64,000 bases of DNA from Raphanus sativus (taxonomy: Eukaryota > Streptophyta > Magnoliopsida > Brassicales > Brassicaceae), in the NCBI RefSeq assembly GCF_000801105.2, contig NC_079512.1:40007848-40071847 (forward strand), read 5' to 3'. Below, one piece after another: positions 1 to 64,000 of the stretch (positions are counted from its first letter, which is position 1; every line of letters begins with the position of its first letter). The translations under genes and the position numbers were made by a program. A model generated the notes under the pieces. That model was not told the origin of the DNA. It ran no database searches and saw nothing but the letters and a program-made list of their open reading frames with translations.

Positions 1-224
1 TTAATAAATGATTCTGTTGACAATATGACTCTAAAATTTATATAATATGATCACAAAATAAAAAATTATGTTTTTTGGTATAAAACTGAATAAACCGAAA
101 ACCGACAGTATATAAACCGAACCGAACCGAAGTAAATATGGATTTAGAATAGTAGTTGTATTTTACTAACCGAAATACCGAAAAACCGAAAAACCCGAAC
201 CGATATCCGGACTGAACACCCCTA
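1..224. mobile_element. CCGAAC-rich DNA transposon end, cut by window edge
   Basis: The segment is full of CCGAA/AACCGAAC units and ends with GAACACCCCTA at about 214-224, the inverse of a TAGGGGTGTTC-type terminal inverted repeat. A complete element of similar composition, with different termini, lies at 62447-63123. Only the right end is present, so superfamily and length cannot be fixed. Confidence 0.4.
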
Positions 225-1240
225 TGTACGAGTGAAGTTGTCAGAGAGAGTTTTAAGATTGCTGTCTAATAAATTTTTTTAATATTAGTTCACGTTTTAA
301 TCCCTTATTAAAATAGGCACATTAGCACTTGGAAAAACTAGATAATTGTTTCTGACACACACACACATATATATATGAACAAGAAAAATATATTCAAAAA
401 TATATATGTCTCTGGTCTTATTGACTCGGGTATATACGAATATGCATACCTAATTTAAGTGTATGAGTTTTGTCAATTTAGAAAATTAGTTGTGTGAGGA
501 ATAATAAATCATGAGAATCCAAAAATCATCATTATGCAAAGCAAAAAACCAAGACTATCTTGAAAACTAATGAAATAAAGAATAAAGATATAGTCAATGT
601 TTATTTCTCTTCTTATTTTTTTTTTTGATAAAATCTATGGAATTAAATCGTTAACAAAAAATAATAGCACTTTTTAAAAAAAGAGAGCATATTTGTGTTA
701 TCTAATATTTTAATTAGAAAAAGATATTTTATCGGTTTTCTCTACCAAATCTTATTAAGTTTGCATATTTAGAAAAGTAGTTGATCATGTGATTATGGAT
801 ATTCATAGGTCAAATTTTCTAGAGAGGTTTTAAAAAAAAAAAAATTTTACGGTGGTTGTTAATACAGGAAACCCAAATACAAGAGAAGATGGTGGAGCCG
901 GCGTCGTTTCCTTTAATCATGGTTAAGTGCCATGTGACTGATTAGAGGCGTCAAGACTCAAAACTCTCTGCTCAAATAATTCAGATGCCAACTAGCGATT
1001 GACCCAAAGATTACATAAATTCAAATTGTTCCTAAAATTATGGCTCTGAACATTTAAAATAAATCAGAAGTTTTATATTTTTTAATATATTGTAAATGTA
1101 ACCATATGGAGTACTATACTTTGATGAAACATCAAAAAAATTATATATTGTGTTTATTTAATTGCTAATAACTCATTTTAAAATGTGCCAAGATGAAAAG
1201 ACGGATACTCCCATAGTAAGAAAAACAAATCATCGTTACA

Positions 1241-1275
1241 TAAGCACTTGAGATTTTTTTTAAGCACTTGGGATT
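1241..1275 (-). repeat. Tail-only insertion: poly(T) between direct repeats
   Basis: TAAGCACTTGAGATT (1241-1255) recurs as TAAGCACTTGGGATT at 1261-1275, with only T residues between. It resembles the other poly(A) micro-insertions of this window but is the weakest, because the insert has no unique bases and could be a simple duplication. Confidence 0.35.
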
Positions 1276-2090
1276 ATACAAGAGCTATGTAAATGTGCAA
1301 GTTAACTAATCAGATGAGTCATTACATACTGCCACATCTCTCGACTTGGACGTCTTAACGAACACCCTAGTGATTTAGGCTTTTCTGGTTTGTCGTATAC
1401 ATACGAGACTTTGTGGTTAAACTAAATTAGATACTCAAAACAAAACAAATTAATTATCTGACAAAATTTAATATTCATCTCAAGAGAACAGAGCTAAATC
1501 AGCAATTATTAACATATTGCCACTAGACTATCTAATTAAAGCCTATTTTATAAAAAAAAACATTAATTTCACATAATAAATTAATTAGTCAATCATTTAA
1601 AGTCAATTTCGATGATAGTCCTTATTGTAAAACTAAAATTATAATTTAGATGCATTTTAGTAAAATCAAATAAGACGAGTTATTCTCTTGTGTCCCCTTT
1701 CCGTCTTGTTTAAGTAGTTGGTGAGAAGTGGTAACATGCGCATTGAGTTGTCAAAGATAAACATGCATAGATGATACATATATAGAACTACACAACGTAG
1801 TACGTACATACATAAATATGTAAGGATTATCCACATACACTTTTTATAAATGTAAATTACTTTATCACATTTTTGTTCTTTTTGTTAATGGATCTTTCTG
1901 GACTAAAATAAAATCCAAAACAATTGTAATAGTCCACATCTCACACTGGAGAGAGACGAGAAAGGGAAGAAGGTAAAATTAAAAGAAGTTGAAAAACAAA
2001 TGGATTGAAGAAGGGAGAAGAGGAATATAAAACATTTTTTTGTTTGATAAAACTAATAAAGTCATTTTAAAATTAATAGAAATGTTAAAA

Positions 2091-2140
2091 AAAAATTGAT
2101 ATTCTGTGGTGTTCAAAAAAAAAAAAAATTGATATTCTGT
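2091..2140 (+). repeat. Tail-only retroposon-like insertion
   Basis: The direct repeat ATTGATATTCTGT ends at 2107 and again at 2140. Between the copies sit GGTGTTC and about 13 A (2108-2127). A few unique bases plus poly(A) inside a target-site duplication is the form expected of a target-primed insertion truncated almost completely at its 5' end. Confidence 0.55.
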
Positions 2141-2159
2141 ATGTGGCCACTGTAGACTC

Positions 2160-2435
2160 GCGCCACACACTTACCGTGAGACTTCCGACGAATTCTTGTC
2201 AACTTTTCTGATTATTTACCGGGAACAAACTTTTTTGCGTATATAAAGTTTCCGAGAAATTTACAACAACTCATTCCAAGAAACTACCGACAAAACCTTT
2301 ATGTCGGAACTTTCCGATGAGATTCAAACAAAAATTCTGTAGTTCTCGGAAAATTCTCGGCAATCTATCAGTATTTTTCTGACAAAAGGGGTTCTCGGAA
2401 AGCTTCGTCGGAGGATACACATTTTTCTTGTAGTG
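2160..2435. mobile_element. CACTA (En/Spm-like) terminal fragment
   Basis: The segment ends in TTTTTCTTGTAGTG (2422-2435), the inverse of the CACTACAAGAAAAA terminus typical of CACTA transposons. Inside are many short repeats around TCGGA/TCCGA (for example at 2185, 2315, 2345, 2395), the usual subterminal repeat pattern. The matching opposite terminus was not found, so this is a truncated or solo end upstream of the peroxidase gene. Confidence 0.6.
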
Positions 2436-2699
2436 TTATCAATTATATACATCGACAGTCACTGCCTCCATCAGTATAGAGTATAGACCAATAGTTAACA
2501 GCTAACTGCTTGATTTAATTGATAATTAACAGAAAACAGAAAGAGAAATTAAAATAATGATCTCGGAGCCTCACCTTAGCCTCCTCTCAAATTGTCAATA
2601 TCTAGATGGACTGTTACATCCACATTCCTAACAGTTTCTCTTGCTTTTTTAATATATCATTACACATTATCTTCAGACTAATCATCATATCATTATTCA

Positions 2700-2798
2700 A
2701 ATAGCCCAAACTGTACCATACCCTTCATTTAAATTATTCTTTCTATTTACTATAAGAAGGGTCTACCTTCAAACCAAAACTTAAAATTATAATTAGCC
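2700..2798 (+). promoter_or_regulatory. Core promoter and 5' UTR of the peroxidase gene
   Basis: A TATA-like TATAAGAAGG lies at 2751-2760, about 40 bp before the start codon. This leaves a short leader with CAAAACTTAAAA before ATG 2799. The transcription start itself cannot be seen. Confidence 0.5.
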
Positions 2799-4321
2799 AT
2801 GGAGAAGAAGACTAACCAGGCCATCTTCTCTATATTTTCTCTTCTTCTGTTTTCTTCATGTGTCTCTGCTCAGCTTCGGACTGGTTTCTACCAGAGATCA
2901 TGCCCGAACGTTGAAAGCATTGTCCGTAACGCCGTCCGTCAAAAATTTCAGCAGACTTTCGTCACCGCTCCAGCTACTCTCCGGCTCTTCTTCCACGATT
3001 GCTTCGTTCGCGTACGTAACAGTATCCATATGTCACATATATATAGGAATTCAAATCATTTTCTTAATCTCTAACGTACAAGCAACAATTCCTTTTATTA
3101 ACAAATGTTGAATGTATGAGAATTGTTAGATGTTACTTTATATATATACATTCTTCAAACGAAACATTATCATAGATTCATAGGTGCTTAATTTCTTATA
3201 TTATATGAATATCTAGGGATGTGATGCTTCGATAGTGTTAGCATCTCCGTCGGAGAGAGATCATCCAGATGACATGTCATTAGCTGGAGACGGATTCGAC
3301 ACGGTGATAAAGGCGAAGCAAGCCGTTGATAGAGATCCTAACTGCCGCAACAAAGTCTCATGTGCTGACATTTTAGCTCTCGCTACACGTGAAGTCGTCG
3401 TTTTGGTATTAATATAACCTTCTCTAGTTACATATATTATTATAGTTTTCATTTCTCTTTATTGTCTTAATATTATATAATGTCCGAGGTATAATTCGTT
3501 TTTTGGGTGAAAAGCTACTCATATTATAATGTGACACCTCTTGTGGCAGTTTGTAATTATTTTATACAAGCAACAACAGATCATATAGTCCGAATAAAAA
3601 TGAATTATTGATATTTCATATCACTATCATGATTATAATAATCGGGTTAAACTAAATTTGCAGACCGGAGGACCGAGCTACCCGGTTGAGCTAGGGAGGA
3701 GAGATGGCAGATTATCTACGAAGGCAAGCGTACAACACAGTTTGCCACAACCTGGTTTTAACCTAAACCAGCTCAACACCATGTTCAACCGTCACGGTCT
3801 CTCCCAAACCGACATGATCGCCCTCTCAGGTACGACAGAACAAAACTAAACCAATCTCTTTTTTGTTCTTAAAACCGAATCTTTATGGTTGATAAAATGT
3901 TATTGTAATATCAGGAGCGCACACTATCGGATTCGCACATTGTGGGAAATTCTCAAAGCGAATTTACAACTTTAGCCCTAGAACCCGTATCGACCCGAGT
4001 TTGAACCGTGGCTACGCGTTTCAGCTTAGGCAGATGTGTCCCATTCGTGTTGACCCAAGGATAGCGATCAACATGGACCCAACATCGCCACGTACTTTCG
4101 ACAACGCTTACTTCAAGAATCTCCAACAAGGGAGGGGTTTGTTTACGTCTGATCAAGTCTTGTTCACGGACCAACGGTCTAGAGCTACGGTTAACTTGTT
4201 TGCCAATAGTGAAGGAGCTTTTAGGCAAGCTTTTATCACGGCCATCACGAAACTTGGTCGTGTCGGGGTTAAAACTGGTAATGCTGGTGAAATTCGAAGG
4301 GATTGTTCACGTGTTAATTAG
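2799..4321 (+). CDS. PRX45: Class III secretory peroxidase, PRX45-like
   Basis: A haem peroxidase that uses H2O2 to oxidise phenolic substrates in the apoplast or vacuole. Four exons: 2799-3011, 3217-3405, 3664-3829 and 3915-4321, all introns GT-AG. They give 324 residues, the family's usual length and its classical four-exon pattern. The N terminus is a signal peptide (hydrophobic core about residues 8-22, likely cleavage after CVSA, residue 24). The distal site LRLFFHDCF holds Arg62 and His66, and the proximal haem ligand is His192 in [11 protein letters not shown]. Conserved cysteines include C35, C68 and C73. The sequence closely resembles Arabidopsis At4g30170 (PRX45); its paralogue At2g18980 (PRX16) is the alternative. 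The adjacent bHLH146- and AHA2-like genes support the chromosome 4 assignment. No defects seen. Confidence 0.9.
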
Positions 4322-4362
4322 TGTGATTTTAGGGCTTTTGGTTGTTTATCTTATTCCTTCAA

Positions 4363-4368
4363 AATAAA
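4363..4368 (+). terminator. Probable poly(A) signal of the peroxidase gene
   Basis: AATAAA lies 42 bp after the stop codon, followed by T-rich DNA, as expected for a short plant 3' UTR. Confidence 0.45.
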
Positions 4369-4424
4369 ATTTCGTATTGCTTTTGTAATAAGGAGTTCAA
4401 ATGTGTCAAATGGAAAATTCAATT

Positions 4425-4469
4425 AATAATAAGATGGTTTAATAAAAAAAAATAATAATAAGATGGTTT
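4425..4469 (+). repeat. Tail-only insertion in the peroxidase 3' flank
   Basis: AATAATAAGATGGTTT (4425-4440) is repeated at 4454-4469, separated by an A-rich 13-bp block (4441-4453). It has the form of the other poly(A) micro-insertions, though the low-complexity repeat makes slippage possible. Confidence 0.4.
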
Positions 4470-5239
4470 TATTTCTCTTCTCTTCTCCTTTTGTCTTATG
4501 TTTATATCTGATTTATTACATATGTTTTCTTTTTTTTTATGAGAAAAATAAAATTATTAGGTGTCTAAGCTAGATAATAATAACATTTATTTGGATGTTC
4601 ATTCTAATTATTTTATTTTCGGGATTTGGATGCTCACTATTATGTCACTATCTTGCTAATTCAGCAAAAGGATATAGAAGCCAAAAATCAAAGTCTAGTA
4701 AGATAACTATATTTCGGATTTAGTTTTCCGGAGAACAAACTGTTTATTTTATTTCATAAACTAACCAAAAGGTGCAACAACTAAAATATCTTCATCATCG
4801 AATGATGCAATATACTCGATGTTTTTAATATTTCATATCATTGTTGTCATGCATTTTTATTTCTCGATTACTTTTGTATGTTGCTTTTACATTCGGCATA
4901 TTGGACTGCGGGTTTGTTGCGTTTGTAATGGAGAGGCCCATCCTCTTGGCCCAGTACTAATATGTTTACTGCATATTTTTTCCGGTTAATATATTTTTAT
5001 ACGGGAATTCGGCCAAACAAAACCTCAACTTTGCACGAATTACCAAAACAAACATGAACTTTTGGGCTGACCAAAAAAATACTAAACTTTTATTGACTTT
5101 CTAATTAATTAACAATGTTTTCGTTGACTTGCCAATTTAGCACGCCGTTAGTTAACTTCGTTTATTGTTGTCGTTAAAGTAAAACGATGTCGTTTCAAAT
5201 GAGATGAAACGACGTCGTTTTATATGATTTGAAAAATAA

Positions 5240-5315
5240 AAACAAGTAACCTCCTGGATTCGAACTCAGGTTGGGTAGGACATATGACAAGGTATTTACC
5301 ACTGGGCTAGTGACA
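5240..5315 (-). repeat. tRNA-like segment (A and B boxes), left arm of the element
   Basis: On the minus strand this reads as an A-box-like block near 5301-5312, then a B-box-like GAGTTCGAATCC near 5255-5266. It mirrors the copy at 5764-5837. It is a possible relic of a tRNA-derived SINE or captured tRNA gene. The spacing is tRNA-like, but an acceptor stem was not verified. Confidence 0.4.
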
Positions 5316-5763
5316 CTTTCAATGTACTTAATAACATATTTAAATTTGTTTGGTACTCATTGAATATATTTTTTTTTTCTAAAAACCTAAAAATATCTTT
5401 AAAATTTTAAAATTGAAAAAGGAATATTTTTATAAAATTAATTTTGAAATTAAAATAAAAATAATTTTTTTCTTAAAAAATAAAAATTAAAAAATTCAAT
5501 ATCCAGCTTAAAATCGAAATTTAAGAAAAAATAAAATTTTATTTTATAAAAAAAAATTCGATTTTTAAGCTAGATATTGAATTTTAAAGATTTTTATTTT
5601 TTTAAGAACTTTTTTTTTCATTTTAATTTCAAAATTAATTTTATAAAAATATTTCTTTTTTCAATTTTTTGAAATTTTAAAGATATTTTTAAGTTTTTAG
5701 AAAAAAAATTTATATTCAATGAGTACCAAATAACATTAAATATGTTAGTAAATACATTGAAAG

Positions 5764-5837
5764 TGCCACTAGCCCAGTGGTAAAACACCTTGTCATATTT
5801 TCTACCCAACCTATGTTCGAATCCAGGGGGTTACTTG
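5764..5837 (+). repeat. tRNA-like segment (A and B boxes), right arm of the element
   Basis: TAGCCCAGTGG (about 5770-5780) fits the Pol III A box TRGCNNAGYNGG, and TGTTCGAATCC (about 5814-5824) fits the B box GGTTCGANTCC except for one base. Separation is about 35 bp, as in tRNA genes. It is inside the fold-back element, not a convincing functional tRNA gene. Confidence 0.45.
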
Positions 5838-6096
5838 TTTTTATTTTTCAAATCATATAAAACGACGTCGTTTCATCTCATTTGAAACGACGTCGTTTTA
5901 CTTTAACGCCAACAATAAACGATGTATGTTAAGTTAACTGACGGCGTGCTAAATTGGCAAGTCAACGAAAACATTGTTAATTAATTAGAAAGTCAATGAA
6001 AGTTTAGTGTTTTTTTGACCAGCCCAAAAGTTCATATTTGTTTTGGCAATTCGTGCAAAGTTGAGGTTTTGTTTGGCCGAATTTCCATTTTTATAC

Positions 6097-8111
6097 TCAA
6101 TTTCTTTTGCTTGCTTCTTCTTTGCTTTCCTTACGACCAGTGTTTTCAAACCTGAACCAATTCCGCTAGCCAGACTTGTAAATCCGTGATCCACATAGTC
6201 AATCATTCGATCCAAATACATCTGTAGTAACAAAGTCATCTTCTTTAATTTTGCTATATTAATAAAGTAACATGTTTTGTTTGAGCTATTAAACGTTGGA
6301 TGTTTTTTTCTAACCTGCGAGTGACAATGTGCCACCCATTTCATTTCTGTTATTTATGTGTACCTTACAAGTAATTTAATGAAAATTTATAGTCATTTAT
6401 ATGTATTAAATATTTATTACTTTCTTAGAGTATTGTCAAGCCCACTTGCATGTTGATATTTTCTAGACGACCAAAACAAAAAGAGAAGGATCTTTTTTTT
6501 AAAAATAAAAATTAGAGAACACAAACATAACATTTGTTTTTTGTGCACTTTTGAGTTCCTCTTTTGGCAAAAGAAAAGCTTTCATGTTCTTTTACTAAAT
6601 GTTAAAAGAAAATAGTTACTAAAAACTAATAAAACGAAGAAAATGTGGAGAAAGAAAAAAAAAGATGTGAAGGAGGATGAGACTCGTAGTTGCAATTCCT
6701 ACCAAATGCAAGGAAATGATTACTGTATTACTCATGTCCTCTTCTAGATTTTTATTACATTATTTGTACTGCCAACTATTTTTTCCTCTTTTATATACAT
6801 GAAGATTTCTGATAACTGATAATATTTTAGGTTTCAAATGGTAACGATCAAAGCCGCACCCAGTGAAAAAGCCATATGGTCCAAGAATGGGGCAGATGTT
6901 AATTTTAGAAAATAAATTTTGATAATATTCATTATTGTTTGTAGTTATATACACAATTTTTTTAAAAAAAAATCTGCTAATATCTCCCATAACATTCATC
7001 TCTATATATACTTAAGTATATTTGTTACTGTTAAAAGTGTCCGTAGTTATTCTACATGATATTTTTCAAAATCTAAATATATGTCTTGTCTTCTGTTGAG
7101 ATTGCAGTTTTAACCTCCGTTTGAAGTAATTCTCCTTGTATTTTAACCTCTATATTTTCAGTAGTATTTTGTCTCTAATTGTTCGTGATACTAAAACTTT
7201 GATCACCAAAAAGGACACTCTTTGAAATATAGACGAACGATTTGTAAAAAGAAAGTATTGAATGATGCACGTGGGTAAGTTTGTGAAAATAAATCCAAGT
7301 TAAGAATAAAAATAAAACCCTGGAATTGAAAACCACATGAGATGTGTCCCTCCCAAAATCCCAATCCAAGCCATATCTTTTCTCCTCTATCTGGGTCCGC
7401 TTATTTATTATTGCTGCTTACATTTTTACATAATTTAACTAATCGAAAAAGTATATAAAAGAAAACAAAATTGAAGAACAGCACAAATTAACAGGTCGTA
7501 ACATGCCAACTTACAATATTCGATATCAGTCTTTATAGACTTTGTACAAATTCACTCTGACAGTATGTACGATTTCCTTGTGGTTAATTCATACAGACAA
7601 AAATAGTTCTTTATTTAAATATTATTGGCATTGGTTGTATTCACTGTCTGTATCTTATTGTTTTTATATAAGGATATTAGTATTGAATAATTACAGTTCT
7701 GTCTTTACCTAGCATGGTAGTGTGATTGGAAATAATACATTTATTTCTGTTAGTATTTTCAACGTGAATTGCTGAAATAGTCAGAGGTATAGAAACCATT
7801 CATTATGCAAAGTTCCACGAAACTTTGATGATAATATGATTATTGTTAAATGTGTACAATATAACAATCTACTCGTATTTACTGATAATTTGGTATGCAT
7901 CCATAGTTATTTATTTGAGACAAAGATTCATAATAGGAGCCGTAGTTCATTGTAAACCGAGTTTAGAAACCAACTGATTCCTGATTTAAAACTCTACTTC
8001 TGATTTTAGGATAGGTAATGTTGATACCAATGCTATTAATGTTTCATAACTTATTTACAATCAACAAATTTGTTGCATCTATGTGTCTTAAATCTCTGTG
8101 CACCAGTAAAA
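6097..8111. other. AT-rich intergenic DNA, no gene seen
   Basis: About 2 kb without a supported gene or a recognisable repeat end. Only short AT-rich open frames occur, none with a domain or codon structure I recognise. Confidence 0.55.
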
Positions 8112-8119
8112 TATACAGT

Positions 8120-8338
8120 CAGGGACGAAGCCAGATTATGTATTATGGGGTCTTGTGCACCCATAATAAAAATTTATATTTTTGATTCCATGTAAGAAAA
8201 CAGCTAAAATCTGTTAGTTAAGGTGGAAGGGTCATGTTGTGCACCCACATTAACCAAGGTTCGACTAATTCCTCTGTATTTTTTCTATTCTATTAATAAT
8301 TGTGTATCCACAAGATGTATGGTCTAGATTCGCCCCTG
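8120..8338. mobile_element. hAT-type MITE, old copy
   Basis: Terminal inverted repeats CAGGGACGAAGCCAGA and TCTAGATTCGCCCCTG bound a 219-bp element. The flanking 8-mers TATACAGT and TGTACGGT match at 6 of 8 positions, fitting a decayed 8-bp hAT target duplication. Interior and ends resemble the younger copy at 47384-47590 (both carry a GGGGTC block near the left end). Non-coding. Confidence 0.55.
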
Positions 8339-8836
8339 TGTACGGTACACCTTTTAAGGTTAGGAAAACTAATTTTCTAAATAAATTACTATTCATATTA
8401 AAAAAAGGAAAATCGGATTTTTGAGACTATATAAATATATGTCTAAGGATTTGTAAGTTATAATCACTTTAATAATAAAAAAAAACCTAAATGGATATTT
8501 GATTCAATACATTTTGTTCTCTATTCTCCTTCTACCCTAATTTGTAGCCGTTCACAACAAAATTTGTTTTTAATATATGTTTATATCAAGTATTCCTAAT
8601 TAAAACGAGATTAAACATGAAATTATTCTAAACATGCATGCTAATATTCGCCATATACTTCGCTCTAGTTTCATATATTTGTTTTTACATTTCTATGTCA
8701 TTGTTTCCCTCTTGGTTGCTTTCATTTCTTTTGTTTTCAACTATAAAATTACTCTACCTTTATATTAGGAAAAAATGTTGAATTAGTATACATATAGATC
8801 TAAAGTGCAAAATGCATCTATATGGTTAACGTAAAC

Positions 8837-8886
8837 AACTAAACACGGGTTGTTTTACCAAAAAAAAAAAACTAAACACAGGTTGT
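8837..8886 (+). repeat. Tail-only retroposon-like insertion, 17-bp TSD
   Basis: A 17-bp direct repeat (8837-8853 and 8870-8886, one mismatch, core AACTAAACAC) flanks TTTACC plus about 10 A. It is one of the clearest cases of a poly(A) tail with only a handful of unique bases inside a long target duplication. Confidence 0.65.
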
Positions 8887-8921
8887 GTACGTTTAATCAA
8901 AGATTTAGGGGATTGCACTAA

Positions 8922-9549
8922 GGGCATGACTGGTGTAACTGCAGCGGTTGCGGTTGCGGTTGCGGGAGTTTGCGGGTACGGGTGGTTGCGGTTTTAAGCG
9001 TTTTCTAAAGATTTGTATGACTGGTACAACTATTAGAAATTGTTGCGTTTGCGGGACTCTTATGACTAGTAAACTACCAAACACAACATCTGTTAAATAA
9101 TAATTTAACAATATTTACATTTTATGTAATTATAAAAATATTAAAAATCATAATAATATGATAAATATAAAATTTATATTTATAAAATCATATTATTCAA
9201 TTTTAAAAATTTATAGAAAATATTTTAGTTTTGAATTTTTATAATATAAATTGAAATATAATATGAATACATTTTACAATTTCTATTATTTCAATTGAAA
9301 ATTTTTATTGGATATTTTTAGTATTATTTTTATTTATTCTGTTTTTAAAGAAAAAAAATTTACCCTCCCGCAACCGTCCGCAACCGCCCGCAACCGCAAA
9401 CGCTAGTTGGAACCAGCTTTTGATTTTAAGAGGTTCGGAGCGGTTTGAAGCGATTTGTAGCGTTTTCTGTGATTGTTTCGAAACGCCAACAACCGCTATG
9501 AACCGCAAAAGCTCGTTTGCGGGTGGTAGCGGGAAAACCAGTCAGCACC
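8922..9549. mobile_element. Harbinger/Tourist-like MITE with GCGGTT-rich ends
   Basis: The ends GGGCATGACTGGT and ACCAGTCAGCACC share an inverted TGACTGGT core, and both sides carry the trinucleotide TAA (8919-8921, 9550-9552), the TSD typical of PIF/Harbinger. GCGGTT/CAACCG tandem clusters lie near both ends (8942-8995, 9365-9405) around an AT-rich middle. No transposase is present. Confidence 0.55.
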
Positions 9550-9874
9550 TAAGAAAACATCACATTCTAACGAAAAAAATAAATATATATGTGTCATAAT
9601 AAATGTCGTTTTAGACTTGTGCACACAAATTAAAAAATAATTTAATTTTACATATTTTCTATATAAAATATCATTATCAATACATATACTCATATTTTAA
9701 CCAATAGAAAAATAAACTGGAAAAATAATTTTGATAAATCCTACATTGAACTGCTAAAACGACATTTATTTTACAACAAATTTTTTTTTCTACAACGACA
9801 CTTAATATAAAAAAGATGGTAATATACAAAAGAGCTAGAAGCAATTTTGGAAAATTTGTTGCATTAATTAATAA

Positions 9875-10910
9875 CTAGAACTTGATTTGCGCGGATGTTT
9901 GATTTAACTTATATTCAATGTAAATTTATAAACTGTTGGTTTTACAAAAAAAAATCTCATGTATACTTTTTATGTTTTGTAACTGCATATAAAATAGATT
10001 ATATTAGTCTTTTAATATAAATGCTTGATAACTTGATGCAATTTGTTGTAATTGTATTATTCATATATTAGTATGTTGTTTTTTTAATTTATTTTAAAAT
10101 GAAAGAACATACTAAATTTTTTTCACATTAGTTTTCTATGATTTATTAATTACTAATTTTATGATATTTTGTTTTCTTAAAAATTGAACTCTCATTTTTT
10201 ATATTTGACTAACTAATAAGGTAATACTTTACTTTAAAATTATTTTATATAATATATATTATATATTTCAGTGTTTTTATTTTCACCATAAAGAAACAAC
10301 AACTATTGTAATTAATTAAGTTTAAATTAATTTTAAATGTAGTGTCGAAATCTGTAATAAAAGAAAAACAAAAAAAGAAGTACTTAATTTATCGTAAATG
10401 AAATAGTTAAATATGTAAAAAAAATGCTATCCATTTTTTCCAAACAATTCTCATTTATCATGTTATTCATGTTTCCAAATAGTACCAGAAGGTATTTCAG
10501 TTTTGATAATATAAACTTTTGCATTAGTTTTCTATGAATTAATATTAATTTTAATGTTTTTTTTTGAAAATTGAACTCTCGAAATTTTTATATTTGATTA
10601 AACTAAATAAGATAATAATATATTTAAAAATTATTTTATATAATATATACTATATATTTCAGTTTATGTTTTTATTTTCACCATAAAAAACAACAACTAT
10701 TGTAATTAATTAATTTGAATTGATTTTAAATGCAGTGGTAGATTCTATAAATAAAAAAAATACAAAAGATAAATACTTAATTTATTGTAAATACAATAAC
10801 TAAATATGTAAATAAAAAATATTTAATTTGTTATACAAACTTCCAAATAATTTTTATTTATCTATGTTTCCAAACAATGTCAAAAAATATTTCAATTTTA
10901 ATAATATAGA
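9875..10910 (-). mobile_element. Non-autonomous Helitron, minus orientation
   Basis: Read on the minus strand, the element starts with TC (10910-10909) and ends in CTAG (9878-9875). It is flanked by A and T without target duplication, as Helitrons are. A GCGC-containing, weakened 3' hairpin precedes CTAG. An internal block is repeated about 395 bp apart (around 10280 and 10675). The 5' end is the same type as that ending at 43757. No Rep/helicase gene. Confidence 0.5.
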
Positions 10911-11347
10911 TATACTAACTGTTGTCTTTTTCTGTGGTAGAATGAATAACACAACAAAACCAATAAGAGACCATTCAGCTTTGCCGTTATTAACATCAAA
11001 AGATAGTAATGTATGGATAGCATGTTTTAGAGCATCCTCATTAGAGGATTTAAGCAAAGGGTCACACGTTTTTCGAAAAAGAAAATAGTATAATAATCAA
11101 AAAGCAGTGAACCTGAGTGAGAGAAGTTCGTGGTAGTGAATCCGAGTTTTCACTGTTCTGTGGACTCCACGCCATGTAACGGCCCGCGATAGGTTCGTCT
11201 ATATATTTTTTTTTTTTTGAAAAAAAGAAGTCAAACTAAAAAAAAAAAATTAAAATAATAAAAAAAAACGTTGGAAATCGGGAATGGAAGTATTGCTGAT
11301 GGGCATGCTCTTATAGATTGAGAGACAACTTGTAATGTCTCAAACGC

Positions 11348-11385
11348 CCATGTCTAGTAGTTTTTTTTCTCAACCATGTCTAGTA
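11348..11385 (-). repeat. Tail-only retroposon-like insertion
   Basis: CCATGTCTAGTA occurs at 11348-11359 and 11374-11385, with a 14-bp insert that reads TTGAG plus about 8 A on the minus strand. Confidence 0.5.
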
Positions 11386-11452
11386 ATTTTCATTTAATAT
11401 ATATTTTAGTTTGTTAAGAATAATTCTTCTGTATATCGTGTTTTGGGGATTA

Positions 11453-11548
11453 AAGTTCTGAATATAGTCTTTTTTTTTTCTCTTTTGAGAAAAGGCATAA
11501 GTTCTGAATTTAGTTCTTTTTTTTTGTAAAAAAAGTTCTGAATATAGT
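11453..11548 (-). repeat. Two tail-only insertions in the same target, three TSD copies
   Basis: AAGTTCTGAATATAGT is present three times (11453-11468, 11499-11514 with one mismatch, 11533-11548). The first 30-bp insert reads ATGCCTTTTC... ending in poly(A) on the minus strand. The second, 18 bp, reads TTTTTAC plus poly(A). Two independent hits at one site, or one insertion followed by a local duplication, would both give this. Confidence 0.6.
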
Positions 11549-11587
11549 TAGAACGTAAAATGTAAAACGACTTCCATTTCATGTCAA

Positions 11588-11632
11588 CAGTTACCCTTTT
11601 TTCTTTTTGAAAAAAAAAAGCAGTTACCCTTT
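11588..11632 (+). repeat. Tail-only retroposon-like insertion
   Basis: CAGTTACCCTTT at 11588-11599 and 11621-11632 flanks a 21-bp insert of CTTTTTG followed by 10 A and G. Confidence 0.55.
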
Positions 11633-11786
11633 ATTCAACATAGACTATATAATCAATGTAAACCTACACAAAGAAAGTCATATTAGTAGACCAAAAATCC
11701 GTGACAAATAAAACATATTATAATATAACCATAGTCAATGACCATAGTTTAATCTCAAACTTTATTTTGGCCGGAGTGTTGCCCGG

Positions 11787-12416
11787 TGTTGGGATTCGAG
11801 ACTACTTCAGAGACTACCTCAGGAATTACGTCAGCGAATATTTCAGGGACTTCGTCAGGATTTGGTGATGGAAATCAAACAAGATCGCATAACTTAAACC
11901 AAGACAAGGACGTCATATTAGGAAAAGAAAATATCACTTTATTCAAGGTGATAGGTTCCTGGAAATATTACTTTCATGGAGATATGGAAGTTGCAAGTAT
12001 TTTGGAATATTTCCTAATAGGTTTATGGAAAGGGGTGAATGCCCTAATCCAACTAGGTTAATGTAATAAACTCCTACTATATAAGAGGAGCTCGTGTGCA
12101 CTCTTCTCTGGAACCTTGGCAAGGTCCGAAAGGTCCAAAAGTGACCAAGCAAGCCGGCTTGTGGCTTGTGTGAGAGAGAGAGAGAGAGGTGCTATGTCTT
12201 TGTACTTGAGATTATAGTGAATTGCCTCATTGCCAGGCCCCAGGGACGTAACCACGTTTAGGTGAACCCTGGGATATCAAATTCTTGTGTCTATCTTCTA
12301 TAATTCCGTGTTCTTCTTCTGTTCTCCATAGATCTACAAACTCATACTTTCTAACGTACTACGACAAGTGCATCAGAAAGTGCTTCAGCGAGTTTGTGTG
12401 GTGAGTTTTCCCAACA
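11787..12416 (+). repeat. 5' LTR of the copia element
   Basis: Starts TGTTGGGATTCGAG and ends TTTTCCCAACA, with TG...CA boundaries. It contains the U3/R promoter region; a TATATAAGAGG at about 12078-12088 is a likely TATA box. Confidence 0.9.
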
Positions 12417-12419
12417 AAG

Positions 12420-12431
12420 TGGTATCAGAGC
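12420..12431 (+). other. Primer-binding site (tRNA-iMet)
   Basis: TGGTATCAGAGC, three bases after the 5' LTR, complements the 3' end of initiator methionine tRNA, the standard primer of plant copia elements. Confidence 0.85.
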
Positions 12432-12436
12432 CTTAG

Positions 12437-12892
12437 GTGGTGTTAATCTCAATACCTAAAGTAAGGATTGAGGTGGAGCGGTTCGATGGGAAGGAAGATT
12501 TCTCGTTGTGGAAGAAGAGGATGCTTGTGCATCTGTCTGTCCTTGGTCTAAAGGATGTATTAGAAGAGTCCGGGTCACCTTCTGTCTCAGCGATGAAGAA
12601 GGATGAAGACGAGGATGTTTACAGGGAGCGGTTGGTGAAAGAGGAAGCTGGAAGGCTTGGAAGATCAGAGACGGTGATGAATCTGATCAGTCTCAGTGTG
12701 GGAGATCATGTGTTAAGAAAGAACGAGTTGTGTACTTCAACGGCTTCTTCATGGTCTATGCTGGAGATGTTATTTCTTTCCAAGACTCTACTGGATATAA
12801 TTCACTTGCATCACATATTATATATCTTCAAGATGGTTGATACTCGGAGTATAAGAAGATCAATGGCTTCTGGAAGATGGTGTCTTACCTAG
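12437..12892 (+). pseudogene. copia gag remnant
   Basis: The frame encodes a capsid-like (UBN2/gag) start with VERFDGKEDFSLWKKRM, the typical copia gag motif, and an LKDVLEE segment. Similarity fades after about residue 120 and the frame ends prematurely; the following gag sequence continues in other frames. It lacks a clean start codon directly after the primer-binding site. Confidence 0.7.
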
Positions 12893-13126
12893 CAAGCGTG
12901 AATGTAACTGTGTCAGAGGAGGTGCAAGGACGATTCTGTTGTTTGAATCTGCTACCTTCACAGTTCGGCTCTCTCAAGGAAACACTTAAGTACGGCAAGG
13001 ATGTTTTGTCGTTGTAAGAGGTGACGGTGCTGCAAGGTCTAAAGATCAAGATCTTTAAACCTCTAGGGTTTCACATGATGATGGTGAAGGATATTATGCT
13101 AGAGGCGAGTCTGAGAAAAGGATCTT

Positions 13127-13330
13127 GTGAGGAAGGATATGGTCGGTTCTAGATCAAGCTCAGGGTCTAGAATTACCTGCTGGTTCTGCAAGAAGCAGGG
13201 GAACACCAGGAATAACTGTTATGTTACAAAGAAGAAGTATGACAAAGAAGCTGAAGTAGTGGGTGTGATAGATCCTGGTCCAGAGGGTGATGCACTATCG
13301 GTAACAGATATGCAGCGTCATGATAAGTGA
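13127..13330 (+). pseudogene. copia gag zinc-knuckle remnant
   Basis: The motif CWFCKKQGNTRNNC corresponds to a CCHC knuckle (C-x2-C-x4-H-x4-C), but the histidine is replaced by asparagine, so metal binding should be lost. Surrounding frames are broken. Confidence 0.7.
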
Positions 13331-13565
13331 GTGATTTGTTCTGGATGTTCTTACTACAGGTCGTGTAGGAAGGATTGTTTTTCACATGGTTCAAGAGCTG
13401 ACTTCAGGGAAAGTACTTCTTGGTAATGATTGCGCGGTAGGAGTGCAATGGATTGGTACAATCAACAAAGCTTATGGAGATTCGGTTAAGACACTCACAA
13501 GAAGTCAGGTATATTCTGGAATTAAGAAGGAACCTGGTATCTAATGGAATCTCGGTTTATTAAGC

Positions 13566-13802
13566 TTGGAGCATATTGGCAGACGTGGGAAGACTAAGTT
13601 TTACAAGCATGGTAAGCTAGCTCTTCAAGGAACTGTGTCTCAGTCATTGTACCTGTTAGATGGAGAAACTGCATCAGGTGGAATATATAGCAGTGGCAGA
13701 AAGAAACCATCTATGGATGAGACAGTCTTGTGGCATAGACGTCTTGAGCACATGAGTATGAAGAATCTACAGGTTCTTGCCCCGGAAGGGGGTGATCGAT
13801 AA
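13566..13802 (+). pseudogene. copia gag-pre-integrase remnant
   Basis: The frame contains LWHRRLEHMSMKNLQVL, the hallmark gag_pre-integrs segment before the integrase zinc finger. Shortly after it the integrase reading is disrupted, and most of the catalytic core is deleted before the reverse-transcriptase region. Confidence 0.7.
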
Positions 13803-14160
13803 GGAGGACGATTGGAGTTTTGGAGTTCTGTGAGAGTTTTGGGAAACATGATACATGTAAAGCTCTCAGGTATGTACATGCGGTTTTGTGTGTGGATCTC
13901 CAAATGTAACTTCAAGTCTGGTGTGGATGTTACCCTCAAGGTGACCTTGCGAATGGTACCATGTGGTCTTGTTGTCGAAAGTCTTCTTAACCAAGGGAGT
14001 TAAGCGGCGTGTTCCGTTGGTACAGACGGCGGTGCAAGATGGGTATGTAGTATTTTTTGCTGGAAGGTTGAAGAATCACTGGTTTAGGTGGTCCTTGTTT
14101 TAGGAGGGTGGTTATAATACTGTAATCCACGGTTTTATATTATTGATGAGGACACTACGT

Positions 14161-14336
14161 CAGACCAGAAGTTGAGACTTCAGGTGGAGCTGTTGACGAA
14201 ACGGCTGATATAGTTGCTGACGTAGATGTTGAACAAGGTGACACTGCATCAGACCGGAAGTTGAGACTTCAGGTGGAGCTGTTGACGAAACAGCTGACAT
14301 AGTTGTTGATGCAGATGTTGAGCAAGGTGAAAGTCT
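14161..14336 (+). repeat. Tandem duplication (two units of about 89 bp) inside the copia element
   Basis: Units beginning CAGACC(A/G)GAAGTTGAG start at 14161 and 14250 and are about 90 percent alike. They lie between integrase and reverse-transcriptase remnants. The unit length is not a multiple of three, fitting a decayed coding region. Confidence 0.6.
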
Positions 14337-14519
14337 TGAAGGATGTCAGTTAGGAATGGACAGAGTATGAAGAAGAACAGTGCCACCTGCACAGTACTCT
14401 GAATCCGAGGATGTAGCAGGTTTTATGCTATATGTAGCTGATGAGGTATGTGTTGAAGAACTTCGAGACAATCATGGAGCGATGAGCAGCAAAATAAATT
14501 GGTCAATGGGATGAATCAT

Positions 14520-14930
14520 GGGGGTGAAGAGATGACTTCACTGGATAAGAACCAAACCTGGAAGCTTGTGAGAAGGCCTGAGAAGCGTGAAGCGATTGGC
14601 TGCAAGTGGATGTGTTAAACTGAAATCTGGTACAACTGGTGTTGAGAAGCCTGGATTCAAGGCTTGGTTAAGTTGCAAAGGGATATTCTCAGAGAAAGGG
14701 AATTGATTATCAAGATGTGTTCTCACCCATCGTGAGACATGTATCTGTGAGGTTTTCTGCTACAGAGAACTTTGACTTTGTGCAACTTGGTGTAAACCGG
14801 CCTTTCTTCATGGAGTATTTGAAGAATGGATTTACATGAAGCAACCAGAAGGATTTCAGCTTGATGGAAGAGAAGATCACGTGTGTCTACTTCATAAGAG
14901 GAGTATGTCAACACCTGCTGGTGTACACTT
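14520..14930 (+). pseudogene. copia reverse-transcriptase remnant
   Basis: Frames encode NQTWKLVRRPEKREAIGCKW (the usual start of copia RT) followed, after a stop and frame changes, by pieces matching the QDVFSPIV and MKQPEGF regions. There is no intact polymerase; the catalytic YVDD region was not found. Confidence 0.7.
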
Positions 14931-15048
14931 CAGAGCGTCTGCTGTAGTAGATGATGAAGCAGAGATGAATGGATGATATTCCATGTACGAGGTGTGATCT
15001 GTTGTATGGGTTGGTTAGCAGGTTTATGAGTAAGTCTGGGATGGTTCA

Positions 15049-15357
15049 TTGGACTGCGTGGGAGTTGAGATACCTCACGGGAACACAAGATCAGACTATG
15101 CTTCAGAGAAGAATGAAGTGTTTATGGTTGAAAGATTTTGTGATTCGGATCTTTTGCTCCTGTTTTTGGACAAAATATTGTTGATCTCGGATTATGTTTA
15201 CATGGCTGGTGGTGATACAATCAGCTGGAGATCAAGACTACAAACTGTAGTGACTCTGTCAACGACTAAAGCGGAGTGTATGGCGCTGGTTGGAGGTGTC
15301 ATAGAAGTGGCGCTGGTAGGAGGTGTCATGGAAGGAATGTGGTTAAAAGTGGCTTAG
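15049..15357 (+). pseudogene. copia RNase H remnant
   Basis: Contains GGDTISWRSRLQ and TLSTTKAECMAL, matching the copia RNase H C-terminal motif (SWRSKLQ...LSTTEAEYMAL). A short duplication of the segment around VGGV follows, then the frame stops. Confidence 0.75.
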
Positions 15358-15677
15358 TGTAAGAGCTTGGATTCAAGCAAGACACGGTGAAGATATCGTG
15401 TGACTCTCAACGTTCATTGTTTCCAGTAAATAACAATGTGGATCGTGAGAAGGCTAAGCACGTCAGTAGAAAGGTGCACTTCATCAAGGATATTGCTCAA
15501 GGGTGATGCAAGTGTGTAGAAGTTAAATACTTCAAGGGATCCTGCTGATATTGTAACCAAGGTGGTTCCTGAGTTTGAGGAAGCTGTTAAATTTCTTGGG
15601 ATGGTCGAGAGCATCGACTTCATCTGGTAAAGCACGAGTTTGCTTAACCTAAGTAGTGGATCATGTTTGATGTCATC

Positions 15678-15688
15678 AAGGTGGAGTT
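15678..15688 (+). other. Polypurine tract of the copia element
   Basis: AAGGTGGAGTT immediately precedes the TG of the 3' LTR, the usual primer position for plus-strand synthesis. Confidence 0.7.
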
Positions 15689-16316
15689 TGTTGGGATTCG
15701 AGACTACTTAAGAGACTACCTCAGGAATTACGTCAGCGAATACTTCAGGGACTTCGTCAGGATTTGGTGATGGAAATCAAACAAGATCGCATAACTTAAA
15801 CCAAGACAAGGACGTCATATTAGGAAAATGAAATATCACTTTATTTAAGGTGATATGTTCCTGGAAATATTACTTTCATGAAGATATGGAAGTTGCAAGT
15901 ATTTTGGAATATTTCCTAATAGGTTTATGGAAAGGGGTGAATGCCCTAATCCAACTAGGTTAATGTAATAAACTCCTACTATATAAGAGGAGCTCGTGTG
16001 CACTCTTCTCTGGAACCTTGGCAAGGTCCGAAAGGTCCAAAAGTGACCAAGCAAGCCGGCTTGTGGCTTGTGTGTGAGAGAGAGAGAGGTGCTATGTCTT
16101 TGTACTTGAGATTATAGTGAATTGCCTCATTGCCAGGCCCCAGGGACGTAACCACGTTTAGGTGAACCCTGGGATATCAAATTCTTGTGTCTATCTTCTA
16201 TAATTCCGTGTTCTTCTTCTGTTCTCCATAGATCTACATACTCATGCTTTCTAACGTACTACGACAAGTGCATCAGAAAGTGCTTCAGCGAGTTTGTGTG
16301 GTGAGTTTTCCCAACA
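15689..16316 (+). repeat. 3' LTR of the copia element
   Basis: Same boundaries as the 5' LTR. Differences seen include 15716 region A for C, the AAAATGAAAT block near 15827, and a shorter AG run near 16075. Confidence 0.9.
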
Positions 16317-16321
16317 CCCGG

Positions 16322-17862
16322 TCTTCTTTCCAGAGATTTGATCGAGTTCTCATTCTTCACGTTTCTCAGTTGGCGTCTCATAGTGTTTTTGTGGTAGTCT
16401 CGATTTCTGCATTTCTAATTGAATATTATAGAACTAAAGTTTTGTTTTCTGGTATATGAAGTTTAAATTCTTTGTTTTTAATCACTTGCGCTTATTCACT
16501 ATGAGAAATTCCTGGTTTCGTAGTCTCTTCATCAAAAACCCGTATGAAGTATTCGTTGTGATGTTGGCTCTTAATCTTGTTTTTTGGGCTTTTTTCCTCG
16601 TTATCAACATGCATTGTAGTTTAAGTTTGTATAATTTTTTTTTCCTTGTTTGGGTTCTGCTTCCGGAAAACTTGTTTCTGCCGGCTTAGACTCCGGGTTA
16701 ATCCTGCTTTGGTTATACGTTATGCATCTCTTTTGGTATAATATTGTATGTTTGATATAATTTTCTTTTAATGTTAAAAGAAGTCAGGAAGTTGTGTCAG
16801 TTAGATTTTAATCTCCATAAAATATGTATACACCATAAGAATTTAAGGAAATAAATTTCAAATTTGGATATATATTAATGTTTTGCACCTCAGGTGACCG
16901 GTTGAACTACCACTATTGATACATATGTATAAATATATATAATAATTTTTATAGTAAATTACCATGCATCTGCTTTTAGCACACAAGAAAATCTACATCC
17001 AAAGATTGCAAAAGAGGGAGGGAGATCTATAGACTATGAAATGTTTCGGTAGAATTACGTAGACTGATCCAAATTAGGGAAATTCAAAGGACATATACAC
17101 ATGCATATATATACAATCTGGGGTGTATGTGTGAGTGGGTGTGTATATGAGTGAGAGAGGGGGCTAGAGGGTGCTATGAAGAAAGGAACATGTGAAGGCA
17201 TTAAGAGAAGGTGGGGTTTTATATTGATGTCTTGTTCTTGGAATGGAGCCACATGTTTAGGAGGGACTCTCAATGCGCCTCTTTTAGGGGTAGTTGTGAT
17301 GCAGCCAAATAAGAGCCCTTGCATGTGACTCCATGTGTTTTTTCATCCCTCACCCATATTATTCCCTTCTTCGTCGACTGCTCTCTTTATAAATTATAAT
17401 GCCTATATATATACACTTTTACATAATTACCTACATGTAATATTATTATTTATTGTGATGTTCTTTCTATATTGTTTCGGTTGCATATCAGTTGACGGTA
17501 GGAACTAGGAATGATAATATTCCATATCGTTGTTTCAGAAAAAGATTACTTCCAAGTATTGCCACTAACTAGTACTTTCAATTCCTAGTAATATATTGTG
17601 TTTTGTACCGGAAAGAAAAAGTAGTAGCCCTCACTTACATTTTTTTTTTGTAACAGCCCTGACTAACATATAACCTCATTTATGAATACAATGAAAATTA
17701 ACTTCACAATACGTTCCACAAATGACATTTATCATCAGCCATTGTAACATTCAAACAAAGATAGGACCCACTCCTCTTTCTCTATCGCATTCATATTAGT
17801 TTTCTATATATGTAAGCTTCTTCCTTGTATACTTTTCCTTTGTAGCAAGAATAATTTCTCAT
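16322..17862. other. Intergenic DNA and bHLH upstream region
   Basis: No gene supported. The copia element interrupted a GC-richer stretch containing GGCCGGAGTG (11770) and, on the other side, TTCTTTCCAGAG; its nature is unknown. A CTATATATG at about 17804-17812 is a possible TATA box for the bHLH gene. GA/TG repeats lie near 17100-17160. Confidence 0.5.
17626..17669 (-). repeat. Tail-only retroposon-like insertion upstream of bHLH
   Basis: AGCCCTCACTTACAT (17626-17640) recurs as AGCCCTGACTAACAT (17655-17669). The insert is GTTAC plus 9 A on the minus strand. Two mismatches suggest some age. Confidence 0.5.
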
Positions 17863-18351
17863 ATGGAGAGGCAAATCATAAACAAGAAGAAACGAGTGTT
17901 CTCTGTTGAACCAAACAAGATACCCCCTAGTGAAGTCTTCAGGAGGAAATACACAAGCCACTTAGTTCCTGCACTCAAGAAGCTCAACATGAACAAGAAC
18001 TCTCCACAAATCAACCAACTAAGCGTGAAGCATGAAGTAGACATGGCTTTGGCTTTGTCTGCTCAAGAATTTTCATGGAGCCGCTTCTTGCTACAGAAGC
18101 TATCGTCCTCGAACAATCCAACCACTACCAGTTCTTCGTCCAATGGAATTCGTATTCAAGAAAGATCCGGTAAAGAAGGTGGAGGAGACGAAGATGGAGA
18201 GACAGAGGAGAAACTGAGGGAATTGCAGAAGCTTTTGCCAGGTGGAGAAGAGATGAATGTGGAAGAAATGTTGAGTGAGATTGGCAATTACATTAAGTGT
18301 CTTGAGTTGCAAACGATTGCTCTTAAGTCGATTGTTCAAGATACTACTTGA
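17863..18351 (+). CDS. bHLH146: Atypical bHLH protein, bHLH146-like
   Basis: Single-exon gene of 162 residues. The C-terminal part (about residues 112-158, EKLRELQKLLPGGEEM...LSEIGNYIKCLELQ) is a helix-loop-helix without the basic DNA-binding residues, so the product probably acts by dimerising with other bHLH proteins rather than binding DNA. The N-terminal half has the RRKYTSHLVPALKKL motif of the IBH1/AIF-like group, and a serine/threonine-rich linker lies at about 88-105. Similarity and position beside AHA2 point to Arabidopsis At4g30180. The ATG at 17863 follows CATATGG, is the first in frame and gives the expected length. An inverted second copy starts beyond the right edge (63722 onward). 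Confidence 0.85.
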   Translation: MERQIINKKKRVFSVEPNKIPPSEVFRRKYTSHLVPALKKLNMNKNSPQINQLSVKHEVDMALALSAQEFSWSRFLLQKLSSSNNPTTTSSSSNGIRIQERSGKEGGGDEDGETEEKLRELQKLLPGGEEMNVEEMLSEIGNYIKCLELQTIALKSIVQDTT

Positions 18352-18497
18352 CTTTAAGTTTTAGCTTGTAATTTTAGTTTGTTTTGGTGTGTTATCCTTT
18401 AGCTAAACTCATCTATCTAGTTTTATTATCTCTCGTTTTCTATAAGCTCGAGAGCATATGCATTATAGTGGTTTTATTCTTCTTCTCATAATTAATA

Positions 18498-18723
18498 CTC
18501 CCTCCATTTCGTTTTAGAGTAGAATTTTTGTTTCAAAATAAGTGTCGTTTTCGGTTTTTAATACAAATTTATTGATAATATTCTCTACTATATTTTTCTA
18601 TTGGTTGATATATGGTTAGGTCTATTGGTAATAGTATTTTTATTTTGAAAATATGTAAAATTAAATGTTTTCTTAATATGTGTGTATAAACCGAGAACGA
18701 CAAGTAATATGAAACGAAGGGAG
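18498..18723. mobile_element. Stowaway-type MITE (Tc1/mariner)
   Basis: Ends CTCCCTCCATTTCG and CGAAGGGAG are inverted repeats of the Stowaway type, flanked by TA on both sides (18496-18497, 18724-18725). The right arm has the empty site with a single TA at about 63575. The insertion is therefore confined to the left arm. Non-coding, 226 bp. Confidence 0.85.
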
Positions 18724-18725
18724 TA

Positions 18726-19774
18726 TGGTTTAGAAAATAGCTTAAATATAGTACCGGGCGTTAATGAATAAAAATCCTTATGGATATCGATCCAAAAATA
18801 TGATATCGTTGGTTGTAATGCCGAATGGACTGTTTGTACCCATGTATAATCCCCTTATGTTGTCTTTGTTCCTGTATTTTAGTGCCTTTAATGTTCTAAT
18901 CATTTTAAGCTGTCAAACATGTGTATATGGTGTTTACCATGCATTGTTTTACAGTTTTCCTCGTTGATTCAAAATTTGTGAACTTTCAACTTTAACGGGG
19001 AAAAAACTACTGTTTATTTTCAATCTGTTAAACATATATATGCAATCAGCAGTAATTACAAGCACACCATTTCTGAGTAAATAAATTAATACTAAAAAAA
19101 TGGAAAACCAAAAAAAAGGCAGAAAATTTATCTAAGATAAGAGGAAAGTCAGATGACATCATGTAACTATGCCTGTCATGATTTGAAGTCATCATCCATA
19201 TCTATGCACGTGTCTACAACTCACCACACTCATCCAAATCTTCTCTTAAGATTCTAGCCGTACACCAGACAACTCGTCTCATGTCATGTTTTAATTGGGA
19301 TTGATTTTCGACTCCGTGGGAACATTACAAAACAAACACTTATATAGATTGATTATTTCCCATTTTAAATTTAAAATACTTTATTGTGGTGAACCTTCTC
19401 TTCTTTGCTGTCCTTGTCCATAAAAGCTTTTCTGTATTTGTTCGTAGTAGAGAAAGCTACGAATTTGATTTAAGGAAAAAGAAGATTAATATTACATAGG
19501 CTCGTAGAATAAGAGCAAAGTAGAGAGTGTTGAGTAAAATGCCAAATATAAAAGCATGTCTTGATTCTTCTAAAGGAGGTTGGTTACATATCAGAGAAAC
19601 AAGAACACTAACAATAGGAATTGGGGAAGAGTTATGGCAATAAACAAAGATCTCTCTCTCCCTATGCAAACAATAACCTTAAGATGTGTTGAAGAATAAG
19701 AAAAAACAAAAACAAGGTGGGATAAAAAAGGATCAAATCACATGTTTGGTATCTTCTTTTTCTTTGCTTGCGAC
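18726..19774. other. Intergenic/3' flank between bHLH and AHA2 (left copy)
   Basis: No gene supported. The part nearest AHA2 (about 19450-19774) is its 3' UTR and flank and is very similar in both arms. The empty site of the right-arm element 62447-63123 is at 19165-19174. Confidence 0.6.
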
Positions 19775-22700
19775 TTAGACAGTGTAGTGTCCGGGAGTTT
19801 CAATGTCCAAACCCTTTAGCTTCACGACGGATTCAACATGTCCCTTGAGTGTGTGCAGCTCCCTAAGCCTGTTGTTTAAAAATATACAAATCATTCTGTT
19901 AGTGTTCAGTTCCAATCAAAGAGTGTTAAATACTTTTTAAGGAATGATTATTTTTACCTAGCGATCTCAGCTCTCTTCTTGGCTTGCTCTGCAATCTCAG
20001 ACAACTCTCTGTAACCTCCTTGCTCAGGAATGATGTTAACAGGCTCTTTTGGCTGCAAACCGTGAAGTGTCCTCTGAGCAACTGCCCATTGAGCCTCCCT
20101 CTCTTCTTTTCCAAAATCTTTCTTGTTAGTTAAAGCAACCCTGTTCTCAAACAAGTTGAGCCAAGCCTTTCCACTCAAGATGTATCTAATGGCAAACTTG
20201 AAAATGTCCTGTGGGACGTATGTTACAATACTGTATATCCAGATCACTCCAGCCCATCCCCATCCAATACCCTTAACCTTTGCAAACTCCCAGTTGGCGT
20301 ACACAGCAATCAAAGTAGCAACCTGCATTTGTCAAGGATCCAATGAATTAAAAAAAACATGTTTGGTTTAAGAAGAAACCCTTGGGAGATATGATGATCT
20401 TTTACCAGTTGTGCAACGACAAAAGCAACCATCAGTAATACTCCAGGACGTTCAACAAAGGACCAACTCCTTGATCTTGTGACAAAGATCAGAGCCTGAC
20501 TAATGATACTAACTTGCAGATACACCGCACCCATTAGCTCATTGTTATTGTCTCTGATAGACCTCACACCAAACTTGTCCTGTGAATCCAAAAGTAAAAA
20601 GTTTAGTCCACACTCTAAAACACTAAGTAGTGAATGTATGAACAGCTCCCAGTTATATTAAGTACCGAGAAAAAGTCGGTTTTGTGTGCCAGCCAGAAGA
20701 AAATAACACTCATGATGGCTTGGTAGGTTCCAAGCACAACTCCAGTAGCGAAAATCTCTCTAAGTTTCCAGCTATCAGGTGTGGGAGATGGCTTGACTCT
20801 GTCCTTTGAGATAGTCATGATGGTACCTATATAGCAACACACGTAAGATAAAGAGTTAGTTAACTTGTTAATAAAATAAGATGCTTTATCATACAAAAAA
20901 GAGTCAGTTTGTTGCTTACCATCGTTAAGAATGGCAATGATCAGAACCATGAATGCTGAGAAGTCAAACTCCCATATGAGAGCAATGAGCATGAAACCAA
21001 GAACGATACGGATTGTGATCGAGACTGCATAGATGGTGTAGTTCTTCATCCTCTGGAAAATAGCTCTGCTGGTTAGGACAGCACTGATGATAACGCTGAG
21101 TCCTGGCTCAGTGAGAACGATATCTGAGGCACCACGAGCAGCATCGGTAGCATCATCCACAGCGATACCAATGTCAGCCTTCTTCAAAGCAGGAGCGTCG
21201 TTGACACCATCACCAGTCATTCCAACAATATGCTTCCTCTCCTGCAACTTCTTGACGATCTCATACTTGTGCTCTGCATATATCCAAAACAATGAAGCTT
21301 AGACCTAGCATAAGTACACAACGTCCTTTGCAATGAACAATAAGTCCAAAACGTTATTAACCTGGGAAGACTCCAGCAAATCCATCAGCCTTTTCGATAA
21401 GCTCCTCAACGGGGATGGAAGCAAGGTTTGCGTCCTTGTGGTTTCCAAGAAGAGCAGAAGACGGGTACATGTTTGTTCCCATTCCAAGTCTGCGACCAGT
21501 CTCCTTCCCAATAGCAAGTTGGTCACCTGGCCACATACAAGAGAAATGTTAAGGGAGGAAAATGTAAAAAAGTATATAGTAATGGTTAAGTATTGTTTAT
21601 TACCAGTGATCATCTTGACATTAACACCAAGGTTCAAAGCTCTTCTGATGGTTTCAGCACTGTCATGTCTTGGAGGATCAAAAAGTGGCAACAAACCAAC
21701 AAACTCCCATGGTCCACCTGGGCTTTCCTTTGTTTTCTCAGGAACAACCTAAATAAGATATGAGAACAGTTAAAGCATTTGTTTCCACGCAGAGAAGAAG
21801 TTTGAATACAAAATAGTATCAGTGGCTAAAACAAGTACCTGGCGAGCAACAGCCAAGGACCTGAGACCACGCTCTGCATACTTATCGATAATGCTGAGCA
21901 CCCTCTTGCTAAGGTCACTGTTGGCTTTGGCAAGTTCGAGGATCTGCTCAGGAGCACCTTTGCTGACTCTGTGCCAGTTACCACTTGAATCTATGTAAGT
22001 CAAAGCAGTTCTCTTATCAGTAGGGTTGAATGGAAGGAAGTGAACCTCCCTGATTCCAGCTCTAGCCTGCGAAAAAAACAAATCAAAACATAAGAACTTG
22101 TTTCTTGCACAAAAATTGTAATACAAACGAGAAAGTGTTTATATTATATATACCTCCTTTGGATCAGCAAGCATACCAACCATGGCTGCATCAATGGCAT
22201 CCTGGTTCTCAATTCTTGAGGCCATAGCCGCAAACAACAGAACCTGGTCTTTCTCCACACCCTTGCAGAAAACCTCAACCAAGTTTTTATCCACACTCAG
22301 TTTGTTGAGAGTCAGCGTTCCTGTTTTGTCACTGCACAAGACATCCATACCCGCCATCTCCTCAATGGCAGTCATACGCTTGGTGATGGCACCTTGCTGA
22401 GCAAGCTTGTGAGAGCCAATAGCCATGGTGACAGACAAGACCGTGGGCATAGCAATGGGGATACCACCGATCAACAGGACCAAGAGATTGTCAATACCAT
22501 CTCTGTACTTTCTGCGCTGGATAGGGTACATGACGATGATCTCAATCACCATACCGATGGCGATGGAGCAGATACAGAAGTTACCAATGGCTGTGAGAAC
22601 CTTCTGGAAATGTCCAACTTGGTTTGTGCTGTCCACAAGGTGAGCAGCTTTGCCAAAGAAAGTGTGGACACCAGTGGCGATGACAATGGCCTCAATCTCT

Positions 22701-24379
22701 CCTTGTTTACAGGTCGAGCCAGAGAAGACTTCTTGTCCAGGGTGCCTGGTCACAGGGAGGGACTCTCCGGTAAGAGCAGACTGGTCCACCTTTAAAGGAT
22801 CACCTTCAAGAAGACGACAATCGGCAGGGATGATGTCACCGAGCTTGATGCTGACGATGTCTCCTGGGACAAGAATTGCAGCTTCTTGTTCACTCCATTT
22901 CCCATCCCTAAGAACCTGACAAAACAGAGAAGCATCACAATAACAACATTAGCTTCTAGAAGAAACATTTGATTCACAAAGTGTTTCTCTTATGATGACA
23001 AAAACAAACCTTGGTTTTAGGAGCAAGACCAGCCATGAGAGCAGCAGCGGCGTTACCAGCATTGTTCTCTTCGATGAAACTGATGGTAGAGTTGATGACA
23101 AGAAGACAGATGATACCAACAAAGTCCTGCCAATCCGGAGGCCTACCATCACCGTTAGCCAAAGCAATAGCCATGATCGCAGCAGCTTCCATCACCCATG
23201 AGAGTGGATTCCACATGAACCCCAAGAACTTGAGGATTTTGCTTTCCTGTAAAATTGTTTTCGTTTGACAAAGTCAGTAACCAAAAACAACAACTAAAAA
23301 TGTTATGTCTGAAAAGCAGCAAAGGTTAAACCTTTTTCTCTTCGAGCTTGTTGGGGCCAAAGATCTGAATCCTCTCTTCCCCTTCTTGGGTCGTTAAACC
23401 TTCCTTGGTACATTTCAGCTGCTGGAAAACTTCCTCGATGGGAATCTTCTCCTGTAAAGTCAAAGCAAGTTTCGATCAGAGATGTAAATCAGACAACAAG
23501 ATCAGTCCTAGATCTTCAAGAAAGGAGCAACCTTTTGATCTAATCAGATCATGTAAATCGTTAAAAGAGATCCTATATAGTTTCATATAATCAGAGATTG
23601 ACTAGCTCGTTGTGACAGCGAAAGGTTAAAAGACACAACCTGTGTTGTCCCCAAAAAATAAAAAAAAATTCACAAAGTTACGTCTGCACAAAAGATGCGT
23701 TGTTTTGATTGCTTCAAAGACAGAGAAATTAAAACGTACCACGGAAAAGGTACATAAAAACTTTAAAAAAACAAAACGAATCTCAACTTCTTTGTTTACA
23801 GAAAATTGTAGTCATAAACCTCCTTTTTAAAAAAAAAAATTAATTAATTTATATGATTTCGTTGTCCTAGCCAATTAAAAAAAAGTGATAAGTATTATAC
23901 ACTACTGGTAGAGTTAGAACAAAAAATAAAATAAAAGACAAAAACATGTGCACAAGTAGTAGATTGGACTTTATTGAAACGTAGCCCAGCTCCACCACTA
24001 AAACGAAACTTTATACTCTTATCTTTTTGTATGACCATTCACATGCGTAGATCTACTTTTTTCTCTTATGAACAAACTCTACATGTTAAACAATATGTAA
24101 TCTTTTTGCTTATGGTTTATATAAAAAGGTATTATTAAGTCCTGAATCATCCTAATAATTTCACAGATTTTAATTTAAAGTTGTTTTCCTTGGAAAATCC
24201 GGAAGAAAAACAGAACATGTCAGGAAAAAACATTTAAGCATAGAGAGACAGAACATGTAATCTCCACACAGTTTACAGATCTATAATCTCACTGAAGCAA
24301 AGAAAAAAAAATGGTGAATTAAAATTTAATTTTTTACCAGATCAACAGTCTCGTTCTTGATATCCTCGAGACTCGACAT
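19775..24379 (-). CDS. AHA2: Plasma-membrane H+-ATPase, AHA2-like (left copy)
   Basis: P3A-type ATPase that pumps protons out of the cell and drives transport across the plasma membrane. Twelve exons on the minus strand: 24338-24379, 23332-23451, 23010-23246, 22154-22915, 21839-22066, 21604-21748, 21362-21526, 20920-21273, 20666-20826, 20406-20579, 19958-20322, 19775-19868. They give 948 residues, exactly the AHA2 length. Visible landmarks: TGES, phosphorylated Asp329 in [15 protein letters not shown] in the P-domain, an Asp in the WEFDF membrane segment, a C-terminal autoinhibitory domain, and the HYTV end with penultimate Thr947 that binds 14-3-3 when phosphorylated. The start (MSSLED) and end (IETPGHYTV) are AHA2-like rather than AHA1-like. 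All splice sites are GT-AG. No stops or shifts; apparently encodes the same protein as the right copy. Confidence 0.95.
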
Positions 24380-24640
24380 CTCTCTTCACTGAAAAAAAAG
24401 AACCCTCCAAACGGCGGCGGTGGCGGAGTAGCACTTTAAAACGACAGCTGTATCCGCCGTTTCACTCGATCATATATGGAGGAGAGGAAGGGAGGATTAG
24501 GTGAAGCGAGCTATCTGTTGCAGAGCCCATCCGGAGTCCTCTTTTTATACCACTCAAAACGACGAATTTCTCCACCGTTTGGTTTGTTGTGGGCCCCTCC
24601 CCAACAAGTAGTAGTAATCTCCGTTTGTTACCCCTGAAAA
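24380..24640 (-). promoter_or_regulatory. AHA2 core promoter and 5' UTR (left copy)
   Basis: TATAAAAAG lies at 24541-24549 on the minus strand, and a GTGGGCCC TCP-type motif lies about 40 bp upstream (24589-24596). The leader is about 130 nt and CT/GCCGCC-rich. The right arm has the same arrangement at 56984-57194. Confidence 0.6.
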
Positions 24641-25299
24641 AAATGATTCTGATTTATCTCTCCTCTCTTTAATTTTTTTATTTCTTTTTTCTTGGCTCTT
24701 AACCCTTTGACCGTTGATTATTATTGCCTTTTGGTATCGTTCAAATTCTTCTCATTAACCAAATCAGGGAGTATCATATATATATCTATCTACGTGGGTC
24801 AATTATTCACAAAATTTGTGGAAATAAACTTATTAATTTCGGTGTGATCCCAATTTTCCACCATGGATTATTTTTATCTTTTAGTATTATTATATACATA
24901 AATAGGAGTTGCAAGATTTTCTTTTGATATTTTCTGTTTAATATTTTGATATGAGTTATTCTTGGGTTCACCCCTATGGTGAACCTTTAGGTTCACCAAC
25001 CAATAGAAACTTGTCATTTTAGATTCAGTATCTTTTAATTAAGGAAATAAATAATTTGTCAAATTATATTATTTTTTTCAAAATAAAATTTAAAAATAAA
25101 TAAAAACAGTATATAAAAACGAATTAAAAAAATTGATGTTGTCAACAAAACACTAACCCTAAACTCTAATACTAAACCCTAAACTCTAATCATAAACCAT
25201 AAACCCTTGAAAAAACACTAAACATGTTGTCAACAAAACACTAAACTCTAAACTCTAATCCTAAACCCTAAACCCTTGGGTAAACTCTAAACCTTTGGG

Positions 25300-25515
25300 T
25301 GCATAAAGCATAAGTAAAGAAAGAGAGAGCATGTACTTAGCACAAGTACTCAAGGATCAATGGCGTAGCTGAGCATACCGCGGCGGGTCTAATTGTATCA
25401 ATAAGGAAGGAGATTTTTGGTTTTATTGCTCCCGTTTTCTCACATCTGCGCTCGTCGGCCCAGTTTTTCGTAATGAAGTGCGGGACTTTTCCGCTATAAT
25501 TCAAAGGCGTTCATC
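25300..25515. other. GC-rich block of unknown origin inside the element
   Basis: This stretch (CCGCGGCGGG at 25378, GCTCGTCGGCCC at 25451) is far richer in GC than the surrounding element and has no counterpart in the related element at 33690-34270. It could be captured host DNA or a nested insertion. I do not recognise it. Confidence 0.4.
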
Positions 25516-25713
25516 GAAAACTTTAACCCTTAGAAAAACACTAAACATTTGGATAAATTCTAAACTATAAATCTTAAACACTAAACTCCAAATCTTATAA
25601 ATAAATATTTTTTAAAATAATCTTTATTGAGAACTATTGTTATTTTTATTTATTTAATCTTTTTATTTATTTTAAAAGCATAATATAATTTGGCAAGTTA
25701 TTTTTGTTTCCTT

Positions 25714-25768
25714 AATTAAAAGATACTAGATTTTTTTTTTTTGGTCAAAATTAAAAGATACTAGATTT
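25714..25768 (-). repeat. Tail-only retroposon-like insertion, 20-bp TSD
   Basis: A 20-bp perfect direct repeat (25714-25733 and 25749-25768, containing AAAAGATACTAGATTT) flanks TTGACC plus about 9 A on the minus strand. It sits inside the Mutator-like element, interrupting its right terminal region, so it came later. Confidence 0.7.
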
Positions 25769-25836
25769 AAAATAACAATTTTCTATTGGTTGGTGAACCT
25801 TCTTAAAGGTGAACCCATGAAAAAGTCTTTTGATAT

Positions 25837-28779
25837 TTATAAATCTATGGTATAAGTGTAAAACTTATGAAAATGGATCTTTTTCTGTAAACCTGTTATA
25901 AAAATGGATCCTAAAAGAGTAAGTGGTAGCTTATAAGAGAAAGTTGATTTGCAGAATATCTTTTGATATTTTAAAAGATCCAAAGAGTTATTCCTCCCAG
26001 TGAAATAGTGAATCATTACATTACGTCAGGAAATAAATAATTAGACAGAAGGCAAAATACGTCTTGGTGCTTAATGTATACTCTTATTAATTATTTTTCT
26101 CCTGCCACCTATTTGGTTCTATGTATATTATTCTATCTATTTTTTCTGAAACTTTCAACTAGAAATATATATATTTTAAAAAATGGTTGAGGTCCGTATG
26201 TCTAGTTCTAAAGAAATTTGGATTACTTCGACTTTGCTTTTCTTTTTATTTCTCAACCATACGACGACTAAATTATGGGCCATATTTCTCACATAATTTC
26301 TGCAAGTTTTGACAGAAGTTTCTGTTAGTTTATTCAGGGAGAAACTAGTTATATTTTATACTAATATTTTACAATTCTTATGTTTTTGCTTTTTATTATG
26401 CATATATTATACTTAATATTTTTTACCAAAATAATAATAATAATATCTTACAATTGTTAATTTTAGACGTTTCTTCCAACCTATAGTTAATTAACAGTTA
26501 AAATTTGCATGTGATCTTTTATATATCAATGTTATTTTAAAAAATTGATGTGAAATTCTAACATGTTTGCTGATATATACTGATTGTTTTATCGCCTGTG
26601 TTGAACGAAATTCTACCTTTTGAATTTTTTTTTGAACTAGTACTTTTCGAAATTGGTAATAAATATTTTTAGGATTACTCTAACCAAGTCAACGAATGAA
26701 ACCATGATACTATATTAAATTTGTGATTATCATGATATTAAATTTGTGAATATCATGATATTCCCGATCAAACATAAATGGTAGTACATGAATTTGCATA
26801 AATCCCTTATATTAGTACTAATCTTTTAAGTTTTCAATTAGTAATTCTAATTGTGGATGGTGATTAAGTAGCGGGTCTAAGTATACCACGGTAAAACATG
26901 TTACTCAATATGTCGGATTCTGCGTTGACTAGGAATCAACTTGGATGGGTTTCAGAAATTAAATTATTGAGTATGTGGAATACTTCAATTTTCTATAGAG
27001 AAAATATATGCATTTATTAATAGTCGTGATTGTGGCCCAAACGGACGGTAATGAAAAAAATGGACCTTCCAAGGTGCATCATGGCAAGGTCAGCAACGGG
27101 AAGGATGCACATGTTGTTGATAGCATTTTATTTATAATTTCGGAAAATTAATTGAATAAATAATTTATAGTGTTAATTAAATTTGTTCCCTGTGAAAATT
27201 GACTTTTGATTGTTATGGGTCCCACAATAATAGAAGTTCGTCATTTATTCCTTACGTTTTTTAAGTTTTGAATAGGAGCAGCGGTGCAATTTCTAATAAT
27301 ACTTGAGATACTTACGAATAGCCAGACATAATCACTAGGCCAGTCCTAAACAATCACGGAGTTTACGGTCGCCCCAGTACATGATCGAAAACTCATTGTT
27401 GACCTTTTAAACACACATCTGCAAGACTGCAACCATTCATTTTTTTCAAAAACTGCCCTTTCATTTAAGTTAAAAGTCTTCATTTTGACTTGTTATTTTC
27501 CTCTCTTTGATTTGTCTCGGTTGTTTACAACCTGCACTGAAAAAAAAATCAGTTATTTTTTGCATATACTAGAGATTGACTTCATGATATATTAGATATA
27601 TCGAAAATGTACAAAATACTTTTAAATATGGATCTCTATTATATGTAACAACGTGCCTAGCCGATTATTTGTCTAGCTCGAGTACTTCGTGAGATAATCT
27701 TTAAATCTTGATTAACTGACAATAATCATGGAACGCAGTTTATATAGCGGTGATCATTCCAAAAACCTAATAATTACTGTGAACATTATAGCTGATTGAA
27801 ACAATGATAGAACGGACTATGAGCTTGCAATCACGTTTGTTAACAGATATTTGGTCTAAGAATATTTTACAAAATTAACATAAAACTTAGTATTTTGATA
27901 GTATTTTAGACTTATATCACTGTAGTAGTTAAAATTAAGATTTCACCAAATCGACAATATGTCCGATCATGGTTTACTTTACTTAGCTATTCGTGTTTTT
28001 AAAAACTAATTGATTAACATAAAGTACAGATTGGTAAATTAAATTATTATTATTAATTGAATGATTCTGTTTATTTTTGTTATTGGCCAGGGCTACAAAC
28101 CTTTTCCAAAATGGTTTCAGTGAGGAAAACCTCATAACTTGTGATTCTTAATTTTCAATTTGGATTTTCTTTTTTCTAAATTCTTCATCTATAAATAACT
28201 CTTTCTTCAATGCAAACGTATTCTATACACTATTACAAACTAGTATTAAATTACATATCTTTGTCACTTTCTACAGTACGAATTTTTCCATGATTACTAG
28301 AGTACAGCTTACAGAACATTTTTCGTACGATGTGAAGACCCTTACAGAACTTTAGAAAAGGTACCTCTTTCATGGCTTTGACATTTCTCATTAGTTAATA
28401 CAATTCGTGAATTTCTGCAAATATCACTATGATGAAAGTGATGTTAAAGCTGTTCTAAATCATTATGTATACTATATGCGCCACGATTCGTATTAATAGT
28501 CTTCTCTTCTCTATAAAAAGGAAATTTATATATAGCACACAAATGTTGACGTATTTATTCGAGGGGCAATGATCTAATTGGTGCGTATGGTCACAACGAA
28601 AAGCGAAATATAATAAAAACTATAAATTAGTAAAATTAAAATTATGATATTTTAATAATTTATATAGTTATTAATCTACAAAAAGTTTTTTCAGAATTTT
28701 TATATTTTAAATATGTATTTTGAATTAATATGATAAACATCGAAGATATATGTAAGTTATTAATCAACCACGAGATAAT
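25837..28779. other. Intergenic DNA shared by both arms, no gene seen
   Basis: AT-rich, alignable with 53693-56630 of the right arm. Contains a tandem pair of a 22-bp AAATTTGTGA-type unit near 26715-26762. A TCTATAAATAAC at 28188-28199 looks like a TATA box, but no plausible coding sequence follows. Confidence 0.55.
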
Positions 28780-29584
28780 GGCTCCGATTGGTGATATGTT
28801 GAAGTAGAATTGAGTTACAATAAAAGTTACGATCTGATGTAATTCGCAGTAAAAATTATGTGGTATAAATGGTAGATTTATGTAGTGAGTTCGCAGTAAA
28901 AATATGAGTTATTATAATTTTAAAAATTTTGATTGGTAACATTTTTGATGTATAAATTGTAGTATGTATAATTTTAAAAATAATGAATACAATAATAATA
29001 ACGTTTTTTATAAATTTGATAAACTAATTTACAAAAACAAAATATATTATATTAAAAATGAAGGAAATATACTTTTTGTATATTCTAAAAATACCTATAT
29101 ATTTATATATAAATTTTTATGTTTGTAAAATTTTAGCCATTAAACAGAATTAGCAACTAAAATAATATGAACATTTTTGTTTTACTAATTCAAATAGAAA
29201 TAATTGTTTATAAACATCTTTTGACTAGTGAGTAAATAAGTATTTAGGTTTTTTGAAAACATTTTATGAATTCCAACACCTTAACGTGAGATAGTGGGTG
29301 CATTAAAAAAATTTAAATTGTTAAAAACTAAAATAAACGTAGGATAACTAACATAACACAGAAAATTTCTTAACTCAACTTCTAATACATTGAATTTTGT
29401 TTGATGTTAAATTAAGAGTTGAATTATCATCTTTTTCAAAGGGGTAAGTCAAAATTGTAACTCAATAATAACACATTCTAACTCAAGCATTAACTCAGAA
29501 AATTAAAACTAACTCATGATTGGTAACATTTTTGAGTTACACTCCTAAATCAAACTTAATCAACTCTAACTCATGTCACCCAAA
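28780..29584. mobile_element. Unclassified insertion, left arm only
   Basis: 805 bp absent from the right arm, where CGAGATAAT joins ATCTTGG directly (around 53692). GATTGGTAACATTTTTGA-like motifs occur near both ends (28930 and 29518). The terminal repeats and target duplication are unclear, so the superfamily is undecided. Confidence 0.5.
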
Positions 29585-29835
29585 ATCTTGGATACATGCA
29601 CTTTGTATGTTTGTAGCGATAATGATGTTATTAAGAATTTAATAGTAATTTTCCAAAAGATTATTTCGAATATATGTATACAGTCTAACAAAATAAAATA
29701 TCTCTGTTTACTTTTTTTTCTGTGAAAGTAAGCATATATATATAGGAACCCAGATAATCTTGCACCATGTACGGCCTCACATGCCGTCCTACGACTCGAG
29801 ATAATCAAAAAGTTACTTGTTCCCTCTTTTTTATT

Positions 29836-31580
29836 GGGAAAATTGCCAATAGAGAACAAAAAAATAAGGGTGTTGTCCCTTTGGTATAAATCTTTTTGTC
29901 CAATTTTTCTCCTTTTTATCCTTTGTATTTCTGAAAACTAATGAAATAAATAGTTTTGTGAATCAAAAAAATATTAAAAATACAAACAATTAATAAAACA
30001 CATATATACACAAGCTGGTATTTTTTTCTTCTTCAAAAAGTTTATAAATAAAAATTTGAAAATACGTTCTACTAAAGGTAGAATGTGCCTTCTACGGAAA
30101 ATGATATAGTAGAAAACGATTTCTAAAATAAACACGTTCATCTACTATTTTTAGAACGTACATTCTACTATTTACTAAATTTCTAAATAAGTGGAATGCA
30201 CATTCTACTAATCCTAAAGCTATCTACTTTTCGTCCGGATGCATCTTCTACTTTTATTAAGTATTCTAAATTTTGCGGAATGTGTTTTCTAAAATGTACT
30301 CTTACGTCTACTAAAAGTAGAAAGCGTGTTCTGGATTTTTGTCAATCTTCTAAACTTTTAGAAGGCGCCTTCTACGGACAAGATTACCTGATTTTTGCGA
30401 AAATTAATGAAAGTTTCAGTTAAGGAAATATTCTAAAAATCTCCTAAAAATATTCTAACTTCCTAAAACATATTATTTTCGATTTTACTTGTCAAATATT
30501 TTTTAAAAAATGATTTTCCCTTGTCTTCTTCATTAATCTATGGTTTTCCATAGTTTTTCTTTTGATTTTTTCATAAACTCTTGTTCTATATGATACATAT
30601 CTATACAACATGTGGTGTTTTGAAATTAGGTGCAATTTTTTTTGTAAAGTTTTATTTTTATTTTATTAAAGTTTACAAATTTATTTTTATTAAAAACATT
30701 TTTAAAAGTTTTATTTTTATTAAAAAGTTTGATAAAATTAAAAAGGTTACAAACATTTTAAACTTTTTATAAAAATAAAACTTTGTAAATTTTTTTAATA
30801 AAGTTAGTATAAAGTTTTTACTAAATTTTTTATAAAAATTTATTTTTATTTTTATAAAGTTTAAATTTTTTATTTAATTAAAGTTTTATTAAAATGTTTT
30901 AAACTTTTTATAAAAATAAAACTTTGTAAAATGTTTTTAATAAGTTTATTTAACGTTTTTATTAAAAAAATTGTAAATTATTTTTATTTTTACAAATTTT
31001 ATTTTTATTAAAAAAATTAAAAGTTTTATTTTATTTTCCCTTTTTAAAAACTTTTCAGTTATTTTTTTTTAAATTCTTTTAGTTTAATGTGTTTAATAAA
31101 AACTTTAGACAAACTTTATAAAATTTGTAAACTTTATAAAAATAAAAATAAAACTTTACAAAAAGTTTTTAATAAAAAGTTCAAACAAACTTTATAGAAA
31201 TACATTTTAAATCTTTTTATATTTATTAAAATTTTTGATAAAATTAAAAAGTTTACATACATTTTAAACTCTTTGTAAACTGTTTTTTATTAGGTTGATT
31301 TAACGTTTTTTATTAAAAAAATGTAAATTATTTTTATTTTTATTAAGTTTTACAAAGTTTATTTTTATTAAAAAATTAAAAGTTTTATTTTTATTTTCCA
31401 TTTTTAAACGTTTTTAATTATTATTATTTTAAATTATATTAGTTTAATGTGTTTAATTAGATTAATCAAAGGTTAGTTTTGGGATTATAAAAGAAATTAT
31501 ACTAAAGGGACAATTAAATGATGGTTTTATACTATAGGGACAACAATGCTGAATTTTTGTTCCGTTTTGGTAATTTTCCC
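29836..31580. mobile_element. Mutator-like non-autonomous element, 9-bp TSD
   Basis: 1745 bp with ends GGGAAAATTGCCAA and TTGGTAATTTTCCC, flanked by TTTTTTATT on both sides (29827-29835, 31581-31589). The right arm lacks it. The left third has repeated TTCTAC(T/G)-type units (30060-30400), and the remainder is a very AT-rich array of AAACTTTTTATAAAAATAAA-like words in both orientations. No transposase frame. Confidence 0.75.
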
Positions 31581-31589
31581 TTTTTTATT

Positions 31590-32325
31590 TAGATAAGAGT
31601 ATCTCAAAAAAAAAAATTCTATTTTAAAACTTACAAAACTCTAAATTTGAAGCTTTAATGTGTTTTTTTCCAAAAAAAAATTTAAAACTTAACTTCAAAA
31701 TTACTTTTATTTTGCATTATACTCTTTATATTCGTTATAATTAATATAAATCCATAAAACTTATAAATAACTAGCACATAAATAAAAATATCACATTAAT
31801 ATTAATTAATAAAATCTTACAGTAAATATATAAATAATAAATATAAAATACATAACTAAATATTAAACTACAAGAAAAAGACACTATATTTTGAAGCTTA
31901 CAAAATTTCATATTTGAAGTTTACAAATATTTTTAAATTTTATATTTGAAGTCTAAAGATGTTTTTAAACTTTAAAACTTCTTATTTTGAGGTTTATATT
32001 TAGTTTTATGTGTAAAACTAAAATTTATGAAAACAAATTTGAAATATTATAAGATATGATATTTTTAAAGATTAAAATGATAAATATCAAAATATCTAAG
32101 AATCATAAAATGTAATATGTAATTGTAATGACCAAAATGCAAATAAAAATGTGAAACTTCAAATATGAAGTTTTGATTAGTGACACTTTATATTTGAAAT
32201 TTCACTAATAAAAATTTCAAATTTGAAGTTTTGAAGTTTTGAAGTTTTGATGTTGAAGTTTTGAAAATTTTTTTTGGAAAACAAAAAAATTCAAATATGA
32301 AATTATAGAGTATCTTTTGGAGATG
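31590..32325. mobile_element. Possible AT-rich MITE next to the Mutator-like element
   Basis: The segment is left-arm specific, begins near TAGATAAGAGTATCTC and ends near TTTGGAGATGATCTA. It contains many ATTTGAAGTTT words including a tandem TTTTGAAG run at 32220-32270. Ends are partly inverted. The exact boundary and TSD are uncertain. Confidence 0.4.
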
Positions 32326-33465
32326 ATCTAATATTTTTAGAAGATTGAGTTGTTTCAAAATATAAAAAAAAAATTTAATTTTATTAAAAATTATTTAACC
32401 AATTAGATTTTACATTATCTTTATAATTGGTTAAATAATTTTAAAATTACATCTATAAAAGAAATATTAAAGAAAAATAAGTTTTTTAATCTTAGTGCAA
32501 TAAAACAAAATATCAAATATTATGAAACAGAAATAGTATATTCAGTTGTTAAAAAAAATTCTCTTCTTACGTACTTATAATATATATGCTCAGACAAAAA
32601 AAAAGAACGTTAGTTTTTTGTAAAGTCAGTCTCTCCAATCAAGAAACCCCACTAAGAATTAATTTATTTCAAATTTATTTTCTAAAAACGCATTGGGCAA
32701 GTGACATGACCATTTACTCAACAAGACATTCCTTACATTGAAAGTCACTGAATTATATTTCTTCTCTATAGTTTTAGTATTAAAATGTAAAACAGTTTTC
32801 ATATGAAATCAGTAACAAACTATAATTCTTTTGATTAACTTATGGCAAAAAAAAACTTACCAAATAAACTGTCGTAGTTAGTAGTGATATTTTTTAAAAA
32901 AATTATCAAACCTGTAGCAATATAAAAGGATTTTGTTTTTGGACAGACCTTTTTAGCATGGATAGTTTCATTTAAATCTGAAACATCTAAAAGTTAATTT
33001 TGATACTGGAGGAGATTATTGATCAAAAGTCGTTTAGGCATCTAATTGTAAAAATGTTTCAGTAGTACTTTATTTTCTATAATAATATAATGAAAAACAT
33101 GTTTACTCTATATAGAAAGTAACTTGTTTTTTTATCGTCATTCTATTTTTTAGTCTAAAGTTGAGTATTATTGGACTAATAACCAATTCTATTAAGTATT
33201 ATCCTACTTTAGAAAAAAAATTTAGAACAAATTATTGAATATGACTTTATAGAAACATGTTACATGGTAAGCTTGAGCTCAACGTTTTTAGCCGTTACAT
33301 GCAACGAAGTTAATATTATATGTTTTGGGGTCAGTGGAAACAAGTTGCTCTGAAACCTTGTCGAGGGGAAAATAGGTTTATTTTGATTATCTAATATGAG
33401 CTCATGCATACTATATAAAAGCAATGTGACAATTGAAGAGTACACTCGTATGTTTTCAATAGTGT
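32326..33465. other. Intergenic DNA, no gene seen
   Basis: The part before about 33000 aligns with 52806-53440 of the right arm. The part after it is missing from the right arm as assembled. Confidence 0.5.
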
Positions 33466-33502
33466 ATCTATTTGCTCAGTGACAAAAAAAAATCTATTTG
33501 CT
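33466..33502 (+). repeat. Tail-only retroposon-like insertion
   Basis: ATCTATTTGCT at 33466-33476 and 33492-33502 flanks CAGTGAC plus 8 A. Confidence 0.6.
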
Positions 33503-33555
33503 AATTACAACTGACATATTAAGTTACAAAAAAAAAAAATTACAACTGACATATT
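33503..33555 (+). repeat. Tail-only retroposon-like insertion, 18-bp TSD
   Basis: AATTACAACTGACATATT (33503-33520) recurs at 33538-33555 after AAGTTAC plus about 11 A. It starts next to the preceding micro-insertion, so two events sit within 90 bp. Confidence 0.65.
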
Positions 33556-33689
33556 TCAGTTATTTAATATGACTATTATATCTTACACGATAAATTTCAA
33601 TTTTATATCTGTATGATTACTGAAATTAGGTTTCTACGGATAAAATGGAACACTTATAATTCTATTTCTCACTGAACAAGATTTGGATT

Positions 33690-34270
33690 TATTCCTTGTG
33701 ATGAACTCTAAAATTCACCTCAAATGTTAGTACCAATCAAAATATCATTATTATTAGTAGAAAAAAATAAATAAAACTGAAAAGAAAAAAGGAAAAGAGG
33801 TGAAAAGATGTTTACTATATTTTTTAACGTCATCTATAATTTCTTCATCACTCACACATAATGTTAAAAGCTTTTTCATCATTACACAGAATATTGAAAG
33901 TTTATTTGTCAAATTGGTGTCTACAATTATTTACTCTTATACCCTAAATCTAAACAATAAACCATAAACCTTGTGGAAATCCTAAACCCTTGGATAAAGA
34001 AATATTTCAGAGGTTTAAAGTTTACCTAAAGGTTTATGATTTACACGAAGTTTTAGAGTTTATTGTTTAGAGTCTATTCAAGGATTTAGATTTAGTGTTT
34101 TGCATTTAGTGTTTAGAATCTAAAAAATTAGTCGACGTCTTTTTCATCTCTTTGGCTTTTTTTTTTTTAAATTTTGTTTCTATTTTTACTAATTCTACAC
34201 TGTACTTTGATTGGTTCTAAGACTTGAGGTAAATTTAAAAATTCACCACATGGGGTGAACCCAAGTTTTG
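33690..34270. mobile_element. Element related to 24953-25827, telomere-like interior
   Basis: The right end carries CACATGGGGTGAACCCAAG and the left end AATTCACCTCAAATG, with CTAAATCTAAAC/CCTAAACCC words in the middle (33945-34110), the same organisation as the element at 24953. Exact ends and TSD were not resolved. Confidence 0.45.
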
Positions 34271-34338
34271 TTCTTTCTCGCTAAACTTTCGAACCAGTGA
34301 GATAGCGTTTCGTGTACCGTATTAAAGTTGGAATATTA

Positions 34339-35612
34339 GGACATCTCCGACCCAACCTCAAATCCTCAAATTTTGAATTTTTTATCATTCTAATCCAACT
34401 TCAAATCCTCAAATTTTGAGATTGTGAATAGTGAAACCTCAAATTTGAAGTTTCACTATTCACAACCTCAAAACTATCTTTTATTTTCCTTTTGGTCTTT
34501 ACAATTATTTCTTTTACCAAATACATATACTAAACTTAATTTAAAATAACTTAATTACATCAAATTAATAAAATAGGATTAATATTACATAGCAATAAAA
34601 TAAAGTTCACATAATAAAAAATTACATTAATAAATATCACACAATAAAAAATTACATTAATAAAATGCACACAAAATAAAATACATTAAACAAACTTAAC
34701 ACAAATTAAAGCATATTAAATAAACATTTAAATATCACATATCTTATAAATGGTTTTTATTATCTTTTGTTATATAATATTATAATATTGTGTGATGTAT
34801 AATATATTAAATGTCTGTTTTATATTTATTTGTGAAATTTTATCATTATTTAGTAACTTTTGTAAGTCAAGGATTATAATGCAAATGAATAAACTTTTAA
34901 TTTTTTTTTGAGGATTTATGGTTAAAGCAATTAACCTTTAAATCTTTATTTTGAGGTTTTACTTCTTTTAAATTAATGTCTTACGATTGGAGATGTCTAC
35001 CGAACCTCAAATCCTCAAATTTTGAGGTTGTGAACAGTGAAATCTCAAATTTGAGGTTTCACTATTCACAACCTCAAAACCATCTTTTTATTTTTCTTTT
35101 CGTCCTTACAATTATTTATTTTAACAAATACATATACTAAACTTATTTTAGAATAACTTAATTACATCAAAATAAATAAAATAGGATTAATATTACATAA
35201 CAATAAAATAAAGTTCATACAATAGAAAATTACATTAATAAATATCACACAATAGAAAGTTACATTAATAAAATTCACACAAAATAAAATACATTAAACA
35301 AACTTAACAAAAATTAAAGCATATGACATAAACATTTAAATATCACACATCTTATAAATGGTTTTTATTATCTTTTGTTATATAATATTATAATATTGTG
35401 TGATGTATAATATATTAAATGTATGTTTTATATTTGTTTGTGAAATTTTATCATTACTTAGTAACTTTTGTTAATTTTAAAGACTATAATGCAAAATAAA
35501 CTTAAAAATATTTTTTTGAGGATTTATGGTTGAAATAATCAACCTTCGAATCCTTATTTTGAGGTTTTGCTTTCTTTAAAATAAGGTTTTGGATTGGAGA
35601 TACTTCTAGAGT
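34339..35612. mobile_element. Two MITE copies in direct tandem
   Basis: Two units of about 640 bp (34339-about 34995 and about 34995-35612) repeat the same order: AACCTCAAATCCTCAAATTT, then an inverted TTTCACTATTCACAACCTCAAA, then an AT-rich body with ACATTAATAAA words, and GATTGGAGATGTC or GATTGGAGATAC at the right end. The left end reads GGACATCTCCGACCC. The middle terminal repeat is shared or fused. Harbinger- or Mutator-type MITE, non-coding. Confidence 0.6.
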
Positions 35613-35769
35613 ACTTTTTCGCATTAGTCCACTATAGTTATTATAATTATATATTAGTTTCGGTAGTATTTAGTAACATCAAAATAAGCTAGCACTGGAT
35701 TTATAAATAGGCAAGGTCAGGCTATGAAAATATTATTGCTTAACTTTCAGATAATGTTTTATTTTCTTT

Positions 35770-35869
35770 NNNNNNNNNNNNNNNNNNNNNNNNNNNNNNN
35801 NNNNNNNNNNNNNNNNNNNNNNNNNNNNNNNNNNNNNNNNNNNNNNNNNNNNNNNNNNNNNNNNNNNNN
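35770..35869. other. Assembly gap (100 N)
   Basis: Exactly 100 N, the conventional size for a scaffold gap of unknown length. Sequence order and distance across it are not proven. Confidence 0.98.
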
Positions 35870-36892
35870 TCGGTTTTTTTTTTTGTCATTCTCTTCTCTA
35901 AAATCAGGAAGGTCTGGGCATGATCCGCACGATTGTCAATATTGAAGGATACTATCCGTAAACCGACATAGACAAAATCGGTTAATAGAATTTACGTACA
36001 ACTACTGATGCTGTATTGACACATCATGAATCAACAATGATTTTTCTACAAGTTCACGGACCTTGACATTGTAGTGACGATATCCACATCTTTTATAAGA
36101 AAACTATCTCATGGTTTCAAGAGTTAAAGTCTTGCGATTATCATGTCGTTTCAATTTTGTCACACTTTGAAAGAAACCAGAACTTTACCTTTTTGATAAA
36201 AATATTAATTCAGTATAGTTTTTCTATTTGGAAAGTTAATATTCTCTTGGACTTGGGACAAATGCATATATATATATTATAGTTACGACATGCCTATCTT
36301 TTTGTTTATGTTAATTCTTAAAAGAACTTATTTGACTAGAGAGATACATTAGGAAACTTTTATGGCAAATATCTCTGGTGTCAAATTTAGCAGGCGATTA
36401 TGTTCATTTTCCGGAGTATACTTTAACCAATTGGTAACTATCAAAAGGTGGCAACTCTTTTTCGACGTTCCTATGAGTAAAGAAAAGCACGCGTTTTGAA
36501 CTTTTGAATAATTTTTAAGGGTTTTATTATTTGTAGTATTTCTTTACCCGTCGTTAATGTTATTATATTTTCAATGATAGTTTTTGCAGAAAAAAAAATC
36601 GATATATGTTTTATTTTGTATATACTAGGCTCCTAACTACGTAGTAATAGACCCACTCGAGTATTTTTAGAATTATTGGTGAGTTATAGTTTCCAGACCC
36701 ATACATCTTTTTGGAAAATCGACCTAAACTAGTATCCGAACTCATGACCCAGTTTAGTTGGTGTTTCTTCCTAAAAACCAAAAAGGAACTTCTACTTCTT
36801 GTCGAAACTAGATCCATTTTGTATTATTCCGTATTATAACGCCGTTAAGTGTTTATTTTAATAACCGGCGTGAAACTTACATTGAATGCTTA
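35870..36892. other. Intergenic DNA, no gene seen
   Basis: From about 36230 it aligns with 51600-52350 of the right arm. The empty site of a right-arm poly(A) micro-insertion lies at 36435-36445. Confidence 0.5.
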
Positions 36893-37165
36893 GGGCATCA
36901 GCATTGAGAGTTCATGAGTGAGGTTCACACATTTTTCAAGAAAAAAAAATATTAAAATAAGCAAACTTTATGAATTTCTTTTTTCTGAAGCTCTTCCTAG
37001 TGAACCCCTCTTTCATGAGGTTCATCACTGTAGCGCGGGTCCCACATGTCGTGGCGGCCCGCAATTGGTCTATTTGTTTTTTTTTTTTTTAAACAAAAAT
37101 CAAAAAAAAAACCAAAAAATTTAATAATTAAAAATTAAAAAGATGAATCCAAGAGGGGATTCACT
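36893..37165. mobile_element. MITE-like block (Harbinger-like), left arm
   Basis: Starts GGGCATCAGCATTGAGAG, contains GTGGCGGCCCGCAATTGG and a poly(T)/poly(A) middle, and ends about at TTCACTAATGGAGG. The right arm has only about 20 different bases here (51583-51602). A related block lies at about 11100-11320. Right boundary uncertain. Confidence 0.45.
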
Positions 37166-37825
37166 AATGGAGGCGAAGAGAAGAAGAACAAAGTGGTGGT
37201 GGGACTCGGGGGTCTTCACCTAATATAACGGCACCGTTACATTCTTTTTTTTACACGGGGCTTAGAACCGTTACCTGTTTCGAACAAGAATCTAATAGAA
37301 TGCCTTTAAGGATCTGTCATTTTACGTACATGACAGACACTAGCTTCCAATCATTTCTAGCCACATGTACTTGTCTACTTACAAAATAATTGCTAGTGCA
37401 ACTGCTTTCTCTGTTTCGGATAAAATGTGTAAAGCCACTGAACCTTGTGATGTGTGAACCACTTGAACCAGCTTTTCTGGTTTGCTCGGTCGAAATCATT
37501 CCAAGTGATAGATTTACCCCTTTTCACAATAATAAGGCCAAATACTTAACACGGTTTGAAAACACAAAAATTAGAATTTTGACTTATTAAATATTTGGGG
37601 AGAAATGAAATTGTGTCGACTAATATCTTGTGATTTCATTGAATTAATCATTCACTTTAGCATGTATTTGATCATTTAGATTAGCATGCAGGAATCATTA
37701 GGTTACATTTCAATGAATATATCTCTATTAGGTGATTGAGTATCCTTAATAAGCTTTTTGAGGAGTTTGGAGTTATTTCAAGTCAGTCAAAAATGATCAC
37801 TGATCGAATTGATTATACGAGAAGT

Positions 37826-39300
37826 GTTGGAGTGGAAACATAAAGCGGGTTATGTACCTCACTGTGCAAGAGGCGAGCTTCGGAGAAGGTATTGGCCGTG
37901 AATTTGAGACCTCACTGGATACAAGACATGATTTTCCAAAATCGTCAAAGCCAAATCATAAAGCGGACATGTCAGAGCGAGATGTCAAAGGTAGGTGTCG
38001 CACACTACACGAGCATGGGAGCGAGTCCTTGTTGCGAGACATCTAGACCGCTCCGACACTCGACCACAATCTTGTCAATGAAAAATCAGAGTGACCCTTT
38101 GGAGGAGAGAAGATAGACCGTTGCATACGCAGCGAGTCATGGAGTGGGTTCTGCATGGAGTAATGTACTGAATCCGCTCCACACAAACCATGATCGTGCA
38201 AGTCTCAGTGAAGCTTCTAAGTTCTGGAGTGGGAATTAGGCAGCGAGGTCGAGCAGTCGCCCTACATCCAACGAGCAGTGGAGCGACCGAGGTAACCCGC
38301 TCCACCACTTCACTTAGTCGTTTTTATATCTTTTGTGAGATTTTTCAGATATATTAACCGGGTCAATCGTTTTTAGAAGTCATGTTAATACATTTTAGAC
38401 CTAAAATATGAGATTTATCTTGTTTTCTCTCAAACTTCTTTGCAACTTTTGGTGAAAACTTGAATCTTAGTACTTTAATCTATCATTCTTTGAGAAATCT
38501 GAGTTTATTTCATCTTCTTAACATGATTAGTCTTGTATTTATCATGTGTTTAAGGTTAAAAGTGTTGATTAGTGAGTAGACTCTTTTTAGATTCGTGGAT
38601 TATGGTAATCAAGGTAATTAAATGAAGATCTACGATGTTTAGTGTTAGATTCCTCTGTTTCTTTACTTATCTACTATTTTAATGCGAGATTAATTAGTGT
38701 TGGTCATTCTAATCCTGATCACTAGACATTTCGTCAAACATCTTCCGGATATGAAATGACCACTCTAATCTTAATCATTAGATATTTTATACGAAATGTG
38801 TTTGATAAAATGTATAAATCAAGTGGATATTGTTTTTTGCCTTCTTAACCAATGGTAACTGATATTAAAGGGCTTAGATATTTATTGGACTAGCTATTAA
38901 TGATTGCTTGATTTAATCAAACCATAGAAACTGATGTTTGATGATTGTTTGTAAATGATGATTTAGATTTAAGAAAAAAATTTGATTGAAGCTTACCGTT
39001 CTAGATTGAATTTTAGTCACTTGAAATCAAGTGTCTAATCCCATGATTTCTATTTTTTCTTATTGATTAAAAATTTCAGTTATTGTTCTTTTCTTCCTTA
39101 GTTCTTTAATTGAAATCATTTAACTATCTTGATTACACTTAGATTAAATATTATTTTATATTCTTTTTTCATCATAATCACTTAGAATTGGATTAACATG
39201 TTTCTATACAACTTTGATCTTAGGATAGAGTAAACTCCTTATTATCGACAAAAAACATCAGTTGACTTTATGTTATATATATCATAGGTTGTGCTGGTTC
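37826..39300. mobile_element. Possible Ty3/gypsy (Athila-like) LTR remnant
   Basis: Starts TGTTGGAGTGGAAACATAAAG. The first 500 bp are GC-richer with repeated CGCTCC(A/G) words, followed by an AT-rich body, a layout I associate with Athila/Tat-type LTRs of crucifers. Present in both arms (mirror about 46200-47955), so older than their divergence. No TSD, primer site or coding domain found; classification is by impression. Confidence 0.3.
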
Positions 39301-40426
39301 ATTTGCTTATAGTAATGTGTATAAGGTAAAATACTAAATTAAAAGATTCACCAACCATGCATATTTGTCTAGATTCACAATTTCACATAACTATTTCCGT
39401 GATTAGTAGTTTAGGCTTCCGGCATTGTGAATGTGCTTCCACTTTTTTAATTTCCGCTGCTAATAGTTCACCTGCAAGTCGAATGATGATCCTTAATGAT
39501 ATCGTCTAGATATGATATGACCTTTTAAAGCATAGATATGTCAACTGTGGCTAGAAAAATGGTACAGTTTTTCTTATTCTCTAAAATAATTCTCCACCAA
39601 ATATAATTTAAGAATGTTTCACACCGAGATTCATAGTCAGCATTCAAACTGTAGAACTATTTTCGTTTTGTCTGATCATTGATAAAAGTTAACGGCTATG
39701 CCTGTAGATGTATTCGTTAACTTTTTAGTTTTCTCTCTCATCTTACATGGTAAAGTATTTATTATCGAAAACATTGATTTGAATTTAAATCGTCTTAAGT
39801 TCTTAACTAATGAAAAATATTAAGGGAAGAATAACACATACATAAGGTGCTGTCTACTAGTCTATATAAATGGTATATGTATGTGTGCAAAAGCCAAGGA
39901 TTGGAGAAACAAGCCAAGTTTAGAGAACATGGCTCATTGAAATGATAAAAGACGTAATTAGAAAGAACAATAGAGAAATGTTAACCTTTTGTCCAATATT
40001 CTTTTGGCTTTATAAAAAGACCAGGACATGAGATATATTAAATAACGTAATTAACTCTTTTTTTTTGTAAAAAGGGCAAACGTAATTAACTTTCTCTTTT
40101 TATGTTTAAATATGTGAGTATGTCGTAATATGATCTACACATATATATAATTATATATAATACTACTTTATACTTTCCTTTTCCTTTTTGATAATATTTA
40201 ATATTATCGAATAGGAGTCCAATAGCATGGTTACATTCACAAATGAAGTGATATACATCTTCTCCTTTACTTCATAGGCATAAATTGTGTGAACTGCGAC
40301 ATATATCATGTATCAATATAATTAAAATATGTGTGAATATAAAATTATGTATATCCAAACCCGCCCATTCCAACTTTAACGACTATAAAATAACTTTTTC
40401 ACGAGTTAAAAGTAAATGTAGAAACC
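39301..40426. other. Intergenic DNA shared by both arms, no gene seen
   Basis: Aligns with about 45070-46190 of the right arm. Contains the poly(A) micro-insertion at 40044-40091. Confidence 0.5.
40044..40091 (-). repeat. Tail-only insertion shared by both arms
   Basis: AACGTAATTAACT at 40044-40056 and 40079-40091 flanks a 22-bp insert that reads TGCCCTTTTTAC plus 9 A on the minus strand. The same insertion is present at about 45402-45445 in the right arm, so it predates the arms' divergence. Confidence 0.6.
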
Positions 40427-40447
40427 AAAAGTTAGACAGGCTTGTTA

Positions 40448-41312
40448 CCAGAGTAGGCAATCTTCTAACTAGACACTCTCTCTCTAGAACTCTCTCTGCC
40501 ATCTCTCTAGACTCTCAGACTTGATCTTCGCCTCCGGCCGGTGGATTTGGCTTTTTGCCCCCGCCAGTCCGGCCAAAGCTTTCTTCTCTTTTTTGCTTCC
40601 ATATTTCGTTTTTCCGACACGGTTTCTTCAATCTTTGTACCGTGTTTTTTTGATTCCGACTACCCACCGTCTACGTTGGTGGTGGTTCGGCTTTGGTGTT
40701 CCGGGAGACGGTGAGTTTGCCATCGTTTATCGCCGGCGGTTGAATCTGGGACCGTACCGTTTCTTTTCCGGTGGCGGTTGCCGGCTTTCGGTCCTCGTGG
40801 AAGGTTTCGAGCTGTTGAAAAGGTGTTTGATGGCCGAGTTCGGAGGAGATCTCGATGTATCCGATGGAGTCTCTATGAAGGTCGGGCCTTGGCGTGATTG
40901 ACTCCGATTTCTATATCCCCAATACTGTTGTTGGTGATGAAATCTGGTGGTCGCAGTTTGTTGTCCCGGTGTGTCCGGTGAGTGATTCAGTTTCGATTAC
41001 AGTGTCGACCTCTTCATGGGGAGGAAGTGGGTGATTTGCGTTCCGGCGAGATGTCGGTCTTTCGGTCCCGGCGGCGACCACCAACCGCTAAAGATGACGA
41101 AGCGTCATTCTTCAACACGTGTCCCGTGGTGTTGCGGTTTCCACACACGTGGGGTGGGACGTGGAGAGTGATGGGGCTTTGGGTCTCAATTTTTGGGTTT
41201 GGTGGTTTGGATCGTGGGTTATCAGATTAGAATATGTGTATGTTTGGGCCGTTTTTGGGCCGTGTACTGTTCTTTATGTTTAATAAATATTTCAGATGGC
41301 AAAAAAAAAAAA
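40448..41312 (+). mobile_element. LINE-like retroposon, internally deleted or non-autonomous
   Basis: About 865 bp ending in ATTTCAGATGGC and a poly(A) run (41301-41312), flanked by a target duplication whose core is GTTAGACAGGCTTGTTA (40431-40447 and 41313-41329), up to 21 bp with the A's. The right arm has the empty site near 45040. The body is GC-rich, CTCTCT-rich at the start and has an open frame (40521-40901) without any domain I recognise. There is no reverse transcriptase. An L1-type 5' region joined to a 3' end is the best guess; a processed transcript is the alternative. Confidence 0.75.
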
Positions 41313-41329
41313 GTTAGACAGGCTTGTTA

Positions 41330-42365
41330 AACAAAGTTAGTTGTTTTCTATTGGAATTTACGAAAACGAACAGCATTTTTTATAACTTACGACTATGATA
41401 AAGAACTGGAAAGTGTAGAAATATTTACCGACCAAGTCAGCAGAAAGTGATAAGTCGGTGCAAGAGTAAATATTTCTATTAAACATTACGTACATGTTAC
41501 ATGTAGTTCTTGTAAAACACGTTATCTAATTGTTTTCATTTTTACCAACATATTTCTGCGTTAACCAGGACAACATTTATTAAAATTTATAGATATACTA
41601 TCTATTAAATACTATAGATATACAGTATATTTCCAATCCTAGTACTGTAATTCCCAAAATCACAAACTGCGAAAAAAACCCAAAAAGTCAACATCGAACA
41701 AACTAGTGGATGGTCAACTAAAGAGACTAGATGCTGAACTTACAACTAAATGCGACGACAGTGAAACAAAGTATGAAAATCGTTTTTTCAAATATAATCA
41801 AAAGAGGAACTTCAAATGAATTCAATGGGTTGACAAAAAAAAGAATTCAATGGATTCACACATATGTAAAATTAGAGTATCATATTATTAATTATAAACG
41901 TAATTTTCTTGTTTAAGACGTGTAAATTAGTACATAGTTTTCTAGAACCTATAAATTAGTAAATATTTATTTAGAAATTTAAGAGAAATCAAATTGTTAG
42001 GCTGAGCAAACCGTAGCTACCAACACCTCTTTCACAAATGTAATTTATTGTGACGATACTAACCTTTGTCGTACGAATCGTACTAAGACTCTTAAGGACA
42101 AGAGTAATAATTTACTAATTAGCAATTGGCATTTTAGTTTCCAGGAGGGTTGGTGACATTGGACCGTTGTGTCTTTTGGTCAGCCAATCCATACACATAT
42201 GTTAAATACATGTGGATCCACATATACACATGCTTCCATGTGCATGTTCATTAAAATTTCTCTCTTGTAGAGAGACCAAATTGCGGAAGTAACTTGTGGT
42301 GCTGGCTTGGCTTTTATCATTTGACAATGATTCGCAGCTTTCGTAATAAATATAGTGGCTGTAAT
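41330..42365. other. Intergenic DNA at the inner end of the left arm
   Basis: No gene seen. Aligns with 43758-45018 of the right arm. Empty sites of two right-arm insertions lie at about 41333-41344 and 42092. Confidence 0.55.
41818..41853 (+). repeat. Tail-only insertion shared by both arms
   Basis: GAATTCAATGG at 41818-41828 and 41843-41853 flanks GTTGAC plus 8 A (41829-41842). The mirrored copy is at about 44480-44517. Confidence 0.6.
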
Positions 42366-43233
42366 AATCTTTAAAAACAAAACTAATCATATATCATCGG
42401 TTGATTATATTAAAGTAATAACTAAAAATAATGCAATAGTAGCTTTCAAGTTGCAAGCATCATCTTGGATTTATAATAATTCCATTGTAAAATAGTAATT
42501 CATCGTCACAAGGACATGCACCGTGTCTCACGCAGCAAGTTGCAACTCTTCCGCACACACACATACAGACTAGAGTAGAACAGTAGAGTTCATTTTAACA
42601 AACCTTGATTATCTGAGCCAACATCAAACCATATGATACGTTGATTGGTATTTTTTTTTTAAATCATTACATAAACCGGATTTGGTCTAACATAAAAACA
42701 AAAATTGAAGCCCAGTGATATCTATATGCCAGAACACATGAAGCAACTTAAAGATGGTCTTAAGCAAAAAAAAAAAACTTAAAGTTGGAAAAATAAAACA
42801 ACTCCAAGTAAAACTTTGAGCCAAAAAGCATTTCAATTAAAAATAAGAAAATATCAAAAGTACAATTCAACATGGTAGACTCCTAAAAGACCAATACACT
42901 GAATAGATATAACTCTTCTTAGAGTTACTTTAGGTTTTAACACAGAATTGCACATACTCTTTGTGACCAACCACTTTTTTTTTGCACTACTAGAAGAACT
43001 CTTGAACTCCAACATGCAACAAACGTATAAACTTTCTTTGTATGTGTCATCATTTTGCAGAATTTAATTAGGCTATTATATATCTGATGTATTTTAGTAT
43101 TTTACTTGTAAAATGTATGACTTTATATTTTGTAAAATGTATAACGTTATCTTTTGTAAAATAATACGATGACGCCTCCCGCATTTGCTTTGCTAGAGCA
43201 AAAGCTATTGTTTTAGAAGAAATAAATGGATTT
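42366..43233. other. Left-contig sequence beyond the inverted repeat
   Basis: No mirror partner in the window and no gene seen. A poly(A) micro-insertion lies at 42745-42784. Confidence 0.5.
42745..42784 (+). repeat. Tail-only insertion, short TSD
   Basis: AACTTAAAG occurs at 42745-42753 and 42776-42784 around ATGGTCTTAAGC plus about 10 A. The repeat is only 9 bp, so support is moderate. Confidence 0.4.
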
Positions 43234-43333
43234 NNNNNNNNNNNNNNNNNNNNNNNNNNNNNNNNNNNNNNNNNNNNNNNNNNNNNNNNNNNNNNNNNNN
43301 NNNNNNNNNNNNNNNNNNNNNNNNNNNNNNNNN
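43234..43333. other. Assembly gap at the centre of the inverted repeat
   Basis: About 100 N, the default gap size. It lies between the two arms, so their head-to-head joining is not shown by continuous sequence. Confidence 0.97.
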
Positions 43334-43757
43334 AGGTATCCGAATGTTTATGTCTAACTGATTTTGTGAAAAAATAAAAATATATATTTATTTTTATGTT
43401 TTTGGCTAAAATAAGTGAAATATTTTTTTTAATAGTAATTTTACATATTAATAATGATCAATATATGGAGACATCAATTTGTTTAGATAAGTTTGGAATT
43501 ATAATTTGTTAATATAAATTGATTTTAAATGTAGTGGTAAAATCTGTAAATAAAAAAAATTACAAAAAGGAAATACATAATTTTTTTTAAATGCAATGAC
43601 TAAATGTGTAAATAAAAGAAAATAAATATACTGCTATCCATGTTTCCAAGCAATTCTCATTTAATATTGTTATACATGTTTCCAAACAAATCTTTTTTAA
43701 ACTGCAATTCATGTCTCCAAACACTCCGATTTTGTACTTCAACTTTAATAATATAGA
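43334..43757 (-). mobile_element. Helitron 5' part, cut by the gap
   Basis: On the minus strand it starts with TC at 43757-43756 and is followed outward by T of the host site. The left arm has the uninterrupted site at 42365-42366. The sequence resembles the 5' half of the Helitron at 9875-10910. The 3' end is not in the window, so it lies in or beyond the gap. Confidence 0.55.
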
Positions 43758-44029
43758 TTACAGCCACTATATTTATTACGAAAGCTGCGAATCATTGTCA
43801 AATGATAAAAGCCAAGCCAGCACCACAAGTTACTTCCGCAATTTGGTCTCTCTACAAGAGAGAAAATTTAATGAACATGCACATGGAAGCATGTGTATAT
43901 GTGGATCCACATGTATTTAACATATGTGTATGGATTGGCTGACCAAAAGACACAACGGTCCAATGTCACCAACCCCCTGGAAATTAAAATGCCAATTGCT
44001 AATTAGTAAACTATTACTCTTGTCCTTAA

Positions 44030-44233
44030 GACCATCTTTATTGGTTGGATTTGGAGAGTCCCTTAGAGGGAGGGGGACCACGAAACGCAGGAACCGAGGA
44101 AGAAAGAGAAGGGAAAATCCCTTAATTAAAGGACATCCCTTAACCGTTTCCCGACCAAACAAAAAAAAAAAAAAAAAAAAGCTTAAGTCCCTTAAGGGAG
44201 GGACTTCCCCAAGTCACTCCAATAATGATGCTC
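44030..44233. mobile_element. Tourist/Harbinger-type MITE, right arm only
   Basis: GACCATCTTTATTGG and CCAATAATGATGCTC are inverted ends (13 of 15), flanked by TAA (44027-44029, 44234-44236). The left arm has the single site at about 42092. Contains a poly(A) run of about 20 (44160-44180). Confidence 0.8.
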
Positions 44234-44985
44234 TAAGAGTCTTAGTACGATTCGTACGACAAAGGTTAGTAACGTCTCAACACATTACATTTGTGAAAGA
44301 GGTGTTGGTAGCTACGGTTTGCTCAGCCTAACAATTTGATTTCTCTTAAATTTCTAAATAAATATTTACTAATTTATAGGTTCTAGAAAACTATGTACAA
44401 ATTTACACGTCTTAAACAAGAAAATTACGTTTATAATTAATAATATGATACTCTAATTTTACATATGTGTGAATCCATTGAATTCTTTTTTTTTTGTCAA
44501 CCCATTGAATTCATTTGAAGTTCCTCTTTTGATTATATTTGAAAAAACGATTTTCACACTTTGTTTCACTGTCGTCGCATTTAGTTGTAAGTTCAGCATC
44601 TAGTCTCTTTAGTTGACCATCCACTAGTTTGTTCGATGTTGACCTTTTGGGTTTTTTTCGCAGTTTGTGATTTTGGGAATTACAGTACTAGGATTGGAAA
44701 TATACTGTATATCTATAGTATTTAATAGATAGTATATCCATAAATTTTAATAAATGTTGTCCTGGTTAACGCAGAAATATGTTGGCAAAAATGAAAATAA
44801 TTAGATAACGTGTTTTACAAGAACTACATGTAACATGTACGTAATGTTTAATAGAAATATTTACTATTGCACCGACTTATCACTTTCTGCTGACTTGGTC
44901 GGTAAATATTTCTACACTTTCCAGTTCTTTATCATAGTCGTAAGTTATAAAAAATGCTGTTCGTTTTCGTAAATTCCAAAAGAAA

Positions 44986-45030
44986 ACAACTAACTTTTTT
45001 TTTTTTTTGACAACATTTACAACTAACTTT
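44986..45030 (-). repeat. Tail-only insertion, right arm only
   Basis: ACAACTAACTTT at 44986-44997 and 45019-45030 flanks a 21-bp insert that reads AAATGTTGTC plus 11 A on the minus strand. The left arm has one uninterrupted copy at 41333-41344, so the insertion and its duplication are directly visible. Confidence 0.75.
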
Positions 45031-46249
45031 GTTTAACAAGCCTGTCTAACTTTTGTTTTCTACATTTACTTTTAACTCGTGAAAAAATTATTTTATAGTC
45101 GTTAAAGTTGGCATGGGCGGGTTTGAATATACATAATTTATATTCATACATATTTTAATTATATTGATACATGATATATTCACACAATTTATGCCTATGA
45201 AGTAAAGGAGAGAAGATGTATATATCACTTCATTTGTGAATGTAACCATGCTATTGGACTCCTATTCGATAATATTAAATATTATCAAAAAGGAAAAGGA
45301 AAGTATAAAGTAGTATTATATATATGTGTAGATATTACGACATACTCACATATTTAACGACATATCTGATTGTGTGCAACATATAAAGAGAAAGTTAATT
45401 ACGTTTGCCCTTTTTACAAAAAAAGAGAGTTAATTACGTTATTTAATATATCTCATGTCCTGGTCTTTTCATAAAGCCAAAAGAATATGGGACAAAGGGT
45501 TAACATTTCTCTATTGTTCTTTCTAATTACGTCTTTTATCATTTCAATGAGCCATGTTCTCTAAACTTGGCTTGTTTCTCCAATGCTTGGCTTTTGCACA
45601 CATACATATACCATTTATATAGACTAGTAGACAGCACCTTATGTATGTGTTATTCTTCCCGTAATATTTTTCATTAGTTAAGACGTTTTAAATTCAAATC
45701 AATGTTTTCGATAATAAATACTTTACCATGTAAGATGAGAGAAAAAACTAAAAAGTTAACGAATACATCTACATGCATAGCCTTTAACTTTTATCAATGA
45801 TCAGACAAAACGAAAATAGTCACAATAACACAAGGTTCTACAGTTTGAATGCTGACTATGAATCTCGGTGAAACATTCTTAACTTATATTTGGTGGAGAA
45901 TTATTTTAGAGAATAAGAAAAACTGTACCCTTTTTCTAGCCACAGTTGACATATCTATGCTTTAAAAGGTCATATCATATCTAGACGATATCATTAAGAA
46001 TCATCATTCGACTTGCAGGTGAACTATTAGCAGTGGAAATTAAAAAAGTGGAAGCACATTCACAATGCCGGAAGCCTAAACTACTATTCACGGAAATAGT
46101 TATGTGAATCTAGACAAATATGCATGGTTGGTGATTCTTTTAATTTAGTATTTTACCTTATACACATTACTATTAGCAAATGAACCAGCACAACCTATGA
46201 TATTATATAACATAAAGTCAACTGATTTTTTTGTCGATAATAAGGAGTT

Positions 46250-46298
46250 TACTCTATCCTAAGATCTTTTTTTTTAGCAACTACTCTATCCTAAGATC
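46250..46298 (-). repeat. Tail-only insertion, right arm only, 17-bp TSD
   Basis: TACTCTATCCTAAGATC at 46250-46266 and 46282-46298 flanks GTTGCT plus 9 A on the minus strand. The left arm has a single copy at 39216-39232. Confidence 0.8.
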
Positions 46299-47383
46299 AA
46301 AATTGTATAGAAACATGTCAATCCAATTCTAAGTGATCATGATGCAAAAAGAACAAAATTGTGATCATGAAGCAAAAAGAATATAAAATAATGTTTATCT
46401 AAGTGCAATCAAGATAGTTAAAAGATTTCAATTAAAGAACTAAGCAAGAAAAGAACAATAACTGAAATTTTTAATCAATAAGAAAAATAGAAATCATGGG
46501 ATTAGACACTTGATTTCAAGTGACTAAAATCCAATCTAGAGCGGTAAGCTTCAATCAATTTTTTTTCTTAAATCTAAATCATTAATTTAAATAAGTTCTT
46601 TCCCAAGATAAATGTTCATTTACAAACAATCATCAAACATCAGTTTTTATGGTTTAATAAAATTAAGCAATCATAAATAGCTAGTCTAATAAATATCTAA
46701 GCCTCTTAACATCAATTTCCATTGGTTAAAAAGGCAAAAAAAAATATCCACTTGATTCATACATTTTATCAAACACCTTCCGATATAAAATATCTAATGA
46801 TCAAGATTAGAGTGGTCATTTTACACCCGAAAGATGTTTGACGAAATGTCTAATGGTCAAGATTAGAATGACCAACACTAATTAATCTCGCATTAAAATA
46901 GTAGATAAATAAGAAAACTTAGGAATCTAACACTAAACATCGTAGATCTTCACTTAATCACCTTAATTACCATAATCCATAAATCTAAAAAGAGTCTACT
47001 CACTAATCAACACTTTTAACCTTAAGCTCATCATAAATTCAAGACTAATCATGTTAAGAAGATGAAATAAACTCAGATTTCTCAAAGAATGATAGATTAA
47101 AAGTTTTCATCAAAAGTTGCAAAGAAGTTTGAGAGAAAACAAGATAAATCTCAGATTTTAGGTCTAAAATGTATTAACATGACTTCTAAAAAACGAGTGA
47201 CCCGGTTAATATGTCTGAAAAATCTCATAAAAGATATAAAAACAACTAAGTGAAGTGGTGGAGCGGGTTACCTCGGTCGCTCCACTGCTCGTTGGATGTA
47301 GGGCGACTGCTCGACCTCGCTGCCTAATTCCCACTCCAGAACTTAGAAGCTTCAATGAGACTTGCACGATCATGGTTTGTGTA

Positions 47384-47590
47384 CAGTGGCGGAGCTAGCC
47401 GTATAGTTTAACGGGGTCACTATCATTAAATCATGAGTCAAATGACTTTTGAGTAAATATTTTACCGGGGTCAATACACTGATTTTGTAAAATTTAACTA
47501 GTTATTTAATAGAAAATACATGTAATTTTTTGTAATGAAATTTCATAGGGGTCAACTGACCCCCCTCCCTAAGCCTTGCCTCCGCCACTG
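47384..47590. mobile_element. hAT-type MITE, right arm only
   Basis: 207 bp with ends CAGTGGCGGAG and CTCCGCCACTG, flanked by the 8-bp duplication TTTGTGTA (47376-47383, 47591-47598). The left arm has the empty site at about 38180-38187. Related to the older copy at 8120-8338. Non-coding. Confidence 0.85.
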
Positions 47591-48236
47591 TTTGTGTAGA
47601 GCGGGTTCAGTACATTGCTCCATGCAGAACCCATTCCATGACTCGTTGTGTATGCAGCAGGCTATCTTCTTCGCTTCAAAGGGTTACTCTGATTTTTCTT
47701 TGACAAGATTGTGGTCGAGTGTCGGAGCGGTCTAGATGTCTCGCAACAAGGACTCGCTCCCATGCTCGTGTAGTGTGTGACACCTACCTTTGATATCTTG
47801 CTCTGACATGCCCGCTTTATGACTTGGCTTTGACGATCTTGGAAGATCATGTCTTGTATCCAGTGAGGTCTCAAATTCGCGGCCAACACCTTCTCTGAAG
47901 CTCACCTCTTGCACAGTGAGACACATAACCCGCTTTATGTTTGCACTCCAACACTTTTCATATAATCAATTCGATCAGTTATAATTTTTGACTGACTTGA
48001 AATAAACTCCAGACTCCTCAAAAAACTTATTAAGGATACTCAATCACCTAATAGAGATATATTCATTGAAATGTAACCTAATGATTCCTGCATGCTAATC
48101 TAAATGATCAAATACATGCTAAATGAATGAATTAATTCAATGAAATCACAAGATATTAGTCGACACAATTTCATTTCTCCCCAAATATTTAATAAGTCAA
48201 AATTCTAATTTTTGTGTTTTCAAACCGTGTTAAGTA

Positions 48237-48967
48237 TCTAATCTATTAATTTAGGGATTATCTACTATTTGAAGTTCTCATTTAAATTTTGGACTCTTTC
48301 ATAGTTGTTGCTAGAATATATCATGTCTCCTATACAATGCAACATATCAACTTAAATTAAACCAATATTAACCAACATAGATTAGTTAAACCTAACCAGT
48401 AACACTTTTATAATATTTTGGTTAATCTCTTAATATAATTAGATCATATAAAACTGAACCACTCTTAAATCAACGAGTTCCATATCATTCCAGACATAAG
48501 AGAAAAAATATCCGACTCATTTACAACGTAAGCATACAAAGACCATGTATGCTTATGCTCATTGATCTTCCAAAAACCAAATAATTGTGGCATAGACCAA
48601 CATAGGCTCATGTTCGTATCACTAACTTTATTTCCATATATTTACTCTTCACCTACATCATATCACAACATACACAGTTATGCAAGAACATGATTTTTTT
48701 TGTTCAAACAACCAAATAATGGTGGCATATGGTCAGTAGATTTTTTAAATATGTTTTTTATATATTACATTTTACGAGACTATGTGTATAAGTTTTTTTT
48801 TTGAAAAAGGGCATAACTATGTGTATAAGTTAAAAGGTAAAATGTGTGACAAGACAAATTATTATACTAAAAATGAAAGAAGATTAAATACAAACTAACA
48901 ACAAGTAAAACACAAATTATAACACTATTAAATTCTCTATATATTTAATAATATATATATATGTCTA

Positions 48968-49011
<44 letters not shown>

Positions 49012-49117
49012 GTTACAAAATATATATAATATTATATACACATATTATATATACCATATATTATTAATTGAAATTTGACAAATCAATTTCCGCCCTTTAG
49101 GGCGGGTCCTAATCTAG
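48237..49117 (+). mobile_element. Non-autonomous Helitron, right arm only
   Basis: 881 bp starting TCTAATC and ending in the hairpin CCGCCCTTTAGGGCGG followed by TCCTAATCTAG. It is inserted between A (48236) and T (49118) without target duplication; the left arm shows the intact site between 37542 and 37543. The middle holds a long (TA)n tract (about 48970-49010) and a poly(A) micro-insertion. No Rep/helicase gene. Confidence 0.88.
48779..48831 (-). repeat. Tail-only insertion inside the Helitron
   Basis: ACTATGTGTATAAGTT at 48779-48794 and 48816-48831 flanks a 21-bp insert that reads TATGCCCTTTTTC plus 9 A on the minus strand. The 3' end is nearly that of the insert at 40057-40078. Confidence 0.65.
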
Positions 49118-49370
49118 TTTGGCCTTATTATTGTGAAAGGGGCCGTAAATCTATCACTTGGAATGATTTTCGACCGAGCAAACCAGAAAAGCTGGTTCAA
49201 GTGGTTCACACATCACAAGGTTCAGTGGCTTTACACATTTTATCCGAAACAGAGAAAGCAGTTGCACTACCAATTATTTTGTAAGTAGACAAGTACATGT
49301 GGCTAGAAATGATTGGAAGCTAGTGTCTGTCATGTACGTAAAATGACAGATCCTTAAAGGCATTCTATTA

Positions 49371-51461
49371 GAGCATGATTATCGCTCACTTCTTAGCCTA
49401 TTTCTTAGTGTATTTGGGCTAAAAAGAAAATGAAAAAGAAACAAAAAGTTTGGAAACGGGCCATGAAACTTCTTAATTAAGAAGTTTTCAATTCGCGTCC
49501 TTAGTGACAGGTGTCTCTGTCGCATTGGCTTTAGGTTTAGACGAAGAGGAGTCGGGTTTGGTCTTCTCATTTCTGTCTTCTTCTTCCCTTTGTCCTCGTC
49601 GCCGATTGAATCGCCCTATGTTCGCCGCAGACCTCGTTGATTCCATATCCTCATCCTCTCCTTCATTCTGATCACTCCACATCAATCTGTAGCTAGATCC
49701 CGCCGTTGAGTGCCCTAATCGAGACCTTGTCGGTGCATCTCCTCTGTCGAAGTCCTCTCGGTGCATGTCCTTTCGTTGATAGCCCAGATCGAAATCCTCT
49801 CCGTGCAAAGCCGAAAACTCGGTATGTGTTTCTCCTCTGTAGTTTTATTGAGTTAATAAGTTTTGGTTTTGCATTGTATGGTTTGTGTGGCTGGTTATTG
49901 TTCGTAGTTCTCGTCTGTGAAACGACCTGTAGAAACATATCTGATATGTGGTCCTAGTTGTAGACATGAAACGACTTCTAGAAACATTTATGGTTCGTAG
50001 TTTTGTGTTGATTTATGGCCAGTGTTGATCTCGTCTGCAAATCTCGACTGTATGGTTTTGTGTTGATTTTGTGATCATAGGTTAGTGTTTCTATAAATCT
50101 CGTCTGCAAATACATTGTAGGTTTGTGATCAAAGGTTTGCTCTGAAGCTCGAATTTTCTTACATTGTTATAGGTAACTGTTAGTATTGATTGCTATAAAA
50201 TTAGATTGCTTGACTTTTGATACGCTTGCGAGGTGTAGTTAATGAGGAAAACTGCTATTGTACCTTTAAATTAAATTGAAGTAGTTTGTTTGTAACCAAG
50301 TTTGTTTGAAGTTGCGATGATAATTACAAGTTTGCTTGACAAGAGTAGTTAAAGCTTGCGAAATGTAGTTTGTTTATAACCGAAGTTCTTGTTTTTTGAT
50401 TTCACTTTAGTGTTGTTAGTTTGAAAGTTCAAACGAAATCACGTTTTGAATTAATGAAACTGTAAAATTAAAAGCTTTGTAGTTGTTAAGTGTAATAAGT
50501 TTTGATTAGACATATGTAGTTTATGGTTAGTCTTAACTATTACAACTTATTACACTTAGCCATCTCACCTATTAAACTCAACTGATCCTCCTTTCTATCA
50601 TATACTCTCCATCATCTTCTTTCTCTCTTCTATCCTAAAACAATGCATCCATATAGTAATTCCTCTAGTTATGTCCGACTTCTCACCAGTCAAAATGACA
50701 ATGTTCTACAGGGAAACTTTCCTTATGAGAGTTTCCCTTCTAGTATGAACATTGGAGCTTCAGATATCCCCCCCCCCCTTTAGTTCACAACAGTCTCAGG
50801 CGCCAGCTGTAGAAGAAGAGAGTCCAGTGCAGCGGAGGGAGAGACCAGTCCAGCGGAAGGAGAGAACAAAATGGAGCCCTGCCGATGATGAGGTTCTAAT
50901 AAGCGCATGGCTTAACACATCTAAGGATGCTATAGTTGGTAATGACCAAAGGGGAGTGGCCTTTTGGGAACGTGTTGGAGAATACTATGCAGCAACTCCC
51001 CATGCTAAAGCGAGTGGTGACAAGAGGAAGCATCTCAACTGTAAGCAGAGCTGGCACAAGATCAACGATCTCACAAACAATTAAAACTTGATTTGATCGA
51101 AAATATATGGGATCAATTTGGGTTTGAAAACTAGCATTTCATGTTTAACTTTCTATGAATTGTGTAAAATAATTATCTTCTGCTATTTTTAGATTTTTTT
51201 ACAACTTTGTAATTTTTTTATAAACTTCTCTTAATTTTTCAAAATTTGTAGTTTTCTATTGTTTTCTATTTTAATGTTATATGTTTTATTTTAAACACAA
51301 ATAACTTGCAAAAAAAAAATTTCAATTTAACTAAAAACCAACTAAAGTATCTAGCAATAATCTCTACTTTTACACAAGTATCTTAACTTCATCTCTTAAT
51401 CTACATATATTAATAAACTATCCTAAGATACTTCTTAATTGTCCTAGCAATGAGGATGCCC
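49371..51461 (+). mobile_element. PIF/Harbinger element, non-autonomous, right arm only
   Basis: 2091 bp with TTA on both sides (49368-49370, 51462-51464) and imperfect inverted ends GAGCATGATTATCGCT and the inverse of AGCAATGAGGATGCCC. The left arm has the single TAA site at 37293-37295. It keeps a broken Myb/SANT-like gene (50643-51084) but has no DDE transposase, so it would need help in trans. Confidence 0.8.
50643..51084 (+). pseudogene. Harbinger Myb/SANT-like protein gene, frameshifted and truncated
   Basis: A start at 50643 begins a serine/asparagine-rich leader (MHPYSNSSSY...). A run of 11 C at 50768-50778 separates it from the frame that continues FSSQQSQAP, so a one-base shift breaks the gene. 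The second part has a basic stretch and then KWSPADDEVLISAWL...FWERVGEYY...KQSWHKIND, the Myb/SANT-like domain of the DNA-binding protein that partners the Harbinger transposase. A stop follows right after the domain, so the C-terminal half is missing. Confidence 0.7.
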
Positions 51462-51464
51462 TTA

Positions 51465-52290
51465 GATTCTTCTTCGAAACAGGTAACGGTGCTAAGCCCC
51501 GTGTAAAAAAAAAGAATGTAACGGTGCCGTTATATTAGGTGAAGACCCCCGAGTCACACCACCACTTTGTTCTTCTTCTCTTCGTCTCTCATTAAAACAT
51601 AGCTAGGCATCCAATGTAAGTTTCACGCCGGTTATTAAAATAAACACTTAACGGCGTTATAATCTCTAATGGAATAATACAAAATGGATCTAGTTTCTAC
51701 AAGAAGTAGAAGTTCTTTTGGTTTTTAGGAAGAAACACCAACTAAACTGGGTCATGAGTTCGGATACCGGCTCAGAGATCACTATTTTACTAGTTTAGGT
51801 CGATTTCCAAAAAGACGTATGGATCTGGAAATTATAACTCACCAATAATTCTAAAAATACTCGAGTGGATCTATTACTACGTAGTTAGGAGCCTAGTATA
51901 CAAAACATATCGAAACTTTTTCTGCAAAGACTATCATTGAAAATATAATAACATTAACGACGAGTAAAGAAATACTACAAATAATAAAACCCTTAAACAC
52001 ACAATTATTCAAAAGTTCAAAACGCGTGCTTTCCTTTACTCATAGGAACGTCGAAAAAGAGTTGTCACCTTTTGATAGTTTTTTTTTTTTATTTTTTTTT
52101 ATTTTTTTGATAGTTACCAATTGGTTAAAGTAAACTTCGGAAAATGAACATAATCGCCTGCTAAATTTGACACCAGAGATATTTGCCATAAAAGTTTCCT
52201 AATGTATCTCTCTAGTCAAATAAATTCTTTTAAGAATTAACATAAACAAAAAGATAGGCATGTCGTAACTATGACTAATATGTATATGCA
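51465..52290. other. Intergenic right-arm DNA, no gene seen
   Basis: Mirror of about 36290-37290 without the left MITE block. Contains the poly(T) micro-insertion at 52070-52115. Confidence 0.5.
52070..52115 (-). repeat. Tail-only insertion, right arm only
   Basis: TTTTGATAGTT at 52070-52080 and 52105-52115 flanks 24 bp of T interrupted by two single A's. The left arm has one copy at 36435-36445. Confidence 0.6.
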
Positions 52291-52291
52291 T

Positions 52292-52336
52292 TTGTCCCAA
52301 GTCCAATTGTCCCAAGTCCAATTGTCCCAAGTCCAA
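52292..52336 (+). repeat. Three tandem copies of a 15-bp unit
   Basis: TTGTCCCAAGTCCAA is repeated three times. The left arm has a single unit near 36250-36262, so the expansion is confined to the right arm. Confidence 0.75.
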
Positions 52337-52356
52337 GAGAATATTAACTTTCCAAA

Positions 52357-52805
52357 CTAGATTAGGACCCGCCCTAACATGATTTGCAATATTTTAGTTA
52401 TAGTATATGTTATATATAATATCTGTATATAATATTGAATATATTTTTTTGCAATATTTATATATATTTGACATATACATAATATTTTATTAAATATATA
52501 TAATCGGATGGTGTTAAAATTTGTGTTGTACATGTTGTTAGTTTGTATTTAATCTTGTTTCATTTTTAGTATAATAGNNNNNNNNNNNNNNNNNNNNNNN
52601 NNNNNNNNNNNNNNNNNNNNNNNNNNNNNNNNNNNNNNNNNNNNNNNNNNNNNNNNNNNNNNNNNNNNNNNNNNNNNTATCATTCATTTAATATGAAGAT
52701 TAATAATGATTTAAAATGTAGTGTGACTAAGTCTAATAGATAGTCCATTTTTTAAAAAAATCACACATGAATTAGAAGTCATGACTTCTGCTTTAATATA
52801 ATAGA
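52357..52805 (-). mobile_element. Helitron ends flanking an N gap
   Basis: On the minus strand the right side starts TC (52805-52804) and the left side ends TTAGGGCGGGTCCTAATCTAG (terminus at 52357), the same 3' end as the Helitron at 48237-49117. A 100-N gap (52578-52677) separates the halves. In the left arm the two outer flanks are about 3.2 kb apart, so the halves may belong to two different copies joined by the scaffolder. Confidence 0.5.
52578..52677. other. Assembly gap (100 N)
   Basis: A conventional 100-N gap inside Helitron-like sequence, where short-read contigs would be expected to break. Confidence 0.98.
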
Positions 52806-53692
52806 TATGTTTCAGATTTAAATGAAACTATCCATGCTAAAAAGGTCTGTCCAAAAACAAAATCCTTTTATATTACTACAGCTTTGATAAAAAAAATACC
52901 ACTACTAACTACGACAGTTTATTTGGTAAGTTTTTTTTGCCATAAGTTAATCAAAAGAATTATAGTTTGTTACTGATTTCATATGAAAACTGTTTTACAT
53001 TTTAATACTAAAACTATAGAGAAGAAATATTTTAATTCAGTGACTTTCAATTTAAGGAATGTCATGCTCATGTCAATTGCCCAATGCGTTTATAGAAAAT
53101 AAATTTGAAATAAACTAAAAAGTAAAAACTAACGTTCTTTTTTTTTGTCTGAGCATATATATTATAAGTACGAAAGAAGGGAATTTTTTTTTGAACAACT
53201 CATTATACTATTTCCGTTTCATAATATTTGATATTTTGTTTTATTGCACTAAGATTAAGAAACTTATTTTTCTTTAAATTTTTTTATAGATGTAATTTTA
53301 AAATTATTTAACCAATTATAAAATAATGTAAAACCTAATTAGTTAAATAATTTTAATAAAATTAAAATTAACTTTAAAACATTAAAACATAAAATATTTT
53401 ATATTTTGAAACAACTCAATCTTCTAAAACATTATGTAAAAAAAAAAAGAGGGGAACAAGTAACTTTTTGATTATCTCGAGTCGTAGGACGGCATGTGAG
53501 GCCGTACATGGTGCTGGATTATCTGGGTTCCTATATATATGCTTACTTTCACAGAGAAAAACAAGTAAACAGAGATATTTTATTTTGTTAGACTATATAC
53601 ATATATTCGAAATAATCTTTTGGAAAATTACTATTAAATTCTTAATAACATCATTATCGCTACAAACATACAAAGTGCATGTATCCAAGATA
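52806..53692. other. Intergenic right-arm DNA, no gene seen
   Basis: Mirror of the left sequence about 32326-33000 and 29585-29835, without the left Mutator-like and MITE insertions. Confidence 0.5.
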
Positions 53693-56600
53693 TTATCTCG
53701 TGGTTGATTAATAACTTACATATATCTTTGATGTTTATCATATTAATTCAAAATATATATTTAAAAATATAAAAATTCTAAAAAAACCTTTTTGTAGATT
53801 AATAACTATAAATTATTAAAATATCATAATTTTAGTTTTACTAATTTATAGAGTTTTTATTATATTTCGCTTTTCGTTGTGACCATACGCACCAATTAGA
53901 TCATTGCCCCTCGAATAAATACGTCAACATTTGTGTGCTATATATACATTTCCTTTTTATAGAGAAGACTATTACTACGAATCGTGGCGCATATAGTATA
54001 CATAATGATTTAGAACAGCTTTAACATCACTTTCATCATAGTAATATTTGCAGAAATTCACGAATTGTATTAACTAATGAGAAATGTCAAAACCATGAAA
54101 GAGGTACCTTTTCTAAAGTTCTGTAAGGGTCTTCACATCGTACGAAAAATGTTCTGTAAGCTGTACTATAGTAATCATGGAAAAATTCGTACTGTAGAAA
54201 GTGACAAAGATATGTAATTTGATACTAGTTTGTAATAGTGTATAGAATACGTTTGCATTGAAGAGAGAGTTATTTATAGATGAAGAATTTAGAAAAAAAA
54301 AAATCCAAACTAAAAATTAAGAATCACAAGTTATGGGGTTTTCCTCACTGAAACCATTTTGGAAAAGGTTTGTAGCCCTGGCCAATAACAAAAAAATTAT
54401 GACAAAATAACAGAATCATTCAATTAATAATAATAATTTAATTTACGAATCTGTACTTTATGTTAATCAATTAATTTTTAAAAACACGAATAGCTAAGTA
54501 AAGTAAACCATGATCGGACATATTGTCGATTTGGTGAAATTTTAATTTTAACTACTACAGTGATATAAGTCTAAAATACTATCAAAATACTAAGTTTTAT
54601 GTTAATTTTGTAAAATATTTCTTAGACCAAATATCTGTTAACAAACGTGATTGCAAGCTCATAGTCCGTGCTATCATTGTTTCAATCAGCTATAATGTTC
54701 ACAGTAATTATTAGGTTTTTGGAATGATCACCACTATATAAACTGCGTTCCATGATTATTGTCAGTTAATCAAGATTTAAAGATTATCTCACGAAGTACT
54801 CGAGCTAGACAAATAATCGGCTAGGCACGTTGTTACATATAATAGAGATCCAAATTTAAAAGTATTTTGTACATTTTCGATATATCTAATATATCATGAA
54901 GTCAATCTCTAGTATATACAAAAAATAACTGATTTTTTTTTCAGTGCAGGTTGTAAACAACCGAGACAAATCAAAGAGAGGAAAATAACTAGTCAAAATG
55001 AAGACTTTTAACTTAAATGAAAGGGCAGTTTTTGAAAAAAATGAATGGTTGCAGACATGCAGATGCGTTTTAAAAGGTCAACAAATGAGTTTTCGATCAT
55101 GTACTGGGGCGACCGTAAACTCGGTGATTGTTTAGGACTGGCCTAGTGATTATGTCTGGCTATTCGAAAGTATCTCAAGTATAATTAGAAATTGCACCGC
55201 TGCTCCTATTCAAAACTTAAAAAACGTAAGGAATAAATGACGAACTTCTATTATTGTGGGACCCATAACAATCAAAAGTCAATTTTCACAGGGAACAAAT
55301 TTAATTAACACTATAAATTATTTATTCAATTAATTTTCCGATATTATAAATAAAATGCTATCAACAACATGTGCATCGTTCCCGTTGCTGACCTTGCCAT
55401 GATGCACCTTGGAAGGGCCAATTTTTTCATTACCGCCCGTTTGGGCCACAATCACGACTATTAAATGCATATATTTTCTCTTTAGAAAATTGAAGTATTC
55501 CACATACTCAATAATTTAATTTCTGAAACCCATCCAAGGTGATTCCTAGTCAACGCAGAATCCGACATATTGAGTAACTCTACTGTGGTATACGTAGACC
55601 CGCTAATTAGTTACCATCCACAATTATAAATTAGAAGTCCTAATTGAAAACTTAAAAGATTATACTAATATAAAGGATTTATGCAAATTCATGTACTACC
55701 ATATATGTTTGATCGGGAATATCATGATATTCACAGATTTAATATCATGATAATCACAAATTTAATATAGTATCATGGTTTCACTCGTTGACTTAGTTAG
55801 AGTAATCCTAAAAATATTTATTACCGATTTCGAAAGTAGAATTTGTTCAAAACAGGCTGATAAAAACAAAAATCGGTATATCAGCAAACCTGTTAGAATT
55901 GCACATCAAATTTTTTTTTAAATAACATTGATATATAAAAGATTACAAGCAAAATTTAATTGTTAATTAACTATAGGTTGGAAGCACATAACAACGTCTA
56001 AAATTAACAATTTTAAGATATTAATATAAAATTAACAAACTAATTAGATCTCCTCGTAAGATGAATAGTTTTGCTAACAGACATTTTTGTCAAAACTTAC
56101 AGATAGATATATTAGTGTTTGGTTTGCAGAAATTATGTGAGAAATATGGGCCATAATTTTTTTTTTTTTTGTCAACTATGGGCCATAATTTAGTCGTCGT
56201 ATGGTTGAGAAAGAAAAAGAAAAGCAAAGTCGAAGTAATCCAAATTTCTTTAGAACTAGACGTACGGACCTAAACCATTTTTAAAAAATAATATATTTCT
56301 AGTTGAAAGTTTCAGAAAAAATAGATAGAATAAAATACATAGAACCAAATAGGTGGCAGGAGAAAAATAATTAATAGTAAGAGTATACATTAAGCACCAA
56401 GACGTATTTTGCCTCCTGTCTAATTATTTATTTCCTGACGTAATGTAATGATTCACTATTTCACTGGGAGGAATAACTCTTTGGATCTTTTAAAATATCA
56501 AAAGATATTCTGCAAATCAACTTTCTCTTATAAGCTACCACTTACTCTTTTAGGATCCATTTTTATAACAGGTTTACAGAAAAAAAGATCCATTTTCATA

Positions 56601-56983
56601 AGTTTTACACTTATACCATAGATTCATAAATATCAAAATATTAAACAGAAAATATCAAAAGAAAATCTTGCAACTCCTATTTATGTATATAATAATACTA
56701 AAAGATAAAAATAATCCATGGTGGAAAATTGGAATCACACCGAAATTAATAAGTTTATTTCCACAAATTTTGTGAATAATGGACCCACGTAGATAGATAT
56801 GTATGATACTCCCTGATTTGGTTAGCGAGAAGAATTTGAACGATATCAAAAGGCAATAATAATCAACGGTCAAAGGGTTAAGAGCCAAGAAAAAAGAAAT
56901 AAAAAAATTAAAGAGAGGAGAGATAAATCAGAATCATTTTTTTCAGGGGTAACAAACGGAGATTACTACTACTTGTTGGGGAG
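53693..56983. other. Intergenic right-arm DNA upstream of AHA2, no gene seen
   Basis: Mirror of 24600-28779 minus the left element at 24953-25827, whose empty site is at about 56630-56638. Confidence 0.55.
56145..56191 (-). repeat. Tail-only insertion, right arm only, 15-bp TSD
   Basis: TATGGGCCATAATTT at 56145-56159 and 56177-56191 flanks GTTGAC plus 11 T/A on the minus strand. The left arm has one copy at 26270-26284. Confidence 0.8.
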
Positions 56984-57194
56984 GGGCCCACAACAAACCA
57001 AACGGTGGAGAAATTCGTCGTTTTGAGTGGTATAAAAAGAGGACTCCGGATGGGCTCTGCAACAGATAGCTCCTTCACCTAATCCTTCCTTCCTCCATAT
57101 ATGATCGAGTGAAACGGCGGATACAGCTGTCGTTTTAAAGTGCTACTCCGCCACCGCCGCCGTTTGGAGGGTTCTTTTTTTTCAGTGAAGAGAG
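56984..57194 (+). promoter_or_regulatory. AHA2 core promoter and 5' UTR (right copy)
   Basis: GGGCCCAC (56984-56991), a TCP-type motif, is followed by TATAAAAAGAGG at 57031-57042 and a leader of about 130 nt. Same layout as the left copy, so no obvious promoter damage in either. Confidence 0.6.
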
Positions 57195-60100
57195 ATGTCG
57201 AGTCTCGAGGATATCAAGAACGAGACTGTTGATCTGGTAAAAACTCAATTTTAAATCACCATTATTTTTTTCTTTGCTTCAGTGAGATTATAGATCTGTA
57301 AACTGTGTGGTGATTACATGTTCTGTCTCTCTATGCTTAAATGTTTTTTTCCTGACATGTTCTGTTTTTCTTCCGGATTTTCCAAGGAAAACAACTTTAA
57401 TTTAAAATCTGTGAAATTATTAGGATGATTCAGGACTTAATAATACCTTTTTATATAAACCATAAGCAAAAAGATTACATATTGTTTAACATGGAGAGTT
57501 TGTTCATAAGAGAAAAAAGTAGATCTACGCATGTGAATGGTCATACAAAAAGATAAGAGTATAAAGTTTCGTTTTAGTGGTGGAGCTGGGCTACGTTTCA
57601 ATAAAGTCCAATCTACTACTTGTGCACATGTTTTTGTCTTTTATTTTATTTTTTGTTCTAACTCTACCAGTAGTATAATACTATTATCACTTTTTTTTAA
57701 TTGGCTAGGACAACGAAATCATATAAATTAATTTTTTTTTTTTTTAAAAAGGAGTTTTATGACTACAATTTTCTGTAAACAAAGAAGTTGAGATTCGTTT
57801 TGTTTTTTTTTAAGTTTTTTATGTACCTTTTCCGTGGTACGTTTTAACTTCTCTGTCTTCGAAGCAATCAAAACAACGCATCTTTTGTGCAGACGTAACT
57901 TTGTGAATTTTTTTAATTTTTTGGGGACAACACATGTTCTGTCTTTAACCTTTCGCTGTCACAACGAGCTAGTCAATCTCTGATTATATGAAACTATATA
58001 GGATCTCTTTTAACGATTTACATGATCTGATTAGATCAAAAGGTTGCTCCTTTCTTGAAGATCTAGGACTAATCTTGTTGTCTGATTTACATCTCTGATC
58101 GAATCTTTGCTTTGACTTTACAGGAGAAGATTCCCATCGAGGAAGTCTTCCAACAGCTGAAATGTACCAAGGAAGGTTTAACGACCCAAGAAGGGGAAGA
58201 GAGGATTCAGATCTTTGGCCCCAACAAGCTCGAAGAGAAAAAGGTCTAAACTTTGCCCTGCTTTTCATACATAAAACATTTAGCTGTTGTTCTTGTTGTT
58301 GTTTTGGTTACTGAGTTTGTTGTCAATGAAAACAATTTTACAGGAAAGCAAAATCCTCAAGTTCTTGGGGTTCATGTGGAATCCACTCTCATGGGTGATG
58401 GAAGCTGCTGCGATCATGGCTATTGCTTTGGCTAACGGTGATGGTAGGCCTCCGGATTGGCAGGACTTTGTTGGTATCATCTGTCTTCTTGTCATCAACT
58501 CTACCATCAGTTTCATCGAAGAGAACAATGCTGGTAACGCCGCTGCTGCTCTCATGGCTGGTCTTGCTCCTAAAACCAAGGTTTGTTTTCGTCATAAGAG
58601 AAACACTTTGTGAATCAAAAGTTTCTTCGAGAAGCTAATGTGTATTGTTGTGATGTTTCTCTGTTTTCAGGTTCTTAGAGATGGGAAATGGAGTGAGCAA
58701 GAAGCTGCAATTCTTGTCCCAGGAGACATCGTCAGCATCAAGCTCGGTGACATCATCCCTGCCGATTGTCGTCTTCTTGAAGGTGATCCTTTAAAGGTTG
58801 ACCAGTCTGCTCTTACCGGAGAGTCCCTCCCTGTGACCAGGCACCCTGGACAAGAAGTCTTCTCTGGCTCGACCTGTAAACAAGGAGAGATTGAGGCCAT
58901 TGTCATCGCCACTGGTGTCCACACTTTCTTTGGCAAAGCTGCTCACCTTGTGGACAGCACAAACCAAGTTGGACATTTCCAGAAGGTTCTCACAGCCATT
59001 GGTAACTTCTGTATCTGCTCCATCGCCATCGGTATGGTGATTGAGATCATCGTCATGTACCCTATCCAGCGCAGAAAGTACAGAGATGGTATTGACAATC
59101 TCTTGGTCCTGTTGATCGGTGGTATCCCCATTGCTATGCCCACGGTCTTGTCTGTCACCATGGCTATTGGATCTCACAAGCTTGCTCAGCAAGGTGCCAT
59201 CACCAAGCGTATGACTGCCATTGAGGAGATGGCGGGTATGGATGTCTTGTGCAGTGACAAAACAGGAACGCTGACTCTCAACAAACTGAGTGTTGATAAA
59301 AACTTGGTTGAGGTTTTCTGCAAGGGTGTGGAGAAAGACCAGGTTCTGTTGTTTGCCGCTATGGCTTCAAGAATTGAGAACCAGGATGCCATTGATGCAG
59401 CCATGGTTGGTATGCTTGCTGATCCAAAGGAGGTATATATAATATAACCCTTTCTCGTTTGTATTACATTTTTTTTGTGCAAGGAACAAGTTCTTATGTT
59501 TTTGATTTGGGTTTTTGCAGGCTAGAGCTGGAATCAGGGAGGTTCACTTCCTTCCATTCAACCCTACTGATAAGAGAACTGCTTTGACTTACATAGATTC
59601 AAGTGGTAACTGGCACAGAGTCAGCAAAGGTGCTCCTGAGCAGATCCTAGAACTTGCCAAAGCCAACAGTGACCTTAGCAAGAGAGTGCTCAGCATTATC
59701 GACAAGTATGCAGAGCGTGGTCTCAGGTCCTTGGCTGTTGCTCGTCAGGTACATGTTTTTGCCACTGATATTATTTGTTAGTCTTCTTCTCTGCGTGGAA
59801 ACAAATGCTTTAACTGTTCTCATGTTCATATTTAGGTTGTGCCTGAGAAAACAAAGGAAAGCCCAGGTGGACCATGGGAGTTTGTTGGTTTGTTGCCATT
59901 GTTCGATCCTCCAAGACATGACAGTGCTGAAACCATCAGAAGAGCTTTAAATCTTGGTGTTAATGTCAAGATGATTACTGGTAATAAACAATGCTTACCC
60001 ATCATTCTTGTCTCTTGTTAACCATACACAACTTTTACATCTCCTCCCTTAACATTCTTTTCTATGTGGCTAGGTGACCAACTTGCTATTGGTAAGGAGA

Positions 60101-61830
60101 CTGGTCGCAGACTTGGAATGGGAACAAACATGTACCCATCTTCTGCTCTTCTTGGAAACCACAAGGACGCAAACCTTGCTTCCATCCCCGTTGAGGAGCT
60201 TATCGAAAAGGCTGATGGATTTGCTGGAGTCTTCCCAGGTTAATATCGTTTTGGACTTATTGTTCATTGCAAAGGTCGTTGTGTACTTATGTTTGGTCTA
60301 AGCTTCTTTTGTTTTGGATATATGCAGAGCACAAGTACGAGATCGTCAAGAAGTTGCAGGAGAGGAAGCATATTGTTGGAATGACTGGTGATGGTGTCAA
60401 CGACGCTCCTGCGTTGAAGAAGGCTGATATTGGTATCGCTGTGGATGATGCTACCGATGCTGCTCGTGGTGCTTCAGATATCGTTCTCACTGAGCCAGGA
60501 CTCAGCGTTATCATCAGTGCTGTCCTCACCAGCAGAGCTATTTTCCAGAGGATGAAGAACTACACCATCTATGCAGTCTCGATCACAATCCGTATCGTGC
60601 TTGGTTTCATGCTCATTGCTCTCATATGGGAGTTTGACTTCTCAGCATTCATGGTTCTGATCATTGCCATTCTTAACGATGGTAAGCAACAAACTGACCC
60701 TTTTTTGTATGATAAAACATCTTATTTTATTAACAAGTTACTAACTCTTTATCTTACGTGTGTTGCTGCTATATAGGTACCATCATGACTATCTCAAAGG
60801 ACAGAGTCAAGCCATCTCCCACACCTGATAGCTGGAAACTCAGAGAGATTTTCGCTACTGGAGTTGTGCTTGGAACCTACCAAGCCATCATGAGTGTTAT
60901 TTTCTTCTGGCTTGCACACAAAACCGACTTTTTCTCGGTACTAATATAACCGAGAGCTGTTCATACATTCACTACTTAGTGTTTTAGAGTGTGAACTAAA
61001 CTTTTTACTTTTGGATTCACAGGACAAGTTTGGTGTGAGGTCCATCAGAGACAACAACAATGAGCTAATGGGTGCGGTGTATCTGCAAGTTAGTATCATT
61101 AGTCAGGCTCTCATCTTTGTCACAAGATCAAGGAGTTGGTCCTTTGTTGAACGTCCTGGAGTGTTACTGATGGTTGCTTTTGTCGTTGCACAACTGGTAA
61201 AAGATCATCATATCTCCAAGGGTTTCTTCTTAAACCAAACGTGTTTTTCTTTTTCTTAATTCATTGGATCCTTGAAAAATGCAGGTTGCTACTTTGATTG
61301 CTGTGTACGCCAACTGGGAGTTTGCAAAGGTTAAGGGTATTGGATGGGGATGGGCTGGAGTGATCTGGATATACAGTATTGTAACATACGTCCCTCAGGA
61401 CATTTTCAAGTTTGCCATTAGATACATCTTGAGTGGAAAGGCTTGGCTCAACTTGTTTGAGAACAGGGTTGCTTTGACTAACAAGAAAGATTTTGGAAAA
61501 GAAGAGAGGGAGGCTCAATGGGCAGTTGCTCAGAGAACACTTCACGGTTTGCAGCCAAAAGAACCTGTTAACATCATTCCTGAGCAAGGAGGTTACAGAG
61601 AGTTGTCTGAGATTGCAGAGCAAGCCAAGAAGAGAGCTGAGATCGCTAGGTAAAAATAATCACTCAAAAAGTATTTAAACACTCTTTGATTGGAACTGAA
61701 CGCTAACAGAATGATTTGTATATTTTTAAACAACAGGCTTAGGGAGCTGCACACACTCAAGGGACATGTTGAATCAGTCGTGAAGCTAAAGGGTTTGGAC
61801 ATTGAAACTCCCGGACACTACACTGTCTAA
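57195..61830 (+). CDS. AHA2: Plasma-membrane H+-ATPase, AHA2-like (right copy)
   Basis: Second complete copy of the proton pump, 12 exons: 57195-57236, 58124-58243, 58344-58580, 58671-59432, 59521-59748, 59836-59980, 60074-60238, 60328-60681, 60777-60937, 61023-61196, 61285-61649, 61737-61830 (2847 nt, 948 residues plus stop). Exon lengths are identical to the left copy one by one. The catalytic Asp329 (CSDKTGT), [12 protein letters not shown] and the HYTV end with Thr947 are all present. Differences from the left copy that I saw in exons are synonymous. Introns differ by small indels, for example the first (887 bp) and third. All junctions are GT-AG. It is either a real paralogue or an allele/homoeologue placed in reverse by scaffolding. 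Confidence 0.95.
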
Positions 61831-62436
61831 GTCGCAAGCAAAGAAAAAGAAGATACCAAACATGTGATTTGATCCTTTTTTATCCCACCTTGTTTTTGTT
61901 TTTCTTATTCTTCACCACAATCTTAAGGTTATTGTTTGCATAGGGAGAGAGAGATCTTTGTTTATTTCCATAACTCTTCCCCCATTCCTATTGTTAGTGT
62001 TCTTGTTTCTCTGATATGTAACCAACCTCCTTTAGAAGAATCAAGACATGCTTTTATATTTGGCATTTTACTCAACACTCTCTACTTTGCTCTTATTCTA
62101 CGAGCCTATGTAATATTAATCTTCTTTTTCCTTATATCAAACTCGTAGCCTTCTATTTTCATTTGCTTTACTACGAATAAATACAGTGGACAAGGACAAC
62201 AAAGAAGAGAAGGTTCACCACAATAAAAGTATTTTTAATTTAAAATGGGAAATAGTCATCTATATAAGTGTTTGTTTTGTAATGTTCCCACTGGGTCGAA
62301 AATCAATCCCAACTAAAACATGACATGAGACGAGTTGTCTGGTAGTAGTACGGCTAGAATCTTAAGAGAAGATTTGGATGAGTGTGGTGAGTTGTAGACA
62401 CGTGCATAGATATGGATGATGACTTTAAATCATGAC
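61831..62436. other. 3' UTR and flank of AHA2 (right copy)
   Basis: Very similar to 19165-19774 inverted. A 70-codon open frame is kept in both copies, but this follows from overall DNA similarity. No separate gene inferred. Confidence 0.5.
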
Positions 62437-62446
62437 AGGCATAGTT

Positions 62447-63123
62447 AGGGCTGGGCACGTAATCCGAACCCGAAAAACCGAACCGAATCTGATCCGAAAA
62501 AGTAGCACCGAATCCGAACCGAAATTGATTAAATATCCGAACGGGTTCAAAATTTCGGTATTTAAAGAACCGAAACCGAACCCGATCCGAACCGAAGTAT
62601 TTTGGGTACCCGAATGTATCCGAAATAAATTTATATACTTAAATATATACATTATTTTTATATATAATGTATATTAAAATATTAAAAATATATAAAATAC
62701 CTTTAAGTTTTTCAAAATACTCGAAAAATATATGCAAATAGTCAAAAATAAATGTTTAAAATAGCTAAAGTATACTGAAAATACCAAAAATAGTTAAATA
62801 TCTTTTGATTATTTATCCAAATATTCAAAGAAAACCAATTTATATGTTAAATTAAGGTATTTTGACATATATGTTATGAAAATTTATATGTAATATATTA
62901 TTTTTTTTATAGATTTTGAAAATTTAAAGTATATAATGAATTTTGAAAATTTAAAAATATTTTAAATAGGTTATCCGAACCCGAACCGAACCCGCAAAGA
63001 TCCGAATCGAACCCGAACCGAAATTTATAAATATCTGAATGGGGCTGAAATCTTTGACCCCGAAAACCTAAAACCCGAATGGACTGAACCGAAACCCGAA
63101 TGGGTACCCGAACGCCCAGCCCT
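62447..63123. mobile_element. Mutator-like MITE with CCGAAC-rich ends, right arm only
   Basis: 677 bp between the ends AGGGCTGGGC and GCCCAGCCCT, with flanks AGGCATAGTT (62437-62446) and AGGCGTAGTT (63124-63133), a 10-bp duplication with one mismatch. The left arm has one copy (19165-19174). Both ends are dense in CCGAACCCGAA words around an AT-rich centre. Non-coding. Confidence 0.78.
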
Positions 63124-63133
63124 AGGCGTAGTT

Positions 63134-63721
63134 ACATGATGTCATCCGACTATCCTCTTATCTTAGATAAATTTTCTACCTTTTTTTTTGGTTTTCCATT
63201 TTTTTAGTATTAACTTAATTTATTTACTCAGAAATGGTGTGCTTGTAATTATTGCTGATTGCATATATATGTTTAACAGATTGAAAATAAACAGTAGTTT
63301 TTTTCCCGTTAAAGTTGAAAGTTCACAAATTTTGAATCAACGAGGAAAACTGTAAAACAATGCACGTTAAACACCATATACACATGTTTGCCAGCTTAAA
63401 ATGATTAGAACATTAAAGGCACTAAAATACAGGAACAAAGACAACATAAGGGGATTATACATAGGTACAAACAGTATATTCGGCATTACGACCAACAATA
63501 TCATATTTTTAGATCGATATCCATAAGGATTTTTATTCATTAACGCCCGGTACTATATTTGAGCTCCTAAACCATATTAATTATGAGAAGAAGAATAAAA
63601 CCACTATAATACATATGCTCTCGATCTTATAGAAAACGAGAGATAATAAGACTAGATAGATGAGTTTAGTTGAAGGATAACACACAAAAGCAAACTAAAA
63701 TTACAAAGCTAAACCTTAAAG
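63134..63721. other. Intergenic, 3' side of the second bHLH gene
   Basis: Mirror of 18352-19164 without the Stowaway MITE of the left arm. No gene seen. Confidence 0.55.
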
Positions 63722-64000
63722 TCAAGTAGTATCTTGAACAATCGACTTAAGAGCAATCGTTTGCAACTCAAGACACTTAATATAATTGCCAATCTCACTC
63801 AACATTTCTTCCACATTCATCTCTTCTCCACCTGGCAAAAGCTTCTGCAATTCCCTCAGTTTCTCCTCTGTCTCTCCATCTTCGTCTCCTCCACCTTCTT
63901 TACCGGATCTTTCTTGAATACGAATTCCGTTGCACGAAGAACTGGTAGTGGTTGGATTGTTCGAGGAAGATAGCTTCTGTAGCAAGAAGCGGCTCCATGA
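63722..64000 (-). CDS. bHLH146: bHLH146-like protein, second copy, partial
   Basis: The stop codon is at 63722-63724 and the gene runs off the right edge. The visible 92 C-terminal residues match the left copy (from SWSRFLLQKL to the end) with very few changes, for example SSSCNG for SSSSNG in the linker. The helix-loop-helix segment is intact. The N-terminal half and start codon lie outside the window. Confidence 0.85.
   Translation of the reverse strand, partial: SWSRFLLQKLSSSNNPTTTSSSCNGIRIQERSGKEGGGDEDGETEEKLRELQKLLPGGEEMNVEEMLSEIGNYIKCLELQTIALKSIVQDTT

What the first reader, a model, noticed from the sequence alone, without database searches (positions are those of the whole stretch)
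1241..56191. A swarm of 'tail-only' retropositions: poly(A) plus a few bases inside long target duplications
At about 19 sites a direct repeat of 9-20 bp flanks an insert of only 5-30 bp, made of a poly(A) run and a short 5' piece such as GTTGAC, TTTACC or GTTGTC. Sites: 1241, 2091, 4425, 8837, 11348, 11453 (two), 11588, 17626, 25714, 33466, 33503, 40044, 41818, 42745, 44986, 46250, 48779, 52070, 56145. TSD length and A-tails are those of LINE-type target-primed reverse transcription, with the copy aborted within a few bases of the tail. This is a numerous insertion class that standard repeat annotation would miss because nothing is left to match. I do not know a description of it for crucifers.
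Basis: partly seen in the sequence, partly recalled or inferred. Interest (0 to 1): 0.85.

Follow-up and report, generated by a model that had tools for sequence, protein, structure and literature searches.

The report
Tail-only LINE-type insertions in radish
This plant genome carries many tiny insertions made of little more than the poly(A) tail of a jumping gene's RNA, and a good part of them share the last six letters of longer jumping genes, which suggests that the copying enzyme often stops as soon as it has passed its starting signal.

Summary
All 20 listed events are in the window: 22 of 100 A/T runs of at least 8 carry a TSD-like repeat, against 0.46 with swapped flanks. Polarity is fixed. 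An inverted duplication (3% divergent, probably two haplotigs) gives four clean filled/empty pairs. Twenty 10-kb stretches of the same 433-Mb genome (radish, inferred) gave 20 more, control 0.20. In 67 pooled events T precedes the TSD start in 50, 31 expected.

New: GTTGAC-A10 occurs 690 times, its reversed control 64 times. Of 28 TSD-flanked inserts whose heads (at most 30 nt) end in GTTGAC, 19 begin exactly at its G. A 118-bp SINE-like element and LINE-like elements with unrelated bodies end in the same GTTGAC-A(n). I read this as target-primed reverse transcription by a LINE that starts at a terminal hexamer plus tail and often ends right behind it. Other heads are commoner, so this is one subclass. 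Simple poly(A) insertions are known in humans; their dominance here, the shared hexamer and the fixed stop look new. The enzyme was not identified.

The parts
1242..1275 (-). tail-only insert, TSD 14 bp (1 mismatch), no head, six net A
   Evidence: weakest of the set
2091..2140 (+). tail-only insert, TSD 17 bp, head GGTGTTC
4421..4469 (+). tail-only insert, TSD 20 bp (1 mismatch), head AAT; about 100 bp after the end of a peroxidase reading frame
8834..8886 (+). tail-only insert, TSD 20 bp (2 mismatches), head TTTACC
11348..11388 (-). tail-only insert, TSD 15 bp (1 mismatch), head TTGAG
11453..11514 (-). tail-only insert of a nested pair, head of 19 nt
11499..11549 (-). tail-only insert of the same nested pair, head TTTTTAC; three TSD copies, two different inserts
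11588..11636 (+). tail-only insert, TSD 16 bp (1 mismatch), head TTTTTG
17626..17669 (-). tail-only insert, TSD 15 bp (2 mismatches), head GTTAC
25714..25768 (-). tail-only insert, TSD 20 bp, head TTGACC; inside an 884-bp segment absent from the other arm
33466..33502 (+). tail-only insert, TSD 11 bp, head CAGTGAC
33503..33555 (+). tail-only insert, TSD 18 bp, head AAGTTAC
40044..40091 (-). tail-only insert, TSD 13 bp, head TGCCCTTTTTAC; present in both arms
41818..41853 (+). tail-only insert GTTGAC-A8, TSD 11 bp; partner at 44475-44516 has A10
44475..44516 (-). arm partner of 41818
42745..42788 (+). tail-only insert, TSD 13 bp (1 mismatch), head TCTTAAGC
44986..45030 (-). tail-only insert, head AAATGTTGTC, TSD 12 bp; empty site in arm A near 41333
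46250..46298 (-). tail-only insert, head GTTGCT, TSD 17 bp; empty site in arm A near 39216
48779..48831 (-). tail-only insert, head TATGCCCTTTTTC, TSD 16 bp; nearly the same insert and TSD also at L024:7968
52070..52115 (-). A-rich insert of 24 bp, TSD 11 bp; empty site in arm A near 36436
56145..56191 (-). tail-only insert GTTGAC-A11 (A14 with the three A of the TSD), TSD 15 bp; empty site in arm A near 26270
40427..41333 (+). 853-bp poly(A) retroposon, TSD 21 bp, arm A only; the one clear bodied insert in the window
18073..43233 (+). arm A of the inverted duplication used for the filled/empty comparison
43334..64000 (-). arm B of the inverted duplication

Best explanation
These are target-primed reverse transcription events by a LINE (L1-type) machinery. 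The enzyme nicks at T|AA, primes on the poly(A) tail of an RNA, copies the tail and only a short piece before it (0-19 nt in the window), and the end is joined, which leaves an 11-23 bp target duplication. One subclass copies exactly GTTGAC-A(n), the 3' terminus shared by a 118-bp SINE-like element and by several LINE-like elements with unrelated bodies. I infer that GUUGAC next to the tail is the entry site for the enzyme, and that synthesis often ends as soon as this hexamer is copied. Either the enzyme fails to leave its binding site, or the template is a short 3' RNA remnant that runs off at that point. Shown: duplications, polarity, T|AA start, empty sites, shared terminus, fixed 5' end. 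Inferred: the enzyme, the recognition step, the cause of the stop.
For: Excess over flank-swap control in the window and in sampled genome stretches (20 of 207 A runs versus mean 0.20, max 2). Four single-TSD empty sites, 35 of 36, 40 of 41, 34 of 35 and 38 of 39 bases identical. At the TSD start at least two A in 75% of 67 events versus 26% background; mean A run 2.13 versus 1.06 and T before it in 50 versus 31.0 expected, neither reached in 20,000 draws. Genome-wide 690 GTTGAC-A10 versus 64 reversed. GTTGAC-A10 places with a TSD within about 100 nt: 23 of 48 (control mean 0.57, max 3) and 13 of 40 (control 0.75, max 5). Of 28 events with heads of at most 30 nt ending in GTTGAC, 19 are exactly GTTGAC and 4 CGTTGAC. 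Two have GTTGAC-A(n) twice inside one TSD (L050, L065), as expected from jumping to a second template. SINE-like copies with TSD at L001, L048, L067 and a LINE-like element L069 with a 16-bp TSD end in GTTGAC-A(n).
Against: 25 of 48 and 27 of 40 GTTGAC-A10 places have no TSD within about 100 nt. The 88 places examined are the first listed on two contigs, not a random draw from 690. Exactly GTTGAC is the head of only 2 of the 20 window events and of none of the 20 in the sampled 200 kb, where 5 have no head, so the hexamer explains one subclass. No intact LINE reverse transcriptase was recovered: L069 gives only RVT_3 at E=0.036, below Pfam's cut-off, and requests for five further upstream stretches did not complete. 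ARAGORN calls no tRNA in three SINE-like loci. Intermediate truncations exist (heads of 27 and 71 nt). The SINE-like 3' end folds into hairpins just before GTTGAC, the L069 end has no comparable fold, so a hairpin block is not a general reason for the stop. An empty arm could also arise by later deletion between the TSD copies, so the direction of change is not proven. Detection favours TSDs with leading A, which inflates the A effect.
Confidence: 0.8

Rival explanations
1. Patch-type repair of staggered double-strand breaks: filled overhangs give a tandem duplication, with filler DNA between the copies that happens to be A-rich.
For: Short-spaced direct repeats without an A run are also in excess (28 versus 0-3, of which three are misclassed), and one 28-bp difference between the arms is such a repeat (39160/46381).
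Against: Fixed polarity, 18 versus 0 at score 11; T|AA start; recurrent head GTTGAC with the same 5' end; heads not clearly templated by sequence within 150 bp (14 of 17 versus 11.5 expected for 5-mers, P=0.13; 5 of 17 versus 4.7 for 6-mers, P=0.53).
Confidence: 0.07
2. Ordinary 5' truncation: these are the short end of a continuous length distribution of LINE/SINE copies, with no special stop.
For: Heads of 8, 10, 11, 27 and 71 nt occur at GTTGAC places. In the window seven repeats with bodies of 38-167 nt at score 11 exceed a control of 0-1, though two are the nested pair at 11453 and five lie in AT-rich or self-repetitive stretches. Truncated Sadhu copies with TSDs are published (PMC2848041, passages read).
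Against: In the window 20 events have heads of 0-19 nt and one clear insert has a body of 853 bp. In 200 kb, bodies of 31-3000 bp at score 12 number 8, control mean 9.2, so no excess. 19 of 28 GTTGAC heads stop at the same base (heads capped at 30 nt).
Confidence: 0.2
3. Poly(A) microsatellite growth or slippage beside a tandem duplication.
For: Tail length differs by two A between arms at 41818/44475, so tails do slip after insertion.
Against: Four empty alleles lack the second TSD copy, head and tail together; none of the six compared sites shows an intermediate.
Confidence: 0.02
4. The template is a real short RNA, GUUGAC-poly(A), made by decay or cleavage of LINE/SINE RNA and copied to its end; the enzyme does not abort at all. 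This is a variant of the best explanation, not exclusive of it.
For: Sharp 5' end, two double units in one TSD, an extra C at the junction in 4 of 28.
Against: Two bodied loci (L043, L066) carry CGTTGAC, so the extra C may be templated; no RNA data.
Confidence: 0.3

Closest known systems
Simple poly(A) insertions in human disease genes (Chen et al. 2005, seen only as cited in PMC3219598, passages read)
   Same: Poly(A)/poly(T) stretch counted among LINE-1 endonuclease-dependent insertions; PMC3219598 reads its own case as possibly a severely truncated element
   Different: In humans 3 of 48 listed pathogenic insertions; here 20 events against one clear bodied insert in the window. New human tails in PMC3219598 are 60-178 bp, A runs of the window events 8-14. 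A shared head such as GTTGAC is not reported in the passages read.
Sadhu retroposons of Arabidopsis (PMC2848041, passages read)
   Same: Poly(A), TSD 7-16 bp, T before and A-rich start of the TSD, clean empty sites, 5' truncation called abortive retrotransposition
   Different: Sadhu copies keep a recognisable body; the tail-only inserts do not. The 853-bp element at 40427-41333 resembles Sadhu in size and build (size recalled) but was not compared by sequence.
L1-like retrocopies in dicots (PMC4838847, passages read)
   Same: Poly(A), TSD and TTAAAA-like target; absence alleles with a single target copy in Arabidopsis accessions
   Different: Copies of gene mRNAs with bodies; tail-only inserts are not mentioned in the passages read.
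Crucifer SINEs (SB families) and L1-clade LINEs (review PMC3747384, passages read)
   Same: SINE-like 118-bp element with poly(A) and TSD; LINE-like elements with poly(A)
   Different: The review lists no LINE partner for crucifer SINEs and a common poly(A) as the proposed link in Arabidopsis; here a SINE-like and LINE-like elements share GTTGAC before the tail.

Membership tests
LINE-type target-primed retroposition | variable target duplication of about 7-20 bp | tested here: met
   67 events: 11 to 23 bp, median 16; the lower bound follows from the score threshold
LINE-type target-primed retroposition | poly(A) abutting the 3' copy of the duplication, fixed polarity | tested here: met
   heads of at least 3 nt: 18 versus 0 mirror in the window at score 11; 15 versus 3 in sampled stretches
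LINE-type target-primed retroposition | T|AA-type nick at the start of the duplication | tested here: met
   detection favours leading A, so the size of the A effect is an upper estimate
LINE-type target-primed retroposition | clean empty site with a single target copy | tested here: met
   4 of 6 window events with sequence in both arms are filled in one arm and empty in the other, 2 are filled in both; 5 further arm events have no partner sequence
LINE-type target-primed retroposition | LINE endonuclease and reverse transcriptase that make the inserts | not tested
   requests for upstream sequence of five LINE-like copies did not complete
Simple poly(A) insertion | insert is tail with no recognisable element body | tested here: met
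   heads 0-19 nt in the 20 window events
tRNA-derived SINE (for L001, L048, L067) | RNA polymerase III boxes A and B | tested here: inconclusive
   box-like GTAGCCAAGTGGC and GGTTCGACCCC seen by eye (consensus recalled); ARAGORN finds no tRNA in the three loci
tRNA-derived SINE (for L001, L048, L067) | fixed length, poly(A), own TSD | tested here: met
   117, 118 and 118 nt with matching flanks; a fourth copy, L071, was not tested
LINE (for L069) | reverse transcriptase or RNase H domain | tested here: inconclusive
   RVT_3 E=0.036 below cut-off; 2 of 25 protein relatives are named RNase H type-1 domain-containing

The most novel reading that the evidence does not exclude
In this crucifer the LINE reverse transcriptase recognises a terminal GUUGAC next to poly(A). 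That hexamer links LINEs and a SINE family whose partner had not been identified, and a frequent outcome of a retroposition attempt is a stop right behind the recognition site. The genome would then hold tens of thousands of minimal inserts, of this and other heads, that record attempts.
Probability: 0.4. Interest if true: 0.82.

Novelty: new variant of a known kind. Interest (0 to 1): 0.68.

Why it matters
If right, three things follow. First, a numerous insertion class leaves nothing for repeat annotation to match, yet makes a sizeable share of mid-size indels: 3 of 11 clean 15-60 bp arm differences by the automatic count, plus 44986, which the aligner hid. Second, the open question of which LINE moves crucifer SINEs gets a testable answer in a shared terminal hexamer. 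Third, the fixed stop is a window on how initiation of target-primed reverse transcription succeeds or fails.

Tried and rejected
Microsatellite slippage: rejected by empty sites. Nearby-template filler: no clear excess. Tail of a smooth truncation series: not supported by most length data, but see the seven window repeats told under that rival; the control shuffles within 10-kb stretches and so keeps some true pairs, which inflates its 0-30 nt class (14 observed, 4.2 control). Homologues of the reading frame in the 853-bp element: 3 candidates, none significant. Rfam at gathering threshold: no match in the window. A mechanical count of 6-mer echoes in 52 unresolved sites shows a broad rise at 6-13 nt, is not corrected for overlap, and was not used. 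A hairpin just before GTTGAC as the cause of the stop: present in the SINE-like end, not in L069. The empty-site join for the 853-bp element was off register by 4 bases (39 of 45); searches are used instead. A 28-bp arm difference at 26617 with A9 and an imperfect repeat was left out of the counts. A terminal G after some A runs (11499, 11588, 40044) was noticed and left open. Ten literature searches ran (two returned no paper). None of the listings or passages that I saw describes tail-only inserts in plants or a shared GTTGAC end; no search was made for the hexamer itself. Only open-licence papers are held, so most subscription papers on crucifer SINEs are missing.


Full report
What the window is. 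The window is plant DNA. A reading frame at 17863-18348 is 94% identical to a Brassica carinata protein; other relatives in the same list are named bHLH146 or At4g30180. The genome G000 has 433,372,886 bases in 6413 contigs and the window is C2:40007848-40071847. Contig C2 has 40,702,021 bases, the same length as the longest contig given for two proteins named Raphanus sativus (P0057, P0066). So the species is radish by inference.

Observation. The detector asks for an A run of at least 8, a repeat that starts at the end of the run, and its partner upstream with at most 30 nt between. When the downstream flank is taken from another run, the mean is 0.46 and the maximum 2 in 100 repeats. At stricter scores 19 and 12 remain against 0.10 and 0.15. 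The mirror arrangement with the head on the other side occurs 3, 0 and 0 times for heads of at least 3 nt (7, 3 and 1 with headless ones). Order-3 Markov sequences (eight) give 0 to 2 A-run repeats at score 12, against 17. In that test 28 repeats classed as lacking an A run also exceed their control (0 to 3). Three of them are misclassed members of the present class or an arm partner; many others are in the AT-rich stretch around 30-32 kb. Other duplications therefore exist in the region.

Empty sites. The window holds an inverted duplication, 18073-43233 against 64000-43334, with 3.0% mismatches in 15,612 aligned columns. A gap of 100 N lies within a few hundred bases of the axis and two others lie at roughly matching places. 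On C1 two pairs of places, L031/L032 and L033/L034, show the same insertion site 74 and 56 kb apart. I therefore think two haplotypes scaffolded back to back are more likely than a true palindrome, but this was not tested. Of 11 listed events within the arms, 6 have sequence in both: 40044 and 41818 are filled in both; 44986, 46250, 52070 and 56145 are filled in arm B and empty in arm A. With 12 bases on each side the empty sites match the single-copy expectation at 35 of 36, 40 of 41, 34 of 35 and 38 of 39 bases. Five have no partner sequence. A 28-bp difference at 26617 has an A9 run and only an imperfect repeat; I do not count it. Right beside the empty site of 44986, arm A carries an 853-bp poly(A) retroposon with a 21-bp TSD that arm B lacks.

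Genome-wide. Twenty 10-kb stretches at round positions on C1 and C2 gave 20 inserts at score 11 in 207 runs, control mean 0.20, maximum 2 in 50 repeats. Heads were 0 nt in 5 and 3 to 20 nt in 15; none is GTTGAC. The mirror arrangement gave 3 against 15 for heads of at least 3 nt. The density is 10 per 100 kb, against 19 in 64 kb in the window. Extended to 433 Mb this is about 43,000, with a Poisson range of about 26,000 to 67,000 (my arithmetic); the sample covers only two contigs and haplotig duplicates count twice.

Target site. In the window alone the A run spanning the TSD start averages 2.40 against 1.14 (P=0.003), and T precedes it in 13 of 20 against 9.7 (P=0.11). Pooled by TSD into 67 independent events (16 window, 19 sampled stretches, 32 GTTGAC loci), the A run averages 2.13 against 1.06 and T precedes in 50 of 67 against 31.0; neither was reached in 20,000 draws. 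At least two A occur in 75% against 26%. The detector favours leading A, so the A figures are upper estimates. Published Sadhu insertions show the same start, T followed by A (PMC2848041, passages read).

The heads. In the window 13 of 19 heads end in C (P=0.0002), and 18 heads resemble each other more than matched controls (P=0.0006). Only 2 of the 20 events (41818, 56145) have exactly GTTGAC. Every window instance of GTTG[ATC]C, GTTAC, TTGACC or TTTACC followed by eight A is TSD-flanked, 8 of 8, one pair being arm partners (read; the motifs were chosen after seeing the sites). In the whole genome GTTGAC-A10 occurs 690 times and its reversed control 64 times. I took 88 of these 690 in listing order, 48 of the 56 listed on C1 and 40 of the 44 listed on C2. 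A TSD within about 100 nt is found in 23 of 48 (control 0.57, max 3) and 13 of 40 (control 0.75, max 5). The 5' junction is sharp. Among 28 independent events at score 11 whose head (30 nt at most) ends in GTTGAC, 19 are exactly GTTGAC, 4 CGTTGAC, and the rest ATGGGTTGAC, AAGTTGAC, one of 27 nt, and two in which GTTGAC-A(n) stands twice within one TSD. The second batch also has two shorter heads (GAC, TGAC), where the TSD may have absorbed letters, one of 11 nt and one of 71 nt.

The longer elements. Three places (L001, L048, L067) hold a 117-118 nt SINE-like element with box-like A and B motifs (recalled consensus), poly(A) and its own TSD, ending ...GTGACCA-GTTGAC-A(n); L071 shares its 3' part. 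ARAGORN calls no tRNA in the three. The SINE-like 3' end folds into two hairpins, the last just before AGTTGAC; the L069 end has no comparable fold. L069 is a roughly 2.6-kb LINE-like element with a 16-bp TSD whose end is ...GAAATA-GTTGAC-A(n); L070 shares 426 and 770 bp of it at 98.6 and 99.2%. Its reading frame gives RVT_3 at E=0.036, below cut-off, and has 25 protein relatives: those with a name are from Brassica, Raphanus or Eruca, 2 have none, and 2 are named RNase H type-1 domain-containing. Of 57 places without a short head (11 nt or less), 13 have AATGAA within 26 nt before GTTGAC, against 4 of 100 window A runs (P=0.0004) and 0 of 31 short-head places (P=0.002). The motif was chosen after looking, and haplotig duplicates were not removed from these counts. 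With AATAAA included the figures are 17 of 57, 11 of 100 and 3 of 31. These places look like 3' UTR ends of several families that share little but the hexamer. L097, L104 and L108 form another family by eye. So GTTGAC-A(n) is a terminus shared by different elements, and this subclass of tail-only inserts is that terminus alone.

Length gap. In the window one clear bodied insert (853 bp) stands against 20 tail-only ones. The same search lists seven repeats with bodies of 38-167 nt at score 11 (control 0-1): two are the nested pair at 11453, five lie in AT-rich or self-repetitive stretches, and I do not count them. In 200 kb, bodies of 31-3000 bp at score 12 number 8, control 9.2. Heads of 27 and 71 nt show that longer truncations do occur.

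Mechanism. The anatomy fits target-primed reverse transcription by an L1-type LINE. Shown: duplication, polarity, nick preference, empty sites, shared terminus, stereotyped 5' end. Inferred: that the enzyme binds GUUGAC beside the tail, and that synthesis ends there either by failure to leave the site or by run-off on a short 3' RNA. The double units favour run-off and a jump to a second template. The extra C may be untemplated, or templated by relatives such as L043 and L066 that carry CGTTGAC. Events with other heads or none fit the same route from other RNAs, which was not tested.

Known and new. Simple poly(A) insertions are known in humans, 3 of 48 pathogenic insertions in the list cited by PMC3219598 (passages read; the cited paper itself not seen). 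L1-like retrocopies are reported in dicots (PMC4838847, passages read). For crucifers a review (PMC3747384, passages read) lists SINEs with poly(A) and no LINE partner, and reports that Arabidopsis SINEs and LINEs are thought to share only poly(A). In the ten searches named under Tried and rejected I saw no description of tail-only inserts in plants. I did not see the subscription papers on crucifer SINEs and cannot exclude that the 118-nt element is a named family or that its end has been described.

Verdict. It is a new variant of a known kind, with an open and testable claim about template recognition.

Noticed in passing
window 18073-64000: Inverted duplication at about 3% divergence with a 100-N gap near its axis; probably two haplotigs joined back to back. 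Repeated sites at L031/L032 and L033/L034 point the same way.
   Followed up: partly
window 24944-25828: 884-bp insert present in arm A only, 9-bp repeat TTTTGATAT at its ends and GGGTTCACC/GGTGAACCC near them; it carries the tail-only site 25714.
   Followed up: no
window 11787-16316: LTR element with 98% identical ends and copia-type gag fragments, one of them below Pfam's cut-off.
   Followed up: no
window 40427-41333: 853-bp poly(A) retroposon in one arm, Sadhu-like in build; no significant protein relatives for its reading frame.
   Followed up: partly
window 11348-11636: Four inserts within 290 bp, two of them sharing one target with three TSD copies; some A runs end in G before the TSD.
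   Followed up: partly
window 2793-4318: Peroxidase gene fragments (PF00141); a tail-only insert lies about 100 bp behind the last one.
   Followed up: no
window 5003-6086: Long palindrome, 89% self-complementary.
   Followed up: no
L024:7968: Nearly the same tail-only insert and TSD as window 48779, so that insert seems to be copied along with a repeated element.
   Followed up: no
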